Assembly (NCBI RefSeq): GCF_000003815.2
Contig: NC_049986.1
Coordinates: forward strand, 20,002,110 to 20,066,109
Source of the DNA: Branchiostoma floridae
Taxonomy: Eukaryota; Chordata; Leptocardii; Amphioxiformes; Branchiostomatidae
Direction of reading: 5' to 3'
Length of the DNA: 64,000 bases
A model generated the notes under the pieces. It was not told the DNA's origin, ran no database searches, and worked only from the letters and a program-made list of their open reading frames with translations. Position 1 is the stretch's first letter. The number at the start of each line of letters is the position of its first letter. The position numbers were made by a program, and so were the translations under genes. Shown here piece by piece: positions 1-64,000 of the stretch.

Positions 1-842
1 CTAACTTGGTGTTGGTTACGTAAAGTTTAGTTTTTTTCCACAATGTCATTTACCAACACAGATGAACTTTCATGCTAAGGGTCATAGACCTGTTTCATCA
101 TTTAGTACTACACTCCTAACAAACTCTGTTCAAATATGGTGTGCACCAAAGGCATGGGTTTCCAAGCACCAAGAAAGACTGAATATTTTCAAGTACTTGC
201 CAAGTCCAGATCTCAATTTAGACAAGACAGCTGACATACATATATGTATATTTCATCTATCCTGTCCCTGTTTTAAGTCCTATTTTTGCTGCATTTTCTT
301 TGTTTAAAGCAGTTTTGTAATCTTCCAGTGATCAGGAAAAGGTTTCTTTGTCTCTGTCAACTTTGACAGCATAAGTACACTAAGTACATGTACTTGAATG
401 GTATGACATTGCCAAAATTGACACAGGCATTTGGCACAGAACGAATGGCAAACGGAGCAAAATGGCAGATATGGGAAAACAGGAATAAGAATGAAATCAT
501 CAAGGTAAAACCATGAAACAGGTCTGTGTTAGCTTACGTCGCTACCCAGGCATTGGTTAGGCCCCACTGTGGTATGGAATGTAGTCATTTAGAGACCACC
601 CCAATGCCTGGGGAGCAAGGCTATAACGTGTCATACAGTCAAACCTGTACAACTGACCAACCACCTTTACATTAGGACCACCTGCCCAATGTGACCACTT
701 TTTGATGATCTGATAGACATTTTTTCCATTGACACAAGCCTTAAGAATCATGTCTATAGTGACCACCTCTTTACATAGATTTGATCAGCCCATGGAGAGA
801 TCTTCTTGAACAGGTCTGACTGTAAACATTTGCTGACTAACT
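1..842. other. 3' flank of gene A with one short transposon
   Basis: I see no gene before the stop codon of gene A. The only clear structure is the inverted-repeat element at 634-824. A 12-bp inverted repeat (CCCAGGCATTGG and its complement) spans about 545-612. Confidence 0.5.
634..824. mobile_element. Short TA-flanked element with TACAGTCAAACCTG termini
   Basis: The left end TACAGTCAAACCTGTAC and right end ACAGGTCTGACTGTA are inverted repeats beginning with TA, as expected for Tc1/mariner/pogo-type insertion at TA. The interior has CCACCT...GTGACCACT motifs shared with the elements at 18004-18906, 34600-34770 and 62570-63520. It codes for nothing. Confidence 0.7.
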
Positions 843-3800
843 CTAGATAAAGACTGTGAGAGCGCTGAGGGTCACCCCAACTTTGGCCAGCTCCGAGTTT
901 GACACGATCACCTTCTTCAGGTCAGCAAGTTTAGCCTCGATGACCTGTAGAATAATGAGAGAAAGAAACAGAAAGGTGATATCGATCCTAGTATAGAAGA
1001 GTTTTAAAATGTAAAATGTTCATTCCGTTACAATCTGTAATTCTAAGGATGGAGTCTGCTATCACAGAGATTTCTGACAACAAAGTTTTTTTTCCAACAA
1101 CAGACACTGGACATGTCCAAGGTGCTGAATTCTGTGTTCTGCTGTGCTGCCATTCGATGGATGTTTCCTTTTAACTTAGAAGTTTGTCCTTCTCAACAGA
1201 ATGCTTTTAATCGTCTTAAGAATCTTTCAGGATTTTGTTGTCGCTAAAGTCTGCTAAAACCACTGTCAAGAAGGACTGTGTAAACTACCAACAACATCAG
1301 CCCTAAAAAAGGACAGAGGTCTGGTCAAAAGCAATGTAATTTTAGTGATTTAACTCATAGTATTCCAGATTCTTTGAATGGTGCTACATGCACTCTACCT
1401 CCCTGTACTTTTTGTACTTTTACTCCATTTGCAAACACATTAACTATCATTAACCCCACCTCTGTGCTTTTAGGAATCTCCTCCTGAGTTCTGTGCACCA
1501 GAGAGCCATTGACAAACACACAGTCCACCGCCGAGTCCTCGGGTAGACACAGCACCTTGTACTTGTACTCTGCCTTCTCAATGATTTGCTGTGATAAGGT
1601 AGAAAATAAAACACACTGTGAGATACATAGACTGGAGAATTTTAATGCAATGGCCTTAAGGGTTGCTAAAATTAATTGTCCTTAAACAACAAAAATTGTA
1701 AGAACATCAATTCCAACATTAGAGTCTGGTATTCGAATTTAGCCAGCGGCACATTGGTGCCCTAAAAGCGTGTTAAAATCATATTAATGAAGCCTTTGTG
1801 ATTATAATAAAGGTAGAAACCTGTATGATGAATACAGACTAGTCTGGAACACCCATATTAAGTGTTATCATGACCAAGGCACCGGTATGCAATCATGTAA
1901 AGATTCTTCAAAGCTTTCACAAACATCAAAATTGTCAATGTTTTACAGGTTGTTTTACAGGATAAGTTCTTACTTTGATAACACTCTAAGCATCATTCCT
2001 CTATCAAAACAGAAAACATGATATAGAACACCAAATACTACTTCTAAAAGATATTGACAGTTTTCCTTCAATTAAAACTTCAGGTTATTTTGTAGAGTAA
2101 CTTGAAGATTTACTTCGATGACCCTCTGAGCGTCCTCCCCCTCCCCTGCTGCGATGATGTCAGGCCCTGCCATGGACAGGTAACTCTGCAGGGGGCGGTC
2201 TCCCTGGATGTACAGGGATGTCACCTAGGTAACAACCAATCACAGTGTGAATAGAGTAACCTGATATGGACAGGTAACTGCAGGGGGCGGTCTCCCTGGA
2301 TGTACAGGGATGTCACCTAGGCAACAAACAACCAATTAGGAGGCTCTCATGGTAATATGATGTATACCCTACCATACATGTTGTATATGGCCAGGCAACT
2401 CTGCAGGCACTTGGGATAATGTGATATCTAGTGGCTATGTCAAGCCCTGCCATGTATGGACAGGTTACTCTGGATGAACAGGGATGTCAACAAACAACCA
2501 ATCAGGAGGCACTCAGAATAATGTGATATCTACCTCCATGTAGAATTATACCCTGCTACTGAAACTTGCTGACCTACATGTTATGTTATTTGTAATTGGT
2601 ATTACAAGTTAAAAGACATTACTACGAAATGTAAAGTTTATTGCAAATTCTTGCCCGTGGGCTGAAAACAATATCACAAGTGTCTAATCTCGTCTAAAAC
2701 TAGTAAAAGCTAATTCTAGATCCTGGGTTATTGGGTTCGATGCCTTTTTCGACGACAGTGGAAGACGAAAGATCCCACCTTTTCCATTATGTGTCTGATG
2801 TTAGAAGGAGAATTGGTTTCTTGTTGTCAGTGAATGTAAAGAAGTTTGGGTGGAATTTGGTGGTCTCTTCAAACAGCTCTTTTCTTTCGTGATCGTAGAA
2901 AGAGCAGTTTGACATCAAATGTGTTTCGTCTTCCACCACGTTTGACGTGCATTGTTTGCACGTTCTTTCACACACAGGTAGTACATGTAGCTACAAAACA
3001 AAGTATTTTGAATTCGCACCTGGAAGTCTGGGAAGACTCGTGCAAGGAGCCTGGCGCCGGCGTCGTTCTTCGGAGCGGGTTTCTCCTTCTTCCTGCTGGG
3101 CATCCTGCGGGTTGGGCTCTGCGGCGCGTTGTTGTTGCTTTCCGTCACTCGCACGAAAAACTCCCTGCCTGAAAAACAATAATAATAATAATATGTACTG
3201 GTCTTAGGTGCAAATGTACAGTTCTTATCGAGCAGAACTGTCATCGGCACACCAAATCAGTGTGTGTCGTCATCAATGTCCTTGTACATCCCATTCCACT
3301 GTGCCTTGTCCGCTGCATGCATGGTCCTGCAGGCATTTCAGCATATAAGGTGCCAGCTTGACATTCTGATTGCCTGAAAAACTACGGCAATATAAGATGT
3401 TTTTATCATGTGAATATCGCTCTTTGGAGCGGTTTTCTCCTTCTTCTTGCTAGGCAGCCTGCAGGTTGGGCTCTGCGGCGCGTTGTTGTTGCTCTCCGTC
3501 ACTCACACGAAAAACTCCCTGCCTGAAAAACAACAGCAATATAAGATGTTTTTATCATGTGAATATTGTTCTTCGTTAATTCACAGTTAGGATGAATCCT
3601 GTTTTCCAACAAGATCTCTCTCACATCTTTCTCCAGTGTCACTGATGACTTGAAGACACCGGATGGCTGTCTGAAACGTCTGACCATTTCCAAAACCATA
3701 TCCAGTTGCCTGAGTAACTGCTTTTTGGCGTATCTTATTACCTGGATGTCTAGTCTTCATTGACGTAAAGTACTTCTTCTTGATAGTATTCTAGTCATAA

Positions 3801-6800
3801 TCTGAACAGCAGCGCCCCCATGTGACTCACCAGTGAACAGCACGTCCCTGCCGTCCAGCGTAGCCTCGATATCCCTCAGTTCCGCCACATTCCCCGCCCC
3901 CAGCTGTTCCTCCAGAACTTCCTTCACTGCCTTCAGCTGCATGGGGAAACAGACATACAAATAAACAAATAAACAAACAAACAAATTATTAAAATGCTTT
4001 TGAGATGTCCCTCAGTTCAGCCACATTCCCCGCCCCCAGCTGTTCCTCCAGCACTTCCTTCATTGCCTTCAACTGGGGAAACAAACAAACAAACAAATGA
4101 ATTTTTAAAATGTTTTTTTGAGATGTTCAAGGTATGCTCCTTTCTCCTTCACAAATTACTGTTGAAAGCGCATCTGAAACAATGATGATGATGAATTTAT
4201 TGTCACAGTAAAAATCAGTTCAGTTAATCTCTTTTCTTTCTACCTGATCAGAAGTTTTAGTTTAAGTAAGTCCTCAACAATTTTTTTTCTTCAATAATTC
4301 AGTGTTTGTTTCCTTCATTCTCTTGGCTCTCAGTGTTTTCTTGTTTTAATTTTTGCTTTAACAGATGCTTATAATTTCATACTACATGTATCTTCAAGTA
4401 TAAAATGCAGGTAGAAGAGCCTGACTGAGACCTGGGCTGAGATTACAGCTAGGATCGTAAAACATCTTAATTTGTGGTCCTACTTCAAAAACTTAACTTT
4501 CACCTCCCAGACCCACTTGAAAATCAGAGCCACCTACCAACCAAAGATTGTTGTTATAAACACTTCTCCTAATCACCCTTCACCTGCCACTGTTTCCAAC
4601 ATGCTCACTTACGCAGGGTAATGGTAAAACAAACACTTAGTCAACTTAACAACTTAAACATACAAAAATGTACAAGTGCTTAGAACTGCTGTCAATGACG
4701 TTTTGTAATTTAGGGGACCATTTATTTTATGACCTTTCCAGCTAGTATTCCCTTTAGAAGTCAGATCATTTTACAATTCTGTGTATTCGGTGACAAGTCA
4801 ATAATGGCTAATTCATTTCAATTTACATGTTTTTAAGAAAGCTGAAATGAAATGAAAAATGTTTCTGATTTTAAAATCTTATAAAAGGTAGATATCTTTT
4901 GTTCATTCAAATTGTATTTTCATTACCTTTCAAAATCAAAGATTATGTTCAAGTGCATCATCACCCTAGCTGTGGTATCAATGAAACACCCCCTGGCCTT
5001 GGCGCACTACTAAGGCATTAATGAATCTCCCCTTCAGCCATGTTGCTGCTGTAAAAGTCTCTATATATAGAGTAAAGGCTGTGAAACACCCCCTGGCCTT
5101 GGCCCACTACTAGGACATTAATGAATCTCCCCTTCACTCAATGTTGTTGCTGTAAAAGTTGGGTATAAATAAGTCAGAGTAAAGGCTGGAGGCAGTCTGT
5201 GTAATCACCAACTCCTCTGCAGCGTAGCAACGCTCTAATCGACAATTCTACCCACTCAAAGAAGGCAATTCCAGACCTTGCAGGGCTCAAAATACTTTTT
5301 TCCTGCATATCTGCAAAGTTACCTGCACCAGACAAATTTGACCTGCACCACTCTGAATTTAGGATGTATAACAACACTCTAATCAACAATTTTAACCACT
5401 CAAAGAAGGCAATTCCAGACCATTCGGAGAACCCTTGTCAGGGCTTAAAATACTTTTTTTCTACATACCTGCCATGTTACCTGCACCAGTCTGAATTTAG
5501 AAAGTATAACAACACTCTAATCAACAATTCTAACCACTCAGGGAAGGCAATTTCAGACCATTCTAAAACCCTTGTCAAGGCTTGAAATACTTTTTCTGCA
5601 TACCTGCCATGTTACCTGCACCAGTCTGAATTTAGGAAGTATAGCAACACTCTAATCGACAATTCTACCCACTCAGGGAAGGCAATTCGGAGAACCCTTG
5701 TCAGGGCTCGAAATACTATTTTATGCATACCTGCAAATTATTACTGGCACCAGACAAATTTTACCTGCACCACTCTGAATTTAGGAAGTATAGCAACACT
5801 CTAATTGACAATTTTACCCACTCAGGGAAGGCAATTCCAGACCATTCTCAGAACCCTTTCAGGGCTTGAAATACTTTTTTCTGCATACCTGCAATGTTAA
5901 CTGCACCAGACAAATTTTACCTGCACCACTCTGAATTTAGGAAGTATGGATCATACTAAAATTAATGCTAGTTTACCTTTATCTGTTGGGTAATCTATAT
6001 TTCGTTGCTTTTAAAAATAGGGTATTTAGGCACATCAAATCAACAGGTGGTAGTTTTAAACTGCAATATACTGAAAATATTGCAATTTGAAACTAACGTC
6101 CGTCAACGTGATGTCCCAAAATATCCTGTTTTTAAAAGCAACGGATATAGATTACCCAACGGATAAAAGTGACCATTACATGGACCAGTGCAGGTTAGGT
6201 GCAGGTAGACATCAGAAATACCTGCACAGCTCCAATGTTACCTGCTCTAACATGGTAGTGCTATTTCGATCCCTGCTTGTTATAAGCCAAGATTCGTGTT
6301 GATTTAGCAGAGTAAAGCTGGCAGAACGGCCTGGCGATTAGGTCCATCGGTAATGACGGCAGTTTGAGCACAAATTCATCCCCAAGCAATTACTGAAGAT
6401 TGGGGATTATGGAGACCTTGGCATTCTGTCAGCAGTAAACTTGGTGTCCTTTATGCCATAACAATTCTATTTGTCCTTCAGGGCACAGCAATTTTACTTG
6501 TAGATTCTTGGATTTTGACAAGACATATTGTAAAGCCAACATGTCAAAACAGAACTCTTTTAAACACATGTACCTCATAGTCTGACACTGTGCATGAACA
6601 AACTTAAAATGAGAAAAGTATGTGAAAAAGAAAAAAATAGCTGCAATGGTACCAGGTAGACACCAGAAATACCTGCACAGCTCCAATTTCACATGCACTA
6701 ACATGGTAGTGCTATTTCGAGCCTTTCTTGTTTAAAGCAAGTTAAGCAACCATGTTGATTTAGCGGAGGAAAGCTGGCAGAACAGCCCGGCGATTAGGCC

Positions 6801-9800
6801 CATCGGTAATGACGGCAGTTTGAGCACAAATTCATCCCCGAGCAATTACTGAAGATTGGGGATTATGGAGACCTTGGCATTCTGTCAGCAGTAAACTTGG
6901 TGTCCTTTCAGGTTAGGCCATAACAAATGTATTTTTTGGTTCTACTGAAAAGTCTCAGACCGATCCTATCAAACACCATTTACAAACAAGTCAGGGTTCT
7001 AGTCAGGATTTTATTTTAGCGTAGTGGGAATGGCATGGTAGCAAAGCGACTAATCAGGAGATTGGTGTGGAAGGGGGGGTCTTGGTCCTTCCACAGTGAG
7101 ATTTGAAGATGTAGAGTTAAAAGTTAGGATTTTGGGGTCAGTTTTGAGTGGCAAATCATCATTTTTCATTGTTCAGACATTTATCAGTCATTGTTGAACA
7201 AGCAAATGACAGCAAAGCACCACTACACTAGTTAAAAAGTAGCATAGTGGCCCTTATTTTAGCGTAGGGGTCACAAATTTTAGCGTAGTGGCCCTTATTT
7301 TTAAGCGTAGGGGTCACAAATTTTAGCGTAGTGGCCCTTATTTTAGCGTAGGGGTCACAAATTTTAACGTAGTGGCCCACTACGCTAAAATGCACTAGCT
7401 AGAACCCTGCAAGTAAACCCCCTGTTTGAGGAACAATGTCTCCATGATTCATCATCCTATGCAGGGACATCCAACCGGCGAAACCGGGTAACCCTGCTTT
7501 TTCAACCATCACCCTTAGTTCCTGACCAGATATTATTGAGCTTATCCTTATGTATGTGAGATCCCTTTTGAAAACTGAAAGGTCTATTCTCTGATTGGCT
7601 GACAGCTGGTTTGTGGCGACGCCCACAGGAACTAAGGGTGACGGTTGAGAAAGCAGGGTACATCCAGACAGGCGGTCTCTCCATTGGATGTCCCTGCTTA
7701 GGAAGAATTGCATATGATTGAACAGCTTTGATATTGGTCTATTGTAAGTGATAATGAAAAAGTTGATATCCATCATCACCTCTTTCCTGCGGTCGGGATT
7801 GGTCGGCCGCGTAACGAATGCTATCCCATCAACCACCACGGCGGTGTCCGCCACGCACGCGCATCCCGGGCACTCCTCATCGGCGGGAATGGTGATCACT
7901 CGCAATCCCAGGGTCCTCAGCGTGTCCACGTACGTGGTCCACTCATCTCGGGCCTGAAAACAATTGTAAGATAAAGATTAGATAAGAATATAAAATCATA
8001 AGAGATTGACACAACAAGTTACTACCATCTTTTCAACATCTACATCAGAGCTGACTACAACCATGAACAGAGACGGTGGGCGCCATAGGCTTCCTGCAAC
8101 GTATGATCCACTGCTTACTGAGTCACGTGTTCTATCTGCATACTAACGTGATGTCACAACAGCAGTGGACTGTTCATTCCTTGACAAAGACGTGCTGTTC
8201 AGTGCTGTAAAATTTGGGTGAGTCCAATTTTGGTGTTGGAATTATTACACTATTTACAGTTCAATATTAACCTTTTCAAGATGTCAACCTGGAGACCATA
8301 CTGTAACTTGTGTGTAAGGTTTGAATCCTGACACTTTGTTCCCATGTCTCCCAGGGCTGTTGACTCGTTCATTGATTTCTACGGCCAGTCCCTTGTACAC
8401 GTCTATGTAGAGTTAATTTGGACATCCCATCTCCCGTCACGACTTCACTGATGCCACGCAATTAATTATCAACTGTATATAGATCAGGTATCTGATTGTC
8501 CAATTGATTTTAATTTTCTTTGTTCACCACAGATTTATCAACCTGATGAAACTCAGAGATCTAGTTTGAAAATTTTCTTCCCAGCCTGCATGTTTCTGTC
8601 TGTGAAAGCCAGAGCCAATGATTAAACTATGAACAGGCTTAAGCTACCTGAAAAGTAATACACTCAGGACTGTGTTGGCTGTTACTAAGTGTGTTAGCTT
8701 CAACGACTCGATCATTGATTTCTATACCAGAGAAATACATATTGGCAAAGCATCCCTCCCAGTCCGTCAGTCTCTCACCCCCCATCTGCTTAGGCTTAGG
8801 TCACAATTCGAAAAAGGGGCCTTGCCGGGCAATTCACGGGCTGTTTTTTGGCACTTTCGGGCGTGACCCCTGCGTTGCCCTGTGGGACACTCGCGGCTGC
8901 CGGGGTATTTTGAGGCCCGGCCGGGACCCTGGTTCAATTTAAGTCTGAGTTAAAATGAACCAGGGACCCGCTCGTACAACCACCCCGCGACCTAATCGTG
9001 ACAACACCGAGAGGGACCCCTCCGGTTGCCGGCAGTCTGTCGGAATAAATTCGTTACGTCAAAGACCAGGTTTACGGAATAAAAGTGTGTAATTCGTAAC
9101 ACCGGGTCAAATATGTGACGTCACAGATCACGTGAAAGGACAATAGCCGTGAACTTACACGTATCACACAGTTCTCGTATTACAGTGGAGTTAAGTGCAT
9201 AGCGCTATACCAAGGGAAAGGAGAAGACCAGGGGAAACAGCCCTTAGCCCACTAGGCAGGCGGAAGAATTCAGCAACAGAAACTTCTGCAGACAAGGGCT
9301 GAACAGAGGGGGATAGGACAACACACCACGCAACAGACCACATAATAGGCTGCATCACTGAGAAGCAGGACGAACAGATAGCCTCCTTCATAGAAAGCTT
9401 CTATGTTTTTTACGATATTACAACCCCAGACTATAGAAACAAGCTGAAGAAAGATGTTTGGCTGAAGAAGGACGTTTCCTCTGCAATTGGCCGACGGAAC
9501 GCCAAACTTGCAGTCATTCGGACCCATAAGCCATTTTTTTTTCGTTTTACAAATATAAAAATATAGGCCTCAACAGTTTGGCAAGTCATCCGCCGACATT
9601 AAAAATTCCAATAACATGTTTATTTAGTTTAGGTTAGAAACGTAACAGTGCCGCACGTCAGTGCGAGTGCGAGGAAAAGTTGGCGAAAAAAACCGTGCCG
9701 CAGTGAACGGACCCCGACGTACCGCACCAGTACTCCAAGTTCAATGATGTACTACCTTAAGTGAATGCAGGCAATGCTTGTTTTTATACCCCTTAAAGAG

Positions 9801-12800
9801 TGCCCACCAGGAGCCTGCCTGGTTCCCTGCCGTTGTTCGCAGGGCATGCGGCAGGGACCCTACAACTGCCCCACCGGGCTGTGAGAGACAAACGTTACCC
9901 TGTCGGACCCCGCAGGGGTGACTACAGGACACCGTCAGAACATCTGACGGGTGTCTGCCGGAGACGAACCTAGGAATGTGGAAATTTTTTAAAGAAAAAT
10001 GACGGGGTGTCCGCCGGAACACTCCGGGACCCCCACGGGGCAGCGCGAAGGCAACGTTTGATTGTGACCACGACCGCCGGTAAACAGCCGGTGTCCGCCC
10101 GACTTCAGAGCCCGGCCGGGGCTACATCCCTGACGGGCACCGGGCCAATTGTGACCCTAGCCTTAACGTGTCTGCATTGACTGCATACAATCAATTATCG
10201 ACTGTGAAGACCAGGCATTTGATTGTCTGATTCAGTGATTGTCTCTAATTTTCTCACGTTATATGATATAATCATACTGAGCTTCTTCGTTACCAGTCAG
10301 TGACAGCCAAAGCCAATGATTACACGTCTAGTATGAATGGGCTAATTTGGCTAACGAAACTTAAAGATGCTCCTATGTCTGGGCTGTTAGCTTCAATGAC
10401 TATTTCATTGATTTCTACACCAGAGAAATACATATTGGCAAGGCTTCCCTCCAAGACGTAACACCTCGACGCAAAGTTAATTTGAACACCCCATCTCCCA
10501 AACACGTCTTCATTCACTCTGCACAATCAATTACCGACTGCAGGCATTTTACTGTCTGATTCAGGGAGCGTCTTTTCAGTGGAATTACTGATTGTCTAAT
10601 TCGGTAATTTTCTTAATGTTACATGATCATAGCTTTTTCCCTGCCTGTGACAGCCAAAGTCAATGATTACAGTCATCTAGTAGTATGAATATGGTTATTA
10701 GCTACCGTAACTACTTGAAGCTAGCTATAGTGTGTCTGGGCTGTTAGCTTCAATGACTCGATCATTGATTTCTATATACCAGAAAAATACATATTGACAA
10801 TGCCTCCCTCCCAGTCTGTTAATAAAAGTGTTATACATCGACGCAGAGTTAATTTGAACACCCCTTCTCCCAAACATGTTTTCATTCACTCAACAAAATC
10901 AAGTACTGACTTTGCATTGACCAGGCAATTTTGATCGTCTGATTCAGTGAATCATTTTCTTAAGTTATCAATATGTGATACATGTATAATCATACCTTAA
11001 ATAATCTTCCCTGCCTGTTATGGCCAAAGTCAATGATTACATGTCTAGTATGAATAGGGTTATTAGCTACCTGAACTAAGATGCTCTTGTGTCTGGTTGT
11101 TAGCTTCAATGACTTTTTTATTGATCAAAACCCTAGCAAAATACATGTTGGCAACACCTCCCTCCAAGACGTAACACCTCGACGCAAAGTTAATTTGAAC
11201 ACCCCATCTCCCAAACATGTCTTCATCGACTCAACAAAATCAATTACCGACTGTACAGGCATTTTACTGTCTGATTCAGTGAGTGTCTTTTCAGTTGAAT
11301 TACTAATTGTCTAATTCGGTAATTTTCTTTGTTATATGATATAATCATAGCTTCTTCCCTGCTAAATGTGATGGCCAAAGTCAATGATTACAGTCATCTA
11401 GTAGTATGAATAGTGTTATTAGCTATCGCAACTACTTGAAGCTAGTGTGTCTGGGCTGTTAGCTTCAATGACTTGTTCATTGATTTCTACACCAGAAGAA
11501 CTATATTGGCTACGCCTCCCTCCCTGAGTCCGTTACACATCGAAGCAGAGTTAATTTGGATCTCCCAAACATGTCTTCATCGACTCTACACAATCATGTC
11601 AATCAATTATCGACTTTGCAGACCTGTCATTTGATTGTCTGATTCAGTGATTTTCCCTAATTTTGTTAAGTTATATAATATATTATAGCCTATGATGGTC
11701 AAAGTCAATGATTACAGTCATCTAGTAGTATGAATAGGGTTATTAGCTACCGTAACTACTTGAAGCTAGTGTGTCTGGGCTGTTAGCTTCAATGACTTGT
11801 TCATTGAATTCTACACCTGTCCAGAAGAATACATATTGGCTACGCATCCCTCCCTGAGTCCGTTACACCTCGACACAGAGTTAATTTGGGCACACCATCT
11901 CCTAAAGTTGGTAATTGATTGTCTAGAGTCCGAAGACGGCGTGTTCAAATTAACTTTGCATGGATGTGTAACGGAGTCTGGACTGGGAGAAATGTGTTGT
12001 CAATATGTGTTAATGGCTAAGTGTAGAAATCAATGAAAGAGTCAGGGGCTTAAACAGTTGGCCAGACACCGTGAGGAGCATGTTAGTTCAGTTAGCTAAA
12101 ATGATTCATATACTAAGTCTAGTTTTATTATTGGCTTTGGCGGTCAGAGGCAGGGAAGAAGCTATGATTAATGTTATATGACATATAACATACTAAGAAA
12201 ACTAAAGATAATGATTAACTGAATGAGACAATCATTGCCTGGTCTGTACAGTCGAAGATTGATTTTGTTGAGTCAATGAAGACATGTGTACAGACTAGTT
12301 ACTAATAGTTTTTTGATTGTATAATTCAGTGAATTTCTTTCTTTATAAATTATGTGATATAATTAAATAAATTATATAATATAATTAGTATTAGCTTCTT
12401 GCCTGCCTGTGATGGCCAAAGCCAATGGTTACAGTCACTTTGTCTAGTAATAGTATGAAATTCAATACACTTAGTATTAGCTATCTGAACATAGAGGCTC
12501 CTGTGTCTGCCCAACTGCTTAAGCCCCAATGACTTTTTCATTGATTTCTATGTCTAGCAAAATACATATTGGCAATGCCTCCCTCCCAGTCCGTTACACA
12601 TCAACGCAGAGTTAATTTGGACACCCCATCTTGGGCAGACATGTCTTCATTGAGTCTACATCAATTATCGACTGTGAAGACCAGAGACAATTTTTATTGT
12701 CTGATTCGGTGCCTTTCTTTAATTTCCCTATCATAATAAGCTTCTTCCCTGCCTATGAGTGACAGCCAAAGCCAATTATTACATGTCTCGTATGAAAAGG

Positions 12801-15800
12801 CTTATTTAGCTACCGGAACTAAGATGCTCTTGTGTCTGGTTGTTAGCTTCAATGACGTTTTTATTGATCGAATCCCTAGCAAAGTACATATTGGCAAAGC
12901 CTCCCTCCCAGTCCGTTACACATCGACGCAGGCTTAATTTGGACACCTCATCTCGGCCAGACATGTCTTCATTGAGTCTGTGCAATTAATTACCGGCCGT
13001 GTGGACGGCGTTCAATCGTCTGATTGTCTTCTCGGAATCAATCGAATAAATGTAAATGCCGAAACGTTTCCACAATAAAAGAAGCAGTTTCTTCAAGATC
13101 TCTCCAGTGTCACTGACGAAAGATAGTGAAATTTTTCTTTGCTGTCTGGAACGTCTGACAGCCTCGAAAATCGAGCAACTGCTTTTTGGTATCTTATTAC
13201 CCGGATGTCTAACCTTCATCGATGCAGAAATGTTCGTGGCAGTTTTACGTTCACAGATTCTGTGAGGCCGCTTCACCGCAAACTGAAACATTTTTTCCAT
13301 AACAATATGTGACTATTACAGTGTATGGCGCTACCGCGAAGTCAAAGCCTTACCACAAACACTCCATTTTCCTGCTTTCGCGAAATTAAAGCCTTGAAAA
13401 TTTAAATGCATTTTACGGTATTTCCTCCATCCATGCTGTACACGTAACTACTTCAAGACATAAACTTAAGGAGTTACGGTCATCTTGAGACATCAAACGT
13501 TTCAATCGAGTCAGGGGCAAAAATCACCTCGGAACTTAATGAAATATCGAGGATAGAGTCCCTGGCCATCCCAACGGTTACCCCTAACTAGTCAAAAGGG
13601 ATTATGGGGGACTCCGCCATTTGATTACATCGAGAAGGACACCAGCAGAGGAGGAATATTATTTGGGCCGGCTGAAAGGATTTCACAGTTCTAGTAGTGA
13701 AGACATGTCTCCCTAAAAAATGGGTTCTTACAGAAAAAGAGAGGAAAATAGGAAATCGTACTTTTAAAATATCATAAATCATACAATAACATTAGAGTTA
13801 ACCATCCAGAAAAAAGCAATGAACTATCATTCACCTTTAATTTTAGCATTAAAAGAACGTAACTGTCACTAATACATTCGACTTCATTCAATCTCTTACT
13901 AATGTACTTGATTGTTTCTGAACTCCAGGCCACTTAATTCAGCAAGGATGACAGCTGAGCAGATTACGACTGGATAAAATACAAATTACTGGCCACTTGA
14001 GTCTATTTATTTTCATCACAAACCCTGAAATGATAGGGGTTCAATCGACTTATCCAATCTACATAAAAATGTAGACAACATGTCATTTGGTTAGATGTAT
14101 ACAATGTGACACTGACAGCTAATGATATTATTTTACCACTCCGTTAGTCTACTGCAATAGCAAGGGTAGAAAGTGCAAGTTTGGGTGCAACGGATCATTA
14201 AAAATCGAAAAATCTTCAGATTTATTCAAAAAATCTATGTGCTAGATCCTGAGATCTTTTGAGACAATCTTGAGATTTTTCATGAGTATCTTGAGATCTC
14301 TATTTGCTTCATGGGACATTTCCATAATTATAATGGTTCTTTCTGAACATACAATGTATGGCATTAAATCTGATCATAGGTACTGACAAAGTACAGACTT
14401 TATCCTGCACCTTTATGCATTGACCGTCCTAAAAGCTATTACTATAAGTCCCTCCACATCCATCCATACTGTTGCCTGCCCCAGTTCTATACCAGCCAGT
14501 GGCCTTGGAGTGGACAGTGGGAGGCAGGTATGAAATGATTGACATACAGAGTCTGACTTATGTCTTTCCAAAACATCCTTCCATCTACTGAACCTCCTTG
14601 CATACACGCAGCCATCTAATTGCAGCCTGCCCCAGTTTTGTACCAGCCAGTGGCCTTGGGCAGTTGGAGGCCTAGTTTATGGCCATGTTAATATAATTCA
14701 CTGTTTTCTATCCCAATGTGCATTATAAAAGAAAATGATTTACAAAGGAGGTCAGCGGTTTAAGCTAGCATTAAAAAGTCACATCTTTTTAATGATCAGT
14801 GAGCTTTATATTCACTTAACAAACGCTATAACGCTATATAACGCTAGTGTCTTCTTTCAAATTGAATGTTACAAAAGATTTGAGTCGAGATTGATGACTA
14901 ATTTGAATGATAAAAGATAAGGACCATCATTAGAAACGAGCCATTGAAAAACCACCAGCATTTAATCTGTTGTAACTACCACCTCTTTAGTAACTATACA
15001 CCCTCCTGCTGGTGGGAATGGACAGTTACTAATACTATAGTACACTGTATATAGACTGGAATAGACTATGATTCTTATGTGTGCCTCTTGTGATTCCTGG
15101 TAATCAGTCACACCCTAGGAGGAGAGCTGGGTAGAGTTGATGGACAACAGGCTCCTATATCCTTATCTCTGGGGTTAATCATGGGTGAAAAATCAATTAT
15201 CCACAGATAACCTAGTACATGATTCTATTTGGTTTTGTTTCCATATCCTTCAGGCATAACGCTAGTTCACCTTTATTTCTATCCGTTGGGTAACCTATAT
15301 CCGTCGCTTTTAAAAAACAGGGTATTTGGGGATATCACGTTGACAAATATTGCATGGTTTGCAATTTCAATATTTTTAGTAGATTGCAGTTTAAAGCTAC
15401 AACCCGTCGACTAGATGTGCCTAAATATACTATTTTGAAAAACAACGGATATAGGTTACCCCGCAGATAATGGTGAACTAGCGTTACATAAGAATCACAA
15501 TGGAAAAGTGTTCAAGTTTGCGTTGACTGTATGGCTGCCTCTGTGAAAATTCAAGCGTCCGAAACGGCTAAGACGGCGTCTACAAGCGTCCAAAGGCGTC
15601 TGAGCGCGTTTCAAACTCTCTGGACGCGTCCATTGCAGTCAGAAACGGCCGCGAACACATCGTGAGCGTCCGGGCCGTTCTGTCCGTTTTTTTGTTGGAC
15701 GCCCAGACGGCTGAAAGACGTCTGAGACGGCCGTCTGAGACGGCCACTGATGGGGCTATAAAATACTTAGGAACCCGACGCCCTCAGACGGCTTGCGTCT

Positions 15801-18800
15801 GTCCTTATCCCCACGGGAAACATGACGTTTTAACTTCTGCACATGCGCCAATTTCAGCGGGTGAATTCGAATTTCAGACCGTTGAACAATCCGGCGGTTG
15901 CAGGACATATGTTCAGAAGGTGACTATTTCTGTGGATTTTATGTCTGTTTGTTAAAATTTTGCTTACTTTTAGACCAAGGACATCACGTCTAGAAGTAGC
16001 AGTTGATGTTTCTACGACATTGTGCTGAGGTTGGGTTTACGGCGATGACTTTATTCGTTATTTATACTAAAAAAGAATGTACAAAAATTATTTGTCGTGC
16101 GCCGACAAGTGGGATAAATCATACTACTTACCTGAAGCAACTGTGAAACGTAACGGACAGGAGAAATCACAGATGCCGTCAAAAGAAGCAGCGTCCTTCC
16201 GTTAGCTGACTGTCGATACTTTGCTGGCACCGGTAAGTGAATACTCATTTTATTCTTATTTTTGTACAACATGTTGTTGCAAAGTTTGCCGACGACGGTT
16301 GCAAAGTTTCGGTGCCCTCCCCACATACGCAAAGGAATGATAAAATTTAGGATCTTACTTTGATGCCACAAAATAAAAAGACTTATGAACACGTTGTAAA
16401 ATACTTGTAAAAAATATCTGTGGTTTCGATTAAGAATGATAATGCTGTTAAAATGTAGATTTAGACAACAGATAATGAGATAGCACCTACCGATTTTGCT
16501 GTCAATGAAATCGGCCCTCCCAACTACTAGGGGTTGGGAACTTATGAAACAGACGAATTTGTTTCGCTACCGCGAAATAAAAATGACATATGAGCTTTGT
16601 AGAAAATGTATTGCACATTTACAATGTATCCAGTCTTTAATTAAGACTATTGTGATTAAAATGTACGATAGAGAATTATAAAACGTCCTGTATTCACCCT
16701 TGATGTTATGTGGACTCGTCCATTATGATGTGCGGGCGGCACGGCGGCACAAAGAGCCGCGGACACGATTGAAGGTCGGATTGAATTTCATACATGTAGC
16801 AAAGTTTATCAAACGCCGCGAAGTATGTCTGAATTTACGAAGAAATTTGTTCAAGTTGCGTTTGATTTTAACTAAACCTGACGGCCCGGTCGTGGGTGGT
16901 CTTCCACTGCCTGGCTGAATATTTGTTTGTTTGGTATGTGGCAACGCTTGTCCCAACATGCCATAAAATTATAGCCGTGACCGGACGGCGTCAGAAACGG
17001 CGTCCAGGCAGCCGTCTACGCACGTTCCAAATTAAATGCACCGGCCCGTTATGAGTTTCTACCGTACTGCCTGACTAACTAAAACTGTGTCTTGAAGAAA
17101 AAAATATTTTGCTAGGAGTTTGGCCCAGATATTAACCTTTAATAATATAGCGATGACTGCCTCTTGGCCTTTCATTCCATTTTCTGTCGAATTTTACGAT
17201 CTGTACCCCCCGTGGGAAGGCGTGGTGGAGGCTACCGCCCGTACCAGCGGCCTGGATTACGCCGTTTATGCCCGTCGCAATCGGCGTCCGATCCGTCCCA
17301 GCAGCCTGGATTACGTCATTTACGTCCGTCGCAATCGGCGTCTGGTCCGTCCGCAGAGACGTCTGTTCCCAGCGGGGGGGCCGCCCGACGAAGCGCGGGA
17401 GCGTCCGGCTGCCCGCTTTCAGACGCCGTCTCGGACGTCCCGAACGTCCGACCGGACGCGTCTAAAGTGCCAATCTAGACGCGTCCGAGCGTTTGTTATG
17501 CCGTTCGGACCGTCTTGGACGTTTCGTCGGGCGTTCAAAAGCCCGTCCCATGCCGTCCGCCGCCGTAACCGTCCAAAGCGTCCCAATAATTTAAGACGCC
17601 TTGGACGGTTGTCGCAAACGGCGTTTCGCCGTCTGAGACGCTTGAATTTTCACAGAGGTGAGCTTAATTGCAAGGGTCAGTTACAGAGTAACTAACAGGA
17701 GAGGTCAAAGTGGAATCCATAAAGGATTTACAAGGAGATTAAGAAACTAATATCTAAAGGTTTCACAAGGCTATTACACAGGCCAGCTCCTGGGCTTGCT
17801 GGCCCCAAGGAAATTGTACCACGGCCTCTCTGAGTTAAGACCCTGAGACATAATGTGCGTTTATACGACCCGGGCTCTAGCAAGATGTTCTTGGGGCATG
17901 TTGGCCCTATAGCCAAGGAGCTGTAATCTCCAAGCAGATCCTATGGTGCCATAAGATAGTATCAAAGCTGGCCAAGGACTACAGCCGGCCAAAGGGAGTC
18001 AAATACAGTCAAACCTGTATTAGCGGCCACCTTTGCATAACGGCCACCTGCCCATAGTGGCCACTTTTTGTCGGTCCCTTGGATTCGTAATGATTAAGAC
18101 ATAGGCTTAGCGGCCACCTGTCCAACGCGGCCACGGCCACACGATTTCCGGTCCCGCAGGTACATAAACACTGCCGATACGGCCACGCAGACCGCTGATC
18201 TATGTTTCGGCACGCGATCGGCTATATACAGCTGCCGTATGGTCACCCTACGCCGGATTTAAAACCTCTTTGATTTGTTTTCAAAACAAAACTTCGTAAA
18301 CTGGCGCTACCCATACCCGCCGACAAACGAGGTCATATAAGGTCAATAGACGACACCAATATTACGGAGGTAAATTGCGTTAAAGATTCTAATACACTAC
18401 CGCTTAGGTTAATTTTCATCACAAAAACTGTCTGAATGAATTGTTACAAAGACAAAATAATATGACCTTCAGGCTATGGTGGATTTTTCTTACATTTATT
18501 AAGAGATAAGTCTAAAATGACGAGACTTTTCTTGTGAGTACCACATTAGCATAATGGGCGAACCTGACGTGTGAACGCGGGAGGGAACACACGGACGGCG
18601 AAGTATCAAAGGATACAAGACGAAAGATCAAAGAAATATGACGATACCGGTCTCTTCAGACAATATAAACTGTGGAACATTTAAAACTTTTTATAGCTTT
18701 TATTTTCTTAATACATATAGTGTAAAAATCATTGCAGTACATGTACAGTACTGTATTATGTGAATAAAGATCAGTGGGTACTAAAACCATGTGTAACTTA

Positions 18801-21475
18801 TTGCTTGTAGTCAATTAATTAGCATATTCTCTAAAGGGACCACCTCTCTATAGTGGCCAATTTTGACCAGTCCCTTGAGTGGCCGCTATAGACAGGTTTG
18901 ACTGTACAGTGGGTTGATAGTCTATATTATGCCAAAATGGATCTGCTTGGAGATTAAAGGAGCTGGCCTGTGTAGGCTGTTGATAACTGAAAGAGCCTGG
19001 CACCCAGTATAGTGTCAAGTGAACTGTGAACCAGACAAGGTTTTTTTATTGCACTTTTTTCCATCATGTCTCACTCACATGTCTGTCTTTGATTTTGTGG
19101 TTTTCAAAGAATGAAGATAACGGCAGTCTTAACTCTGATATGAGAGCCTGTTCTGGCAACCGTTCTGATAACGTGAACTTAAACATCTGCAATTGTGATA
19201 TCGGAAAGTAAAAGTATCTATGGAATTTTGATGGAGTTAAGGTTAACTCTATGTCATCTGTTAGTTCACTTTCCTTTTTGACCTGGAGCAACTTAAACTC
19301 ATGTTCATGATGTTCAATTCAGAGAAAGAAATCAAGGAATTGGCACTTTATTGAAGTGAACATGTTATGAATGACAATGAAGCAATTGCCCTTTAATGAC
19401 ATTTAACTGTTATACATCCAGAGTGACAGGTTGAAATATCATTAGGACCTTTCAATCTCAAAGCAGATCCAGCTCATTCTCAGTTTTTGTAAAACTTAAT
19501 ACAGTGTACTAGAAAGAAAACTGAGCAGAATTCTTATATCTGCTTGGAGATAAAGAACTTCCTACTATTCATTTATAAAATCTTCTGAATGACATAGTCA
19601 TCTTTCACACACTTCAATTTGTTCAAAGCTCATCTGTGTTAGTAGTCATCATTGTACAATGATAAACTTTCTTCCAATACAAAGGCATACACAGAATGGA
19701 TCAAATTTTCAATGACCACTGACTTCTTCAGCCAACTTTAATTATGATTTATTGAGATTGAAGAATTTTATCCATGTATACCTATGTGTTTGAAGAAATA
19801 AATAGCATTGTACTTTGTTCAAAGCTTCCCTGAGTGCATTTATAACCATAATGTGCATTTATGCCATTCAGCATTTTGGTAAAATTTGTTTATTCCCAAG
19901 ACCAAAAATTTATATTCCCAATGACAAAATCATTATTTTCTTCAAAAAAATTTCCTCAAGTGCATTTATATTGGTTAATAGGTATTCAGAATTTTGGTTA
20001 ATTGTTTATTTCAAGAACCAAAGACTTTGATTGGCCATGCCCCAGGTATGTGCTGATAGAACCTAGCCACAACAGGATGCAATGTTTGTGGTGAGGTGGA
20101 AGGTCAGTAACATGCTATGTCAATGTTTTAGTTAAAAGGTTCTAATGTTTACATATCAACTATTCTGGTACATATAAGACATACTGTACAGGAAGAAACA
20201 AGATAACACATTAACTTAAGTCCTTTTGCAGGGCAATTTCTCAAAATGACACAGAATATGGTCTTTCTCTTCTAAGGCAGATTTTAGAGGCTGGTGCTTT
20301 AGATTCATAAACTGAAATAAGAATAGACAATTAGAAAAAATACTACCTGCTTGGTTGTTACATATGTTAAAGACATATACAAACTCAGTTCTATGCAAGA
20401 GTAGAAATTTGAATATTCCTCTAACCTAGATAATTGTTATATTAGTTGTGGCAAATGAGATTCTATTCTATGACATTGATTGGAAAGAAAACTGGCCTTT
20501 AATAAGCACTTAACAGCAAAATTTAAAATCAATTTTTGAGATTTAAAATGAACAGACGAAACATGAATATAGCGTTGCACTGAAATATTGAATGAAGCGC
20601 ATAGTTGTAATTGAAGATGGATAACGTTACTAGTAGCAAAGGGAATTTTGCCTGAATTACATCGGACTGTGCAAATCTTCTCAAATCCGCCCTCAATGCA
20701 AAAGAATTACAGGGACAACTAGTACCTTCACATCTACCTGTTTGGCAAACAAGCCATGTATTTGCCGAATGCTACTTGAATTTCACAGTACATAAAAACC
20801 CTTTTCATCGCCATTCTCAGCGTCTTGCTCTCTTGGCGATTCCCCCTAAAACCCGTGGATATATCGCTGTACGTAAATCGTGTTTCTGTATTTCTGTGAC
20901 ACCTTTTCTGCCCAGCTCTTCCATAATTCATCTGGCAAACAGGCCGAGTTATGCCCGCTATGTCTGTGCTCTCAGGGCGAGTGGAACATAATTTGCACAC
21001 ATCGTCTCCATTCGACACCTCCGATAATAATGCTAAAAGCATATCGGCGCTACAACACGGGGCGTCAGCCAGGTATAACGGTAACAACATCACAACACCT
21101 GTGAACCGCACAGGTGTGAGAGGGAAACACGCAGGTGAGAGAAACGTCAGGTAACGGTACTTAGGATGATGTAAGTGAGGTATTCGAGCGGACAATATCG
21201 TTACCATGGAAACGGATAACCGTTAGGCCGGGATATAATATAAGAGGCGTTGCAGGCGGGAGATGGTTTCTTTTTGCAACATGGTAGGTTTTCTAGTAGG
21301 TATCTTAGGGTTTTAGGTCGCAATACGAAAGTGTGGAAGGCGCACCAACCTTCTGCAGGTCCACCGTGTCCTCCCGCTCCTCTCCCTCGGCCGGAGGGTC
21401 TTGCTCGCCCGCCAGGGATCCGGGGATCTCCCGTACGATGGCCGTGGTGAATGTTCCGTAGCCGCGGTCCGCCAT
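843..21475 (-). CDS. DDAH-like protein, predicted catalytically inactive (gene A)
   Basis: Seven minus-strand exons join in frame to 298 aa: 21475-21350, 7953-7780, 3936-3831, 3168-3020, 2224-2114, 1588-1460, 944-843. All introns are GT-AG with phases 0,0,1,0,0,0. The ATG at 21475 has A at -3 and G at +4; the stop TAG is at 845-843. The family (pentein fold) hydrolyses asymmetric dimethylarginine to citrulline and dimethylamine in the cytosol. Recognisable blocks are IPADEECPG (64-72), ATLDGRDVLFTGREFF (125-140), SMAGPDIIAAGEG (from 202) and VNGSLVHRTQEE in exon 6. Gapless block alignment with human DDAH1 puts G72, A77, S146, P196 and A293 where D73, E78, R145, H173 and C274 should be. The equivalents of D79, R98 and D127 are kept (D78, R97, D128). 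A basic Asn/Pro/Lys-rich insertion of about 22-26 residues lies near 147-172. No frame is broken, so I infer a conserved pseudoenzyme rather than a pseudogene. Two introns (before residues 43 and 186) are absent from gene C; the one before 43 is also absent from gene D. Intron 1 is 13.4 kb. Confidence 0.88.
2262..2337 (-). pseudogene. Degenerate copies of gene A exon 5 edge
   Basis: This segment repeats 2171-2243, the 5' part of exon 5 with its CCTAG acceptor. A 2-nt deletion (TAACTGCA for TAACTCTGCA) would shift the frame. A third, more decayed copy lies at about 2451-2510. All sit upstream of the true exon in gene direction. Confidence 0.75.
2628..2975 (-). mobile_element. 5'-truncated LINE 3' end in intron 4 of gene A
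   Basis: The minus strand codes CKQCTSNVVEDETHLMSNCS followed by a FYDHERKELF-type segment, the Cys/His-containing C-terminal tail of many LINE reverse transcriptases. The 3' UTR ends in CGGGCAAGAATTTGCAATAAA. The same 3' end occurs at 30771, 25830 and 31703. It sits between exons 5 and 4 of gene A. Confidence 0.75.
3422..3532 (-). pseudogene. Degenerate copy of gene A exon 4
   Basis: The minus strand repeats the acceptor and the first ~100 nt of exon 4 (3168-3020), including the GREFFV start and the SNNNAPQSPT stretch. A TGA stop right after GREFFV breaks it. The unit extends into intron: a 40-bp block beginning CAATATAAGATGTTTTT occurs at about 3380 and again at about 3538, so the tandem period is about 153 bp. 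Confidence 0.8.
3597..3760. repeat. Dispersed repeat, copy 1 (also 13090-13260, 22578-22690, 28278-28326)
   Basis: A segment containing CTCCAGTGTCACTGA, GTCTGACC and CTTTTTGG...TATTACCTGGATGTCT recurs at four places in the window. It can be read as a short peptide but has stops and no start context, so I treat it as a transposon-derived repeat. Confidence 0.6.
4004..4074 (-). pseudogene. Partial copy of gene A exon 3 with its acceptor
   Basis: Minus-strand sequence repeats the first ~70 nt of exon 3 (3936-3831), coding LKAMKEVLEEQLGAGNVAEL, preceded by a TTTG-rich tract and CAG acceptor as in the real exon. It ends before the ATLDG block and has no donor. Like the gene D copy, it lies just upstream of the true exon. 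Confidence 0.8.
4980..5188 (+). repeat. Two tandem units of ~102 bp
   Basis: The block starting TGAAACACCCCCTGGCCTTG occurs at 4981 and 5082. Both end in GAGTAAAGGCTG. They are in intron 2 of gene A. Confidence 0.75.
5200..5960 (+). repeat. Tandem array of ~140-165 bp units
   Basis: About five units share TACCTGCACCACTCTGAATTT, CAACACTCTAAT and ACCCACTCAGGGAAGGC. Related sequence recurs at 51480-51560 and 52140-52220, where it flanks a large palindrome. Confidence 0.8.
5964..6175. mobile_element. Hairpin MITE, family M1, copy 1
   Basis: Ends GCTAGTTTACCTTTATC and GGATAAAAGTGACC, with inner arms GGGTAATCTATAT and ATATAGATTACCC. Other copies are at 15257-15486, 57645-57854 and 57963-58186. 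It is non-coding. Confidence 0.75.
6195..6914 (+). repeat. Two copies of a ~260 bp block, ~455 bp apart
   Basis: Sequence from AGGTAGACATCAGAAATACC through GGCAGAACGGCCTGGCGATTA to CAGCAGTAAACTTGGTGTCC occurs at 6195-6455 and again at 6650-6914, in intron 2 of gene A. Confidence 0.75.
7235..7400 (+). repeat. Tandem ~49 bp repeat ending in a small inversion
   Basis: Three units of GTAGTGGCCCTTATTTTAGC plus GTAGGGGTCACAAATTTTA are followed by an inverted half unit (CCCACTACGCTAAAAT). Confidence 0.8.
7461..7697. mobile_element. Hairpin element with ~65 bp arms
   Basis: The left arm (7461-7524: GCAGGGACATCCAA to CACCCTTAGTTCCTG) is complementary to the right arm (7626-7697: CAGGAACTAAGGGTG to TTGGATGTCCCTGC). 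The loop is about 100 bp. It lies in intron 2 of gene A, 82 bp past the exon 2 donor at 7780. Confidence 0.8.
8300..13000 (+). repeat. Satellite-like array, ~320-360 bp units, in intron 1 of gene A
   Basis: A unit containing TTAGCTTCAATGACT, TTCATTGATTTCTA, AATACATATTGGC, CTCCCTCCCAGTCCGTTACA and GAGTTAATTTGGACACCCCA recurs with TTAGCTTCAATGACT (or a close variant) at about 8692, 10389, 10743, 11098, 11458, 11785, 12525 and 12847. A diverged copy is near 8350. One unit (about 11930-12290) is inverted. A GC-rich element at 8791-10163 splits one unit. Confidence 0.85.
8791..10163. mobile_element. GC-rich 1.37-kb element with ~20 bp inverted ends
   Basis: The left end AGGCTTAGGTCACAATTCG and right end CCAATTGTGACCCTAGCCT are imperfect inverted repeats. 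Both ends are GC-rich (CCGGCCGGG blocks) against an AT-rich host. It interrupts a satellite unit: host sequence resumes with GTCTGCATTGACTGCATACA. No transposase is visible, so it is non-autonomous. A related element lies at 44893-45550. Confidence 0.7.
13300..15256. other. Intron 1 of gene A, no gene seen
   Basis: AT-rich sequence with no convincing exon. A block CTGCCCCAGTT(C/T)T...TACCAGCCAGTGGCCTTGG is duplicated at about 14477-14510 and 14626-14660. Confidence 0.45.
15257..15486. mobile_element. Hairpin MITE, family M1, copy 2
   Basis: Ends TAACGCTAGTTCACC and GGTGAACTAGCGTTA, with inner arms GGGTAACCTATATCCG and CGGATATAGGTTACCCC. Confidence 0.8.
15538..17658. mobile_element. 2.1-kb non-autonomous DNA element with CCGTC/GACGG-rich subterminal regions
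   Basis: The left end CCTCTGTGAAAATTCAAGCG and its exact complement at 17639-17658 form terminal inverted repeats. Next to each end are dozens of short GACGG, GACGCGTC and CCGTC words on both strands, in AT-poor DNA; the middle is ordinary AT-rich sequence. Open frames at 17120-17695 simply follow the CCGTC repeats and are not taken as genes. Confidence 0.8.
17760..18985. mobile_element. Outer element of a nested pair
   Basis: Arms around GGAGCTGTAATCTCCAAGCA and ATCCTATGGTGCCATAA (17920-17957) are inverted at 18930-18970 (TTATGCCAAAATGGATC, TGCTTGGAGATTAAAGGAGC). Another pair is CACAGGCCAGCTCC near 17777 and GGAGCTGGCCTGTG near 18960. The inner element at 18004-18906 sits between the arms. 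Confidence 0.65.
18004..18906. mobile_element. 0.9-kb TA-flanked element inserted in another element
   Basis: Ends TACAGTCAAACCTGTATTAG and CTATAGACAGGTTTGACTGTA (outermost 14-15 bp inverted, TA at each end) match the short element at 634-824. Subterminal GCGGCCACC/GTGGCCGC words repeat. No transposase is seen. Confidence 0.75.
18990..21349. other. Rest of gene A intron 1, no gene seen
   Basis: Mostly AT-rich unique-looking sequence. Short frames around 20734-21207 have no family resemblance and lie just downstream of exon 1. Confidence 0.4.
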
Positions 21476-21783
21476 GTTCGTGCCGTGAGCTCCGCTCGGC
21501 GTCAGGATCAGGTTTCAGCGTCTGTTGTTGGCGGCTGGAGGAGGGAGAACTGACGGGGGAGATCCGTTATGTGTGGGGATAGGGGTGGTCTCAACAAGAC
21601 TAAAGGCCGCAGCAAGACGATTGTATGGATGACATCCACTGCAGACTCCACATTTAATGCGAGAGGGCGATATAAAAAGAAATTGGGTAAACAATCGCTA
21701 CAATATTAGTGTCACTTACAAACTAGATTTGTTTCACTTCTATATGTAAGTCAACCTGACAAAACTCCCCTGGTCAATGTACT

Positions 21784-22068
21784 AGCCTCTATCAGGCTCC
21801 ATAGGTCGCTGGAAAAAAAGTAGAAATTGGCCAAAAAACACGCCAGAGGAGTTCGATGGCCGAGGAGTACTAGTTCACTGTGCACCGTTTGGGACCTATT
21901 AGGCCAGGCCGGCCAATTGAAACACTCCTACTACTAGTACTAGGCTTTTATTCCAAACTTGGCCCAAACCCCCTATTCAGCCAGGCGGAAGTCTGTTAGA
22001 GACTAAATTATCCCGTTTCTTTGCCGAATTCTACGAACATACCCCGTAGGGAGGCCTGGTGGAGGCTA
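21784..22068. mobile_element. Hairpin MITE, family M3, copy 1
   Basis: TAGCCTCTATCAGGCTCC at the left pairs with GGAGGCCTGGTGGAGGCTA at the right. Related ends occur at 26570-26805 and 37510-37710. It lies about 300 bp upstream of the gene A start codon. Confidence 0.65.
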
Positions 22069-22069
22069 T

Positions 22070-23300
22070 TATGATATATGATGTGGGCGGTAGTTAATTA
22101 AAACGCGCCCCGCTATTTTAGTACAATCCATCTTGAGCGTTATCTTGATTCATTAGGTTCAGGCCGTTGCACAGAATCAATAAGCAAGATATAAATAGGT
22201 GATAATTCTAAGTAGCTACATGTAGGTGGAGAAGTTAAGTCTGAAAATCTGTTCTTGTCTTTCAGGTCAAAAAGTTTGATTTTTTCATGTCAAATAAAGA
22301 TGGCTGGATACTTTTTTTTACTTATTTTAACTTTTGAGGACAATCTTTTATTTTAGAACGAATCAATGATAATGCGCTTATTGAAAAAAAAAAGAACGCT
22401 TGTCTTTAGAAAATCGTTAATATCATAAGAAAAAAAGTGCACCGGCATTAAATTAAGAAGAAAGAGAGAAAGAATATGCTGAAAATTTTAAGTTGAACTG
22501 GAAAGGAACCGTATTTTCTTACCCTTCGGTCTTTCAGCGCCCGTGCCCTCATAAAATTAAGGCTTGAAACTGAGAGTGAAACATCGATGAAGGTTAGATA
22601 TCCAGGTAGTAAGATACGCCAAACAGCAACGTCTGACCGTTTCCAAAATCATATCCAGTTGCTCGAGAGTAATTGCTATCTCACCTGATTGTATGAAGGT
22701 TTTCGTATTACCATAACGTTATATCGTATAGTATGACAAGAGCCAAAGAAAGAGAGAGATATATTGTTTATTGTATTTAGAGTTTTAAGATTTATTCTGT
22801 ATCCACTTTTTTTGTAATTCATATTTGACCATACAAAAGTCTATGTACTTTCTGTCGTGTCAATAAAGCTTACAAGTGTGCTATTTGGCGAGAGTGAAAC
22901 ACAGACGGCATTCTTTTGTCCTGCTGTTGAAACACATAACGGACGGTCCCTAAGTGATCCTAACGTACCGTAACTGAACAACTACAACACGTCCAGACTG
23001 ACGGGGTGAATAACCTCAGACTAACCGAAAACATTGTACATTCAGTGCCATGTAAGCATGCATAATCTTCGAGTAGACGTTCGCCTTTCTACAATGATTT
23101 AATAGGGATAAGCACTTGGTTGGATGCTGTAATAACCCGACCAAGAATTCACAAAATTCGTATTTCGGAAGGGACGTCAAAGGGGGGTCCCGTGTTCAAG
23201 GAGGTGCTTCGAGCTCTTAAATCAGCCTCATTATTAAAAACTAGAGTTCCACGAACACATACCTTTGCCAAATAAACCAGGTTTGTTATGTAGAATGATG
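22070..23300. other. Upstream of gene A, no gene seen
   Basis: AT-rich intergenic DNA with a decayed copy of the dispersed repeat at 22578-22690. Confidence 0.4.
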
Positions 23301-24375
23301 TCTGTAGACATAAATGTGTTACTCATTACATTTTATTTTATATGCCTGGAGTTGGTTCCCATTGCTTATACAAATTAGATCCCTATTTACATAATAATAT
23401 TAAATTGTATCAAGCATCACTTAAGTTATCAGCATACCAAAATCATGATGATCCTTTCATCCTTCTTGAAACCGGCTCCTGCAGTTCAAGGAGCAAATTA
23501 GCTGTTAATTTGCATAACTAGTATCTCATTGTGTAAGTTTTTACTTAGGCTATCTACATATCAAAAATCATGACGATCTGTCAACACGTTCTTATTTTCC
23601 ATTAATTATGCAAATGAGATCATCATCTGCATAATTAATAATGTATTGATATTTCTTTCTTTCTCAGCTACAAATGTGACAAGTTTGAAAGTCCTATAAA
23701 GGAATGCAGTGGATTTACAAACTTTCCTCATTAATTATGCAAATTAGCTGCCAATTTGCATAATTAGAATTCCATCATGTAAGTCTTCCCTTTGGCTATC
23801 TACATACCAAAAATCATAACGATCTGTCAACACGTTTATATTTTCTCATTAATTATGCAAATGAGGCCGTCATTTGCATGATTAATATGCATTGATATTT
23901 CTCTCTTTCTCATCTACATATGTGACAAGTTTGAAAGTCCTATCGTGAAATGCATGCGCAGTGGATTTATAAACTTTCCTCATTAATTATGCAAATTAGT
24001 TGCTGATTTGCATAATTAGTATTCCATTATGTCCATTGTTACTTGGGCTATCTACATACCAAAAATCATGACGATCCATTAACACGTTCTCTAGTTATTC
24101 TCGTCCAAAGTTTGAAAGGAAACCGGAGCCTGCAGTTCTAAAAAAGCCGCTAGGGGGTCCAAACTCACAGTACTTACTCTCTGCCCCAGGGGCTATCTAC
24201 CACTCAAAAATCATAACCACAGCATGTCCAGGACACGAGATATCAAAAATTGAGGTTCTGCTGCAGTACCTTAGCAAGCCGCTAGGGAGTCCATTATCGA
24301 ACTTGACCTTCGTTTTCTCGACCCCTACCCACCTACCAAATATTATCGGGATCCATCCAAGGCTTCTCGAGTTAT
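23300..24375 (+). repeat. Tandem ~240 bp repeat with CATTAATTATGCAAATTAG motif
   Basis: Units share TTCCTCATTAATTATGCAAA, GTGACAAGTTTGAAAGTCC and CTACATACCAAAAATCATGA. A diverged copy is at about 39340-39840. The array ends in a CAGACACACACAGAGACAC tract near 24390, a layout I associate with a retroelement-derived repeat. Confidence 0.7.
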
Positions 24376-24539
24376 GCTGTTAACAGACAGACACACACAG
24401 AGACACACACATACACAGACTCACAAGCCCAAAACATAACCTTAGCCATTCTGGCAAAGGTAACAAATTGGTACTGGCTGCAAATAATACACCAGATGTA
24501 TTATTGTTCTCATCATTAGCATGTATAACAGAGGGGTCC

Positions 24540-26250
24540 AAAGTCCGGTAGGGGTCCAAAGTCCGGTAGGATTTTAAAATCATTTTTGCGGAGATATGCA
24601 TAAGTGTCTGCACATGATAAGTGCAACTTGTTATGGACTAAACCTTGTTGTAAATAACTGAAAAGTCAGAGTATGTGTCCAAGTTGGTAAGCCCAAACTG
24701 ATAACGATTGAAAAAAGTACACAAGTTTGACGCCTTCCGTGCATGCTGACGAGCGAACATATCGAGAACATGGCCCGGGAAACTATTAAATAATTCATCG
24801 TCAAATACGAAATGTGAAAAGATACCACCACAGATGAGAAGACTATCTATAAAACTTCCTAAATAAGCACAGCTATGCCGTGTCTTTGCTTTTATAGTTG
24901 GATAATCAGAGCTGAATTATCAACCCCGCCATCTTTGTCAATCACCTATGAAGGAAGCCGAGCGATGCTCAACACGATGACGTTAGTCAACCCGTCAGTG
25001 GAGTACCAATCATTCAAGAAAATCGATCCCTACCGACTAAAGAAATCCTGTAGTCATTTCTGCTGTTAAAAACGAGGTTGAAGCAGGAAATACAGAAGCC
25101 GAAAGTGAAAAAGTGTAATCACAGGCAGACCTAAACAAAGTGCCGCCATTTTTATTTTTGGCGACAGGTTGGTTTCACCGTGAGAGGTAATCCTTGTAAG
25201 TAAATGTATTTAAATATGCATCGTAATTCAAAATATTGCATATATTTGTGACAAAAAATGGTATTGCAGAAGCTTAGTGTTATTTTGCATGCATAGGATG
25301 CTTAAAGATATGCAGAGATGGCTTGGTTGTTAACTTATCGGAGTTTGGACCCCCTTTTTTGTGTTAGAACGTTCCACTGAAACGCAAGTCCAAACCTGCC
25401 AAAACTTTCGCGCGCTGTCAAAGTAAAGTTCGGAATGCTGCCGTTAAATGAAACATATGTCTGCACTGCTTAAATCACAGTTATATGGTTGTTAACAAGA
25501 TCTTGAATTATTTTTGATGGGTTCTCAGTAAAACGTACGATGACAAAAGCCATTCGCATTCACTTAGAACAGTTACCGGACATTGGATCCCCCCCGTTAT
25601 ATTGTTACAGAATATTCAATATTTCTTTAGGCCGTGTTTTCAATAGGAGTTTTGAGATTGCTGCGGTTTTGTAATTTAGCTAGCTGCCACCACCTGATGT
25701 CGTTTTCTGAATGGTGATGTTTCTTTAATTGCTGCCGCCTTGCATGTTTTGATTGCTGTCGTGTTTTTTTAGTGCTGTTGCTTTGACATAAATGCTATCG
25801 TTTTATGAATCTTTTATGTTACCTGCAATTAGCCCACGGGCAAGAATTTGCAATAAACTTAATTTTATTGCTGTCGCTTTCTGGTTGTTATCGTTTTTAT
25901 CCCTGTCATTTGATTGCTGGTCTTCCATTTCTGATTTCAACAGTACTAGTTGTCTTTTATATAGCTTTTGTGAATACTCACGGTCACTTTCTCTCAATGC
26001 TAACATTTTTCTGAGCATTTGTAGATAGAGGTGCAATTTTCTAATTGCTGTATGCTATATTTGGCCGCGGCTAAGAAACAGTGCATACGTAAAACATCTA
26101 CCAGAGTAAACCAACATATACAATTGAACACCGACGAAAACATTCTGGAGGCCCTGCGCTCATCAGGGGATGCGTTTCGGCAAGGAGCTTTTATCAACAA
26201 AAAGTTCCTTGGTTTCGGTTGTCAGGATGTCAGCAGCAGGTGACTACTGT
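24540..26250. other. Intergenic, a LINE tail but no gene recognised
   Basis: Nothing recognisable apart from the plus-strand LINE 3' end GCAATTAGCCCACGGGCAAG at about 25830-25860. A frame at 26031-26243 ends near a donor-like CAG|GTGACT, but has no recognised domain. Confidence 0.35.
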
Positions 26251-26254
26251 ACTG

Positions 26255-26515
26255 CCGAAGGAGCTTGCTATATAAGGGCGTGGATTGGTAGTCTCCGTAG
26301 CAGCTGCAGACTCTCTTGTTGTTTTTTTCCTCGTAATAACACTTTTGCAGGCTATTTCTTTTGCACTACTGGGTAGTAGTTTGTGCTGTCTACCGGCGTC
26401 ACAGTAGACAACACAATCGACCCACTAAAAAAAAAGAAATAGCCAGCAAAAGTGTATCATAATCCCCCCAAAACATTTAACAAAAGACGCCCAGAAAGCC
26501 TGCTATATAGGCAAG
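26255..26515. mobile_element. Hairpin MITE, family M2, copy 1
   Basis: Arms GCTTGCTATATAAGGGCGTG/AGCCTGCTATATAGGCAAGT at the ends and TTTTGCAGGCTATTTCTTTT / AAGAAATAGCCAGCAAAAGT inside. Related copies are at 27851-28104 and 47945-48364. Confidence 0.65.
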
Positions 26516-26569
26516 TGGATTGGCAGACTATCCAATAACACAAGACGCAAAAACATTTTCCTGAGTCTC

Positions 26570-28270
26570 TACCAGACTGACAACGCTGGCAAATAATAAC
26601 TGTAGTTGAGATAATATGCCAGGGGAGTTTTGCTACCAACAGGGTTTGAACGGCCTCTGGAGCCGAGGGGTAATGTTAACCTTACATTGTAGCTTGGATC
26701 AAGGACGTTATATAATGTCCTTGCTTGAACTGACTCTCCTCGCCAATTAATTGTCGATTCCCCCCCTACTGTCCATACCCGCGTACGAAGGCCTGGTGGA
26801 TGGTATATTTTCCCCCATCTCTCTGGGCTATCGGATTTCGCTACAGGTGGTATGACGTCAGCATCAGCGTGTGGCAAATAAAACAGAATGTCGCCGATTG
26901 ATGAGATGTAACGTTAGCGTTTTAGTCACGGGAGGAATTTTATGGCCGGGTACAGCGTTAATATAGTTCATTTATCGTATGAGGAAAAGTCATATGAATT
27001 GCAATGCAACATAATAGAACATCGTAGTCAACAAGTCATTGAATAGGTTGCAAGAAATAACAACATAAAATAACATAAAATAAGTAGTGCGTTGTATCTT
27101 AGTACAGATTTTTTTTCTAATATCCATGGTATCAACCATATGTGATTTCTCATGGCTATAGGAGTTTGGATTTCGTTACAGGTGGTATGTTGTCACCGCC
27201 TGCCTGACGCAAATAAGGAGAACGTTGCCTCAGGTTGGTGATATGTAACACTTTAGTCGCCAGAGAAACTAGAGAATATCGCTAGGCTGAATCATCATCA
27301 TCCGGGCGTGCTGGTTGCACGGATGGCCATGACTCTCTTCCTCCATCCTTCCCTATCCTCCATAGGCTTGGGCGGTTCTTCAGTCGAGCAGCCAGAATCA
27401 TCACAAACTTGAATAATTACATATCAACTGCAGAAGAGCAAAACAACAATTCAATGAATTTCAGTGTAACACATTAGACCATCGTAGTCAACAAGTCTTT
27501 GACAAGAAATATCTCAAAGTTCTACGTTGTAAATGTATCTCATCATTGTTATCTTAGTACAGACAAGTTTTTTTTTTCTAAACTCCATGGTATCAGCCAT
27601 AAGATCCTATCGGAGTTGGGATTTCGCTACAGGTGGCATGACGTCACCATCTTGTGTGGCAAATGAGGAGAATGTTGCCTCAGGTTGGTGATATGTAACA
27701 CTTAAGTCGCGAGAGAAATTAATAATGCTTGGCTGAATAATTAGATATCAACTTAAGAAGTGCAAAAATAACAATTCAATTAATTGCAATGTATAGTTAA
27801 CATATTAGATCACCGTATACAAAAAGATTTTGACAAGAAGTTGTACGTTGTATAGCCTCCATAGCAAGCTCTCTGAGGCCTTTTTTGGCTCATGATACAC
27901 TTCTGCTGGCCGTTTCTTTTAGAAAATTTAGTACTGGGTCGCTGATTGCTGGCCGTATCTGACTACCGCCCTCGCGGAGCCTGTATGGAAACGGCGGCAG
28001 TCAGATGAGGCCAGCAATTAGCGACCGAGTACAAATAGAAATGGCCAGCAGAAGTGTATTTTGAGCCCAAAAAAGGCATCAGAGAGCCTGCTATGGAGTC
28101 TATACGTTGTAAATGGTAAATGTATCACCTCATGATAATTTCATTTCTGGCATTTTTTTTCTCCATAATATCAATGGTATCAACCATGTGATCTTGCCAC
28201 AGGTGTTATGACGTCACTACCTGTGTGCGGCAAATGAGAAGAAAACGAATATTGCCTCAAGCTGAGTTGC
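26570..28270 (+). repeat. Four ~350-580 bp spaced repeat units with inserted MITEs
   Basis: A block with TCGCTACAGGTGGTATGACG, GTGGCAAATGAGGAG and TTGCCTCAGGTTGGTGATAT recurs at about 26830, 27170, 27610 and 28190. The last interval is enlarged by the M2 hairpin at 27851-28104, and the first is preceded by an M3-type hairpin (26570-26805). Confidence 0.7.
27851..28104. mobile_element. Hairpin MITE, family M2, copy 2
   Basis: TATAGCCTCCATAGCAAGCT pairs with GCCTGCTATGGAGTCTATA. The inner arms around ACTTCTGCTGGCC and GGCCAGCAGAAGTG extend the hairpin to ~100 bp per side. Confidence 0.8.
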
Positions 28271-28573
28271 CTGATTAACTGTTTTTTGGCCTATTACCTG
28301 GATGTCTAACCTTCATCAACGTGTAACATAGATTGTACAGGACAATCTATTATTCGAATAAATCGCAAGAAATAAATAAATCTTGCATGTTGTCTTGCGG
28401 CTCATCCTTATTATAACAATATTCATTTAAAGACTTTTATAGTCAATGTTAGACTTGTTGTGCATGTACATGTAGAATTGATCGATTTGTTGGTCCGTTG
28501 GATGATTGACTGGTGATAAACAAGCCCTTGAGAATAAGGGATACAACCATTCTGAAGATAGAAGTAGGAGCAT

Positions 28574-28789
28574 ACCCCCGTCACATGTAGCGAAAATCGA
28601 TCGGACGACGAGTCTGCGAGCTCTAAATTACGAGGAGGCATGACTNNNNNNNNNNNNNNNNNNNNNNNNNNNNNNNNNNNNNNNNNNNNNNNNNNNNNNN
28701 NNNNNNNNNNNNNNNNNNNNNNNNNNNNNNNNNNNNNNNNNNNNNGCAAACTCGTCGTCCGATCGATTTTCGCTACATGTGACGGGGGT
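28574..28789. repeat. Inverted repeat whose loop is an assembly gap
   Basis: The arm 28574-28617 (ACCCCCGTCACATGTAGC to ACGAGTCTGC) is complementary over 44 bp with one mismatch to 28746-28789. The gap of 100 N (28646-28745) lies between, so its true size and content are unknown. Confidence 0.85.
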
Positions 28790-28794
28790 AGTAG

Positions 28795-28892
28795 AAAGGA
28801 GGCAGCTGACCAGACCGTGTCCTCGGCCCAGCTCACCTGCCAGCAGTGCAGCAGAGTGTGCAGGTCAAAGATAGGACTGATTAGCTACCTAA
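28795..28892 (+). mobile_element. Remnant coding a retroelement-type zinc finger
   Basis: The plus strand codes LTCQQCSRVCRSKIGLISYL followed by KVHSHR, resembling the C-x2-C-x-R-x-C-x-S-x-IGL-x-S-H zinc knuckle found at the end of some invertebrate retroelement proteins. There is no start or neighbouring exon. A MITE-like inverted repeat begins right after codons for SYLK. Confidence 0.5.
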
Positions 28893-29142
28893 AGGTGCAC
28901 TCTCACCGGACGAGGGGCACGCTTGCGGCATTGCTGCGTTCGTTCACTGCGTCACTATTTTGTTATTTTCTCCAATTTTTTTAAAAATTCAGATATTTCG
29001 TAATACGTAAAAGTATGACATAGAAGACGACAAAATACACGACAAGTAAGAAAATTCGTTCTTTATCCCTGAAATTCGCTGAGTATCTTCCGAACCCAGC
29101 AGTGCCACAAGCGTGCCCCACGTTCGGTGAGAGTGCACCTCT
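28892..29142. mobile_element. Inverted-repeat element inserted at the zinc-finger remnant
   Basis: GGTGCACTCTCACCGGACGA at 28892 and its near complement at 29123-29142, continued by GGGGCACGCTTG / CAAGCGTGCCCC, form arms of about 38 bp. Confidence 0.75.
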
Positions 29143-29935
29143 AGGGCCTGCAGAACTTCCCTCACATCCTCGACGACGGGGAAATAGCCATGGTGATCAT
29201 CACCGTCGTTATCTCATCCATCTTGCGTTATCTCTATCATCGATGTCTATGGAAAGCTTTTCCCTCTTCTCCGGAAATGGAAGCAACGCGTTTAAGCGGC
29301 CCTGGCGAGGAATTGCTCATGTGATGTATGTGATAAATACCCACCATCAAAATTGAGTGATGAAGTCAGATGAAGATGTATATATATCTCCAATGATTGT
29401 TAACTACCATTTTCATCCCATTCTATGCACACTTGTATCAAGTAGATTGGCCTCATAAAACTGTTGTTATGTATCAGTAGATGCCATGCTTTGTACATTG
29501 TGCAATTGTTGCGCAATAAAGTGAAAGTAAAGTATATTTGATTTCAGAGATAGAATCCATGTTATGTTAAGGTCAGATCATTGTTCCCACCATAAGCCCG
29601 GGTGGCCAGTTTGCGGCAACGAAAAATTAATTATTTTTAAATCATATCAATTAATGTGCAAAATCTATGCTCTTGAATAATCTTTGGTACGCTTTGTGTG
29701 TTTTTTTATTTTTAACAATACAGATGCAGAAAACAGATACGAATTGTCCTTTCATTTTCTTTACTGTGCAATGAAAATGCATACACATTAATTATCATCA
29801 ACTGTACTGTCCGTTTCCCCATATTTCTCACTAGGCCTAGTCTGTTTGTCAGATTCGATTGAAATGAGGGTGCAAGAAATTCTCAGAACATCTTTTGAAA
29901 ATAATAACATCGGGTTCGTAGAATATGGGGTATAG

Positions 29936-30230
29936 GAGAATTCTTTTCCAGAACCAGTATGTACTTATTTTGCTGACGTTTCAATGTCTTTCAGACACCT
30001 TCCTTAGAGCTTCTAACTGGAGTTCTGCTTCTCGTCGCTAAGTCAACCCCAGTGATGAACCGGGACGAGGGAGGGGGTACAACGTTTGGGATTGTGTTCT
30101 CGCCGCAAAAGCGCCACCTACTTCGGCGAGAAGCAGAATTCCAGTTAGAAGCTCCGAGAAAGGTGTCTGAGAGACACCGAAATGTAAGCAAAGTACATAC
30201 TGGATGTGGAAAAGAATTATCCTATTCTCA
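29936..30230. mobile_element. Hairpin element ~40 bp 3' of the sialyltransferase stop
   Basis: Arms of about 100 bp: 29938-30037 (AATTCTTTTCCAGAACCAGT to TCTGCTTCTCG) against 30126-30226. It starts 40 bp past the TGA of gene B and so probably lies within its 3' UTR. Confidence 0.8.
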
Positions 30231-30269
30231 AGAATTCTCAAGAGCATCTTTATCTGCTCCTTATACTCC

Positions 30270-33200
30270 TCATCCACACGTCCCTATCTGTAGTTTGAGA
30301 ACCCCCTTCTCGTGCAGTTTGTTCAACAGTACAAACTCCTCCGTCAGATTGTGGAACGGGTTCATCTGCGTGAGCAGGTCGAACTCTAGCGACTTGTCGT
30401 CGAACTGCAGATTCCGGATGACGGGTCGGTCGAAGTAGTGGTAGTCTCGCTCCTGGCCGTTGTAGGTAGGGAAGGGCCAGAAGCCGTACAAGGTCACTTC
30501 CTTGCACTTGGTGATGGCTATAGCAGTCAGTAACAGGCCTGGGGAAATTAGGAGCAGCGAGAACGAAGTTACGATAGGAAAAATGCAACATGATTTATTG
30601 ACCTGAAATTGCGAGACACCATGGGCATGGCAGCTAGATCATGTACGTGGTGATACTCATATCGTGTATATCGAAAACTGCTGCCACGGGTTGCAATTTA
30701 AAAACCGCACAATCAAGACTGTACTAGTTACCACGCTCTACTGACGTAAGAACCTCGTGGCAAATATAATTCAAGTTTATTGCAAATTCTTGCCCGTGGC
30801 ATGGGCTAATTGCAGGCCATATAGATTCAAACACTGAAACAGTGTAAAATACAATATCACAAGTGTCTACTCTAGTCTAAAACTAGTAAAAGCTAACTCT
30901 AGATCCTAGGTTATTGGGTTCGACTCCTTTTTCGAAGACAGTGGAAGACGAAAGATCCGACTTTTTCTATTATGTGTGGGTTTAGTGATGTTAAAAGGTG
31001 AACTGTTTTCTTTTTGTCAGAGAATGTGAGGAAGTTTGGATGGAATTTGATGGCCTCTTTGAACAACTCTTTTCTTTCTTGGTTATTGAAAGAGCAGTTT
31101 GACATAAAATGTACAATGATAAGATCTAGAATCTCTGATATGTTTATCCAAACCTCTCGTCATAACTTGAGTATAGATACTGGTAAGCTAAGATTTTATA
31201 AGACCTGTAAAACAGCACATACTATGGAAAAATACTTAGAATTAGATAATTTTGATTTACGCTCGGCAATCAGTAAAATTAGAATTAGTGCCTACCCTCT
31301 CGAAATTGAGAGAGGGCGGTACATATTCTGAATCCTGTCTATGGTGACCGCCTGTCCAGACAGACCAGACGTCCCTTTGAGTGGTCCTCTTGGTCAGTTT
31401 TGACTTTAGGCATATAATTATATACATAAAAGCAGAGCATTAACTATTTAAACTAGTCAACAAAAGTTTTCCCAGCTTTGCACATCGTACCGAACTACAA
31501 AAAAACGTTTTCCTGTTAGCTTCACGCAATGCATATGTCTCCCAAAATGTCGGGAATTTCATCCTCCACTGTATGCAGAAAAGAAATCAAACCCAATAGT
31601 ATTCATTTTAGATTAGAAGTATCGCTCGTTTGTGACCCCTATTTCTCTTAATGTCCACTTTGTTATTGTATCACTATCATCATTGTACTTTCATACATGT
31701 ATTTTTGCAATTAGCCTTCGGGCATGAGTTTGCAATAAAGATTTTATTAAAGTAAGAGTCTTTTAATCAACATACTGCTGTTGAAGCTAAAGCTAAGGGG
31801 ACAACCCGCCGTACGTGCAAATACGTGCTGTCTAAGTGCCAAAACGTGGGCAATCTTTTGCTAACTGTTAGTGGTATTAAAGTACCACCTCCGTACGAAC
31901 TCTTAGGGAATCCGACGGATTTTGGAGCACGCAGACACATCGTAGAACTTGAAGTGTACTGGCAAAACTTTGTGTGCCATCGGGCTGCGGATTCGCCCCC
32001 CGTACGTGCCAGTACGGGCGACGCGTTTTCAGAAATACGTCGCGGACGTGGCCAACCAAAAACACGTACGGACAAATTACAGGTGCGGCGGACTGTTCCC
32101 CTAGCTTAAAGTAAACTGTACCGGTGCTCGGTCGTGCCTCTTTCAGCTCCAGACCCTTCCAGAAGGCCCTGACGCCGTCCAGGAATTTGGGGTGAGAGAA
32201 TCTGCTGAGGTCCGCCATTCCGGCATTCATCAGGACCTCGTGCGCGCGGTAACACGTCTGGATGTACGGTAAAATGTACATGTGTACGAAAAGGTAAAGG
32301 GTAGGTGTTGTCCACAATCGATAAGGGCACGTTAACTGACTGAATGAAGACCTTTATTATACATTTTTGCCCAACTGAACAGTACAGGTCACAACAAAAC
32401 AAATTCATATAAATACATAAAAGCATCACAGATGTATTCCAACATCTAAGACAGAAGTTCGGCTTCTTCTCGCTTCTTGGTTATGGTGAAATTGTAGGAC
32501 TGTTTGTTACTGGAAGTTAGAACACAACCTCTCTGCTTCCACTGCCTTTTACCTCCCCAGCCGAAATCAGGCACACATTTGTCTTTCTTACGGGCACAGC
32601 ATCGACAGCATTACATGACTTGAATCAAGGACCTCTGGGTTCTGAGGCAACATTGTTTCTGATATATTCAACTTTAAAGACCTCTAAAGAACTCTAAAGC
32701 GAAAGGGGTGGGTGTACAACATGGGTTAGCCCGTACCTTCATGTGCTTGGCAGGGTGAAAAAAGGTGGGTGTACATCATGGATTAGTCTGTTCCTTCACA
32801 TATTTAGCTGTACAACATGGGTTAGCCAATACCTTCACATGCTTGGCAAGGCGGAAAGGGTGGGTGTACAACATGGGTTAGCCCGTACCTTCACATGATT
32901 AGCAAAGCGGAAGGGGTGGGTGTACAACACTGGTTAGTCCGTACCTTCATGTGCTTGGCAGGGTGAAAAAAGGTGGGTGTACATCATGGATTAGTCTGTT
33001 CCTTCACATATTTAGTGAAGCGTTAAGGGTGGGCGTACAACATGGGTAAGCCTGTACCTTCACATGCTTGGCAAGGCGGAAAGGGTGGGTGTACAACATG
33101 TGTTATCCCGTACCTTCAGTACGTGCTTGGCAAGGCAGAAAGGATGGTGCAGTACAACATGGGTTAGCCTCTACCTTCACATACTTAGCTGTACAACATG

Positions 33201-36200
33201 GGTTAGCCCACACCTTCACCTGCTTGACAAGGCGAAAAGGGTGGGTGTACAACATGGGTTAGTCCGTACCTTCACCTGCTTGGAAAGGCGGAAAGGGTGG
33301 GTGTACAACATGGGTTAGTCCGTACCTTCACCTGCTTGGCCAGGCGGAAAGGGTGGGTGTACAACATGGGTTAGTCCGTACCTTCACCTGCTTGACAAGG
33401 CGAAAAGGGTGGGTGTACAGTACGGAAAGTCCGTATTCCTTTACATCTCTAATGAACTTCTCTTCGTATGTGCTGTTCTTGAACTTCTTGTAACTGTGGG
33501 GAAATTGATATCAAAATGTTAAAGGGACATAATGTAGAAATATGGCGCCAAAATTTCAAATGTTATGGCGCCAAAATTTCAAGTCAGATTGACATTTGTA
33601 ACTTATTTCCAACTTATCTGCGCTAATTAACAACGCCAAAGTAAGCCCCGAACAAATTCACTTACTTCCGGGTAGCCTACCCGGAAGTAAGTCAGTCCTA
33701 GACTTCCGAATCGACCGTTGCAGTCGCAGATCTTTGGAGCTTAGCGGGGACTTTCAACAAACTTCAATAACGATTCGAGCGAACCACCGAACACCGCCTT
33801 GGTTCGTCGGAGAGTTGGATGAAATGGCGGACAACTCAAGCGGCGATGGGAAGTGCGCATATTTCAAGACGTCCTCACGGCACTACAAAGCCGTATCAAT
33901 GCGTTGTAAATATTGGTGTGCAGTGTAATAAGGTAGACTCAACTCATAATACAGAAAAATGACCGAAAACAGTAACTTTATTTTTTACATTATGTCCCTC
34001 GACAAATGAACAGATGTAAAACGTGCTTTTCTAGGGTAAGCATATCCCGAAATAAAGCTCGACTAAATCTCTACAGAATTTGAAGGTATAATAATAGTAA
34101 TAATGATGATAATGATAATTAATAACATCTGTTGTATTTGCAGCCAGTAGGTACCCAATGTGTAAAGTAATGAGACTGATTTACGTGATCGAGGCGTAGA
34201 CTCCCATGCAGTCTTCGGAACGGGGCTGTTTTTTTGGGGGGGGGGGGCGCTGGTCCGCGATTTTCAACGTTCGGGGGGCAGAAACTCGGGGGGCAGAAAC
34301 CCCCTCCGGGGGGCAGAAACTCGCTATCACGGCAAACGCCCTTCCTCAACAAACTCCCTTTCCCGGCACAATAGAACATAGCCAACGTTGAAAATCGCGG
34401 ACCAGCGCGAAGACTGCAAGGGTGTCTACTCGAGGCGCCTCCTCGAGCACGGGACCTCCGTTTTACGTCCCTCCCGAAAGACAAATTCGGGTCACATCGG
34501 TGATTCTTTGTCAGGCTCAGCATATGATCAAGGAGCTTTTATGATATGATGTAAGAAATTATTTTCTCTTAAACGTACATGCACAGTTAAAGTTTCAAGT
34601 CATCTCCTCTACATAAGAATCACCTGGCCAAAATGGCCACTTTTTGGTGGGACTATAAAATCTTTTCCCATTTTAAGTATTACGAATCCTGTTTATAACG
34701 ACCACCTGTCCATATAGACCAGATTGTATCGGTCTCCTGACTGGTCGTATTAGGCAGGTTTGACTGTATTACTACTTACACGGTCTGGAAAAGTGACGGA
34801 TTGACGCTGAGAAAATCAGTCTTCTTCCCGACATCCTTCGCGTATTCTCCACCAACCGGCGGTAAGTTGCATCTGTGGCGGGAGATTTAAAAAGACGAAC
34901 GTGTGTAAACGCCACTGCTTCTTCTCCTTGGTTAATTCATCGATAAAAAGATTCGGTAAAATCTTGATGGAATTCAAATAAAAAGCGTCTGGTGATCAGC
35001 AAAGTTTGCCACATAATCTCCAAGCAGAGGTTCAGCTCCGGCTGCTTTGTCCGTGTTTGTAAGGCGTTTTTGACGGGCTTTCTATTTTGTACCGTTTTCT
35101 TTATGCCCGTCAGTGGACATAAGGAAAACGGTACAAAATAGAAAGCCGGATGTAAACCTCTGCTTGGAAAGTGACAAACTCTGAGGCTATCTGGGTTTAC
35201 CTGATGACGTAATCAGACAAGTCGATCTGCCGTCCGCAGCGGCTGTCAATTAAACTTCCTGCGTTGCCTACCACACTGCATGATGGGAACTGGGCTTTGT
35301 GTTCAAAAATGTCCTGCAGGAAAACCACACTATGTTGACTTCTTTTACGTTCTTTTGCGATACTGTGTCTTGTTCTCGCTTTAGAGTCAAACAATGGTTG
35401 GCAACAACAGACAAACTTAGTTGTTGGATATTGAGCAGTTCACACTATGAAATTATTAATAAATCAGTTCAACATGATTTATGTATAGGAATAAATAAAA
35501 TCAAATAAGCACTGATCGTAATGTTAACTTATGATGACTAATAACTTACCGACTAATGTAGAGCGATGTTCACAATCGATGCTTATTAAATCAAGACATA
35601 AGTTTTTATGCGTTTACATGCCAAACAAGAAACTGTGATCCATTTATTTTCCGGCAGGTGGCGTTTCATATCCTCGACTATTACTTGAACTGGTAGCACC
35701 AGTGTTGCATTAATTTTTTCTATCGGTAGAAATGATAGAAATTCCCGTACTATTCATGAAAATAAAAGTTCGCAAGTTCGTAATAAAATCACATTTTATA
35801 CTTGTAGGTGCAACGGTGAGCGCTTATCAAAATGATGATTATAACTATTGCTTCGTTTTCGACTCCTTACTGGCAGGTGACGCTTGGTATCCTCGACAAA
35901 TAAGTGTCGGCATAAGTATCGCCTTTTCCCCTTTATATGTTTCATGCAAAGCGCCGCAAGCTACACGCCTATCGTCCTCAGACAATGAAATAATCCACCT
36001 GCTCGTCCGCCATAGTATCTTTTGGCGGCATTATGTATTATCAAATAAGTCTTTCTCAGTGCAGTTTTGAATCTTTAATTGTAGTGTGTTTGCTTTTATG
36101 GGCCATAGGCCTGATGCAAATAGATAAATGTATTTCCTCTCATCTTTAAAGGTAGAAATTCGCTTGCTAATGAAGCTTGTTGTTACCATCGGCAGGCTGT

Positions 36201-37407
36201 TGTAGATGGCGGGCGGGATGTTGACTGTCTGCGCCTCCTTCCCTCTCTTCCCTCCGTCCACCAGGCGCACGGACCGATCCGGGATGTTGCTCTTAGCCAC
36301 GTACATTTTCTTCAAGGCACCAGAAGTCCCCATGAAGTGAAACCTTAAAGAATGAACTTTATTCTTACAATTATACATGATATAACGCATGGCAACGGCT
36401 ACTACACTATATACAGATACTAAACTGCATGCAGATACGTGACAGATGATTGCAACGTAGGGATGGTTACGGATGTCACGTGTTCATACAGTCACGTGAC
36501 CTAAGATATGGGTCATTCAGACTGAAGAAGGTCGTAGAGAATCAATTCTACAAAATATCGATAAGTCAGAAAACTCTAATCAGTAGTCGAAGTTGTCAGG
36601 TACTCGTGTATAAACCTAAATAGTCTAATAGTTAGAGTCAGGCTAACTCATTTCCATCTTTCTCATTTTGAACTGAACAAAAAAGAAGAAAAGTCTATCC
36701 CAGAAAGCTACTAAATAGACTTAAGACCGGACATGGCAAATCTAGCAATATAGAAAATCTAGAAATGTCAGTCTTACCTAAAGTCGTCTATTTTCGCCAC
36801 ATTGAACCCTGGGAAGGCCTTACGAGGAAACTCTTCCGGGTCATGACCTTGACCTTCCTCATGTCCGCCATCCTGATCTCGGTTTATGGAAGCCAGCTCG
36901 GGTGCACTGATGGGTACGGGTGTGTCGCCGGGGTAGCTTCTCTGTACGCGTGTGTTCCGCTGTATCAGATCGTCAAATTTCATCCTGCGACACAGAAAAA
37001 AAAGTCAGGAAACTATCAAATTTTATTTCAGCAGAATTTTCTTTAGCCATGGATCCTTGAATGGGCTTATTACAGCTTCACTCGCCGATCTACGATTACT
37101 TTACAAACAGCTCTGCTCTTTCCCTGTTCCTTACTTGAACGTACATTTTGCGATCTTTCAGAAAACTTTATCAATATCCTATTGATACTGATGCCTAAAA
37201 AAGTTGCAACCAGGGCAACATCTTTCGTGACATGAACCAATCACCCCAGCTTTTCTCACTTCTATGACGCAGAGGTCGAACGTTTGATGTCATCATGACG
37301 TCACGATGACGCAAACCTCACCTCTCTATAGTAAACAGCACGAGGCTGGACATGATGCCGACTGCCATTAACAGCGCTCTCCGGGAGATGTACGTCATTC
37401 TGATCAT
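30270..37407 (-). CDS. Alpha-2,8-sialyltransferase-like enzyme, GT29 family (gene B)
   Basis: Eight minus-strand exons give 388 aa: 37407-37322, 36984-36778, 36343-36187, 35313-35201, 34872-34780, 33493-33388, 32257-32122, 30538-30270. Introns are GT-AG with phases 2,2,0,2,2,0,1. GT29 enzymes transfer sialic acid from CMP-sialic acid to glycans in the Golgi lumen. The N-terminus (after RR at 9-10) has one hydrophobic segment, about 11-27, fitting a type II membrane anchor. A polar stem follows. Sialyl motif L runs from C162 (CSVVGNAG) through RCNLPPV (188-194) to DVGKKT. Motif S is PSTGLLLTAIAI...C311...LYGFWPF. Motif III is HYFD (333-336) and motif VS includes LHEKG (374-378). C162 and C311 fit the conserved disulfide pair. 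N-glycosylation sequons occur at N225 and N363. Length and the CNLPPV, PSTGLL and GFWPF blocks favour the ST8Sia branch; subtype and acceptor cannot be told. The exon 7 acceptor at 32258 was chosen for its pyrimidine tract and family fit. The stop is TGA. Confidence 0.9.
30771..31105 (-). mobile_element. LINE 3' end, minus strand
   Basis: The minus strand codes LMSNCSFNNQERKELF, the same reverse-transcriptase tail as at 2787-2975, and ends in the same 3' UTR (CGGGCAAGAATTTGCAATAAA). It lies in intron 7 of gene B. Confidence 0.75.
31106..31331 (+). mobile_element. LINE reverse-transcriptase fragment, opposite strand
   Basis: The plus strand codes KLRFYKTCKTAHTMEKYLEL and ISKIRISAYPLEIERGRY, the segment that normally lies just N-terminal of the tail coded at 30911-31105 on the other strand. 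The two pieces abut with no overlap. A plus-strand LINE 3' end also occurs at 31703-31750. Confidence 0.7.
31788..32107. mobile_element. MITE beside the exon 7 donor of gene B
   Basis: Left end AAGCTAAGGGGACAACCCGC and right end GGACTGTTCCCCTAGCTT are imperfect inverted repeats, with CGTACGTG words inside. It ends 14 nt inside the intron from the exon 7 border (32122). A related fragment is at 46745-46895. Confidence 0.7.
32700..33435 (-). repeat. Minisatellite of ~57 bp units made from exon 6 edge and donor of gene B
   Basis: About 12 units of about 57 bp run from the 3' end of gene B exon 6 (33493-33388) into the intron. Read on the minus strand, each unit holds the exon tail (coding YTHPFRL), the donor context GTGAAGGTACGG and a spacer ACCCATGTTGTACACCC. 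Units differ by substitutions and small indels; two are shortened near 32810 and 33190. The unit touching the exon is the functional one in my model, with exon end at 33388. Every unit is a potential duplicate 5' splice site. Confidence 0.85.
33524..33998. mobile_element. MITE with GGGACATAATGTA ends in intron 5 of gene B
   Basis: GGGACATAATGTA and TACATTATGTCCC bound the element. It contains a near-perfect 31-bp palindrome at 33661-33691 (CTTACTTCCGGGTAG and complement). Confidence 0.75.
34207..34422. mobile_element. Hairpin element in intron 5 of gene B
   Basis: CAGTCTTCG...GCTGGTCCGCGATTTTCAAC pairs with GTTGAAAATCGCGGACCAGC...CGAAGACTG. The loop has three GGGGGGCAGAAAC repeats and a G run. 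Confidence 0.8.
35018..35168. mobile_element. Hairpin MITE with CTCCAAGCAGAGGT ends near the exon 4 donor of gene B
   Basis: TCCAAGCAGAGGTTCAGCTC pairs with AACCTCTGCTTGGA, and GGCTTTCTATTTTGTACCGT pairs with ACGGTACAAAATAGAAAGCC. Its right end is about 32 nt from the exon 4 border (35201). The same end motif bounds 54726-55025. Confidence 0.8.
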
Positions 37408-37452
37408 GACAGACAGCAGGCACGGTCCTCACACTAATGCACACAAGGAACA

Positions 37453-37852
37453 TAAGGTGGGGTCACACATGCGTATATATTCAAGTCCGTTTGAGGTGCA
37501 TATGAAGCTGTTAGTCTCTACCAGGCTCCACAGGTCGCGGGAAAACAGTACAAATTGGACAAATATAGATACATAACATGTCAGATGAGTTAGCTGACCG
37601 AGATGTATGGTTAGCGATCTAGTTAAACTCGTCCGAAATGTTACCTGTTTACGTTTGTCCAACATCATTTTTCCAACAACCTGTGGAGCTTGGTGGAGGC
37701 CAATACTGCCATGCGCGCTTCATACNNNNNNNNNNNNNNNNNNNNNNNNNNNNNNNNNNNNNNNNNNNNNNNNNNNNNNNNNNNNNNNNNNNNNNNNNNN
37801 NNNNNNNNNNNNNNNNNNNNNNNNNGATATACGCAGGTGTGACCCCACCTAT
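37453..37852. mobile_element. Nested inverted-repeat elements containing an assembly gap
   Basis: Outer arms AGGTGGGGTCACACATGCGT (37453) and ACGCAGGTGTGACCCCACCT (37830). Inside is an M3-type hairpin (37510-37710: CTACCAGGCTCCACAGG and CCTGTGGAGCTTGGTGG). The 100-N gap 37726-37825 lies within the outer element. It is about 50 bp upstream of the gene B start codon. Confidence 0.7.
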
Positions 37853-37867
37853 AGGAGTTAATACTAT

Positions 37868-38430
37868 TAGCCCTTTCACATAGATAAAAACGCGGCGACG
37901 AAATTCTAGGTAAAGGCTCTGAAAAAGAAATGCTCCTTGTATCGACCATTATTTCGTTTTGCCTAACAACGTTCAGGCGGGCTTTGTTTTCTTTTTCTGG
38001 GCCTTTACCTTTGACATATTATGTACCTAGAATTCCTGTCGCTGCACATGCGTTCTGATATCTGTAAAGCGCTTACATTTTAGTACAGTAGAAGCCACTT
38101 TGATAATTGCCAGCGTATTTCGTGCAATTACTCGGGTGGTGCAACAAAGCGAAGTTAACCCGAAGTTGACCACAATGGTTTTGGATTTCGTGCAATTAAC
38201 AGAAATTTGCGATTCGTTGTGCAATAAGCCCTTTCACAGAGATCATGCAGCGGCGACAGGAATTCTATGCAATATGTCAAAGGTAACTACGGTCCCCGCA
38301 AAAGAAAAAAAGATTCGTCAGGACATTGTTATGTAAATCGAAACAATGGTCGAGAAAAGAACCGTTTTCTTTAGGGGGACTTTATTCCTGTCGCCTCGTA
38401 TGCATTACGATCTCTGTGAGAGGGATTATA
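37868..38430. mobile_element. Inverted-repeat element with TTAGCCCTTTCACA ends
   Basis: TAGCCCTTTCACATAGAT near 37868 and GATCTCTGTGAGAGGGATTATA near 38408 are inverted. An internal CCCTTTCACAGAGATCATG at about 38229, with repeated CCTGTCGC and GCGACAGGAATTCTA words, suggests two merged copies. It lies in the interval between divergent genes B and C. Confidence 0.6.
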
Positions 38431-40075
38431 GTACACGAAGTCAACCGTACAACCACTGACATGTGAATAACGACACTGAAAACAACGACAGCAACCAATC
38501 CCAATAAATCTCCAAATAAAGGTAGACTACGAACAGCTCAATGAATGTTAGCAATAATGATTAGAGAGAGTAACGTTATATATAATTAGAGAGTACAAAT
38601 TAGTTCGAGTGTTCCAAGTTTGGCGTCCGGGTACAAGGTAAAATTCCGCAAGCTGGCTTCATGCTACTCGACTGCGTCATAAAAACTGTTGTTGTTAGAA
38701 ATTATCTCTGTCTTGTTATTAAATATAAAGTTTGTAAAATATCTACAAGCCACAAGTTGTCTCCATATGCTACTCGACTGCTAGCTATAAAACATGCCTC
38801 CTTCGAGCTAATACTATACCAGCACTACGGAATATAGCGTCCAGGTTAGGGCTACTCGACTGCGTCACACAAATTGTTGATGTTAGAAATTATCTATGTC
38901 TATGTCTTGTTATTATCACCGCCTGTAAACCATCTAGAATTCCAATCTCTTTATAGCATCACATGTTGAGTATGATACGTGTTGATGTGTACCTTACCTG
39001 CTGTCAATTGTAGGATAGGATTCCGAAGTTTCCCTGGTGTTGTTTTTCAGTCGAATGGGAACACACATCCGATATCATCATCATCACCTCCTATGGACGT
39101 CCTATCAACGTCCGTTGATATGTTAATGTACAGGTGTGTAAGTCCCGGGGCTGTTTCATTAGTCGGTAAGTACATTACTGTAGGTGTATGTGACTTCTAA
39201 AGTGGGAGAATTTACTTTCTATTTAGCTCATTATGAACGTACATGAACAATCTACGACAAAGTGAACTTCATCTTTTACCTTGTTTGCGGTACAAAATTG
39301 AAGGGCCCTGTAGCAGCTTCATTTGTTCATTTTCTCAACTAGAGTTCCACGACCTCATACCTCCGCCAGTGTTTCATCGTTCTTCATAGATGGCTCTGAT
39401 TTGCATGATTTATGTCTTATAATATTGATATTTAGCTAACTTCATGATGCCTGGAGTATGAAATTTCAATCATTTATAACTAATATTTTTTTTCTCATTA
39501 ATCATGCAAAAGGGCTATTTATTTACATAATTGATATCTATAGACATTTCTCTCTTTCTCAGTTACTTATGTGACACATTTGAAAGTCCTATCATGGATT
39601 GCAGTGGATTTATAAACTTTCCTCATTAATTATGCAAATTAGCTGGTGACAGAGACATCTGGAGAGACTTCATAGTGTCACCTGATAATAATGGATGACT
39701 GAACTGAACTGAACGAGCTGGTGATCTGCATGGTCTGCACAATTAGTATCTTATTATTTGCGTCATCACTTAGTATATCTACCTAACAAAAATTATGACG
39801 ATCCTTCAACACGTTCTTGAGTTATTCTTGAATACCTCGATTAACGTTAAATAACGTTTACCCAACACTGAGCCATTGGCATAATTGTTTGACATATGAC
39901 CTTCGTTATTGATTGTTTTCGATCATTTGAAATAATTGGATGTTTATAATTGCAGAGCTTACATATACACTCTTCCTCACGTTTCATTCTACAAGTGCTT
40001 TGCCCTAGCTAACGTTACAACCGTTGACTTATGGCATTGAGATGACCTTGACACCTGACCCCCAGCTTCGACAAG
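38431..40075. other. Upstream region of gene C, no gene seen
   Basis: AT-rich. It holds a duplicated block (GCTACTCGACTGCGTCA near 38663 and 38849) and a diverged unit of the 23.3-kb array at 39340-39840. I see no clear TATA box. Confidence 0.45.
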
Positions 40076-43000
40076 ATGGCGGCGTACGGGCGGTACCATA
40101 CGGCGGTAGTACGGGGCATTCCCAAGTCCGTGCGGTACCAGGCGTTGACCCAGGCCGAGCAGAAGGACTACGTAGACGTGGAGAAGGCCCGACAGGAGCA
40201 CGAGGTGTACGTACAGACGCTGCGGGACCTCGGGCTGAGGATAGTGGAGATCCCAGCCGACGAGGAGCACCCTGACTGCCCGTTTGTGGAGGACTGCGCC
40301 GTGGTGTGTAATGGTACCGCTCTGGTGACACGGCCGGGACATCCCAGCAGGAGGGGAGAGGTACATACCGTCATACGATATAACGTTACAAAATTGGTTC
40401 TTGGTAAAAAAAAGAATTACTCTTCTTTCTTCGTACACAGCGCTTACAAAGAAGCTTTCGGCCAGTCCTGACTGACCCTTCCCATTTCACATTTAAATAG
40501 CTTAACCAAGGCTTAACACTGTGTACGGAAGTAACATGTAAAATTTTGACCCGGACACCCCAGCAGACGAAGAGAGGTACACATACCGTAATACGATATA
40601 CAAAATTGGTTGCTTTGTACAAAAATTTTTCGTACACAGAATCAAGCGCTTGCAAAGAAGCTATCGGTTAGTCCTTCTCTCACATGACCTAAATACATTG
40701 TGTACGGAAGTAAAGTGTAGAATCTAGAATCTTTGCTATTCCCGTAACCGCCACAGGTGGACCTTCATTGGTACGTTAATACAACGGCATTTATATAAAC
40801 CATTGTAAAGTTGGGGTACTTTATTGGTCTCTTTTGAGCATGGACGATTTGTCGACGATATCGGTTGTTAAGTGATTCCAATTTTAGCAAACTGGACGAA
40901 ATGTTGGTGACCCAACTTCTGGGCTAAGAGTTTAAGAGTTCGAACCAGGCTTGCATATGCAGAGTTGAAAAGGTTCGCTGACCCTGTAATTTGGTCATCA
41001 TGGCCGGTTCATCGTCCTATTGTACGATGAAAGACCAGGAACTGTTTATTCAGCTCGTGTTTACCATGTGGGCCATCTCTATTCATAGTGTGACCAGTGG
41101 AGTATAGCGATTCAGAACGCTAACCTGGACAGAGATAAGATTTATTTGACTTGCCTTTGTTCTCTTCGGAAAACTGACACCCTCTTTTCTCTATCCAGTA
41201 TCACATTTCAATCCTCCTGCAAATAGCAGATTTGATACTTTTTTCAGTTGCCTAATGCTGATATCTAAATCCTGTTATTTTAGGACGTATGTACATACGC
41301 TAGCATTTCACTAGCGTGTGCTCTTTCTATCCTTAGTTCGTTTATTTGTATGTAACAAATACATCGTTCAGAAGACATAGAATAAAACCTGTAACAGTTT
41401 GTTTAAGACGTATGTACTAACGCTAGCAGTACACTAGCGTGTGCTATTTTTATCCTAAGTTCGGGTATACTTTATGTAACAAGTATTTAGCACAGCAGAT
41501 ACAGAACAAACATAGACCCTGCCTGCCGGGGCACAGTGCCCTGGGTTAATGATTGACGCACAGCGTCCTGACGCTGACGTACGTGCTCTTTTGTGTCAGT
41601 TGACAACCTCTTTGAACCCTTCTAGTATTCGTTATGATGCAGTATATACTGTTAAGTCTACCGATCCTTTATGACTAATGCTTGGAACAGGCCTTCTATT
41701 CCACTCTGCTCGCTTTTTCAGGCTTAGTTAATGCGATAATAAACATGGTTTTCAATCATGTTCAAAGCGGGCGTCTACGAGTTACGTACATGTACCTACC
41801 GAGCTGTAGTTATGCGTGTATTAAAAGTGCGTATGGGACAGATATCCGTATTAACAATATTTTGGCTTAGGTAAAGTTTGAGCTGAAGCAATAGTTTAGT
41901 CCGATGACCGGACTATACAACGGGGGTTCAAAGTATAAAATAACTTGTTCCCCGCAACTCAGAATTGAAAATACGCACTAGCGATAAGACTCTGTGTCAA
42001 TGGCTTTCTCTAGTCTCTACTAGACTGACTACGATGGATGTTATAGGGAGAATAATTTGCGGGGGAGTTTTCCTACCAGAGGAGTTGGTCGGCTTTCCCA
42101 AGCTAAGGATTCTTACAGTCTGCATTCCCGGATTAGCGACAAGCTTGTTACCAAAGAGAGTGCCAACAGTCCCGCGATTACGATGCCGGAAAAGCAATCT
42201 TCCCTCAGCCCTAGGAATCACTGCTCCAAGCACGGCTTTCGATGGGGGCCTTTGGAAGGAACAATTTATTACAGAAGGAAACAGCAGTAAGAAATCGCGG
42301 CCACTGCTATTCCCCCGACCGATACCTCTGCTTGGAGAATAAAGAACCACGCCAAAACTTAGTTTGGCCAATCCGAGATAATCGAAACACTATAGGGTGT
42401 CGATACCTGGCATTTCTTTTATAAGTTTAGAAGGGATTCTTCCATGTAATCTGTTTTTACATATTTGTGCAAAGATATATTTGTACGGCATATTTGTACA
42501 AAGAAGCGAAAGGAAGCCGAACTTTTACGTTGACTCATTACTGTATCACGAACGTCTATCTGTGTATGTTTTTTTTCCGTGTGTAGTTTACGATGACAAA
42601 TAAATCAATGAATTTCTCTATTCATTCATTCTTATACTCTTAAACTATACGACGACAGAGTTGTCAGCGCACGCATTTAACCAATCAACATGGCGGATTT
42701 CAAGTTATGGCGTAGTCACGTGAGTTGGAACGTTCCATTCCCCAGGTCCATGCCGTGAAGAAGGTTCTAGAGGATGACCTTGGGCTGGAGGTGGTGCACA
42801 TGGTGGAGGACGAGGCCACTATGGACGGAGGGGACGTCCTCTTCACAGGTAAAATCTAACACTAGTGATCGCAGTTTGTTTTAGTCTCTGTCGTATGCAT
42901 TGTGCGATAGGTTGAAAAGGCAAATTTAGGACAGTCTTATGACAGTCGTGGTTTTGCGCGTGTCGTTCTTGTCGGTGGTCGGTTCTAGTTCTATCATAAC

Positions 43001-44695
43001 TTGTTCTACAAATAAAACCGACTGAACACAACTTTTATCACTCCAACCAGGAGTAAAAATGTATCGGGGTAACTGACTTTGGTTAGATAAGGAAAAGGCG
43101 GTGGAAGGAGAGGGATGGGCTCCGCCTTCCAATACCATGCGCTGCGCACTGTGGATGGCAAGAGTTCTCAGACCTCATACCTCCATGAAATATTCAGGAC
43201 ACACTAGAAGGTGTAGAAGGAGTCATAATTACTGTAGGAAGCTAACTGAACGAAGACCTTTATTGCACGACATACATGGCACAAGGGCCGTACTCGGATT
43301 GCCTACATGATCATATGCATTTTTTTTCACATGAAGGGAAGGAATTCTTCGTCGGTTTGAGTAACCGCACGAACGAGGCCGGGGCGCGCATCCTGGCGGA
43401 GACGTTTCCCGACTACAGTGTAACTACCATCCCGGTCGCCAGGGGGCTCCACCTGAAGTGCTTCTGCACCATGGCGGCGCCTGACGTCATGGCGGTGGGG
43501 GAGGGACCGGAGGCGCAGAAGGCGTGGCAGGTTTGTATGCGTATGAAAGTCCGAAGACACACAAGAAAAAACTTCTCCAAACTATTTCTAAGCCGCCCAA
43601 AACCATTACCAAGCCTTCTAAAGCATTTCCATGCCTCCAAACTCATCGGAATTGGTCTATAGAAACTTCCAAGAAAGCCGGGAAACAAATTGTTTTTGCC
43701 ACATTACATTACGATTACATTAATGTAGCAAGTGGCAGGACAGAGCTGGAGGGGCTGGTCACCGCGTACATATGAATATGTTTGAGCAAGGATTTAAGTA
43801 AGATTGTACATAGCTGTAGTTTGTCAGGTTATACTATGTAAAAGTAAACGTTATGCATTTGCTTGCAAATGTTGCCTCTCTATTTTTCTCTTCATTTTGT
43901 ATAAACGTAGGAGATCCGGGAGCGTGGCGAACACAAGTACTCCCTGCTGAATATCCCGGATGACGGGGCCGCCAACTGTATGTTCGTGAATGGGACCATG
44001 ATTCACGCAGCCGCAGAGCAGTTTCCAAAGAGTGCAAAGGTGAGAGTTTCACTTTTCACGGTTCATGTGATTTAATTCACAAAGTAAGGCAAACAGAAAT
44101 GCAGCTAAAATGTTTTGTTTTGAGAACTGTATGTCACAATGATATAATTGTTGAATTGTTGTTGCAAATAAGCTACTGTTAAGTCATCCTTTAATCTTAT
44201 ACCTTAAGGAATCCTTTTACCTTCTTCAAAATCACTTACCCATGCATTGCCAAGACCATTTCGACATTTTCAGAGTGCGCAAAAGTTTTGAATTTTTATG
44301 TTGAAAGTGATAAAATCAAAATATATCATTATCCTGCGATTTGCGCTTTGTTCATGCCTATCATTCTATCAATCTCGGTATTAAGATGTACCTATATAGT
44401 CACAAAGTCTCAAAGTCCTATAGAATTCAGTTCAGTCTCAGTGTCAGAGTAAAAAAAGTGTACTTCCAGTATAAAAAAAAGTACGTACTGATTTTCTTGC
44501 AAAATCATACATAAAACTCAGAGACTGAACTGGACCCGATATGTTGGATTTAATGTCACGTGCCATCCCATTACCGTCCGTTTTGTTCCCCAGACGTTCA
44601 CGGCAGCTCACCTGAAGTACCCCCGGGTCCAGGTATCGAACAAGGAGCTGGCCAAGGTGGACGGATCTCTCACCTGCTGCTCCCTGCTCATCTAA
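40076..44695 (+). CDS. DDAH: Dimethylarginine dimethylaminohydrolase, complete and apparently active (gene C)
   Basis: Five exons, 40076-40360, 42746-42848, 43337-43530, 43911-44039 and 44594-44695, join to 270 aa with GT-AG introns of phases 0,1,0,0. DDAH degrades asymmetric dimethylarginine, an inhibitor of nitric oxide synthase, in the cytosol. The start ATG (ACAAGATGG) has a purine at -3 and G at +4; the stop is TAA. Aligned with human DDAH1, the key residues are present: D67 (D73), E72 (E78), D73 (D79), R92 (R98), D122 (D127), R140 (R145), H168 (H173) in RGLHLKCFC, D260 (D269) and the nucleophile C265 (C274) in DGSLTCCSLLI. The protein is a little shorter than vertebrate DDAH (about 285 aa), mainly at the N-terminus. 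It is divergent from gene B and followed 4.6 kb later by paralogue D in the same orientation. A copy of the exon 1 donor region lies 216 bp into intron 1. Confidence 0.93.
40547..40740 (+). pseudogene. Copy of gene C exon 1 3' edge, donor and following intron
   Basis: The last ~30 nt of exon 1 (ending GGGGAGAG|GTACATACC at 40360) reappear at 40547-40576 as a diverged copy followed by GTACACATACC. About 160 bp of intron after each also match (CGATATA, ACAAAATTGGTT, TTCGTACACAG, GTGTACGGAAGTAA). The period is 216 bp. The second GT is a possible alternative 5' splice site. Confidence 0.75.
41283..41500 (+). repeat. Two tandem ~120 bp units in gene C intron 1
   Basis: GACGTATGTAC, CTAGCGTGTGCT and ATGTAACAA recur at about 41283 and 41405. 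Confidence 0.7.
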
Positions 44696-44892
44696 GAACA
44701 ACTCCTGAAAGCCAGCACCCCTGCGTGCTTTCAGTCAGCTACTCGGGCACCAAACCCCTTAGCCCGTTAACGATTTAAGGCTACCTTCAGTCGGGGGCTT
44801 AGACGTAACCACTAGCCTTCTTTAGCCTCCTTCACTAAGCCTTCTTATGCTTGCGTCACATTTGACTTGGTTTGAAATGTGACGTTAGCCTC

Positions 44893-45550
44893 AGGCTCAG
44901 GTCCTAGTTGCACCGGTGCCTGTCAGGCATGTAGCCCCGGCCGGGCTCCGAAGCCACAAAGGCAGGTTTGTAGCCAGCCTGAAATAATTTTCAGTCCCCT
45001 TGATTTTGAATGGGAATGCTATCGAGCACCGAAGGCATGGCGTGGCGTTGCGCGTCATTTCTAGGGGGTCTGAGTCCCAGAACGTTTTTAATCAAGACCC
45101 TCTGTAACACTATTTCCTGCATTTTGTGGTGCAAATTTTGCTTGTAGACTAAGCTGTTCAATGGCATTTGTTTTGGTGAACAAGAACACATGGGTTTCAT
45201 TTTTTTTAGATATCTTTACATGTCAATTTTTGTCTGTCCCAAGACTCCCAGGGGACGGAATGGGGAAAACTTTTTTTCAGTCCCCAGCTGCAAATTTCCT
45301 TCAAAGGACTGAAGGACAGGTGCTGGCTACAACCCTGCACAAAGGTGTCCCGGTGGACCGCCGGCTACCGGGGGTTACCCCTCGCTGTTCCCCACGGGTA
45401 GGTTACTGCGTTTTTTACTGGGTACCGGTCCCGGCATCATATTAAGTTAAGTCCAACCCGGTGCCTGGCCGAACCCAAAAATACCCCGAGAGACGCACGG
45501 TGAACGACAGGGCCTCTTTTTCCAATCGAGACCTAAGCCGAAGACGCTTA
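44893..45550. mobile_element. GC-rich element 3' of gene C, related to 8791-10163
   Basis: Ends GGCTCAGGTCCTAGTTGCAC and TTCCAATCGAGACCTAAGCC are imperfect inverted repeats. GTAGCCCCGGCCGGGCTC near 44932 matches the right-hand end of the element at 8791-10163 in reverse. It begins ~200 bp after the DDAH stop. Confidence 0.6.
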
Positions 45551-46154
45551 AAACTGACTGCAGCCACGCGGGGGTACTTGGCTTCCAGGGTAGCTAGTCC
45601 AACACTCGTGTCGTCTCATGCTGAAAGTTGCCATAGGAAATAGAGTAGACAGGTTTAATAGCATTGCTTAGAATTGTAAATAACTTACAGTGCTTTTAAT
45701 GTCAAAGTTACATGTTTGAATTTATAACTAGATTGATCAAAGAAATTTAGATGTTATATTTTGTAATTGAAATGTTTAAGTTTTTGAAAATAGATTGAAA
45801 TAATCTAGCTATGTTTGTCAAACTAAATAGTATCTTACCGAGATGTCTAGGAAAGCTTTTTGAAGATGAATTTTAGCAGCCACATCTTCCTGCAAATTGT
45901 TTTAGCTCAGAATATTGTCCTGTGTGGTACGTTGCTATCTTGTTGTGTTTTCCTTTTTTCAAAGGTAATCGTCATTTTGTATAATTCACGCACAAATTTT
46001 ATTATATAAATTAATTAATATATTGTTGTAACTTTGATGAAATACATTGGACTAATAACCGGTAGTAAACTAATCATTTAAAAAAGGATGATATCTTTCT
46101 TGTGTTCTTTTACTTTTGTAATTTCCTTTGCTATAAGTCGACGGCTGTGGACTT

Positions 46155-46746
46155 ACGAGGGGCGTGCAATTAGTAATGGTCCTGACCCATTTCCCATAGC
46201 CATGATAGCAGGAGATTAATGAAACTTGGCACAGTTATTAGTCTTTCTCTTCATAGGAATCACCCAGAGTTATGCATTTCTCCCATCGTTTGATGCAGCT
46301 CTGGACACCGATTTTGTAGGACACCCCAGGTTGGTCCTCCAACTGATGCCTCATCAATGGCACAAGAGGGACGACCAGGTCTGGGAGCTGTTTCCACAGA
46401 CTTCCAGCCACGTTTGAATTCAGGATGCCAGCGTTTTACAAGGTCATATGATGGGGCATCATCACCATAAGTTTCATTTATTTCATCAAAAGTCTTCTTT
46501 GGTGTGCGTCCTTTCAAATACAAAAACCGGATCACTGCGCGACACTCAACTGGTTCCATTTCACACCTGGTCCATTTCGCACCTGACTAAGTTCAAACAC
46601 CAGTAAATCAGAAACCACAATTAGTTCAGAGCTGTCTTTTGCAACATAACCCATAGAGATATGAATTATTACACATACAAAATTTCATTTAGATCAGACA
46701 ACTGGAAGTGGGTCAGGACCATTACTTATTGCACGCCCCTCGTAGC
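46155..46746 (-). mobile_element. Internally deleted mariner-like element
   Basis: TA-flanked inverted ends of about 36 bp (CGAGGGGCGTGCAATTAGTA and TACTTATTGCACGCCCCTCG). The minus strand 46559-46260 codes about 75 residues of a mariner transposase N-terminus: RAVIRFLYLKGRTPKK, YGDDAPSYDLVKRW, FKRGWKS and RPGRPS blocks, which form the DNA-binding helix-turn-helix region. The DD(D/E) catalytic domain is absent, so it could not move by itself. Confidence 0.85.
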
Positions 46747-46899
46747 TACGTACCCGTAACGGCACCACGGCACCATCGCCCCCCGTACGTGCCAGTACAT
46801 GCGACGCGCTTGCCCTGTACAGCCTGAACGTTTTCAGAAATACGTGGCGGACGTGGCCTAAAAAACGTACGGTGGGTTGTGCCCATCGCTTTAAGCAAA

Positions 46900-47944
46900 T
46901 ATGATCGGGTCCGGTCCCATTCGGTTACATGCACTTCTTCTGTCGGCTCTCATTTCACTGATGATGAACCGAAATATCGTACATGTAAACTGAACTGAAC
47001 TGAGGCTGACATCGTTCCTGACATCATAATACCACAAATGTGCACAAAGAAGCAACAAATAATAATGATTTTATAGTTAATTCAACAAACACTCATCATT
47101 GCTACTTACGATACTCGCATTCATGGTTTAGTTCTACTCCGTCTGTCGACGTATCATGGGTAACACAGTTTTGCAGCGCCATCTACTGTATTGCAAAGAG
47201 ACTACAAGTGCATGCACATGTGGAGGAGTTAATACCGCGTTATCTTAGTTGATAATCTTAGATACATCTCATACGTTTTAGAAGTTGCCTGAGCTGAAGC
47301 AAAGGTAAGGCTACGTGGCCGCCACCTAAAACGTATAGACAATCTAGCTAACGTTACGTTATGCATGCTAATTCTCTAATACCCAGAATGTTTTCCCCGT
47401 AGTCTCTTGTCAATGCACACAACTTGTACTCGCCCTATACTGGCTGCAATACTGTGTGCAAGTGAAAAATCCGAAAGAATCCTAAAGAAAGAAAGAAAGA
47501 GAAAGAACACACCAGCAAAAACAAGGCACGTTTTTCCTTAGAAAGAAAGAAAGAAAGACAGAAAAAAGACAGAAAGAAGACAAAGAAAGAAAGAAAGAAA
47601 GAAGAGAAAGAGCACACCAGCAAAAACAACAGTCACGTTTTTCCCTTTCAAGAAAACCTAATAGGGATGGGGAATAGATGGTATCATCTCGTTTACATGT
47701 AACAGTTGTCTGTTTGAATCCCTGTGTGAGCCCGCCCCAGATGTCGGTACCGTTCCCGCGCTCTCACGCCCTCCAGTCGGCCTCCTGCATTCCGCCATTA
47801 TGAGCGACGGCCAAGGTCGTGACCTCTGACCCCCAGGTGGCAACCCCCATCGCTCAAGTTCAGATCGGAACATCGGCTACACAGGGGCTGTAATTGGTAG
47901 GATTTGCGGGAGAAATAGCCGGATCAGGGGACGGTATAACTAGG
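46900..47944. other. Intergenic, no gene; polypurine tract
   Basis: GAAA microsatellites at 47480-47625 flank two copies of GCACACCAGCAAAAACAA. Nothing else is recognised. Confidence 0.5.
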
Positions 47945-48364
47945 TAGCCTCCATAGCAGGCTCTCTTGCAGCTCAAGCTGCAGTGGACACTCCTACCGGC
48001 GGGCTGGAACAACTCTACTCTACTGTTTTTCCCGACTTTCAAGTTGGACGGCAGTACAAGCGACCCAGTACAAAAAGAAAAGACCAGCAGAAGTGTATCA
48101 TGTATCTTCCTTACAAAGATAACTCACCTGCGATAATTGTATCATCAAACGCTTGTTGGCCTCTGCTTGTACTACAGGAACTCATTTTTCTACAACTGCA
48201 ATGGTCTGCTGTACAGATAGTTCTTTTAAAATGTACGTATGTATGTATGTAATGTAACGTTATAATATGAGTTGTCTTCTTAAGAGTACTCTATGTTTTT
48301 TTCTACCTAAAATAAAGAAGATTATGAGCCAAAAAAGCCCTAGAGAGCCCGCTTTGGAGGCTAG
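47945..48364. mobile_element. Hairpin MITE, family M2, copy 3
   Basis: AGCCTCCATAGCAGGCTCTC pairs with GAGAGCCCGCTTTGGAGGCT. The internal GACCAGCAGAAGTGTATCAT matches copies 1 and 2. Confidence 0.7.
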
Positions 48365-49251
48365 TAACAAGGCACGGTACAGGGCACGTTCCCGTGTCAG
48401 TTTCCAAGGCTATGAATAAATGCCATTCTGGAAGAGAATCGGTAGATTGCGTAGCAAAGAGATAAATACACTGAATGGGCTTATACAAACAGTATTTCAT
48501 TATTTTACACAATGTAGAAAAAGATCATATTCCCGATGCAATTTGACAAACCTCACATCGAGAACGTATCTGTTCATTTATTTGTACTATAACTAAAAGG
48601 CAATGGGAAGGTACCCCCTCAGCGATACCCCAGCAGGGGTGGTTCGGGGGTATCGAAGAAGAAGAAGATGAAAGTTTATTTCTTTTGATTTATTAACTTT
48701 CGACATGTTTTGTAGTGACCTGTACTTTTTCTAGTTTGGCAATAAGTGTAATAAAGGTCTTCTTTTTGTAGCATAAAACCTAGAAATAAAGGGCACCATA
48801 TTTTTATTCATTGGTTTGGCTGTTCAGCATACGCATTTAATGATCGCACTGAACGGGATTTCCCGGCCGGCATCTTTCAAACTACACGTCTTTGAAAGCA
48901 TTAAGCGTTTGAATATAGCACCATGTAAAAGTCACACACAAAAGTCTCACACAAGACTCACTGACAGAATTTTAGTCTCTTCTTGCCGCTATCAGTGCCG
49001 CACCTCACGTCAATCATATGCCTCTATAATAATCTGTATCCTTCTCTTTAATACCGAGTTGGTTTACAGCAGATAAATCAGGATAACCTAAACACATTTA
49101 TAATATCGACTTACCCACCCTTACATCTGCTTGAATAGTAACGGTAAAACCTCCAATATCGAAATACAGATCAGCTCCTTTGTTGTCGCCGCCACTTTCA
49201 CTTTCCGACAACCCCCATAGACACCCTCCAGGTTTCACTCTCACTTTCAAG
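48365..49251. other. Upstream region of gene D, no gene seen
   Basis: A small hairpin (GATACCCCAGCAGG...GGGGGTATC) lies at 48625-48655. No promoter motif could be identified. Confidence 0.4.
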
Positions 49252-52200
49252 ATGGCGGACTGGTGGTTCGGACAGTACACCTCGGCGCTGGTGTGCCGCG
49301 TTCCCGAGTCCACGGCCTCCCAGCCCTCCTCCAACGGGTCCACCAAGGGGCACGTCAACGTGGAGCAGGCCCGGGGCGAGTGGGAGAAGTTCACCGGGAC
49401 GCTGCGGCGCCTTGGGGCGGGCGTGCTCGAGCTGTCGCCCGAGGAGGAGTGTCCGCAGGGCCCGTTCGTGTCGGACTGCGCCGTGGTGTGCGAGGGGACG
49501 GCCCTGGTCACACGGCCCGGAGGCGACAGGAGGAAAGAGGTGAGAGTTTTTCTCCAAAATCCTTCAAAAACTAAATTCCCAACACATCGTCTCACAATAG
49601 ACAATCTAAAGGAATATTTAATATGCCAATTTTGAGTGTAATCTTTAGTGACAGTATAACAATAGGCTTAGATGAAGGCCAGACATGCGTTTGTGTATAC
49701 CCAGACGGGTATACAGCTGAGCTTTACGGTTTAACTGAAAAAGCATTAGCGGTCAATGTCAACTGAACACCCCTCTCCTCCCCCTACAAGAAACCTGTTG
49801 GTTGAACTGTTACTGTTAGTGGGACATGGTCAGCCATTCTCCGGTTGTTATGGTTTTACATGTGGCTGCATGGGTAGTCATCCATGAACAACCTGTGAAT
49901 ACTGTCTAGCTGAGGGTGGCTTTTTATGTGGGACATGCTCTGGAGTATCCTGTTACGGGGGGGGGGGGCACTATACTTGTAGGGGGTTGGAGGTAGCCTT
50001 GTCATGTCAAATTCTACGAGTCAGGATTTTTTTCTGGGACATAACGTTACATCATTGCTCTCATTAAAGTTTCTTGTAGCTGCATAATAAGTTAACCCAA
50101 CCTCTTACAAGTGACTTATGTTCTGAAACAAAACTTTTACCAAGTTCATGTCGGTTATAATTAAGGTCATCTTAAAGAGAGATTTCAACAGCAATTTCAT
50201 ACCTGAAAGAATAATTTGGACTTGCAACTTCACTGTACAGAACCAAACATCATAACAATTGTTGTTATAATCTAATTTGTGATATAAACATTAGAAGGGT
50301 CATGAGATCCATGTGCATGCTTTTGTATTTCACTTCGTCTGTTGGATATAACGTAACATCATATTATCTCAATCACCAGTCATAGAATGCTGACAAAGTG
50401 TGTGAATAAAAAAGACTAGGAGGAAAAAGTTTCAAGTAGACCATAGACGTTGTACATGTAGCAAAAATTGTGATCAATAGTTCACTGCTTACGAGGAATG
50501 AAAAGAAACAAAAGGCCGGAGAAAAGAGCCATATCGACAGTTAACTTTCTCCTCCGCCGGAATGTTGTTGATATAATCAAGACTAAGAAAAAGTTCCAGG
50601 TAGAGAAAAAGTCAGATTTATGCATGTAAAATCTTCTAATATTGTGAACAATCATTGACTGCTGACGAGGAATAGCAAGAAACAAAAGGCCAGAGAAAAG
50701 AGCCACATTGACAGTTAAGTTTTTCCTCAGACCATAGATATTGTCCATGTAACATTGTGAACAATAATTCGCTGCTGACGAATAATAATAAAAAACAAAA
50801 GGCCATGGAAAAGAGCCGTATCGACAGTTAAGTTTCTCCCCAGCCGGAATGACATGAATAATTAAAGCAGCCGGTGCTGTTCCCCCAGCCAGCGTCTGAC
50901 TGCTCACCAACGCTAACCGAGTCAGCAAGGCCTAGGGAAAAAATGTTGTGTTTCCTGTTTCTCTACCTACCCTAGAAAAACCTGCCGACCCTAGAGTAAC
51001 TAGACTTTTTGGGGGTGGGCAGTGTAGTCACATAGCTTCCAGTCAGAAGTTTTTTTCAGCCTGCTTCCTATTAAGGTAAAAAGCCTGCTTGTTCTATCTA
51101 ATGAAGGATAAATGTATCTATTGCACAAAATTAAAGTTTAACAATGAAAGACAAGTGTGCTCATGCATTTCAGTTTACTTTGTTCAACTGCATTGTAATA
51201 TGTGTCACAAGAGTTTTGGCCAGCCAAAAAATTACAAGAAAAAAAGATAATCCCTACCTAGTACCGACCCTAATTTTTTCAGGATTGAAACAGGAAACAC
51301 AATATTTTTTTCTAGGCCTCACCAATGCTAACCGAGTCAGTAACGTGACATCACCGCTCGCCGCCGAGCTAACACAATTACTACGGGGGCTGTCTGGCCA
51401 ACGTTTTCCCTGCTGCAGCAGTATTAGGGGATAATGAGGATTTACTACATGAGGAGGGGCTGTTTTTATTAGCGTAGGCATACTTTTTTCTGCATACCTG
51501 CAGTGGTGCAGGTGGCATTTAAAATTACCTTTTTTTACCTGTACCACTCTGAATTTAGGAAGTATCTGTATCTGTATCTATATAGCCGGTATAACCGCCG
51601 TTCGGCGTAACACACCAGCTTCGCAGGCACGCGGCGCGGCAGCAGCTGGTTATATTACGTATGGAAGTATGGATCATAATAAAATTGTTCAGGAACCATT
51701 GCTATTTTTTCTTTCATACTTTATAGGTGGTAACATTCAATGCATGCTTGTAACAATCCACAATACACCTACATGTACATCATAGGACATTTGTGTATAA
51801 AACCCAGTATATGGACCAGTGCAGGTTAGGTGCAGGTAGACACCAGAAATTTCTGCACAGCTCCAATTTTACCTGCACTAACCTGCATATGTGGGTGGTA
51901 TTTTGAGCCCTGCTGCAGCAGTATTAGGGGGATAATTAGGATTTACTACGTGAGGAGGGTCTGTTTTTAGTAGTAAGACTTGAAATCCCACCCGCATATT
52001 CAGGTTAGTGCAGGTAAAATTGGAGCTGTGCAGGTATTTCTGGTGTCTACCTGCACCTAACCTGCACTGGTCCATGTACTGGGTTTTATACATAAATGTC
52101 CTATGATGTAGGTATATGTGGGTTGTTATTAGCTGCATTGACTGTGGTGTGGTGCAGGTAAAATTTGTCTGGTGCAGGTAATTTTCAATGTTATCTGCAC

Positions 52201-55200
52201 CAGTGCAGAAAAAAGTATTTGGAGCCCTGAGGGGGATAATGAGGATTTACTACATGAGGAGGGTCTGTTTTTATTAGCGGAGGATCACCTGAGCTTGATG
52301 AAGGTAAGACCTGATCATGACTGATGCGGAGATGAAAGTGGAACAGATAATCTCCATGATTCAGCAGATGGGAGCATCATTTAGGCTACACTGATTTCAT
52401 TCATTGGTTCTAGAATTAGCTCTAAAGTTGAAGACCAAGTGTACATGTAAGGTCTCATTGCAGTTTTTTCAATTCAATATTCATTGAAAGTAATACAAAA
52501 ACACAACTACTACCGGAAACCTCTTCCATATTATTCATCTTATGTTGAGCACATTTACCCTTTATCATGAGAAAAAAAAATGCCAAAGAAAAAAACAACA
52601 GATAATCTCCATGATTCAGCAAATGGGAGCGTCATGTAGGCCACACTAATCTGACTTATTGGTTCTGAAATTAAATGAAAATATGCTGAAGTAGAAGAAC
52701 AACTTTAACCTTAGTTAAACACAACACAGTTTGACTCTTGGAGTTGGAGGGGAAAGTCTGACTTCACCCTTGTAAATGAATGTTAAAACCCTCGTGTATC
52801 TCATGTTGATAAAAGTGGGACAGGTCCTTTATGATTCAGCAGATATGAGCGCCATTTAGGCTACACTTATTTGATTCATTGGTTTGAAATTAGATCAAAA
52901 TATGCTGAAGTTGAAGACCAAGTTTAAGGTCTCCTTCATGAATTTTTTTTCTCCATAATTGTACAAAAGTATTACAATTTTTTACTAGTTGAAGCTTTAT
53001 TGATTTTACAAGACGTATCCATCATCAAATTAGATAGAGGCTTCCCAAAATAATTACGCTGATTTGTTATTTTTAACTAATTTGAAACATGTACCAAAGC
53101 TCTAGTACTAGTACTTAAAATGTTCTATTAACAGTAATTTTGGCATGTCCCATTTGGGAGTTTGGGTATAGATGTAGGACAAAGATAGGACTGATTTTGA
53201 AAGACGGAGGTGTCTGGCTCTTGTTTGTGAGAAGTGAATGCAAAGCGGAGATACACTGTACACATCATGATATGATATAATTGGAACTGAGAGAGATCAT
53301 AATCACACAGAAGCATTTGCAGACCTGAAACTGATGATTGATACCAATGCCACTACTTATGCTACCAGTACTGTTTCTCACAATGATTAAGATCAACTCA
53401 CCTTGACTTTGACTTTGGCTTTGACCCTGAAATCCTGCATCTTTCACAACATTTCATTACTTGTAACATGGGACAGGTCGTCCAGTAATACAACAAGCTG
53501 CTGCCACCAAATGCCACATACCTGCAAAGTTGATGTGCTACACTAAAGTCATGATCAGTAAAGGTACAGATACAGATACTCACTAAGTAAGTATAGATGC
53601 AGATACTTATAGTTCCTTATGATTAGGCCAAGGTCCACAAAATGGTAAAAGTCAGTGATCAAATGTTTCTATTCTTAAAAGGTGTCTTTTGGGCTTATAT
53701 AGCGCTACAGCTATTATATATATAATGGCACTACATACAAACTTTGCAAGTTAAACTCAGGAAAATTTCCGTTTACATGTATCTTTTTCACTTGAGTACT
53801 TTGTTAGATCAATATGATCAGAGGCCGAGGAGTGTGAAAGTTGGCCTCATTCCTGTCATACTGATGCATTTCACTTTTCATGTGTGTTGTGTATTTTCTT
53901 TGAAATATTGGCAGCCAGTACTACTGATGACATGATGAGTCCACCCATGTGCCCACACACCTGTGGTTAATCATCAGTCATGACTTCTTCACCTGTTTAC
54001 TTTCACTAGTGAGAGTGAAATGTGATCCTTGTCCACCATCTATATGACCTGTGCCATACCTAACATAAAATCCAGGTCTGAACAAAGTGGCAGGTCAGGA
54101 AAGGTGGTTTTCAATGTGCTTTTATCTAAAGCTGTGGTGGGATGGAGAAAAGCTGACTGTCTTGGTGAAAATAAAGTGAAAGTTCTGGTTACCTTTTTGC
54201 ATTTTTGCACAACACATTGTATCACAGCCAACCAGTGAACACCTCTGCATAATAGTACCACCTGTCCAATGTGACCCTTTTATTCTGGTCCCCAATGACG
54301 CAACCATTAAGAATCCTGTCTCTTGTGACCACCTGTTAACATATAAATAGCTGAGAGATTTTCTTATTCTTGGGCAGTTTTTTTACTGTGAATCTGCTTT
54401 AATCCACTCTCAATAGTTGTCTTTTAATTCAGCATATAGAGACCAGGACTTTGACTGGTGGTTTTGTGTGACCAAAAAGCCTCATTGGTGTATCAAAAGA
54501 AAATTGCCCACATAGAAAGAACTCTGGCACAGCTTGCCAAGAGGGCCTGATTGGGGTTACGACAACGATTTACGCTGAATTCAGAATAACCCCCTACATA
54601 TTACGCTAAATCAAGGAAGGCAAGTACGCTAAATTTGGTCGCCTTGCTACGAATTACGTAGATAAGATGGGTTTCCCTACGAGTCATGGGAAATAAAATA
54701 GGCTGCCTACGCCTTACCGGAAAAGTACTCTCCAAGCAGAGGTCGGGTCGCAGAGATATACTAGTAGTCGAAAAAAATACAGAGCCGCTCCTCCTACTGC
54801 TGGGTGCTGGCGCGGCCGCTGAACATGTGCTGGGTGCGAGTTAATCCGGGGCAGTAAAACTATTTGGCTAACGATCTTTTTATGCTTCGGGGGGCGGAGT
54901 ACTAACATGGATTTTGAAAGGATATCTCCGCCCCTATGCGTTCTGTTGCAGAGGTAGGAGGAGGGGCTCTGTATTTTTTTCGACTACTAGTATATCTCCG
55001 CGACTCGACCTCTGCTTGGAGAGTACCAGAAAAGAGCATGCAGACCCTCTGCCAAGAGCTGGACAAAAAAGCCTTCTGAAACCCCAGCTATCAATAGACT
55101 TGTGCTGAATCCCTGCCAGAAAACTTTGATTACCTTTGGTTCTGCTTGGCTGGGTCTTTAGTAGAGGTAGAATTTGTGCCACAGATTATCCTCCCAAGTA

Positions 55201-58200
55201 GCCATCATTTTGTAGGCACACACATTAAGGCCAGACCAATTTAACTTGTGGGTTCTCTGCTTTAAAAAGAAAGTTCCACACATTGTTTGGGAGCCCATGT
55301 TGTTGATTTTTTGTGTGTGATATTTCAGCTTAGGAGAATGCATCTTCGTCACTGACATATTGTGTCATGAAGTTCTGATATAATTTACTTTCAGACAGAC
55401 ACTAGGAATTTTTTTTCAATAGGAACACCGCTTTTCACCCAGCTATGTGCATATTAGCTTTTGAATTTATTTCATGATGAGATAAAACATATAATTACAT
55501 GTAACTGGAAGAAAAGATGATGGACAAATAGCTGATTTGAAGACTTAATTCAACTTAGAAGTGGGGCAACCTGAAATGTTAATGGCGCAACCTGGCTTTT
55601 GACTCAGCTAGGTTGCGGCTAAAAAAGACTATTTCGAGCACTGCTTACACAGATCATTTAAAGTAGCCCTGATTTTACAGGTTTGATATTTGCGCTATGA
55701 TTACCCTGTAATGGGATCTCCCTGGCAGTGTCATTAACCCCTGTGACAGTTCCCCTGGGAAGGACACCAGAGCAGGGAACACAAACTGCACTGTGACTGG
55801 CAGCTGTGGGCAGGTCCAATGGGACTACTTGTACCACTGTTTGCCTCCATGAAAAATGGAGGTATAGTTTTTACTCTGCATGGATCATACCTCCTGTGTG
55901 TGTGCAAGAGTGGGTCTCAGGGCTGTCTCCAACTTAAATTTTTTTCCGTCCCACTCATTGTTCTGGAGCCCATTTTGTTGATTTTCCTCGTCATTTTACG
56001 ATTTTACATGTGTGTGTCATTTTAAGGTCTTAAAAATAGATTTTCAACAGTTTCATGTCATGAAGTCCAGACTTTTGGGACGGATCATGGGGTAATATTA
56101 TTTCTATCCCGAAAAGTAGATTTCCATCCTGAGATGGAAGGATGGGTCCTGAAGACAGCCCAGTGGTGGGATGAATATACATTTTGTATATAATACACAA
56201 GAGGACATTGTGAAAGCAGAGATAGAACAGGGAGGAAAACTTGTCAATTAATATTTACTCCCAGAAAGCTAGTAGTACATGCTTCTCCCTCTCACTCTGT
56301 TTTCATACTGATCTTCTAGGCCAGCATCATTTTTTAAAATCTGAGAACCAATAAATTTAATTGCTGTGGCTTACCTTTGCCTCAGGAGACCTCCAGACAT
56401 CTGCTTGGTCCCTCCCCAGTGTACCCTGGGTGTCAGTTTGATTCTGTAGGTACATAAACAGGACGACCTTGGGAGCCTAAAGGTCACCACTGCAGCTTTC
56501 CAAACAGTCCCGCTGTTGCACCACAGGAAATCGGAATGTTGTTGTGGAATTCCGGCTGCTTTGAAAGTGGAACAAACTAATGGTTTTGTTCCTTTGGTGA
56601 ACAGATACAATGTTACAGTTGTTCCAGGTGGATCTGAGCCTGGTAACCATTCTCCTCCTCTTGCCGGTCCTGTTAACAGGCCTGTTTCTGCCAGGGGTGT
56701 TAATTTCCTAACATAAGAAATGATTTTGATGTGAAGTTTAAATTTTCTAAAGTTAATGGTTTTGACTAGTAATTGAGGTGTGTATATTCTAGACACACAC
56801 ACATTTTCCAAACATAGATATATAATATACAATTTCAGAGCATTGGGCAGAACAACGAGTACAACAAATTGACTCAACTATATGCTGAACGGAAGAGTGG
56901 CAAAAACTGGAGTAAAAACTCCTTCCTGGCTGAAACCACTCTACTCTACTCATAGGCTACTTTGCTCTGACTACGGTAGTACTCTACTCTACTCTACTCT
57001 ATTCTACTAATATACCCAAACTAGCCATTTTGTCAGTAGTTTAGCTTAGGTTATCAGCTACTTTGTGAGGTCACTGTGAACAGCATGATAACCTACAAAC
57101 TTTTCAACACATCATAAATGGTGGGCTGTTATCAGCCCAGCAGCAGTCTACAGAAAACAGGTCAGGGCCAAGGGCCATAGGAGGTACTGTAAATGCATTT
57201 AAGTTGGTGGGGATTTAATTTCGCGGTAGCGGGAAAAGGACTTTTCACGGTGGATGTAAGTTCACGGTAACACCATACTAATGTGATAGAAAAATGTTCG
57301 CGATGGTTTTAAGTTCGTGGTGAACCGTGAACATTAATCCACCACAAACATTTCTGCATGATTTACAGTGCTGTCTTGTTTCATGGACTTTACGTATAGT
57401 AATAGTAATACCTACTGATAGTACTGACTGACAGAGATAGTACTTTCATGTTATCTTGCAACACTGGGCAGAATTAAAGAAAAAAAACAAGAAATCACTC
57501 AGTAGTCCTTTGCCAAATGATGGGTTGATTTAGTCAGGAAGAAATTAGATTAGATTTGAAAGATGATTCCATAAATCAAATCTTTACATTGACCAATGAA
57601 CATAATAAAATTGTATTTTCCTACTTTGGTTGGACTAATTGTTATGACGCTAGTTTACCTTTATCCGTCGGGTAACCTATGTCCGTTGTTCACTGAAACA
57701 GAGCACTGTTGCAGGGATATATCAAAGTCTTTCACACTGCAATAGAATTTAAGGTATTGCATTTTGAAACCTTTGTCTGTCGACTTAATATACCCAGTGT
57801 TTTTAAAAACAAAACGGATATAAGTTACGCACGGATAAAGGTAAACTAGCGTTAGCAACAAGGGAATCCGATGATAACATATTACTTGTTTGTCATCACT
57901 ATCTATTGATAAGGCCTTACAAACATGCTTGCAATAAACAAACAGACTTAAGCAGATACAAGATAACGCTAGTTCACCTCTATCTGCGGGGTAACCTATA
58001 TCTGTTGCTTTCAAAATCAGGGTATTCATTGCTATCATGCCGCCAAAATGTGAGTTCAAACTGCTATACTTTGAAAATTACAATTTGAAACAACCGTCTG
58101 TCGACTTGATATTCCTGAAAGCGCTGTTTTGAAAAACAACAGATATAGGTTTAATTTACCCCACGGATAAAGGTGAACTAGCGTTACAACAGCTAAGTCA

Positions 58201-59738
58201 CAACAAGGAAAAGTTTCACTGAATATTCTCCAAGATTCCCCAGATTTTCCAAGTTTGCTGCATGAGGTGATGGTAACCGATGAATTTATTACATCTGACC
58301 TGCCTAATGGACTCAGATCTGGGTGATAACAAATCAATTGTTTGTCATTGATATCTATTCAGTAGAACTTAGTTTAATTCATACATATACGTACATGTTT
58401 GTCCATTGATCTTAAACTACAGTAAGGTCACAACAATGAAAAGTTTTACCAAACATCCTTGCCAGGAATATATTGAAATCTAGACCCTTTATTTTGAGGG
58501 GAAAATTTTACTGGTAGACTCAGCTTGGTTCAATTAGAATATTTACATGCCAACTTTTGTACGTCACAGATGACGGAATAGGCTAGAACCTGAGTCCCAC
58601 AGACTTTCCAAGTTTGCTGCATGAGGTGATGGTAACCGATGAATTTGTTACATCTGGCCTGCCTAATGGACTCAGATCTGGGTCTAATTGCAGGAATTCC
58701 AGGCTGGAAGTGATGGATACCTCTGGTGATGGGCTGTGATGGGGCTTGATTGACATTTTCAGAGGCCCTGCAGGGGTTTAGGGAGATTCGTGATCAAGTG
58801 TTTTTTGCTGTGAATTTGGGAAGATTTGTATCTGTAGCAAAATCAATTATATGATACTGTAACTCTGGTGATGGGCCATGAGAGGGCTTGATTGACATTT
58901 GCTGTGGCTCTGCAGGGGTTTATGGAGATTTGTGACCTAGTGTTTTTGCTGTGAACTTGGGTAGATTTGTATCTGTAGCAAAATCAATGACATGATACTG
59001 TAACTCTGGTGATGGGCCATGAGAGGGCTTGATTGACATTTGTTGAGGCTCTGGAGGGGTTTAGGGAGATTCATGACCTAGTGTTTTTGTCAGTGTATAG
59101 AAATGTTTTTTTAAGAGGAAACTTTAAGAAAACATTTTTGCAAACACAAGGCAAACATGAAGGTACTGTCAAAGCTGGAATCTCAAGGGACTGGGAAAAA
59201 TGGTTGCTGAGGACAGGTGGTTGTTCAGGACAGGGTGGGGTTAACTATGTGAAAATGGACGGAACTGTTTTAATGTAGCTGTAGTTGGTTGCTTGACCAA
59301 GTATGACTGTAAATTACAGTGTGTAATTCCAGTGTTACAGTAATATTATATAATTTTTTCCATAAGGAAAAGACGAGCCTGGAGACAACTCTCTATCTTC
59401 ATGGCTACCTTGTCCCCCCAATGAGCATGAAGTTCCAGGTCCAGGTCCATTACAGTATTCTTGTCATTATTGTTTTTAGGTTGCATAATGTTGTGAATAG
59501 CTTATTTATTAACCTGTTTGTTTGTTTTTGTTTATCCAGGTTGAGGTGATCCGTAAGGTGCTAGAGCAGGACCTGAAGCTGGATATTGTACAGATGTTGG
59601 ATGGTTGTTTACCTGTTTGTTTGTTGTTTATCCAGGTTGAGGTGATCCGTAAGGTGCTAGAGCAGGACCTGAAGCTCGATATTGTACAGATGTTGGACGA
59701 CAACGCGACGTTACACGGGCAGGACGTCCTGTTTACTG
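49252..59738 (+). CDS. DDAH-like protein, 5' part only, key residues substituted (gene D)
   Basis: The first two coding exons of a third DDAH paralogue are 49252-49539 (96 codons, donor GAG|GTGAGA) and 59636-59738 (34 codons plus 1 nt, phase 1, donor ACTG|GTAAAC). The intron between them is 10.1 kb. Exon 3, which should begin with a GREFFVGLS-like block, is not found before 64000, so the gene runs off the window. The start AAGATGG fits the Kozak context. Family blocks are VCRVPES, VLELSPEEECPQGPFVSDCAVV (59-80; core FVSDCAVV), TALVTRPGGDRRKE and ATLHGQDVLFTG. Equivalents of human DDAH1 D73, E78 and D127 are Q69, S74 and H123. The D79 and R98 equivalents (D75, R93) are kept. Loss of the substrate-pocket acids suggests reduced or absent dimethylarginine hydrolysis. 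The catalytic His and Cys exons are outside the window, so this stays a prediction. Confidence 0.85.
50490..50870 (+). repeat. Three tandem units in gene D intron 1
   Basis: AAACAAAAGGCC...GAAAAGAGCC...TCGACAGTTAA...TTTCTCC recurs at about 50507, 50681 and 50794. Confidence 0.75.
51420..52290. repeat. Large palindrome with ~130 bp arms and repeated flanks
   Basis: The left arm 51770-51905 is complementary to the right arm 51979-52112 (GTATATGGACCAGTGCAGGT, CCTGCACTGGTCCATGTAC). A block GATAATGAGGATTTACTAC...GAGG..GTCTGTTTTTA occurs three times (about 51430, 51930, 52232), once as the palindrome loop. Confidence 0.85.
52330..52960 (+). repeat. Three tandem ~240 bp units in gene D intron 1
   Basis: CATGATTCAGCAGATGGGAG...TTAGGCTACACT...TTGGTTCT...AAGACCAAGT recurs at about 52358, 52610 and 52835. 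Confidence 0.75.
52961..54725. other. Gene D intron 1, no exon seen
   Basis: AT-rich intron. A decayed TACAGTCAAAC-type element (GTGACC...CCACCTG words) is visible at 54240-54340. Confidence 0.4.
54726..55025. mobile_element. MITE with ~70 bp inverted ends
   Basis: TACTCTCCAAGCAGAGGTC and GACCTCTGCTTGGAGAGTA bound the element. The arms continue through ATATACTAGTAGTCGAAAAA and its complement. It shares end motifs with 35018-35168 and with 17920-18950. Confidence 0.85.
55026..57185. other. Gene D intron 1, no exon seen
   Basis: The CTCTA pentanucleotide microsatellite is at 56938-57008. Frames around 56371-56877 show no family resemblance and no splice context. Confidence 0.4.
57186..57371. 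mobile_element. Short inverted-repeat element
   Basis: ACTGTAAATGCAT and ATGATTTACAGT ends, with GTTCACGGT/ACCGTGAAC words inside. Confidence 0.6.
57645..57854. mobile_element. Hairpin MITE, family M1, copy 3
   Basis: GACGCTAGTTTACCTTTATC pairs with GGATAAAGGTAAACTAGCGT. Confidence 0.85.
57963..58186. mobile_element. Hairpin MITE, family M1, copy 4
   Basis: TAACGCTAGTTCACCTCTAT pairs with ATAAAGGTGAACTAGCGTTA. It is 109 bp from copy 3 and in the same orientation. Confidence 0.85.
58230..59100 (+). repeat. Two sets of tandem units before gene D exon 2
   Basis: A ~90 bp block (TTCCAAGTTTGCTGCATGAG...GGACTCAGATCTGGGT) occurs at 58246 and 58604. A ~135 bp block (GGTGATGGGC...GGGCTTGATTGACATTT...GGGGTTTA) occurs three times from 58722 to 59070. 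Confidence 0.8.
59540..59604 (+). pseudogene. Partial tandem copy of gene D exon 2 with its acceptor
   Basis: About 65 bp here repeat, with very few differences, the first two thirds of gene D exon 2 at 59636-59700. The copy includes the polypyrimidine tract built of TTTG repeats and the CAG acceptor. It stops after codons for QMLD and has no good donor (ATG|GTTGTT), so it is probably skipped or a decoy acceptor. The whole unit is about 97 bp, and the near identity implies a recent duplication. Confidence 0.8.
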
Positions 59739-60962
59739 GTAAACAATCATTATAAAAAAATTTATATGATATTATAGCTTTTATTCAGTAGACTCCTTTG
59801 CCAAAGGAAAGTAAAGTAGTATCCAGTTTAGTTAATTTAAGAGCTACATGGAATTTTCCATTGGTCTTGATAGAATCAGGTATAGAGATGACAGATGCCC
59901 TGTACACTATGTGTACTGTAGAATTGGTAAATCATTATGTTCCTTAACTTATTCCTTTAGCTTATACCAGGGAAATTAGCTCTTTTTGCCAAGCACAATG
60001 AATAGTCATTCTCCTTTGCCGAGGGACAAAAATTGTCTCAAAGTTTTGAGGCGACCTTGGTCACCAGTGCAGAGGAGAATGTGATCATGAAACCATGACC
60101 AATAATATATTAGTTAAACTTCCCATCCTATATACTGTGCAACCCTTTCCAGTAGCATGCATGTCAGGTGAGGGACAACAGCTGGCTTCAAATGCCCAAC
60201 CTCTAGATTCTAAAGCAGGGTCGCTATACACTGGACTACGCATGCTATGCCTCTACTTGAAAATAGCGGATGTCAAATTTCAGTTAAAAAATATCAATAG
60301 AATCCATCCAGGCATTCTCGAGTTTTGGTGGTCTACAATTTACAAATACACAAACACGCAAACACAAATGCTACCAAAAATATAACCTACTTGGGGATAC
60401 CAAATTCAGTTTCAATATTCCAGCAGATGTTTTCCCTTTTTTCTGCAAGATTCCCCCCAAGCCCTCTCCCCTTTAAACCATTTCACACCTGACAGAGCTG
60501 ATGCTGTGAAAGGTTAAAAGTCATCACCATTATAGCACAGGTTGGTAGACACAGGCCACAACATCATCATCCTTTACCCCGTAGGTATAAACTCATCACT
60601 TTTACAAAAGGTTGGGTTTGGGGTCGCTGGCGCCATTCCGTTCCAACCATTTCCCGGTTCACCAAACTCATTGATCTTATAGTTATAGATAGAATTCAAT
60701 CTTGTTGTAGGGTTTTTTGTGCATCTGTGAACTGTTTCATGAGGTTGGTAAGTCACTGGATAACAAGATTCTTTGTATACAGCCGAGTGTTTTAGTCAGC
60801 CAACAGTTACCAAATGACTTGGTCAAATAAAATGAAATACAAAGATATTGCTATTCAGTTTTTTTGTGCAGTTTGGTAAAAAAAAATAGGACAGGACGTT
60901 AATGTAGGTCCCGTGTTAAGGAAGAGGCTATGACATTTCCTCTCTCACTGACCTATTTGCCC
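59739..60962. other. Gene D intron 2, no exon seen
   Basis: I looked for the next DDAH exon (coding a GREFF-like start) and did not find it. Confidence 0.5.
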
Positions 60963-62274
60963 TTTAAAGGTCTACTGCGCAGTTTTTTGCGCTTCAAACT
61001 GAAAACAAAAAATCCAGTTTCCGGCCATTTCTTTATATAGTAAGTCGAATCAAGCCTACCACGTTACGGAACACTGTTCAAGGCATGTCAGGAGTCAATA
61101 TTTTCCCAGTGCGAGCGCGTTTGAAAACCTGGAAATCTGCACGCCCGCGCTGGGTTTCAGCCATTTTGTTTCTTCACCGACGAAATCCGAGTAGTCCCGA
61201 GTCTGCCCGAGCCATTTTGTTTCACAAGCGATTCATGACGTCACGCACCCGGAACCCACCGGAGATTCCCGACCAATAACCGTTGATGATTGATTATGTG
61301 GGCGAAGCCCAACATTTAGTTTTTCCTCAGATATTTGCATATTCCAACCGGAAATCAGAAAAAATGGAAGCTGTAAACATGCACTCCACGTTTGAAGCTT
61401 TTTGATTGGCTTATAGTCGCACTTTCTCGGTTTTACGTCAGAGGTGAACCTATCAACGCACAGAACACAATCGGCATCGACTTTGATAATAGCCAATCAG
61501 AACTCAGGAAAATGGAAGCTGTCAACATATACTCCGCGTTTCCAGCTTTTTGATTGGGACAAAGTCGCGGACTGTCTCGGGTGTACGCAGAACTGAACCA
61601 ATCAACAAACAGGACACAAAATGGCATTCGGCATGCAGTTTGACAACACTATAGCAGCTGAGACGACCAAACAGGCGCTCAAGGAAGAAGTCGCCCGCCA
61701 TGGAATGAACGAGATTGATAAATTTTCACACAAAAACGTTATCTTCAGAAAATTGGACCTTGGAATCTTGCAAATTCAACGGTGAACAGACTTGTTCAAG
61801 CAACGCAATATATTTGTATACCTGTTAAAACGTGCGCTTGTAACATGTTGTAGCACTGGCTCAGTGGTATTATTCACGCGTGGTAAACCAACGCTCCGGG
61901 GTCGAATCCATGGACAGATAATGTTTTTTAATTTTTTTTTCTTTTTGCTGCATTTTCGCTAAAATGTTGCCTTTCTTATTGCTTCTTTTCTTGCGATTTT
62001 TGCTTTCTTTCCCCTTCGCCCACATCCTGCATTTTTTTCAAAAATGTTGCCTTTCTAGTTCTTGTTTGAATTCTCACCAGTGCCTAACTAGGGGGGTCAA
62101 CAAGTTACAGCGCGTGTAGGACAAAATGTTTGTAGGGTAATTCTCTACGTTGCAAACGTGAAATAATGACACAAAAGTGTCAAAAAGTGTCAAAAAGTAG
62201 TAGTAAATTTGAGATTTCTTAGTTCTAGAATATTTCAAATTTGAGCGCAAAAAACTGCGTAGTAGACCTTTAAG
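60963..62274. mobile_element. 1.3-kb element with TTTAAAGGTCTACTGCGCAG ends
   Basis: TTTAAAGGTCTACTGCGCAGT...TTGCGC at the left matches the complement of GCGCAAAAAACTGCGTAGTA...GACCTTTAA at the right. Inside, a ~70 bp block (GGAAGCTGT..ACAT..ACTCC.CGTTT..AGCTTTTTGATTGG) occurs twice (61362, 61513), and a tRNA-like stretch lies at about 61853-61918. No transposase is seen. Confidence 0.75.
61853..61918 (+). other. Degenerate tRNA-like sequence
   Basis: TGGCTCAGTGGTATTATTC resembles a tRNA-Gly D arm and A box, and GGGGTCGAATCC resembles a B box lacking one T. The acceptor and T stems do not pair, so this is at best a tRNA-derived remnant inside the transposon at 60963-62274. Confidence 0.3.
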
Positions 62275-62509
62275 TAAGAAGTCAATATTAACAACACCAG
62301 GATTTGCTTATGATGTTTTTTAGAAACTTGTGACTTATACAAGGTTGGGTGTTGGTTTATTGAAATGTTGATTTTGTTCCAATCCGCACCTGTACGTGAC
62401 ATTTCTTGTGTTATTGATCCAGCTGAATTTATTTGTAAAAGTCGATCTCATTCTTGCTTTGTTTGGTAAAGGTGGCTCAAGGCAAGTTGACATAAGGTCA
62501 GAAGTTATA

Positions 62510-63030
62510 CAGTCAAACCTGCCCAAGTGTTGGAAATATCATCCGTAGGAGCACTGAAAAGTGGTGACATTGGATATATGTAGAGGTGGTCACCTCTACA
62601 GGTTTGACTATATATCAATGGCCAGCTGATCCTTTTGTAGGGTTGGTCACTAGTACAGGTTAAACACATTAGTATATCAATGGCCAGGTGGACCTTTTGT
62701 AGGGTTGGTCACTAGTACAGGTTAAACACATTGTATATCAATGGCCAGGTGTTCCTAATGTAGAGGTGGACACTAGTACAGGTTTGACTGTATATCAATG
62801 GCCAGGTGGACCTTATGTAGAGGTGGTCACTTAAGTACAGGTTTGACTGTATATCAATGGCCATGTGGTCCTTATGTAGAGGTGGTCACTAGTACAGGTT
62901 TGACTGTATATCAATGGCCAGGTGGTCCTTATGTAGAGGTGGTCACTAGTACTGGTTTGACTGTATATAAATATATAAATGGCCTGGTGGTCCTTATGTA
63001 GATCACTAGTACAGGTGTGACTGTATATTA
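62510..63030 (+). repeat. Minisatellite of ~62 bp derived from the TACAGTCAAACCTG element
   Basis: About eight units of TATATCAATGGCCAGGTGG, TCCTTATGTAGAGGTGGTCA and CTAGTACAGGTTTGACTG. Each unit contains the element's terminal ACAGGTTTGACTG. Two or three more units follow at 63400-63520 before the third gap. Confidence 0.85.
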
Positions 63031-63035
63031 ATAAT

Positions 63036-63395
63036 AATAATATTAAAGTTTATTGCAAATTCATGCCCATTGGGCTAATTGCAAGAAAGAATGACTAATT
63101 ACATGAGATGAATAAATGTGGTCTGAATACATGTAGATAAACTAAATTCTAGCATACAAATATTAAGTGGATGAATATACATACGATACATAATGGGGTA
63201 CTAAGTCTACGTAACTATTACAGGGTTTGACTTCTTTCTTGAAGACATTTGAAAATGAAATGCCCCATGTGTTCTATAATAGATTGATCCCTTGACGTTA
63301 GTAGGAAGAGATTCTTTTGTGGCGTTATCAAGTACTTCCTTTACATGATGTATCCAGTTTTTCCTGCGGCTGTTCTCTGGTAAATATTGTTGTGA
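63036..63395 (-). mobile_element. LINE 3' fragment splitting the minisatellite
   Basis: The minus strand codes RRKNWIHHVKEVL, like the C-terminal end of a LINE reverse transcriptase. Its 3' UTR ends with GCCCATTGGGCTAATTGCAA sequence related to the other LINE tails. Minisatellite units occur on both sides. Confidence 0.55.
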
Positions 63396-63624
63396 CTAAT
63401 ATTAATGGCCAGGTGGTTCTTATATACAGGTGATCACTAGTACAGGTGTGACTGTATATTAATGGCCAGGTGGTCCTTATGCAGAGGTGGTCAGTTGTAT
63501 AGACTTGATTGTGTATCAATAATTNNNNNNNNNNNNNNNNNNNNNNNNNNNNNNNNNNNNNNNNNNNNNNNNNNNNNNNNNNNNNNNNNNNNNNNNNNNN
63601 NNNNNNNNNNNNNNNNNNNNNNNN

Positions 63625-64000
63625 TAAAATCAATATGTTATTTAGAAATCAATGATGTGGGCCTCAGAAAGTACAGTCAAACAAGGTCTACTTACAGAGT
63701 GACCACTATTTATGAAAAGGTCATTCAAATTATATGGCCGCAGTATGCTGGTGGTCGCTATGTATATGTTGTTACTGTAGTGAATGAAAGAAAATTATCT
63801 TAGGACCAAAAAAGTGGCCACAACAGTCAGATGGTCTCTCTAGAAAGGTGGTCACTGTACTTGTTGTTGTTACTCAATCCTATCTCCATCTCTTTCTCTC
63901 TACTTTTCTCTCTCTTAATTTCTCTCTCCCTCCCCAGGTACCTTCTGTTTCCTCCTCTCTTTTTCCATCTCTCCCCCCTTCCCTCCCACTGTCACTTGTA
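63625..64000. other. Gene D intron 2 to window end
   Basis: Further decayed TACAGTCAAAC-type sequence (GTGACCACT...GGTGGTCACTGTA) and a CT-rich tract from 63885. No exon is seen. Confidence 0.4.

Follow-up and report, generated by a model that had tools for sequence, protein, structure and literature searches.

The question raised by this locus is whether copies of exon edges, each carrying its splice site, that recur in all four genes recognised in a 64,000-nucleotide stretch of the Branchiostoma floridae genome (contig NC_049986.1; hereafter the window) stem from a duplication process that seeks out exon–intron borders, or from ordinary local duplications that happened to cross them. A first-pass annotation of the window had pointed to border-spanning minisatellites in amphioxus genes, and such repeats have indeed been published as "mirages" (PMC3087553, PMC3902484).

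Genes in the window

Genes A, C, and D belong to the DDAH family. Gene A was delineated by tblastn with exon peptides inside the window, by splice contexts and by a start codon; its exon 2 shares about 60% identity with the exon of gene C that matches DDAH1 chains. Gene D, outlined by tblastn and splice contexts, has no further exon found between exon 2 and the window end. Gene B encodes a GT29 sialyltransferase (ST8Sia-like), scoring 73.1 bits against Pfam PF00777 (cut-off 23) and E 4.5e-12 against PDB 5bo6; two exons upstream of exon 6, with open frames judged by eye, contain sialylmotif-like sequence. Rfam (gathering thresholds) and tRNA scans over the window gave no matches, and searches of viral_contigs yielded 0 matches with a 30-base repeat from the window and 11 pattern matches, 0 of them confirmed, with gene C exon 1.

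Table 1. Genes and duplicated exon borders, in window coordinates.
Feature	Position	Strand	Details
Gene A, DDAH-family	843..21475	(-)	7 coding exons recognised
Gene A exons	21475-21350, 7953-7780, 3936-3831, 3168-3020, 2224-2114, 1588-1460, 944-843	(-)	
Gene A exon 3, acceptor-side duplication	3868..4097	(-)	true border 3965-3868; upstream copy 4097-4004
Gene A exon 4, acceptor-side copies	3063..3573	(-)	true border 3196-3063; copy 3549-3417; third acceptor copy 3424-3371
Gene A exon 5, acceptor-side copies	2166..2534	(-)	true 2242-2166; copy 2334-2260; decayed third ~2534-2470
Gene B, GT29 sialyltransferase (ST8Sia-like)	30270..36300	(-)	upper limit nominal, gene start not fixed
Gene B, two further upstream exons, sialylmotif-like	near 35290-35200 and 34874-34783	(-)	
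Gene B exons 6-8	33493-33388, 32257-32122, 30538-30270	(-)	
Gene B exon 6, donor-side minisatellite	32696..33456	(-)	14 units, 33419 down to ~32695
Gene C, DDAH-family	40076..44695	(+)	five coding exons
Gene C exon 1, donor-side copy	40334..40675	(+)	true border 40334-40469; copy 40550-40675
Gene D, DDAH-family	49252..59739	(+)	exons 1 and 2
Gene D exon 2, acceptor-side duplication	59506..59697	(+)	59506-59601 versus 59605-59697

Six duplicated exon–intron borders

Copies of exon edges had been placed at six sites, namely exons 3, 4, and 5 of gene A, exon 6 of gene B, exon 1 of gene C and exon 2 of gene D, and all six were found there. They are real duplications, because ten shuffles of the window, in which two-base pieces were permuted inside 500-base blocks, each yielded 0 comparable local pairs (offset ≤600, 50 bits). 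The repeat unit spans exon and intron bases across the splice site in all six cases. The description of these copies as tandem holds for the duplication itself but only in part for a strict head-to-tail arrangement, as the matching parts are separated by 220 bp in gene A exon 4, 80 bp in gene C, 38 bp in gene A exon 3, 17 bp in gene A exon 5 and 3 bp in gene D. Offsets of 56, 94, 99, 136, and 149 bp fall inside the published range of mirage units (10–160 bp); that of gene C, at 216, exceeds it, with a matching part of 126–136 bp. Read from the sequence, use of the surplus site would lead to stops in five of the six cases, gene D being the exception, and in those five the surplus copy would lie inside an existing intron. 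Identity is higher across exon bases than across intron bases in all four main acceptor-side pairs (exon/intron 0.93/0.88, 0.92/0.85, 0.97/0.83, and 0.98/0.94), which fits one copy being held by selection.

Three of the twelve splice sites of gene A are duplicated. The exon 3 pair is 87.8% identical at an offset of 136 (ungapped columns identical: intron 22/25, exon 64/69), and its upstream copy retains a CCCCAG acceptor, downstream of which the reading runs into stops. The main exon 4 pair shows 89.6% identity; the last two acceptors are contained in the direct repeats GTTTTTCAGGCA, which lie 193 bp apart (205 bp start to start), and reading from the surplus acceptors, from 3522 and, for the third, from 3373, meets stops both times. 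In exon 5, where the pair is 90.9% identical, the acceptor AG is kept in the copy and gone from the decayed third copy.

The array at gene B exon 6, for which about 12 copies had been proposed, is confirmed, with the count revised to 14 units: 11 of 56–61 bp, two of 39 bp and one partial, a full unit comprising about 32 bp of exon end and about 24 bp of intron start. The donor context CAG/GTGAAGG is retained in four of the 14 units, precisely the four closest to exon 6; the remaining ten lack it, GTGAAGG surviving in six of them and being lost from four. Unequal exchange or conversion may have enlarged the array, the units beside the exon being the freshest.

The copy in gene C retains GAG/GTACAC within a pair of 69.9% identity (ungapped columns identical: exon 21/27, intron 82/95). 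Its intron part is the more alike (0.78/0.86), as in the third copy of gene A exon 5 (0.90/1.00, over 14 intron columns), these being the two of six aligned pairs with the reverse pattern, and their identities run against the constraint argument.

The gene D pair is 93.8% identical, with 61 of 62 exon positions the same, and places the first exon bases at 59540 and 59636, 96 nt apart. A T-rich tract and an AG are present at the upstream acceptor, the frame is open across both copies, and splicing to this acceptor would be predicted to add 32 residues in frame. The exon parts are separated by 34 nt, which is below ordinary intron length, so that the copy could provide an alternative acceptor at most.

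Comparison with the local background

Six cases in four genes had been considered far beyond chance and a sign of a process biased to exon–intron borders. The self-alignment of 1-kb windows at splice sites and intron controls proposed with that claim, when run within the window, does not bear it out, local copies being present at 6 of 31 splice sites and at 204 of 1000 intron positions (20%), as well as at 74 of 600 intergenic controls. Local duplications cover 16–18% of intron positions (offsets up to 400–1500, without an identity cut-off), 12% when pairs of >300 columns are excluded and 7% at offsets ≤200; the splice-site figure is thus about that of the 16–20% intron background. None of 16 settings of the matched control test gave a significant splice-site excess (lowest P 0.15), and at 85% identity the counts were 4/31 versus 78/1000 (77 at the strictest E-value; P 0.22–0.23).

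Circular shifts gave P values of 0.21–0.41 in seven of nine settings, and of 0.33–0.41 for offsets up to 400–1500 with identity and length unlimited. At 85% identity, splice sites were in excess at offsets ≤400 (4/31 versus 0.9 expected; shift P 0.036, binomial P 0.014) and ≤200 (3/31 versus 0.6 expected; shift P 0.052, binomial P 0.021), these being two of the nine shift settings, with P values uncorrected. At the level of events, a splice site lies inside 6 of 20 gene-internal clusters versus 3.7 expected (P 0.16), and inside 6 of the 18 clusters of ≤800 bp versus 3.1 expected (P 0.077), the 800 bp cut being the analyst's own choice.

That every gene is affected is correct for the four genes recognised but is not beyond chance: with 31 sites, the probability of all four being hit is 0.11, 0.20, and 0.33 at per-site backgrounds of 0.122, 0.159, and 0.204. 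A background of 0.072 (offsets ≤200), giving P 0.021 for six hits and P 0.024 for four genes, was dropped because that offset limit leaves four sites in three genes, so that the comparison becomes 4 versus 2.2 expected. A border bias of the duplication process is therefore not supported in this window, the test giving no significant overall excess. As one window has little power, these counts may be compatible with a modest border bias of at most about twofold.

Origin of the copies

The six cases are probably mirage-type repeats, that is, ordinary short local duplications (offsets 56–216 bp) that happened to cross exon–intron borders, for which border-seeking machinery is not needed. Each duplication could have arisen by local replication error or by end joining at short matches. 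By eye, CGAAGAAC is common to the exon end and intron start in gene A exon 4, and in exon 3 the match between exon and intron as they now stand is limited to ATC, extending to ACATC if the surplus copy has the ancestral base; the same reading made out no clean short breakpoint matches at the other sites. Border-crossing copies would persist because the surplus copy sits in an intron and is removed by splicing; a duplication fully within a coding exon would harm the protein. Two other ideas were rejected. Unit ends do not cluster at branch-point distance from the AG, as the intron ends fall at about 35–67 nt by offset minus exon part, and the apparent 18–34 intron columns arise because indels in TTTG runs shorten the alignments. 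Exchange between DDAH paralogs was set aside given 88–94% DNA identity of the within-gene acceptor-side copies versus about 40–62% for paralog exon peptides.

A mutational process that truly favours borders, for example by polypyrimidine/TTTG slippage at acceptors or by breakage linked to transcription or splicing, is unlikely, if the least so of the alternatives. The two 85% identity excesses and the small clusters would agree with it, as would the several amphioxus cases in print (PMC3087553, PMC3902484) and the homologous acceptors of exon 3 in gene A and exon 2 in gene D, which have TTTG-rich tracts and are both duplicated; this acceptor is thus hit in two of the three DDAH paralogs, which might indicate a local predisposition. 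Against this stand the 0 of 16 significant matched-control settings and the lack of an excess over all local duplications; moreover, exon conservation can ease recognition and keep identity high, though gene C differs. It is doubtful to nearly the same degree, and marginally more so, that borders in this lineage are mildly duplication-prone (by a factor of about two at most, in small clusters), the duplications being seeded by T-rich tracts at acceptors, a view in which the homologous DDAH acceptors would have been duplicated independently and genes would steadily gain spare splice sites, the in-frame 32-residue copy of gene D being young and possibly used.

That the copies are kept for function, as alternative splice sites tuning or diversifying the products, is improbable. 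The upstream acceptor of gene D, with its predicted 32 residues, and the four intact donors beside gene B exon 6 would suit this account, but the surplus sites of the other five cases lead to stops, and the AG lost from the third copy of gene A exon 5 and the donor context lost from 10 of 14 gene B units look as they would under drift. Least probable of all is an artefact in which two haplotypes or unresolved repeats were joined in tandem by the assembly. Amphioxus is highly polymorphic, and the window contains three 100-base N runs (28646-28745, 37726-37825, 63525-63624), yet none of the six cases lies at one, and all copies except those of gene B diverge by 6–30%. Published mirages differ in copy number from one haplotype or assembly to another (PMC3087553, PMC3902484), whereas the PGBD5 repeats were, according to their authors, confirmed by new reads (PMC3902484). 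The copy number of gene B could nevertheless be wrong in the assembly.

Comparison with known systems

Tandem alternative acceptors offer a NAGNAG-like choice, and gene D likewise has two equivalent acceptors in series; they differ in lying 96 nt apart and in stemming from duplication of exon sequence, not from adjacent AGs. Alternative splicing and intron gain can draw on spare splice sites of this kind. As in the potato RdRp (PMC4974935) and Drosophila (PMC2891723) cases, the splice signals here were carried along in short tandem duplications, and the potato duplication spans an intron–exon boundary, as that of gene D does; unlike in those systems, a new intron is not evident from the sequence of the window's cases.

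The closest parallel is with the amphioxus mirages, known from the available portions of two reports. One describes them in the globins BflGb6 and BflGb9 and cites Adh3 and other loci (PMC3087553); the other describes them in PGBD5 and cites Adh and troponin C (TnC) (PMC3902484). Their units measure 10–72 bp in Adh3 and 150–160 bp in the globins (PMC3087553), and 60 and 108 bp in PGBD5 (PMC3902484); they affect either exon side, number two to several copies, and keep AG/GT in many instances, not all (PMC3087553, PMC3902484). Globin RT-PCR and the Adh3 data suggest regular splicing despite the repeats (PMC3087553). No genome-wide border test in the amphioxus literature was recognised among the matches listed, and the available portion of the huntingtin paper (PMC2206037) contains no mirage. 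Like the published mirages, the window's six cases copy exon–intron borders in tandem or near-tandem, with sites partly kept, and judged by sequence they resemble that kind, to which they would add DDAH paralogs and a GT29 sialyltransferase. They differ from the accounts in these portions in the genes concerned, DDAH paralogs and GT29 sialyltransferase not being among the loci named, in the three borders duplicated in one gene (gene A), and in having been set against a matched background. Mirages have been reported there gene by gene as border duplications (PMC3087553, PMC3902484); the within-window control suggests that, amid many short local duplications, borders may be where copies survive and attract notice rather than what the process targets.

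Duplicated Exon Borders and the Genes That Carry Them

All six of the exon-edge copies previously claimed for four genes are present, five of them (exons 3, 4, and 5 of gene A, exon 1 of gene C, and exon 2 of gene D) having been checked in pairwise alignments of the copies that show where the border falls, and the sixth, at exon 6 of gene B, having been split into its units. Shuffling the window ten times, in two-base pieces kept inside blocks of 500 bases, yielded no local pair (offset ≤600, 50 bits), which rules out chance as the source of the duplications themselves.

Gene recognition was non-exhaustive across the window, and the four genes are those recognized: three dimethylarginine dimethylaminohydrolase (DDAH) genes (A, C, and D) and one glycosyltransferase family 29 (GT29) gene (B). 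Exon 1 of gene C matches DDAH1 chains in the PDB (E about 9e-26), and the joined reading of gene C clears the Pfam thresholds of ADI and DDAH_eukar. Taken singly, exons of the DDAH genes stay below threshold (22.2 vs 23 for gene C exon 1, and no family for three other DDAH peptides). Exons are common to gene C and to genes A (minus strand) and D (plus strand), as found by tblastn inside the window. Gene B (minus strand) scores 73.1 bits for GT29 in Pfam (cut-off 23) and matches the solved alpha-2,8-sialyltransferase 5bo6 (E 4.5e-12). The 31 scored splice sites comprise 12 from gene A, 8 each from genes B and C, and 3 from gene D; gene B's exon 4 acceptor and first exons are not among them. The sequence context was written out for 28 of these sites, 11 of which were shifted by 1-8 bases so as to fall on the closest AG or GT, and the other three, all in gene B, were placed from open frames only.

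Border copies and other features of the window
Feature	Positions	Strand	Identical columns	Remarks
Gene A exon 3, acceptor-side copy		minus	exon 64/69, intron 22/25 (ungapped)	offset 136
Gene A exon 4, acceptor-side copy and third acceptor copy		minus	exon 97/106, intron 23/27 (ungapped)	
Gene A exon 4 acceptor, 193-bp segment	3166-3382	minus		ends in ATT run; flanked by direct repeats GTTTTTCAGGCA
Gene A exon 5, acceptor-side copy		minus	exon 55/57, intron 15/18 (ungapped)	
Gene A exon 5, decayed third copy		minus	exon 19/21, intron 14/14	
Gene A first intron, diverged copies	10157-12979			family, about 320-370 bp apart
Gene A first intron, cluster	10170-11889			longest local-duplication cluster inside any gene
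Inverted repeat	28570-28830			on either side of N run 28646-28745 (by eye)
Gene B exon 6, donor-side array		minus		14 units beginning TGTAC: 11 of 56-61 bp, two of 39 bp, one partial
Gene C exon 1, donor-side copy		plus	exon 21/27, intron 82/95 (ungapped)	
Mariner-like fragment	46260-46586	minus		open frame, Mos1-type transposase helix-turn-helix (Pfam HTH_48, 41.7 bits vs 24.1)
Gene D exon 2, acceptor-side copy	59506-59739 region	plus	exon 61/62, intron 29/31	first exon bases 59540 / 59636
Minisatellite	62577-63521			57 bp, about 7 units, two more at 63398-63514; no gene recognized there

Since the inverted repeat flanks the N run, the gap there may sit in a palindrome.

Consequences for Splicing and Traces of Origin

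Use of the surplus site would introduce stops at gene A exon 3, at both surplus acceptors of gene A exon 4, at the second-copy acceptor of gene A exon 5 (the third copy having lost its AG), at donors 2-4 of gene B exon 6, and at donor 2 of gene C. In gene D, two near-identical acceptors are separated by 96 nt, and an open frame runs across both exon copies, such that the upstream acceptor, if used, is predicted from the sequence to add 32 residues. Regular splicing has been suggested for the amphioxus globins and Adh3 despite their border copies (PMC3087553), which makes removal of the surplus copies with the intron the default expectation here as well.

In the gene B array, the full CAG|GTGAAGG donor is kept in the four units nearest the exon and in none of the ten others, six of which still hold GTGAAGG; this confinement suggests that units are gained or renewed at the exon-proximal end. 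At gene A exon 4, CGAAGAAC is present where the unit ends in the exon and again in the intron bases preceding the unit, and at exon 3 ACATC is common to the exon end of the surplus copy and the preceding intron, the present exon reading ATATC there (both by eye); these short matches suggest duplication at such matches. The third acceptor copy of gene A exon 4 may have a different origin: the direct repeats on either side of the 193-bp segment resemble the outcome of an insertion with a target-site duplication that doubled the splice acceptor, in which case the AG currently in front of the exon would represent one of two target copies. The 193-bp segment has no second copy in the window, its best match elsewhere being about 31 bases.

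Is Duplication Biased to Borders?

The first-pass annotation attributed the six cases to a duplication process biased to exon-intron borders, and the check it proposed, run inside the window, revealed no significant overall excess. When a 1-kb window around each site was self-aligned, copies reaching about 10 bases past the center in both directions were found at 6/31 splice sites, 204/1000 intron controls (random positions with no scored splice site closer than 250 bases), and 74/600 intergenic positions. At E ≤0.01, the splice-site and intron counts were 5/31 vs 108/1000 at 80% identity, 4/31 vs 78/1000 at 85%, and 2/31 vs 22/1000 at 90%; the lowest one-sided P over 16 settings was 0.15, with controls treated as independent. 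A whole-window version with circular shifts (nine settings) had 6/31 sites hit at offsets up to 400-1500, where 4.9-5.6 were expected (shift P 0.33-0.41); the counts were 6 with 3.8 expected when pairs >300 columns were omitted (P 0.215), 4 with 2.2 expected for offsets ≤200 (P 0.23), and 5 with 2.8 expected at 80% identity and 60 bits (P 0.21). An excess appeared only at the two 85% identity settings, with 4 observed vs 0.9 expected (shift P 0.036, binomial 0.014) and 3 vs 0.6 (shift P 0.052, binomial 0.021). Counted as events, a splice site falls within 6/20 gene-internal duplication clusters (of 26 across the window) vs 3.7 under random placement (P 0.16), and within 6 of the 18 clusters ≤800 bp, a cut chosen by the analyst, vs 3.1 expected (P 0.077). 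Overall, then, the border excess is not significant; the duplications of highest identity and the shorter ones hint at one, and a modest excess would be compatible with these counts from a single window.

These results are probably best explained by ordinary local duplications of the mirage type (the published amphioxus tandem copies of exon-intron borders) that happen to cross borders, with no need for border-seeking machinery. In all four main acceptor-side pairs, exonic columns agree better than intronic ones, a pattern that selection on just one of the two copies would produce; such constraint would raise the identity and score of border-crossing pairs over those of equally old pairs confined to introns. 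An identity filter would then favor them, and the strict settings may lean to borders for that reason. The opposite trend is seen in two of the six aligned pairs, gene C (exon 0.78, intron 0.86) and the decayed third copy of gene A exon 5 (0.90, 14/14). Gene C, being contrary to the constraint argument, makes ordinary duplication slightly less likely and slightly raises the standing of a mutational process that truly favors exon-intron borders, which nevertheless appears unlikely given the overall counts. That splice borders are mildly duplication-prone in this lineage, feeding genes spare splice sites, is likewise improbable and gains equally little from gene C.

Relation to Known Mirages

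The main value of the analysis lies in the control, by which a striking pattern becomes a question testable genome-wide. In the work on globins, mirages have been proposed as a path to new introns (PMC3087553); intron gain has also been linked to border-crossing tandem duplication in potato (PMC4974935) and, in Drosophila, to exonic duplications that carry proto-splice sites (PMC2891723). The six duplications are real and match the amphioxus mirages, a kind already known and one that itself suggests a lancelet host; the first-pass mention of border-spanning minisatellites in amphioxus genes is borne out by these published cases. The loci named in the parts consulted are Adh3 and other loci, the globins (PMC3087553), PGBD5, and TnC (PMC3902484), to which, as far as those parts go, the DDAH and sialyltransferase genes described here are additional.
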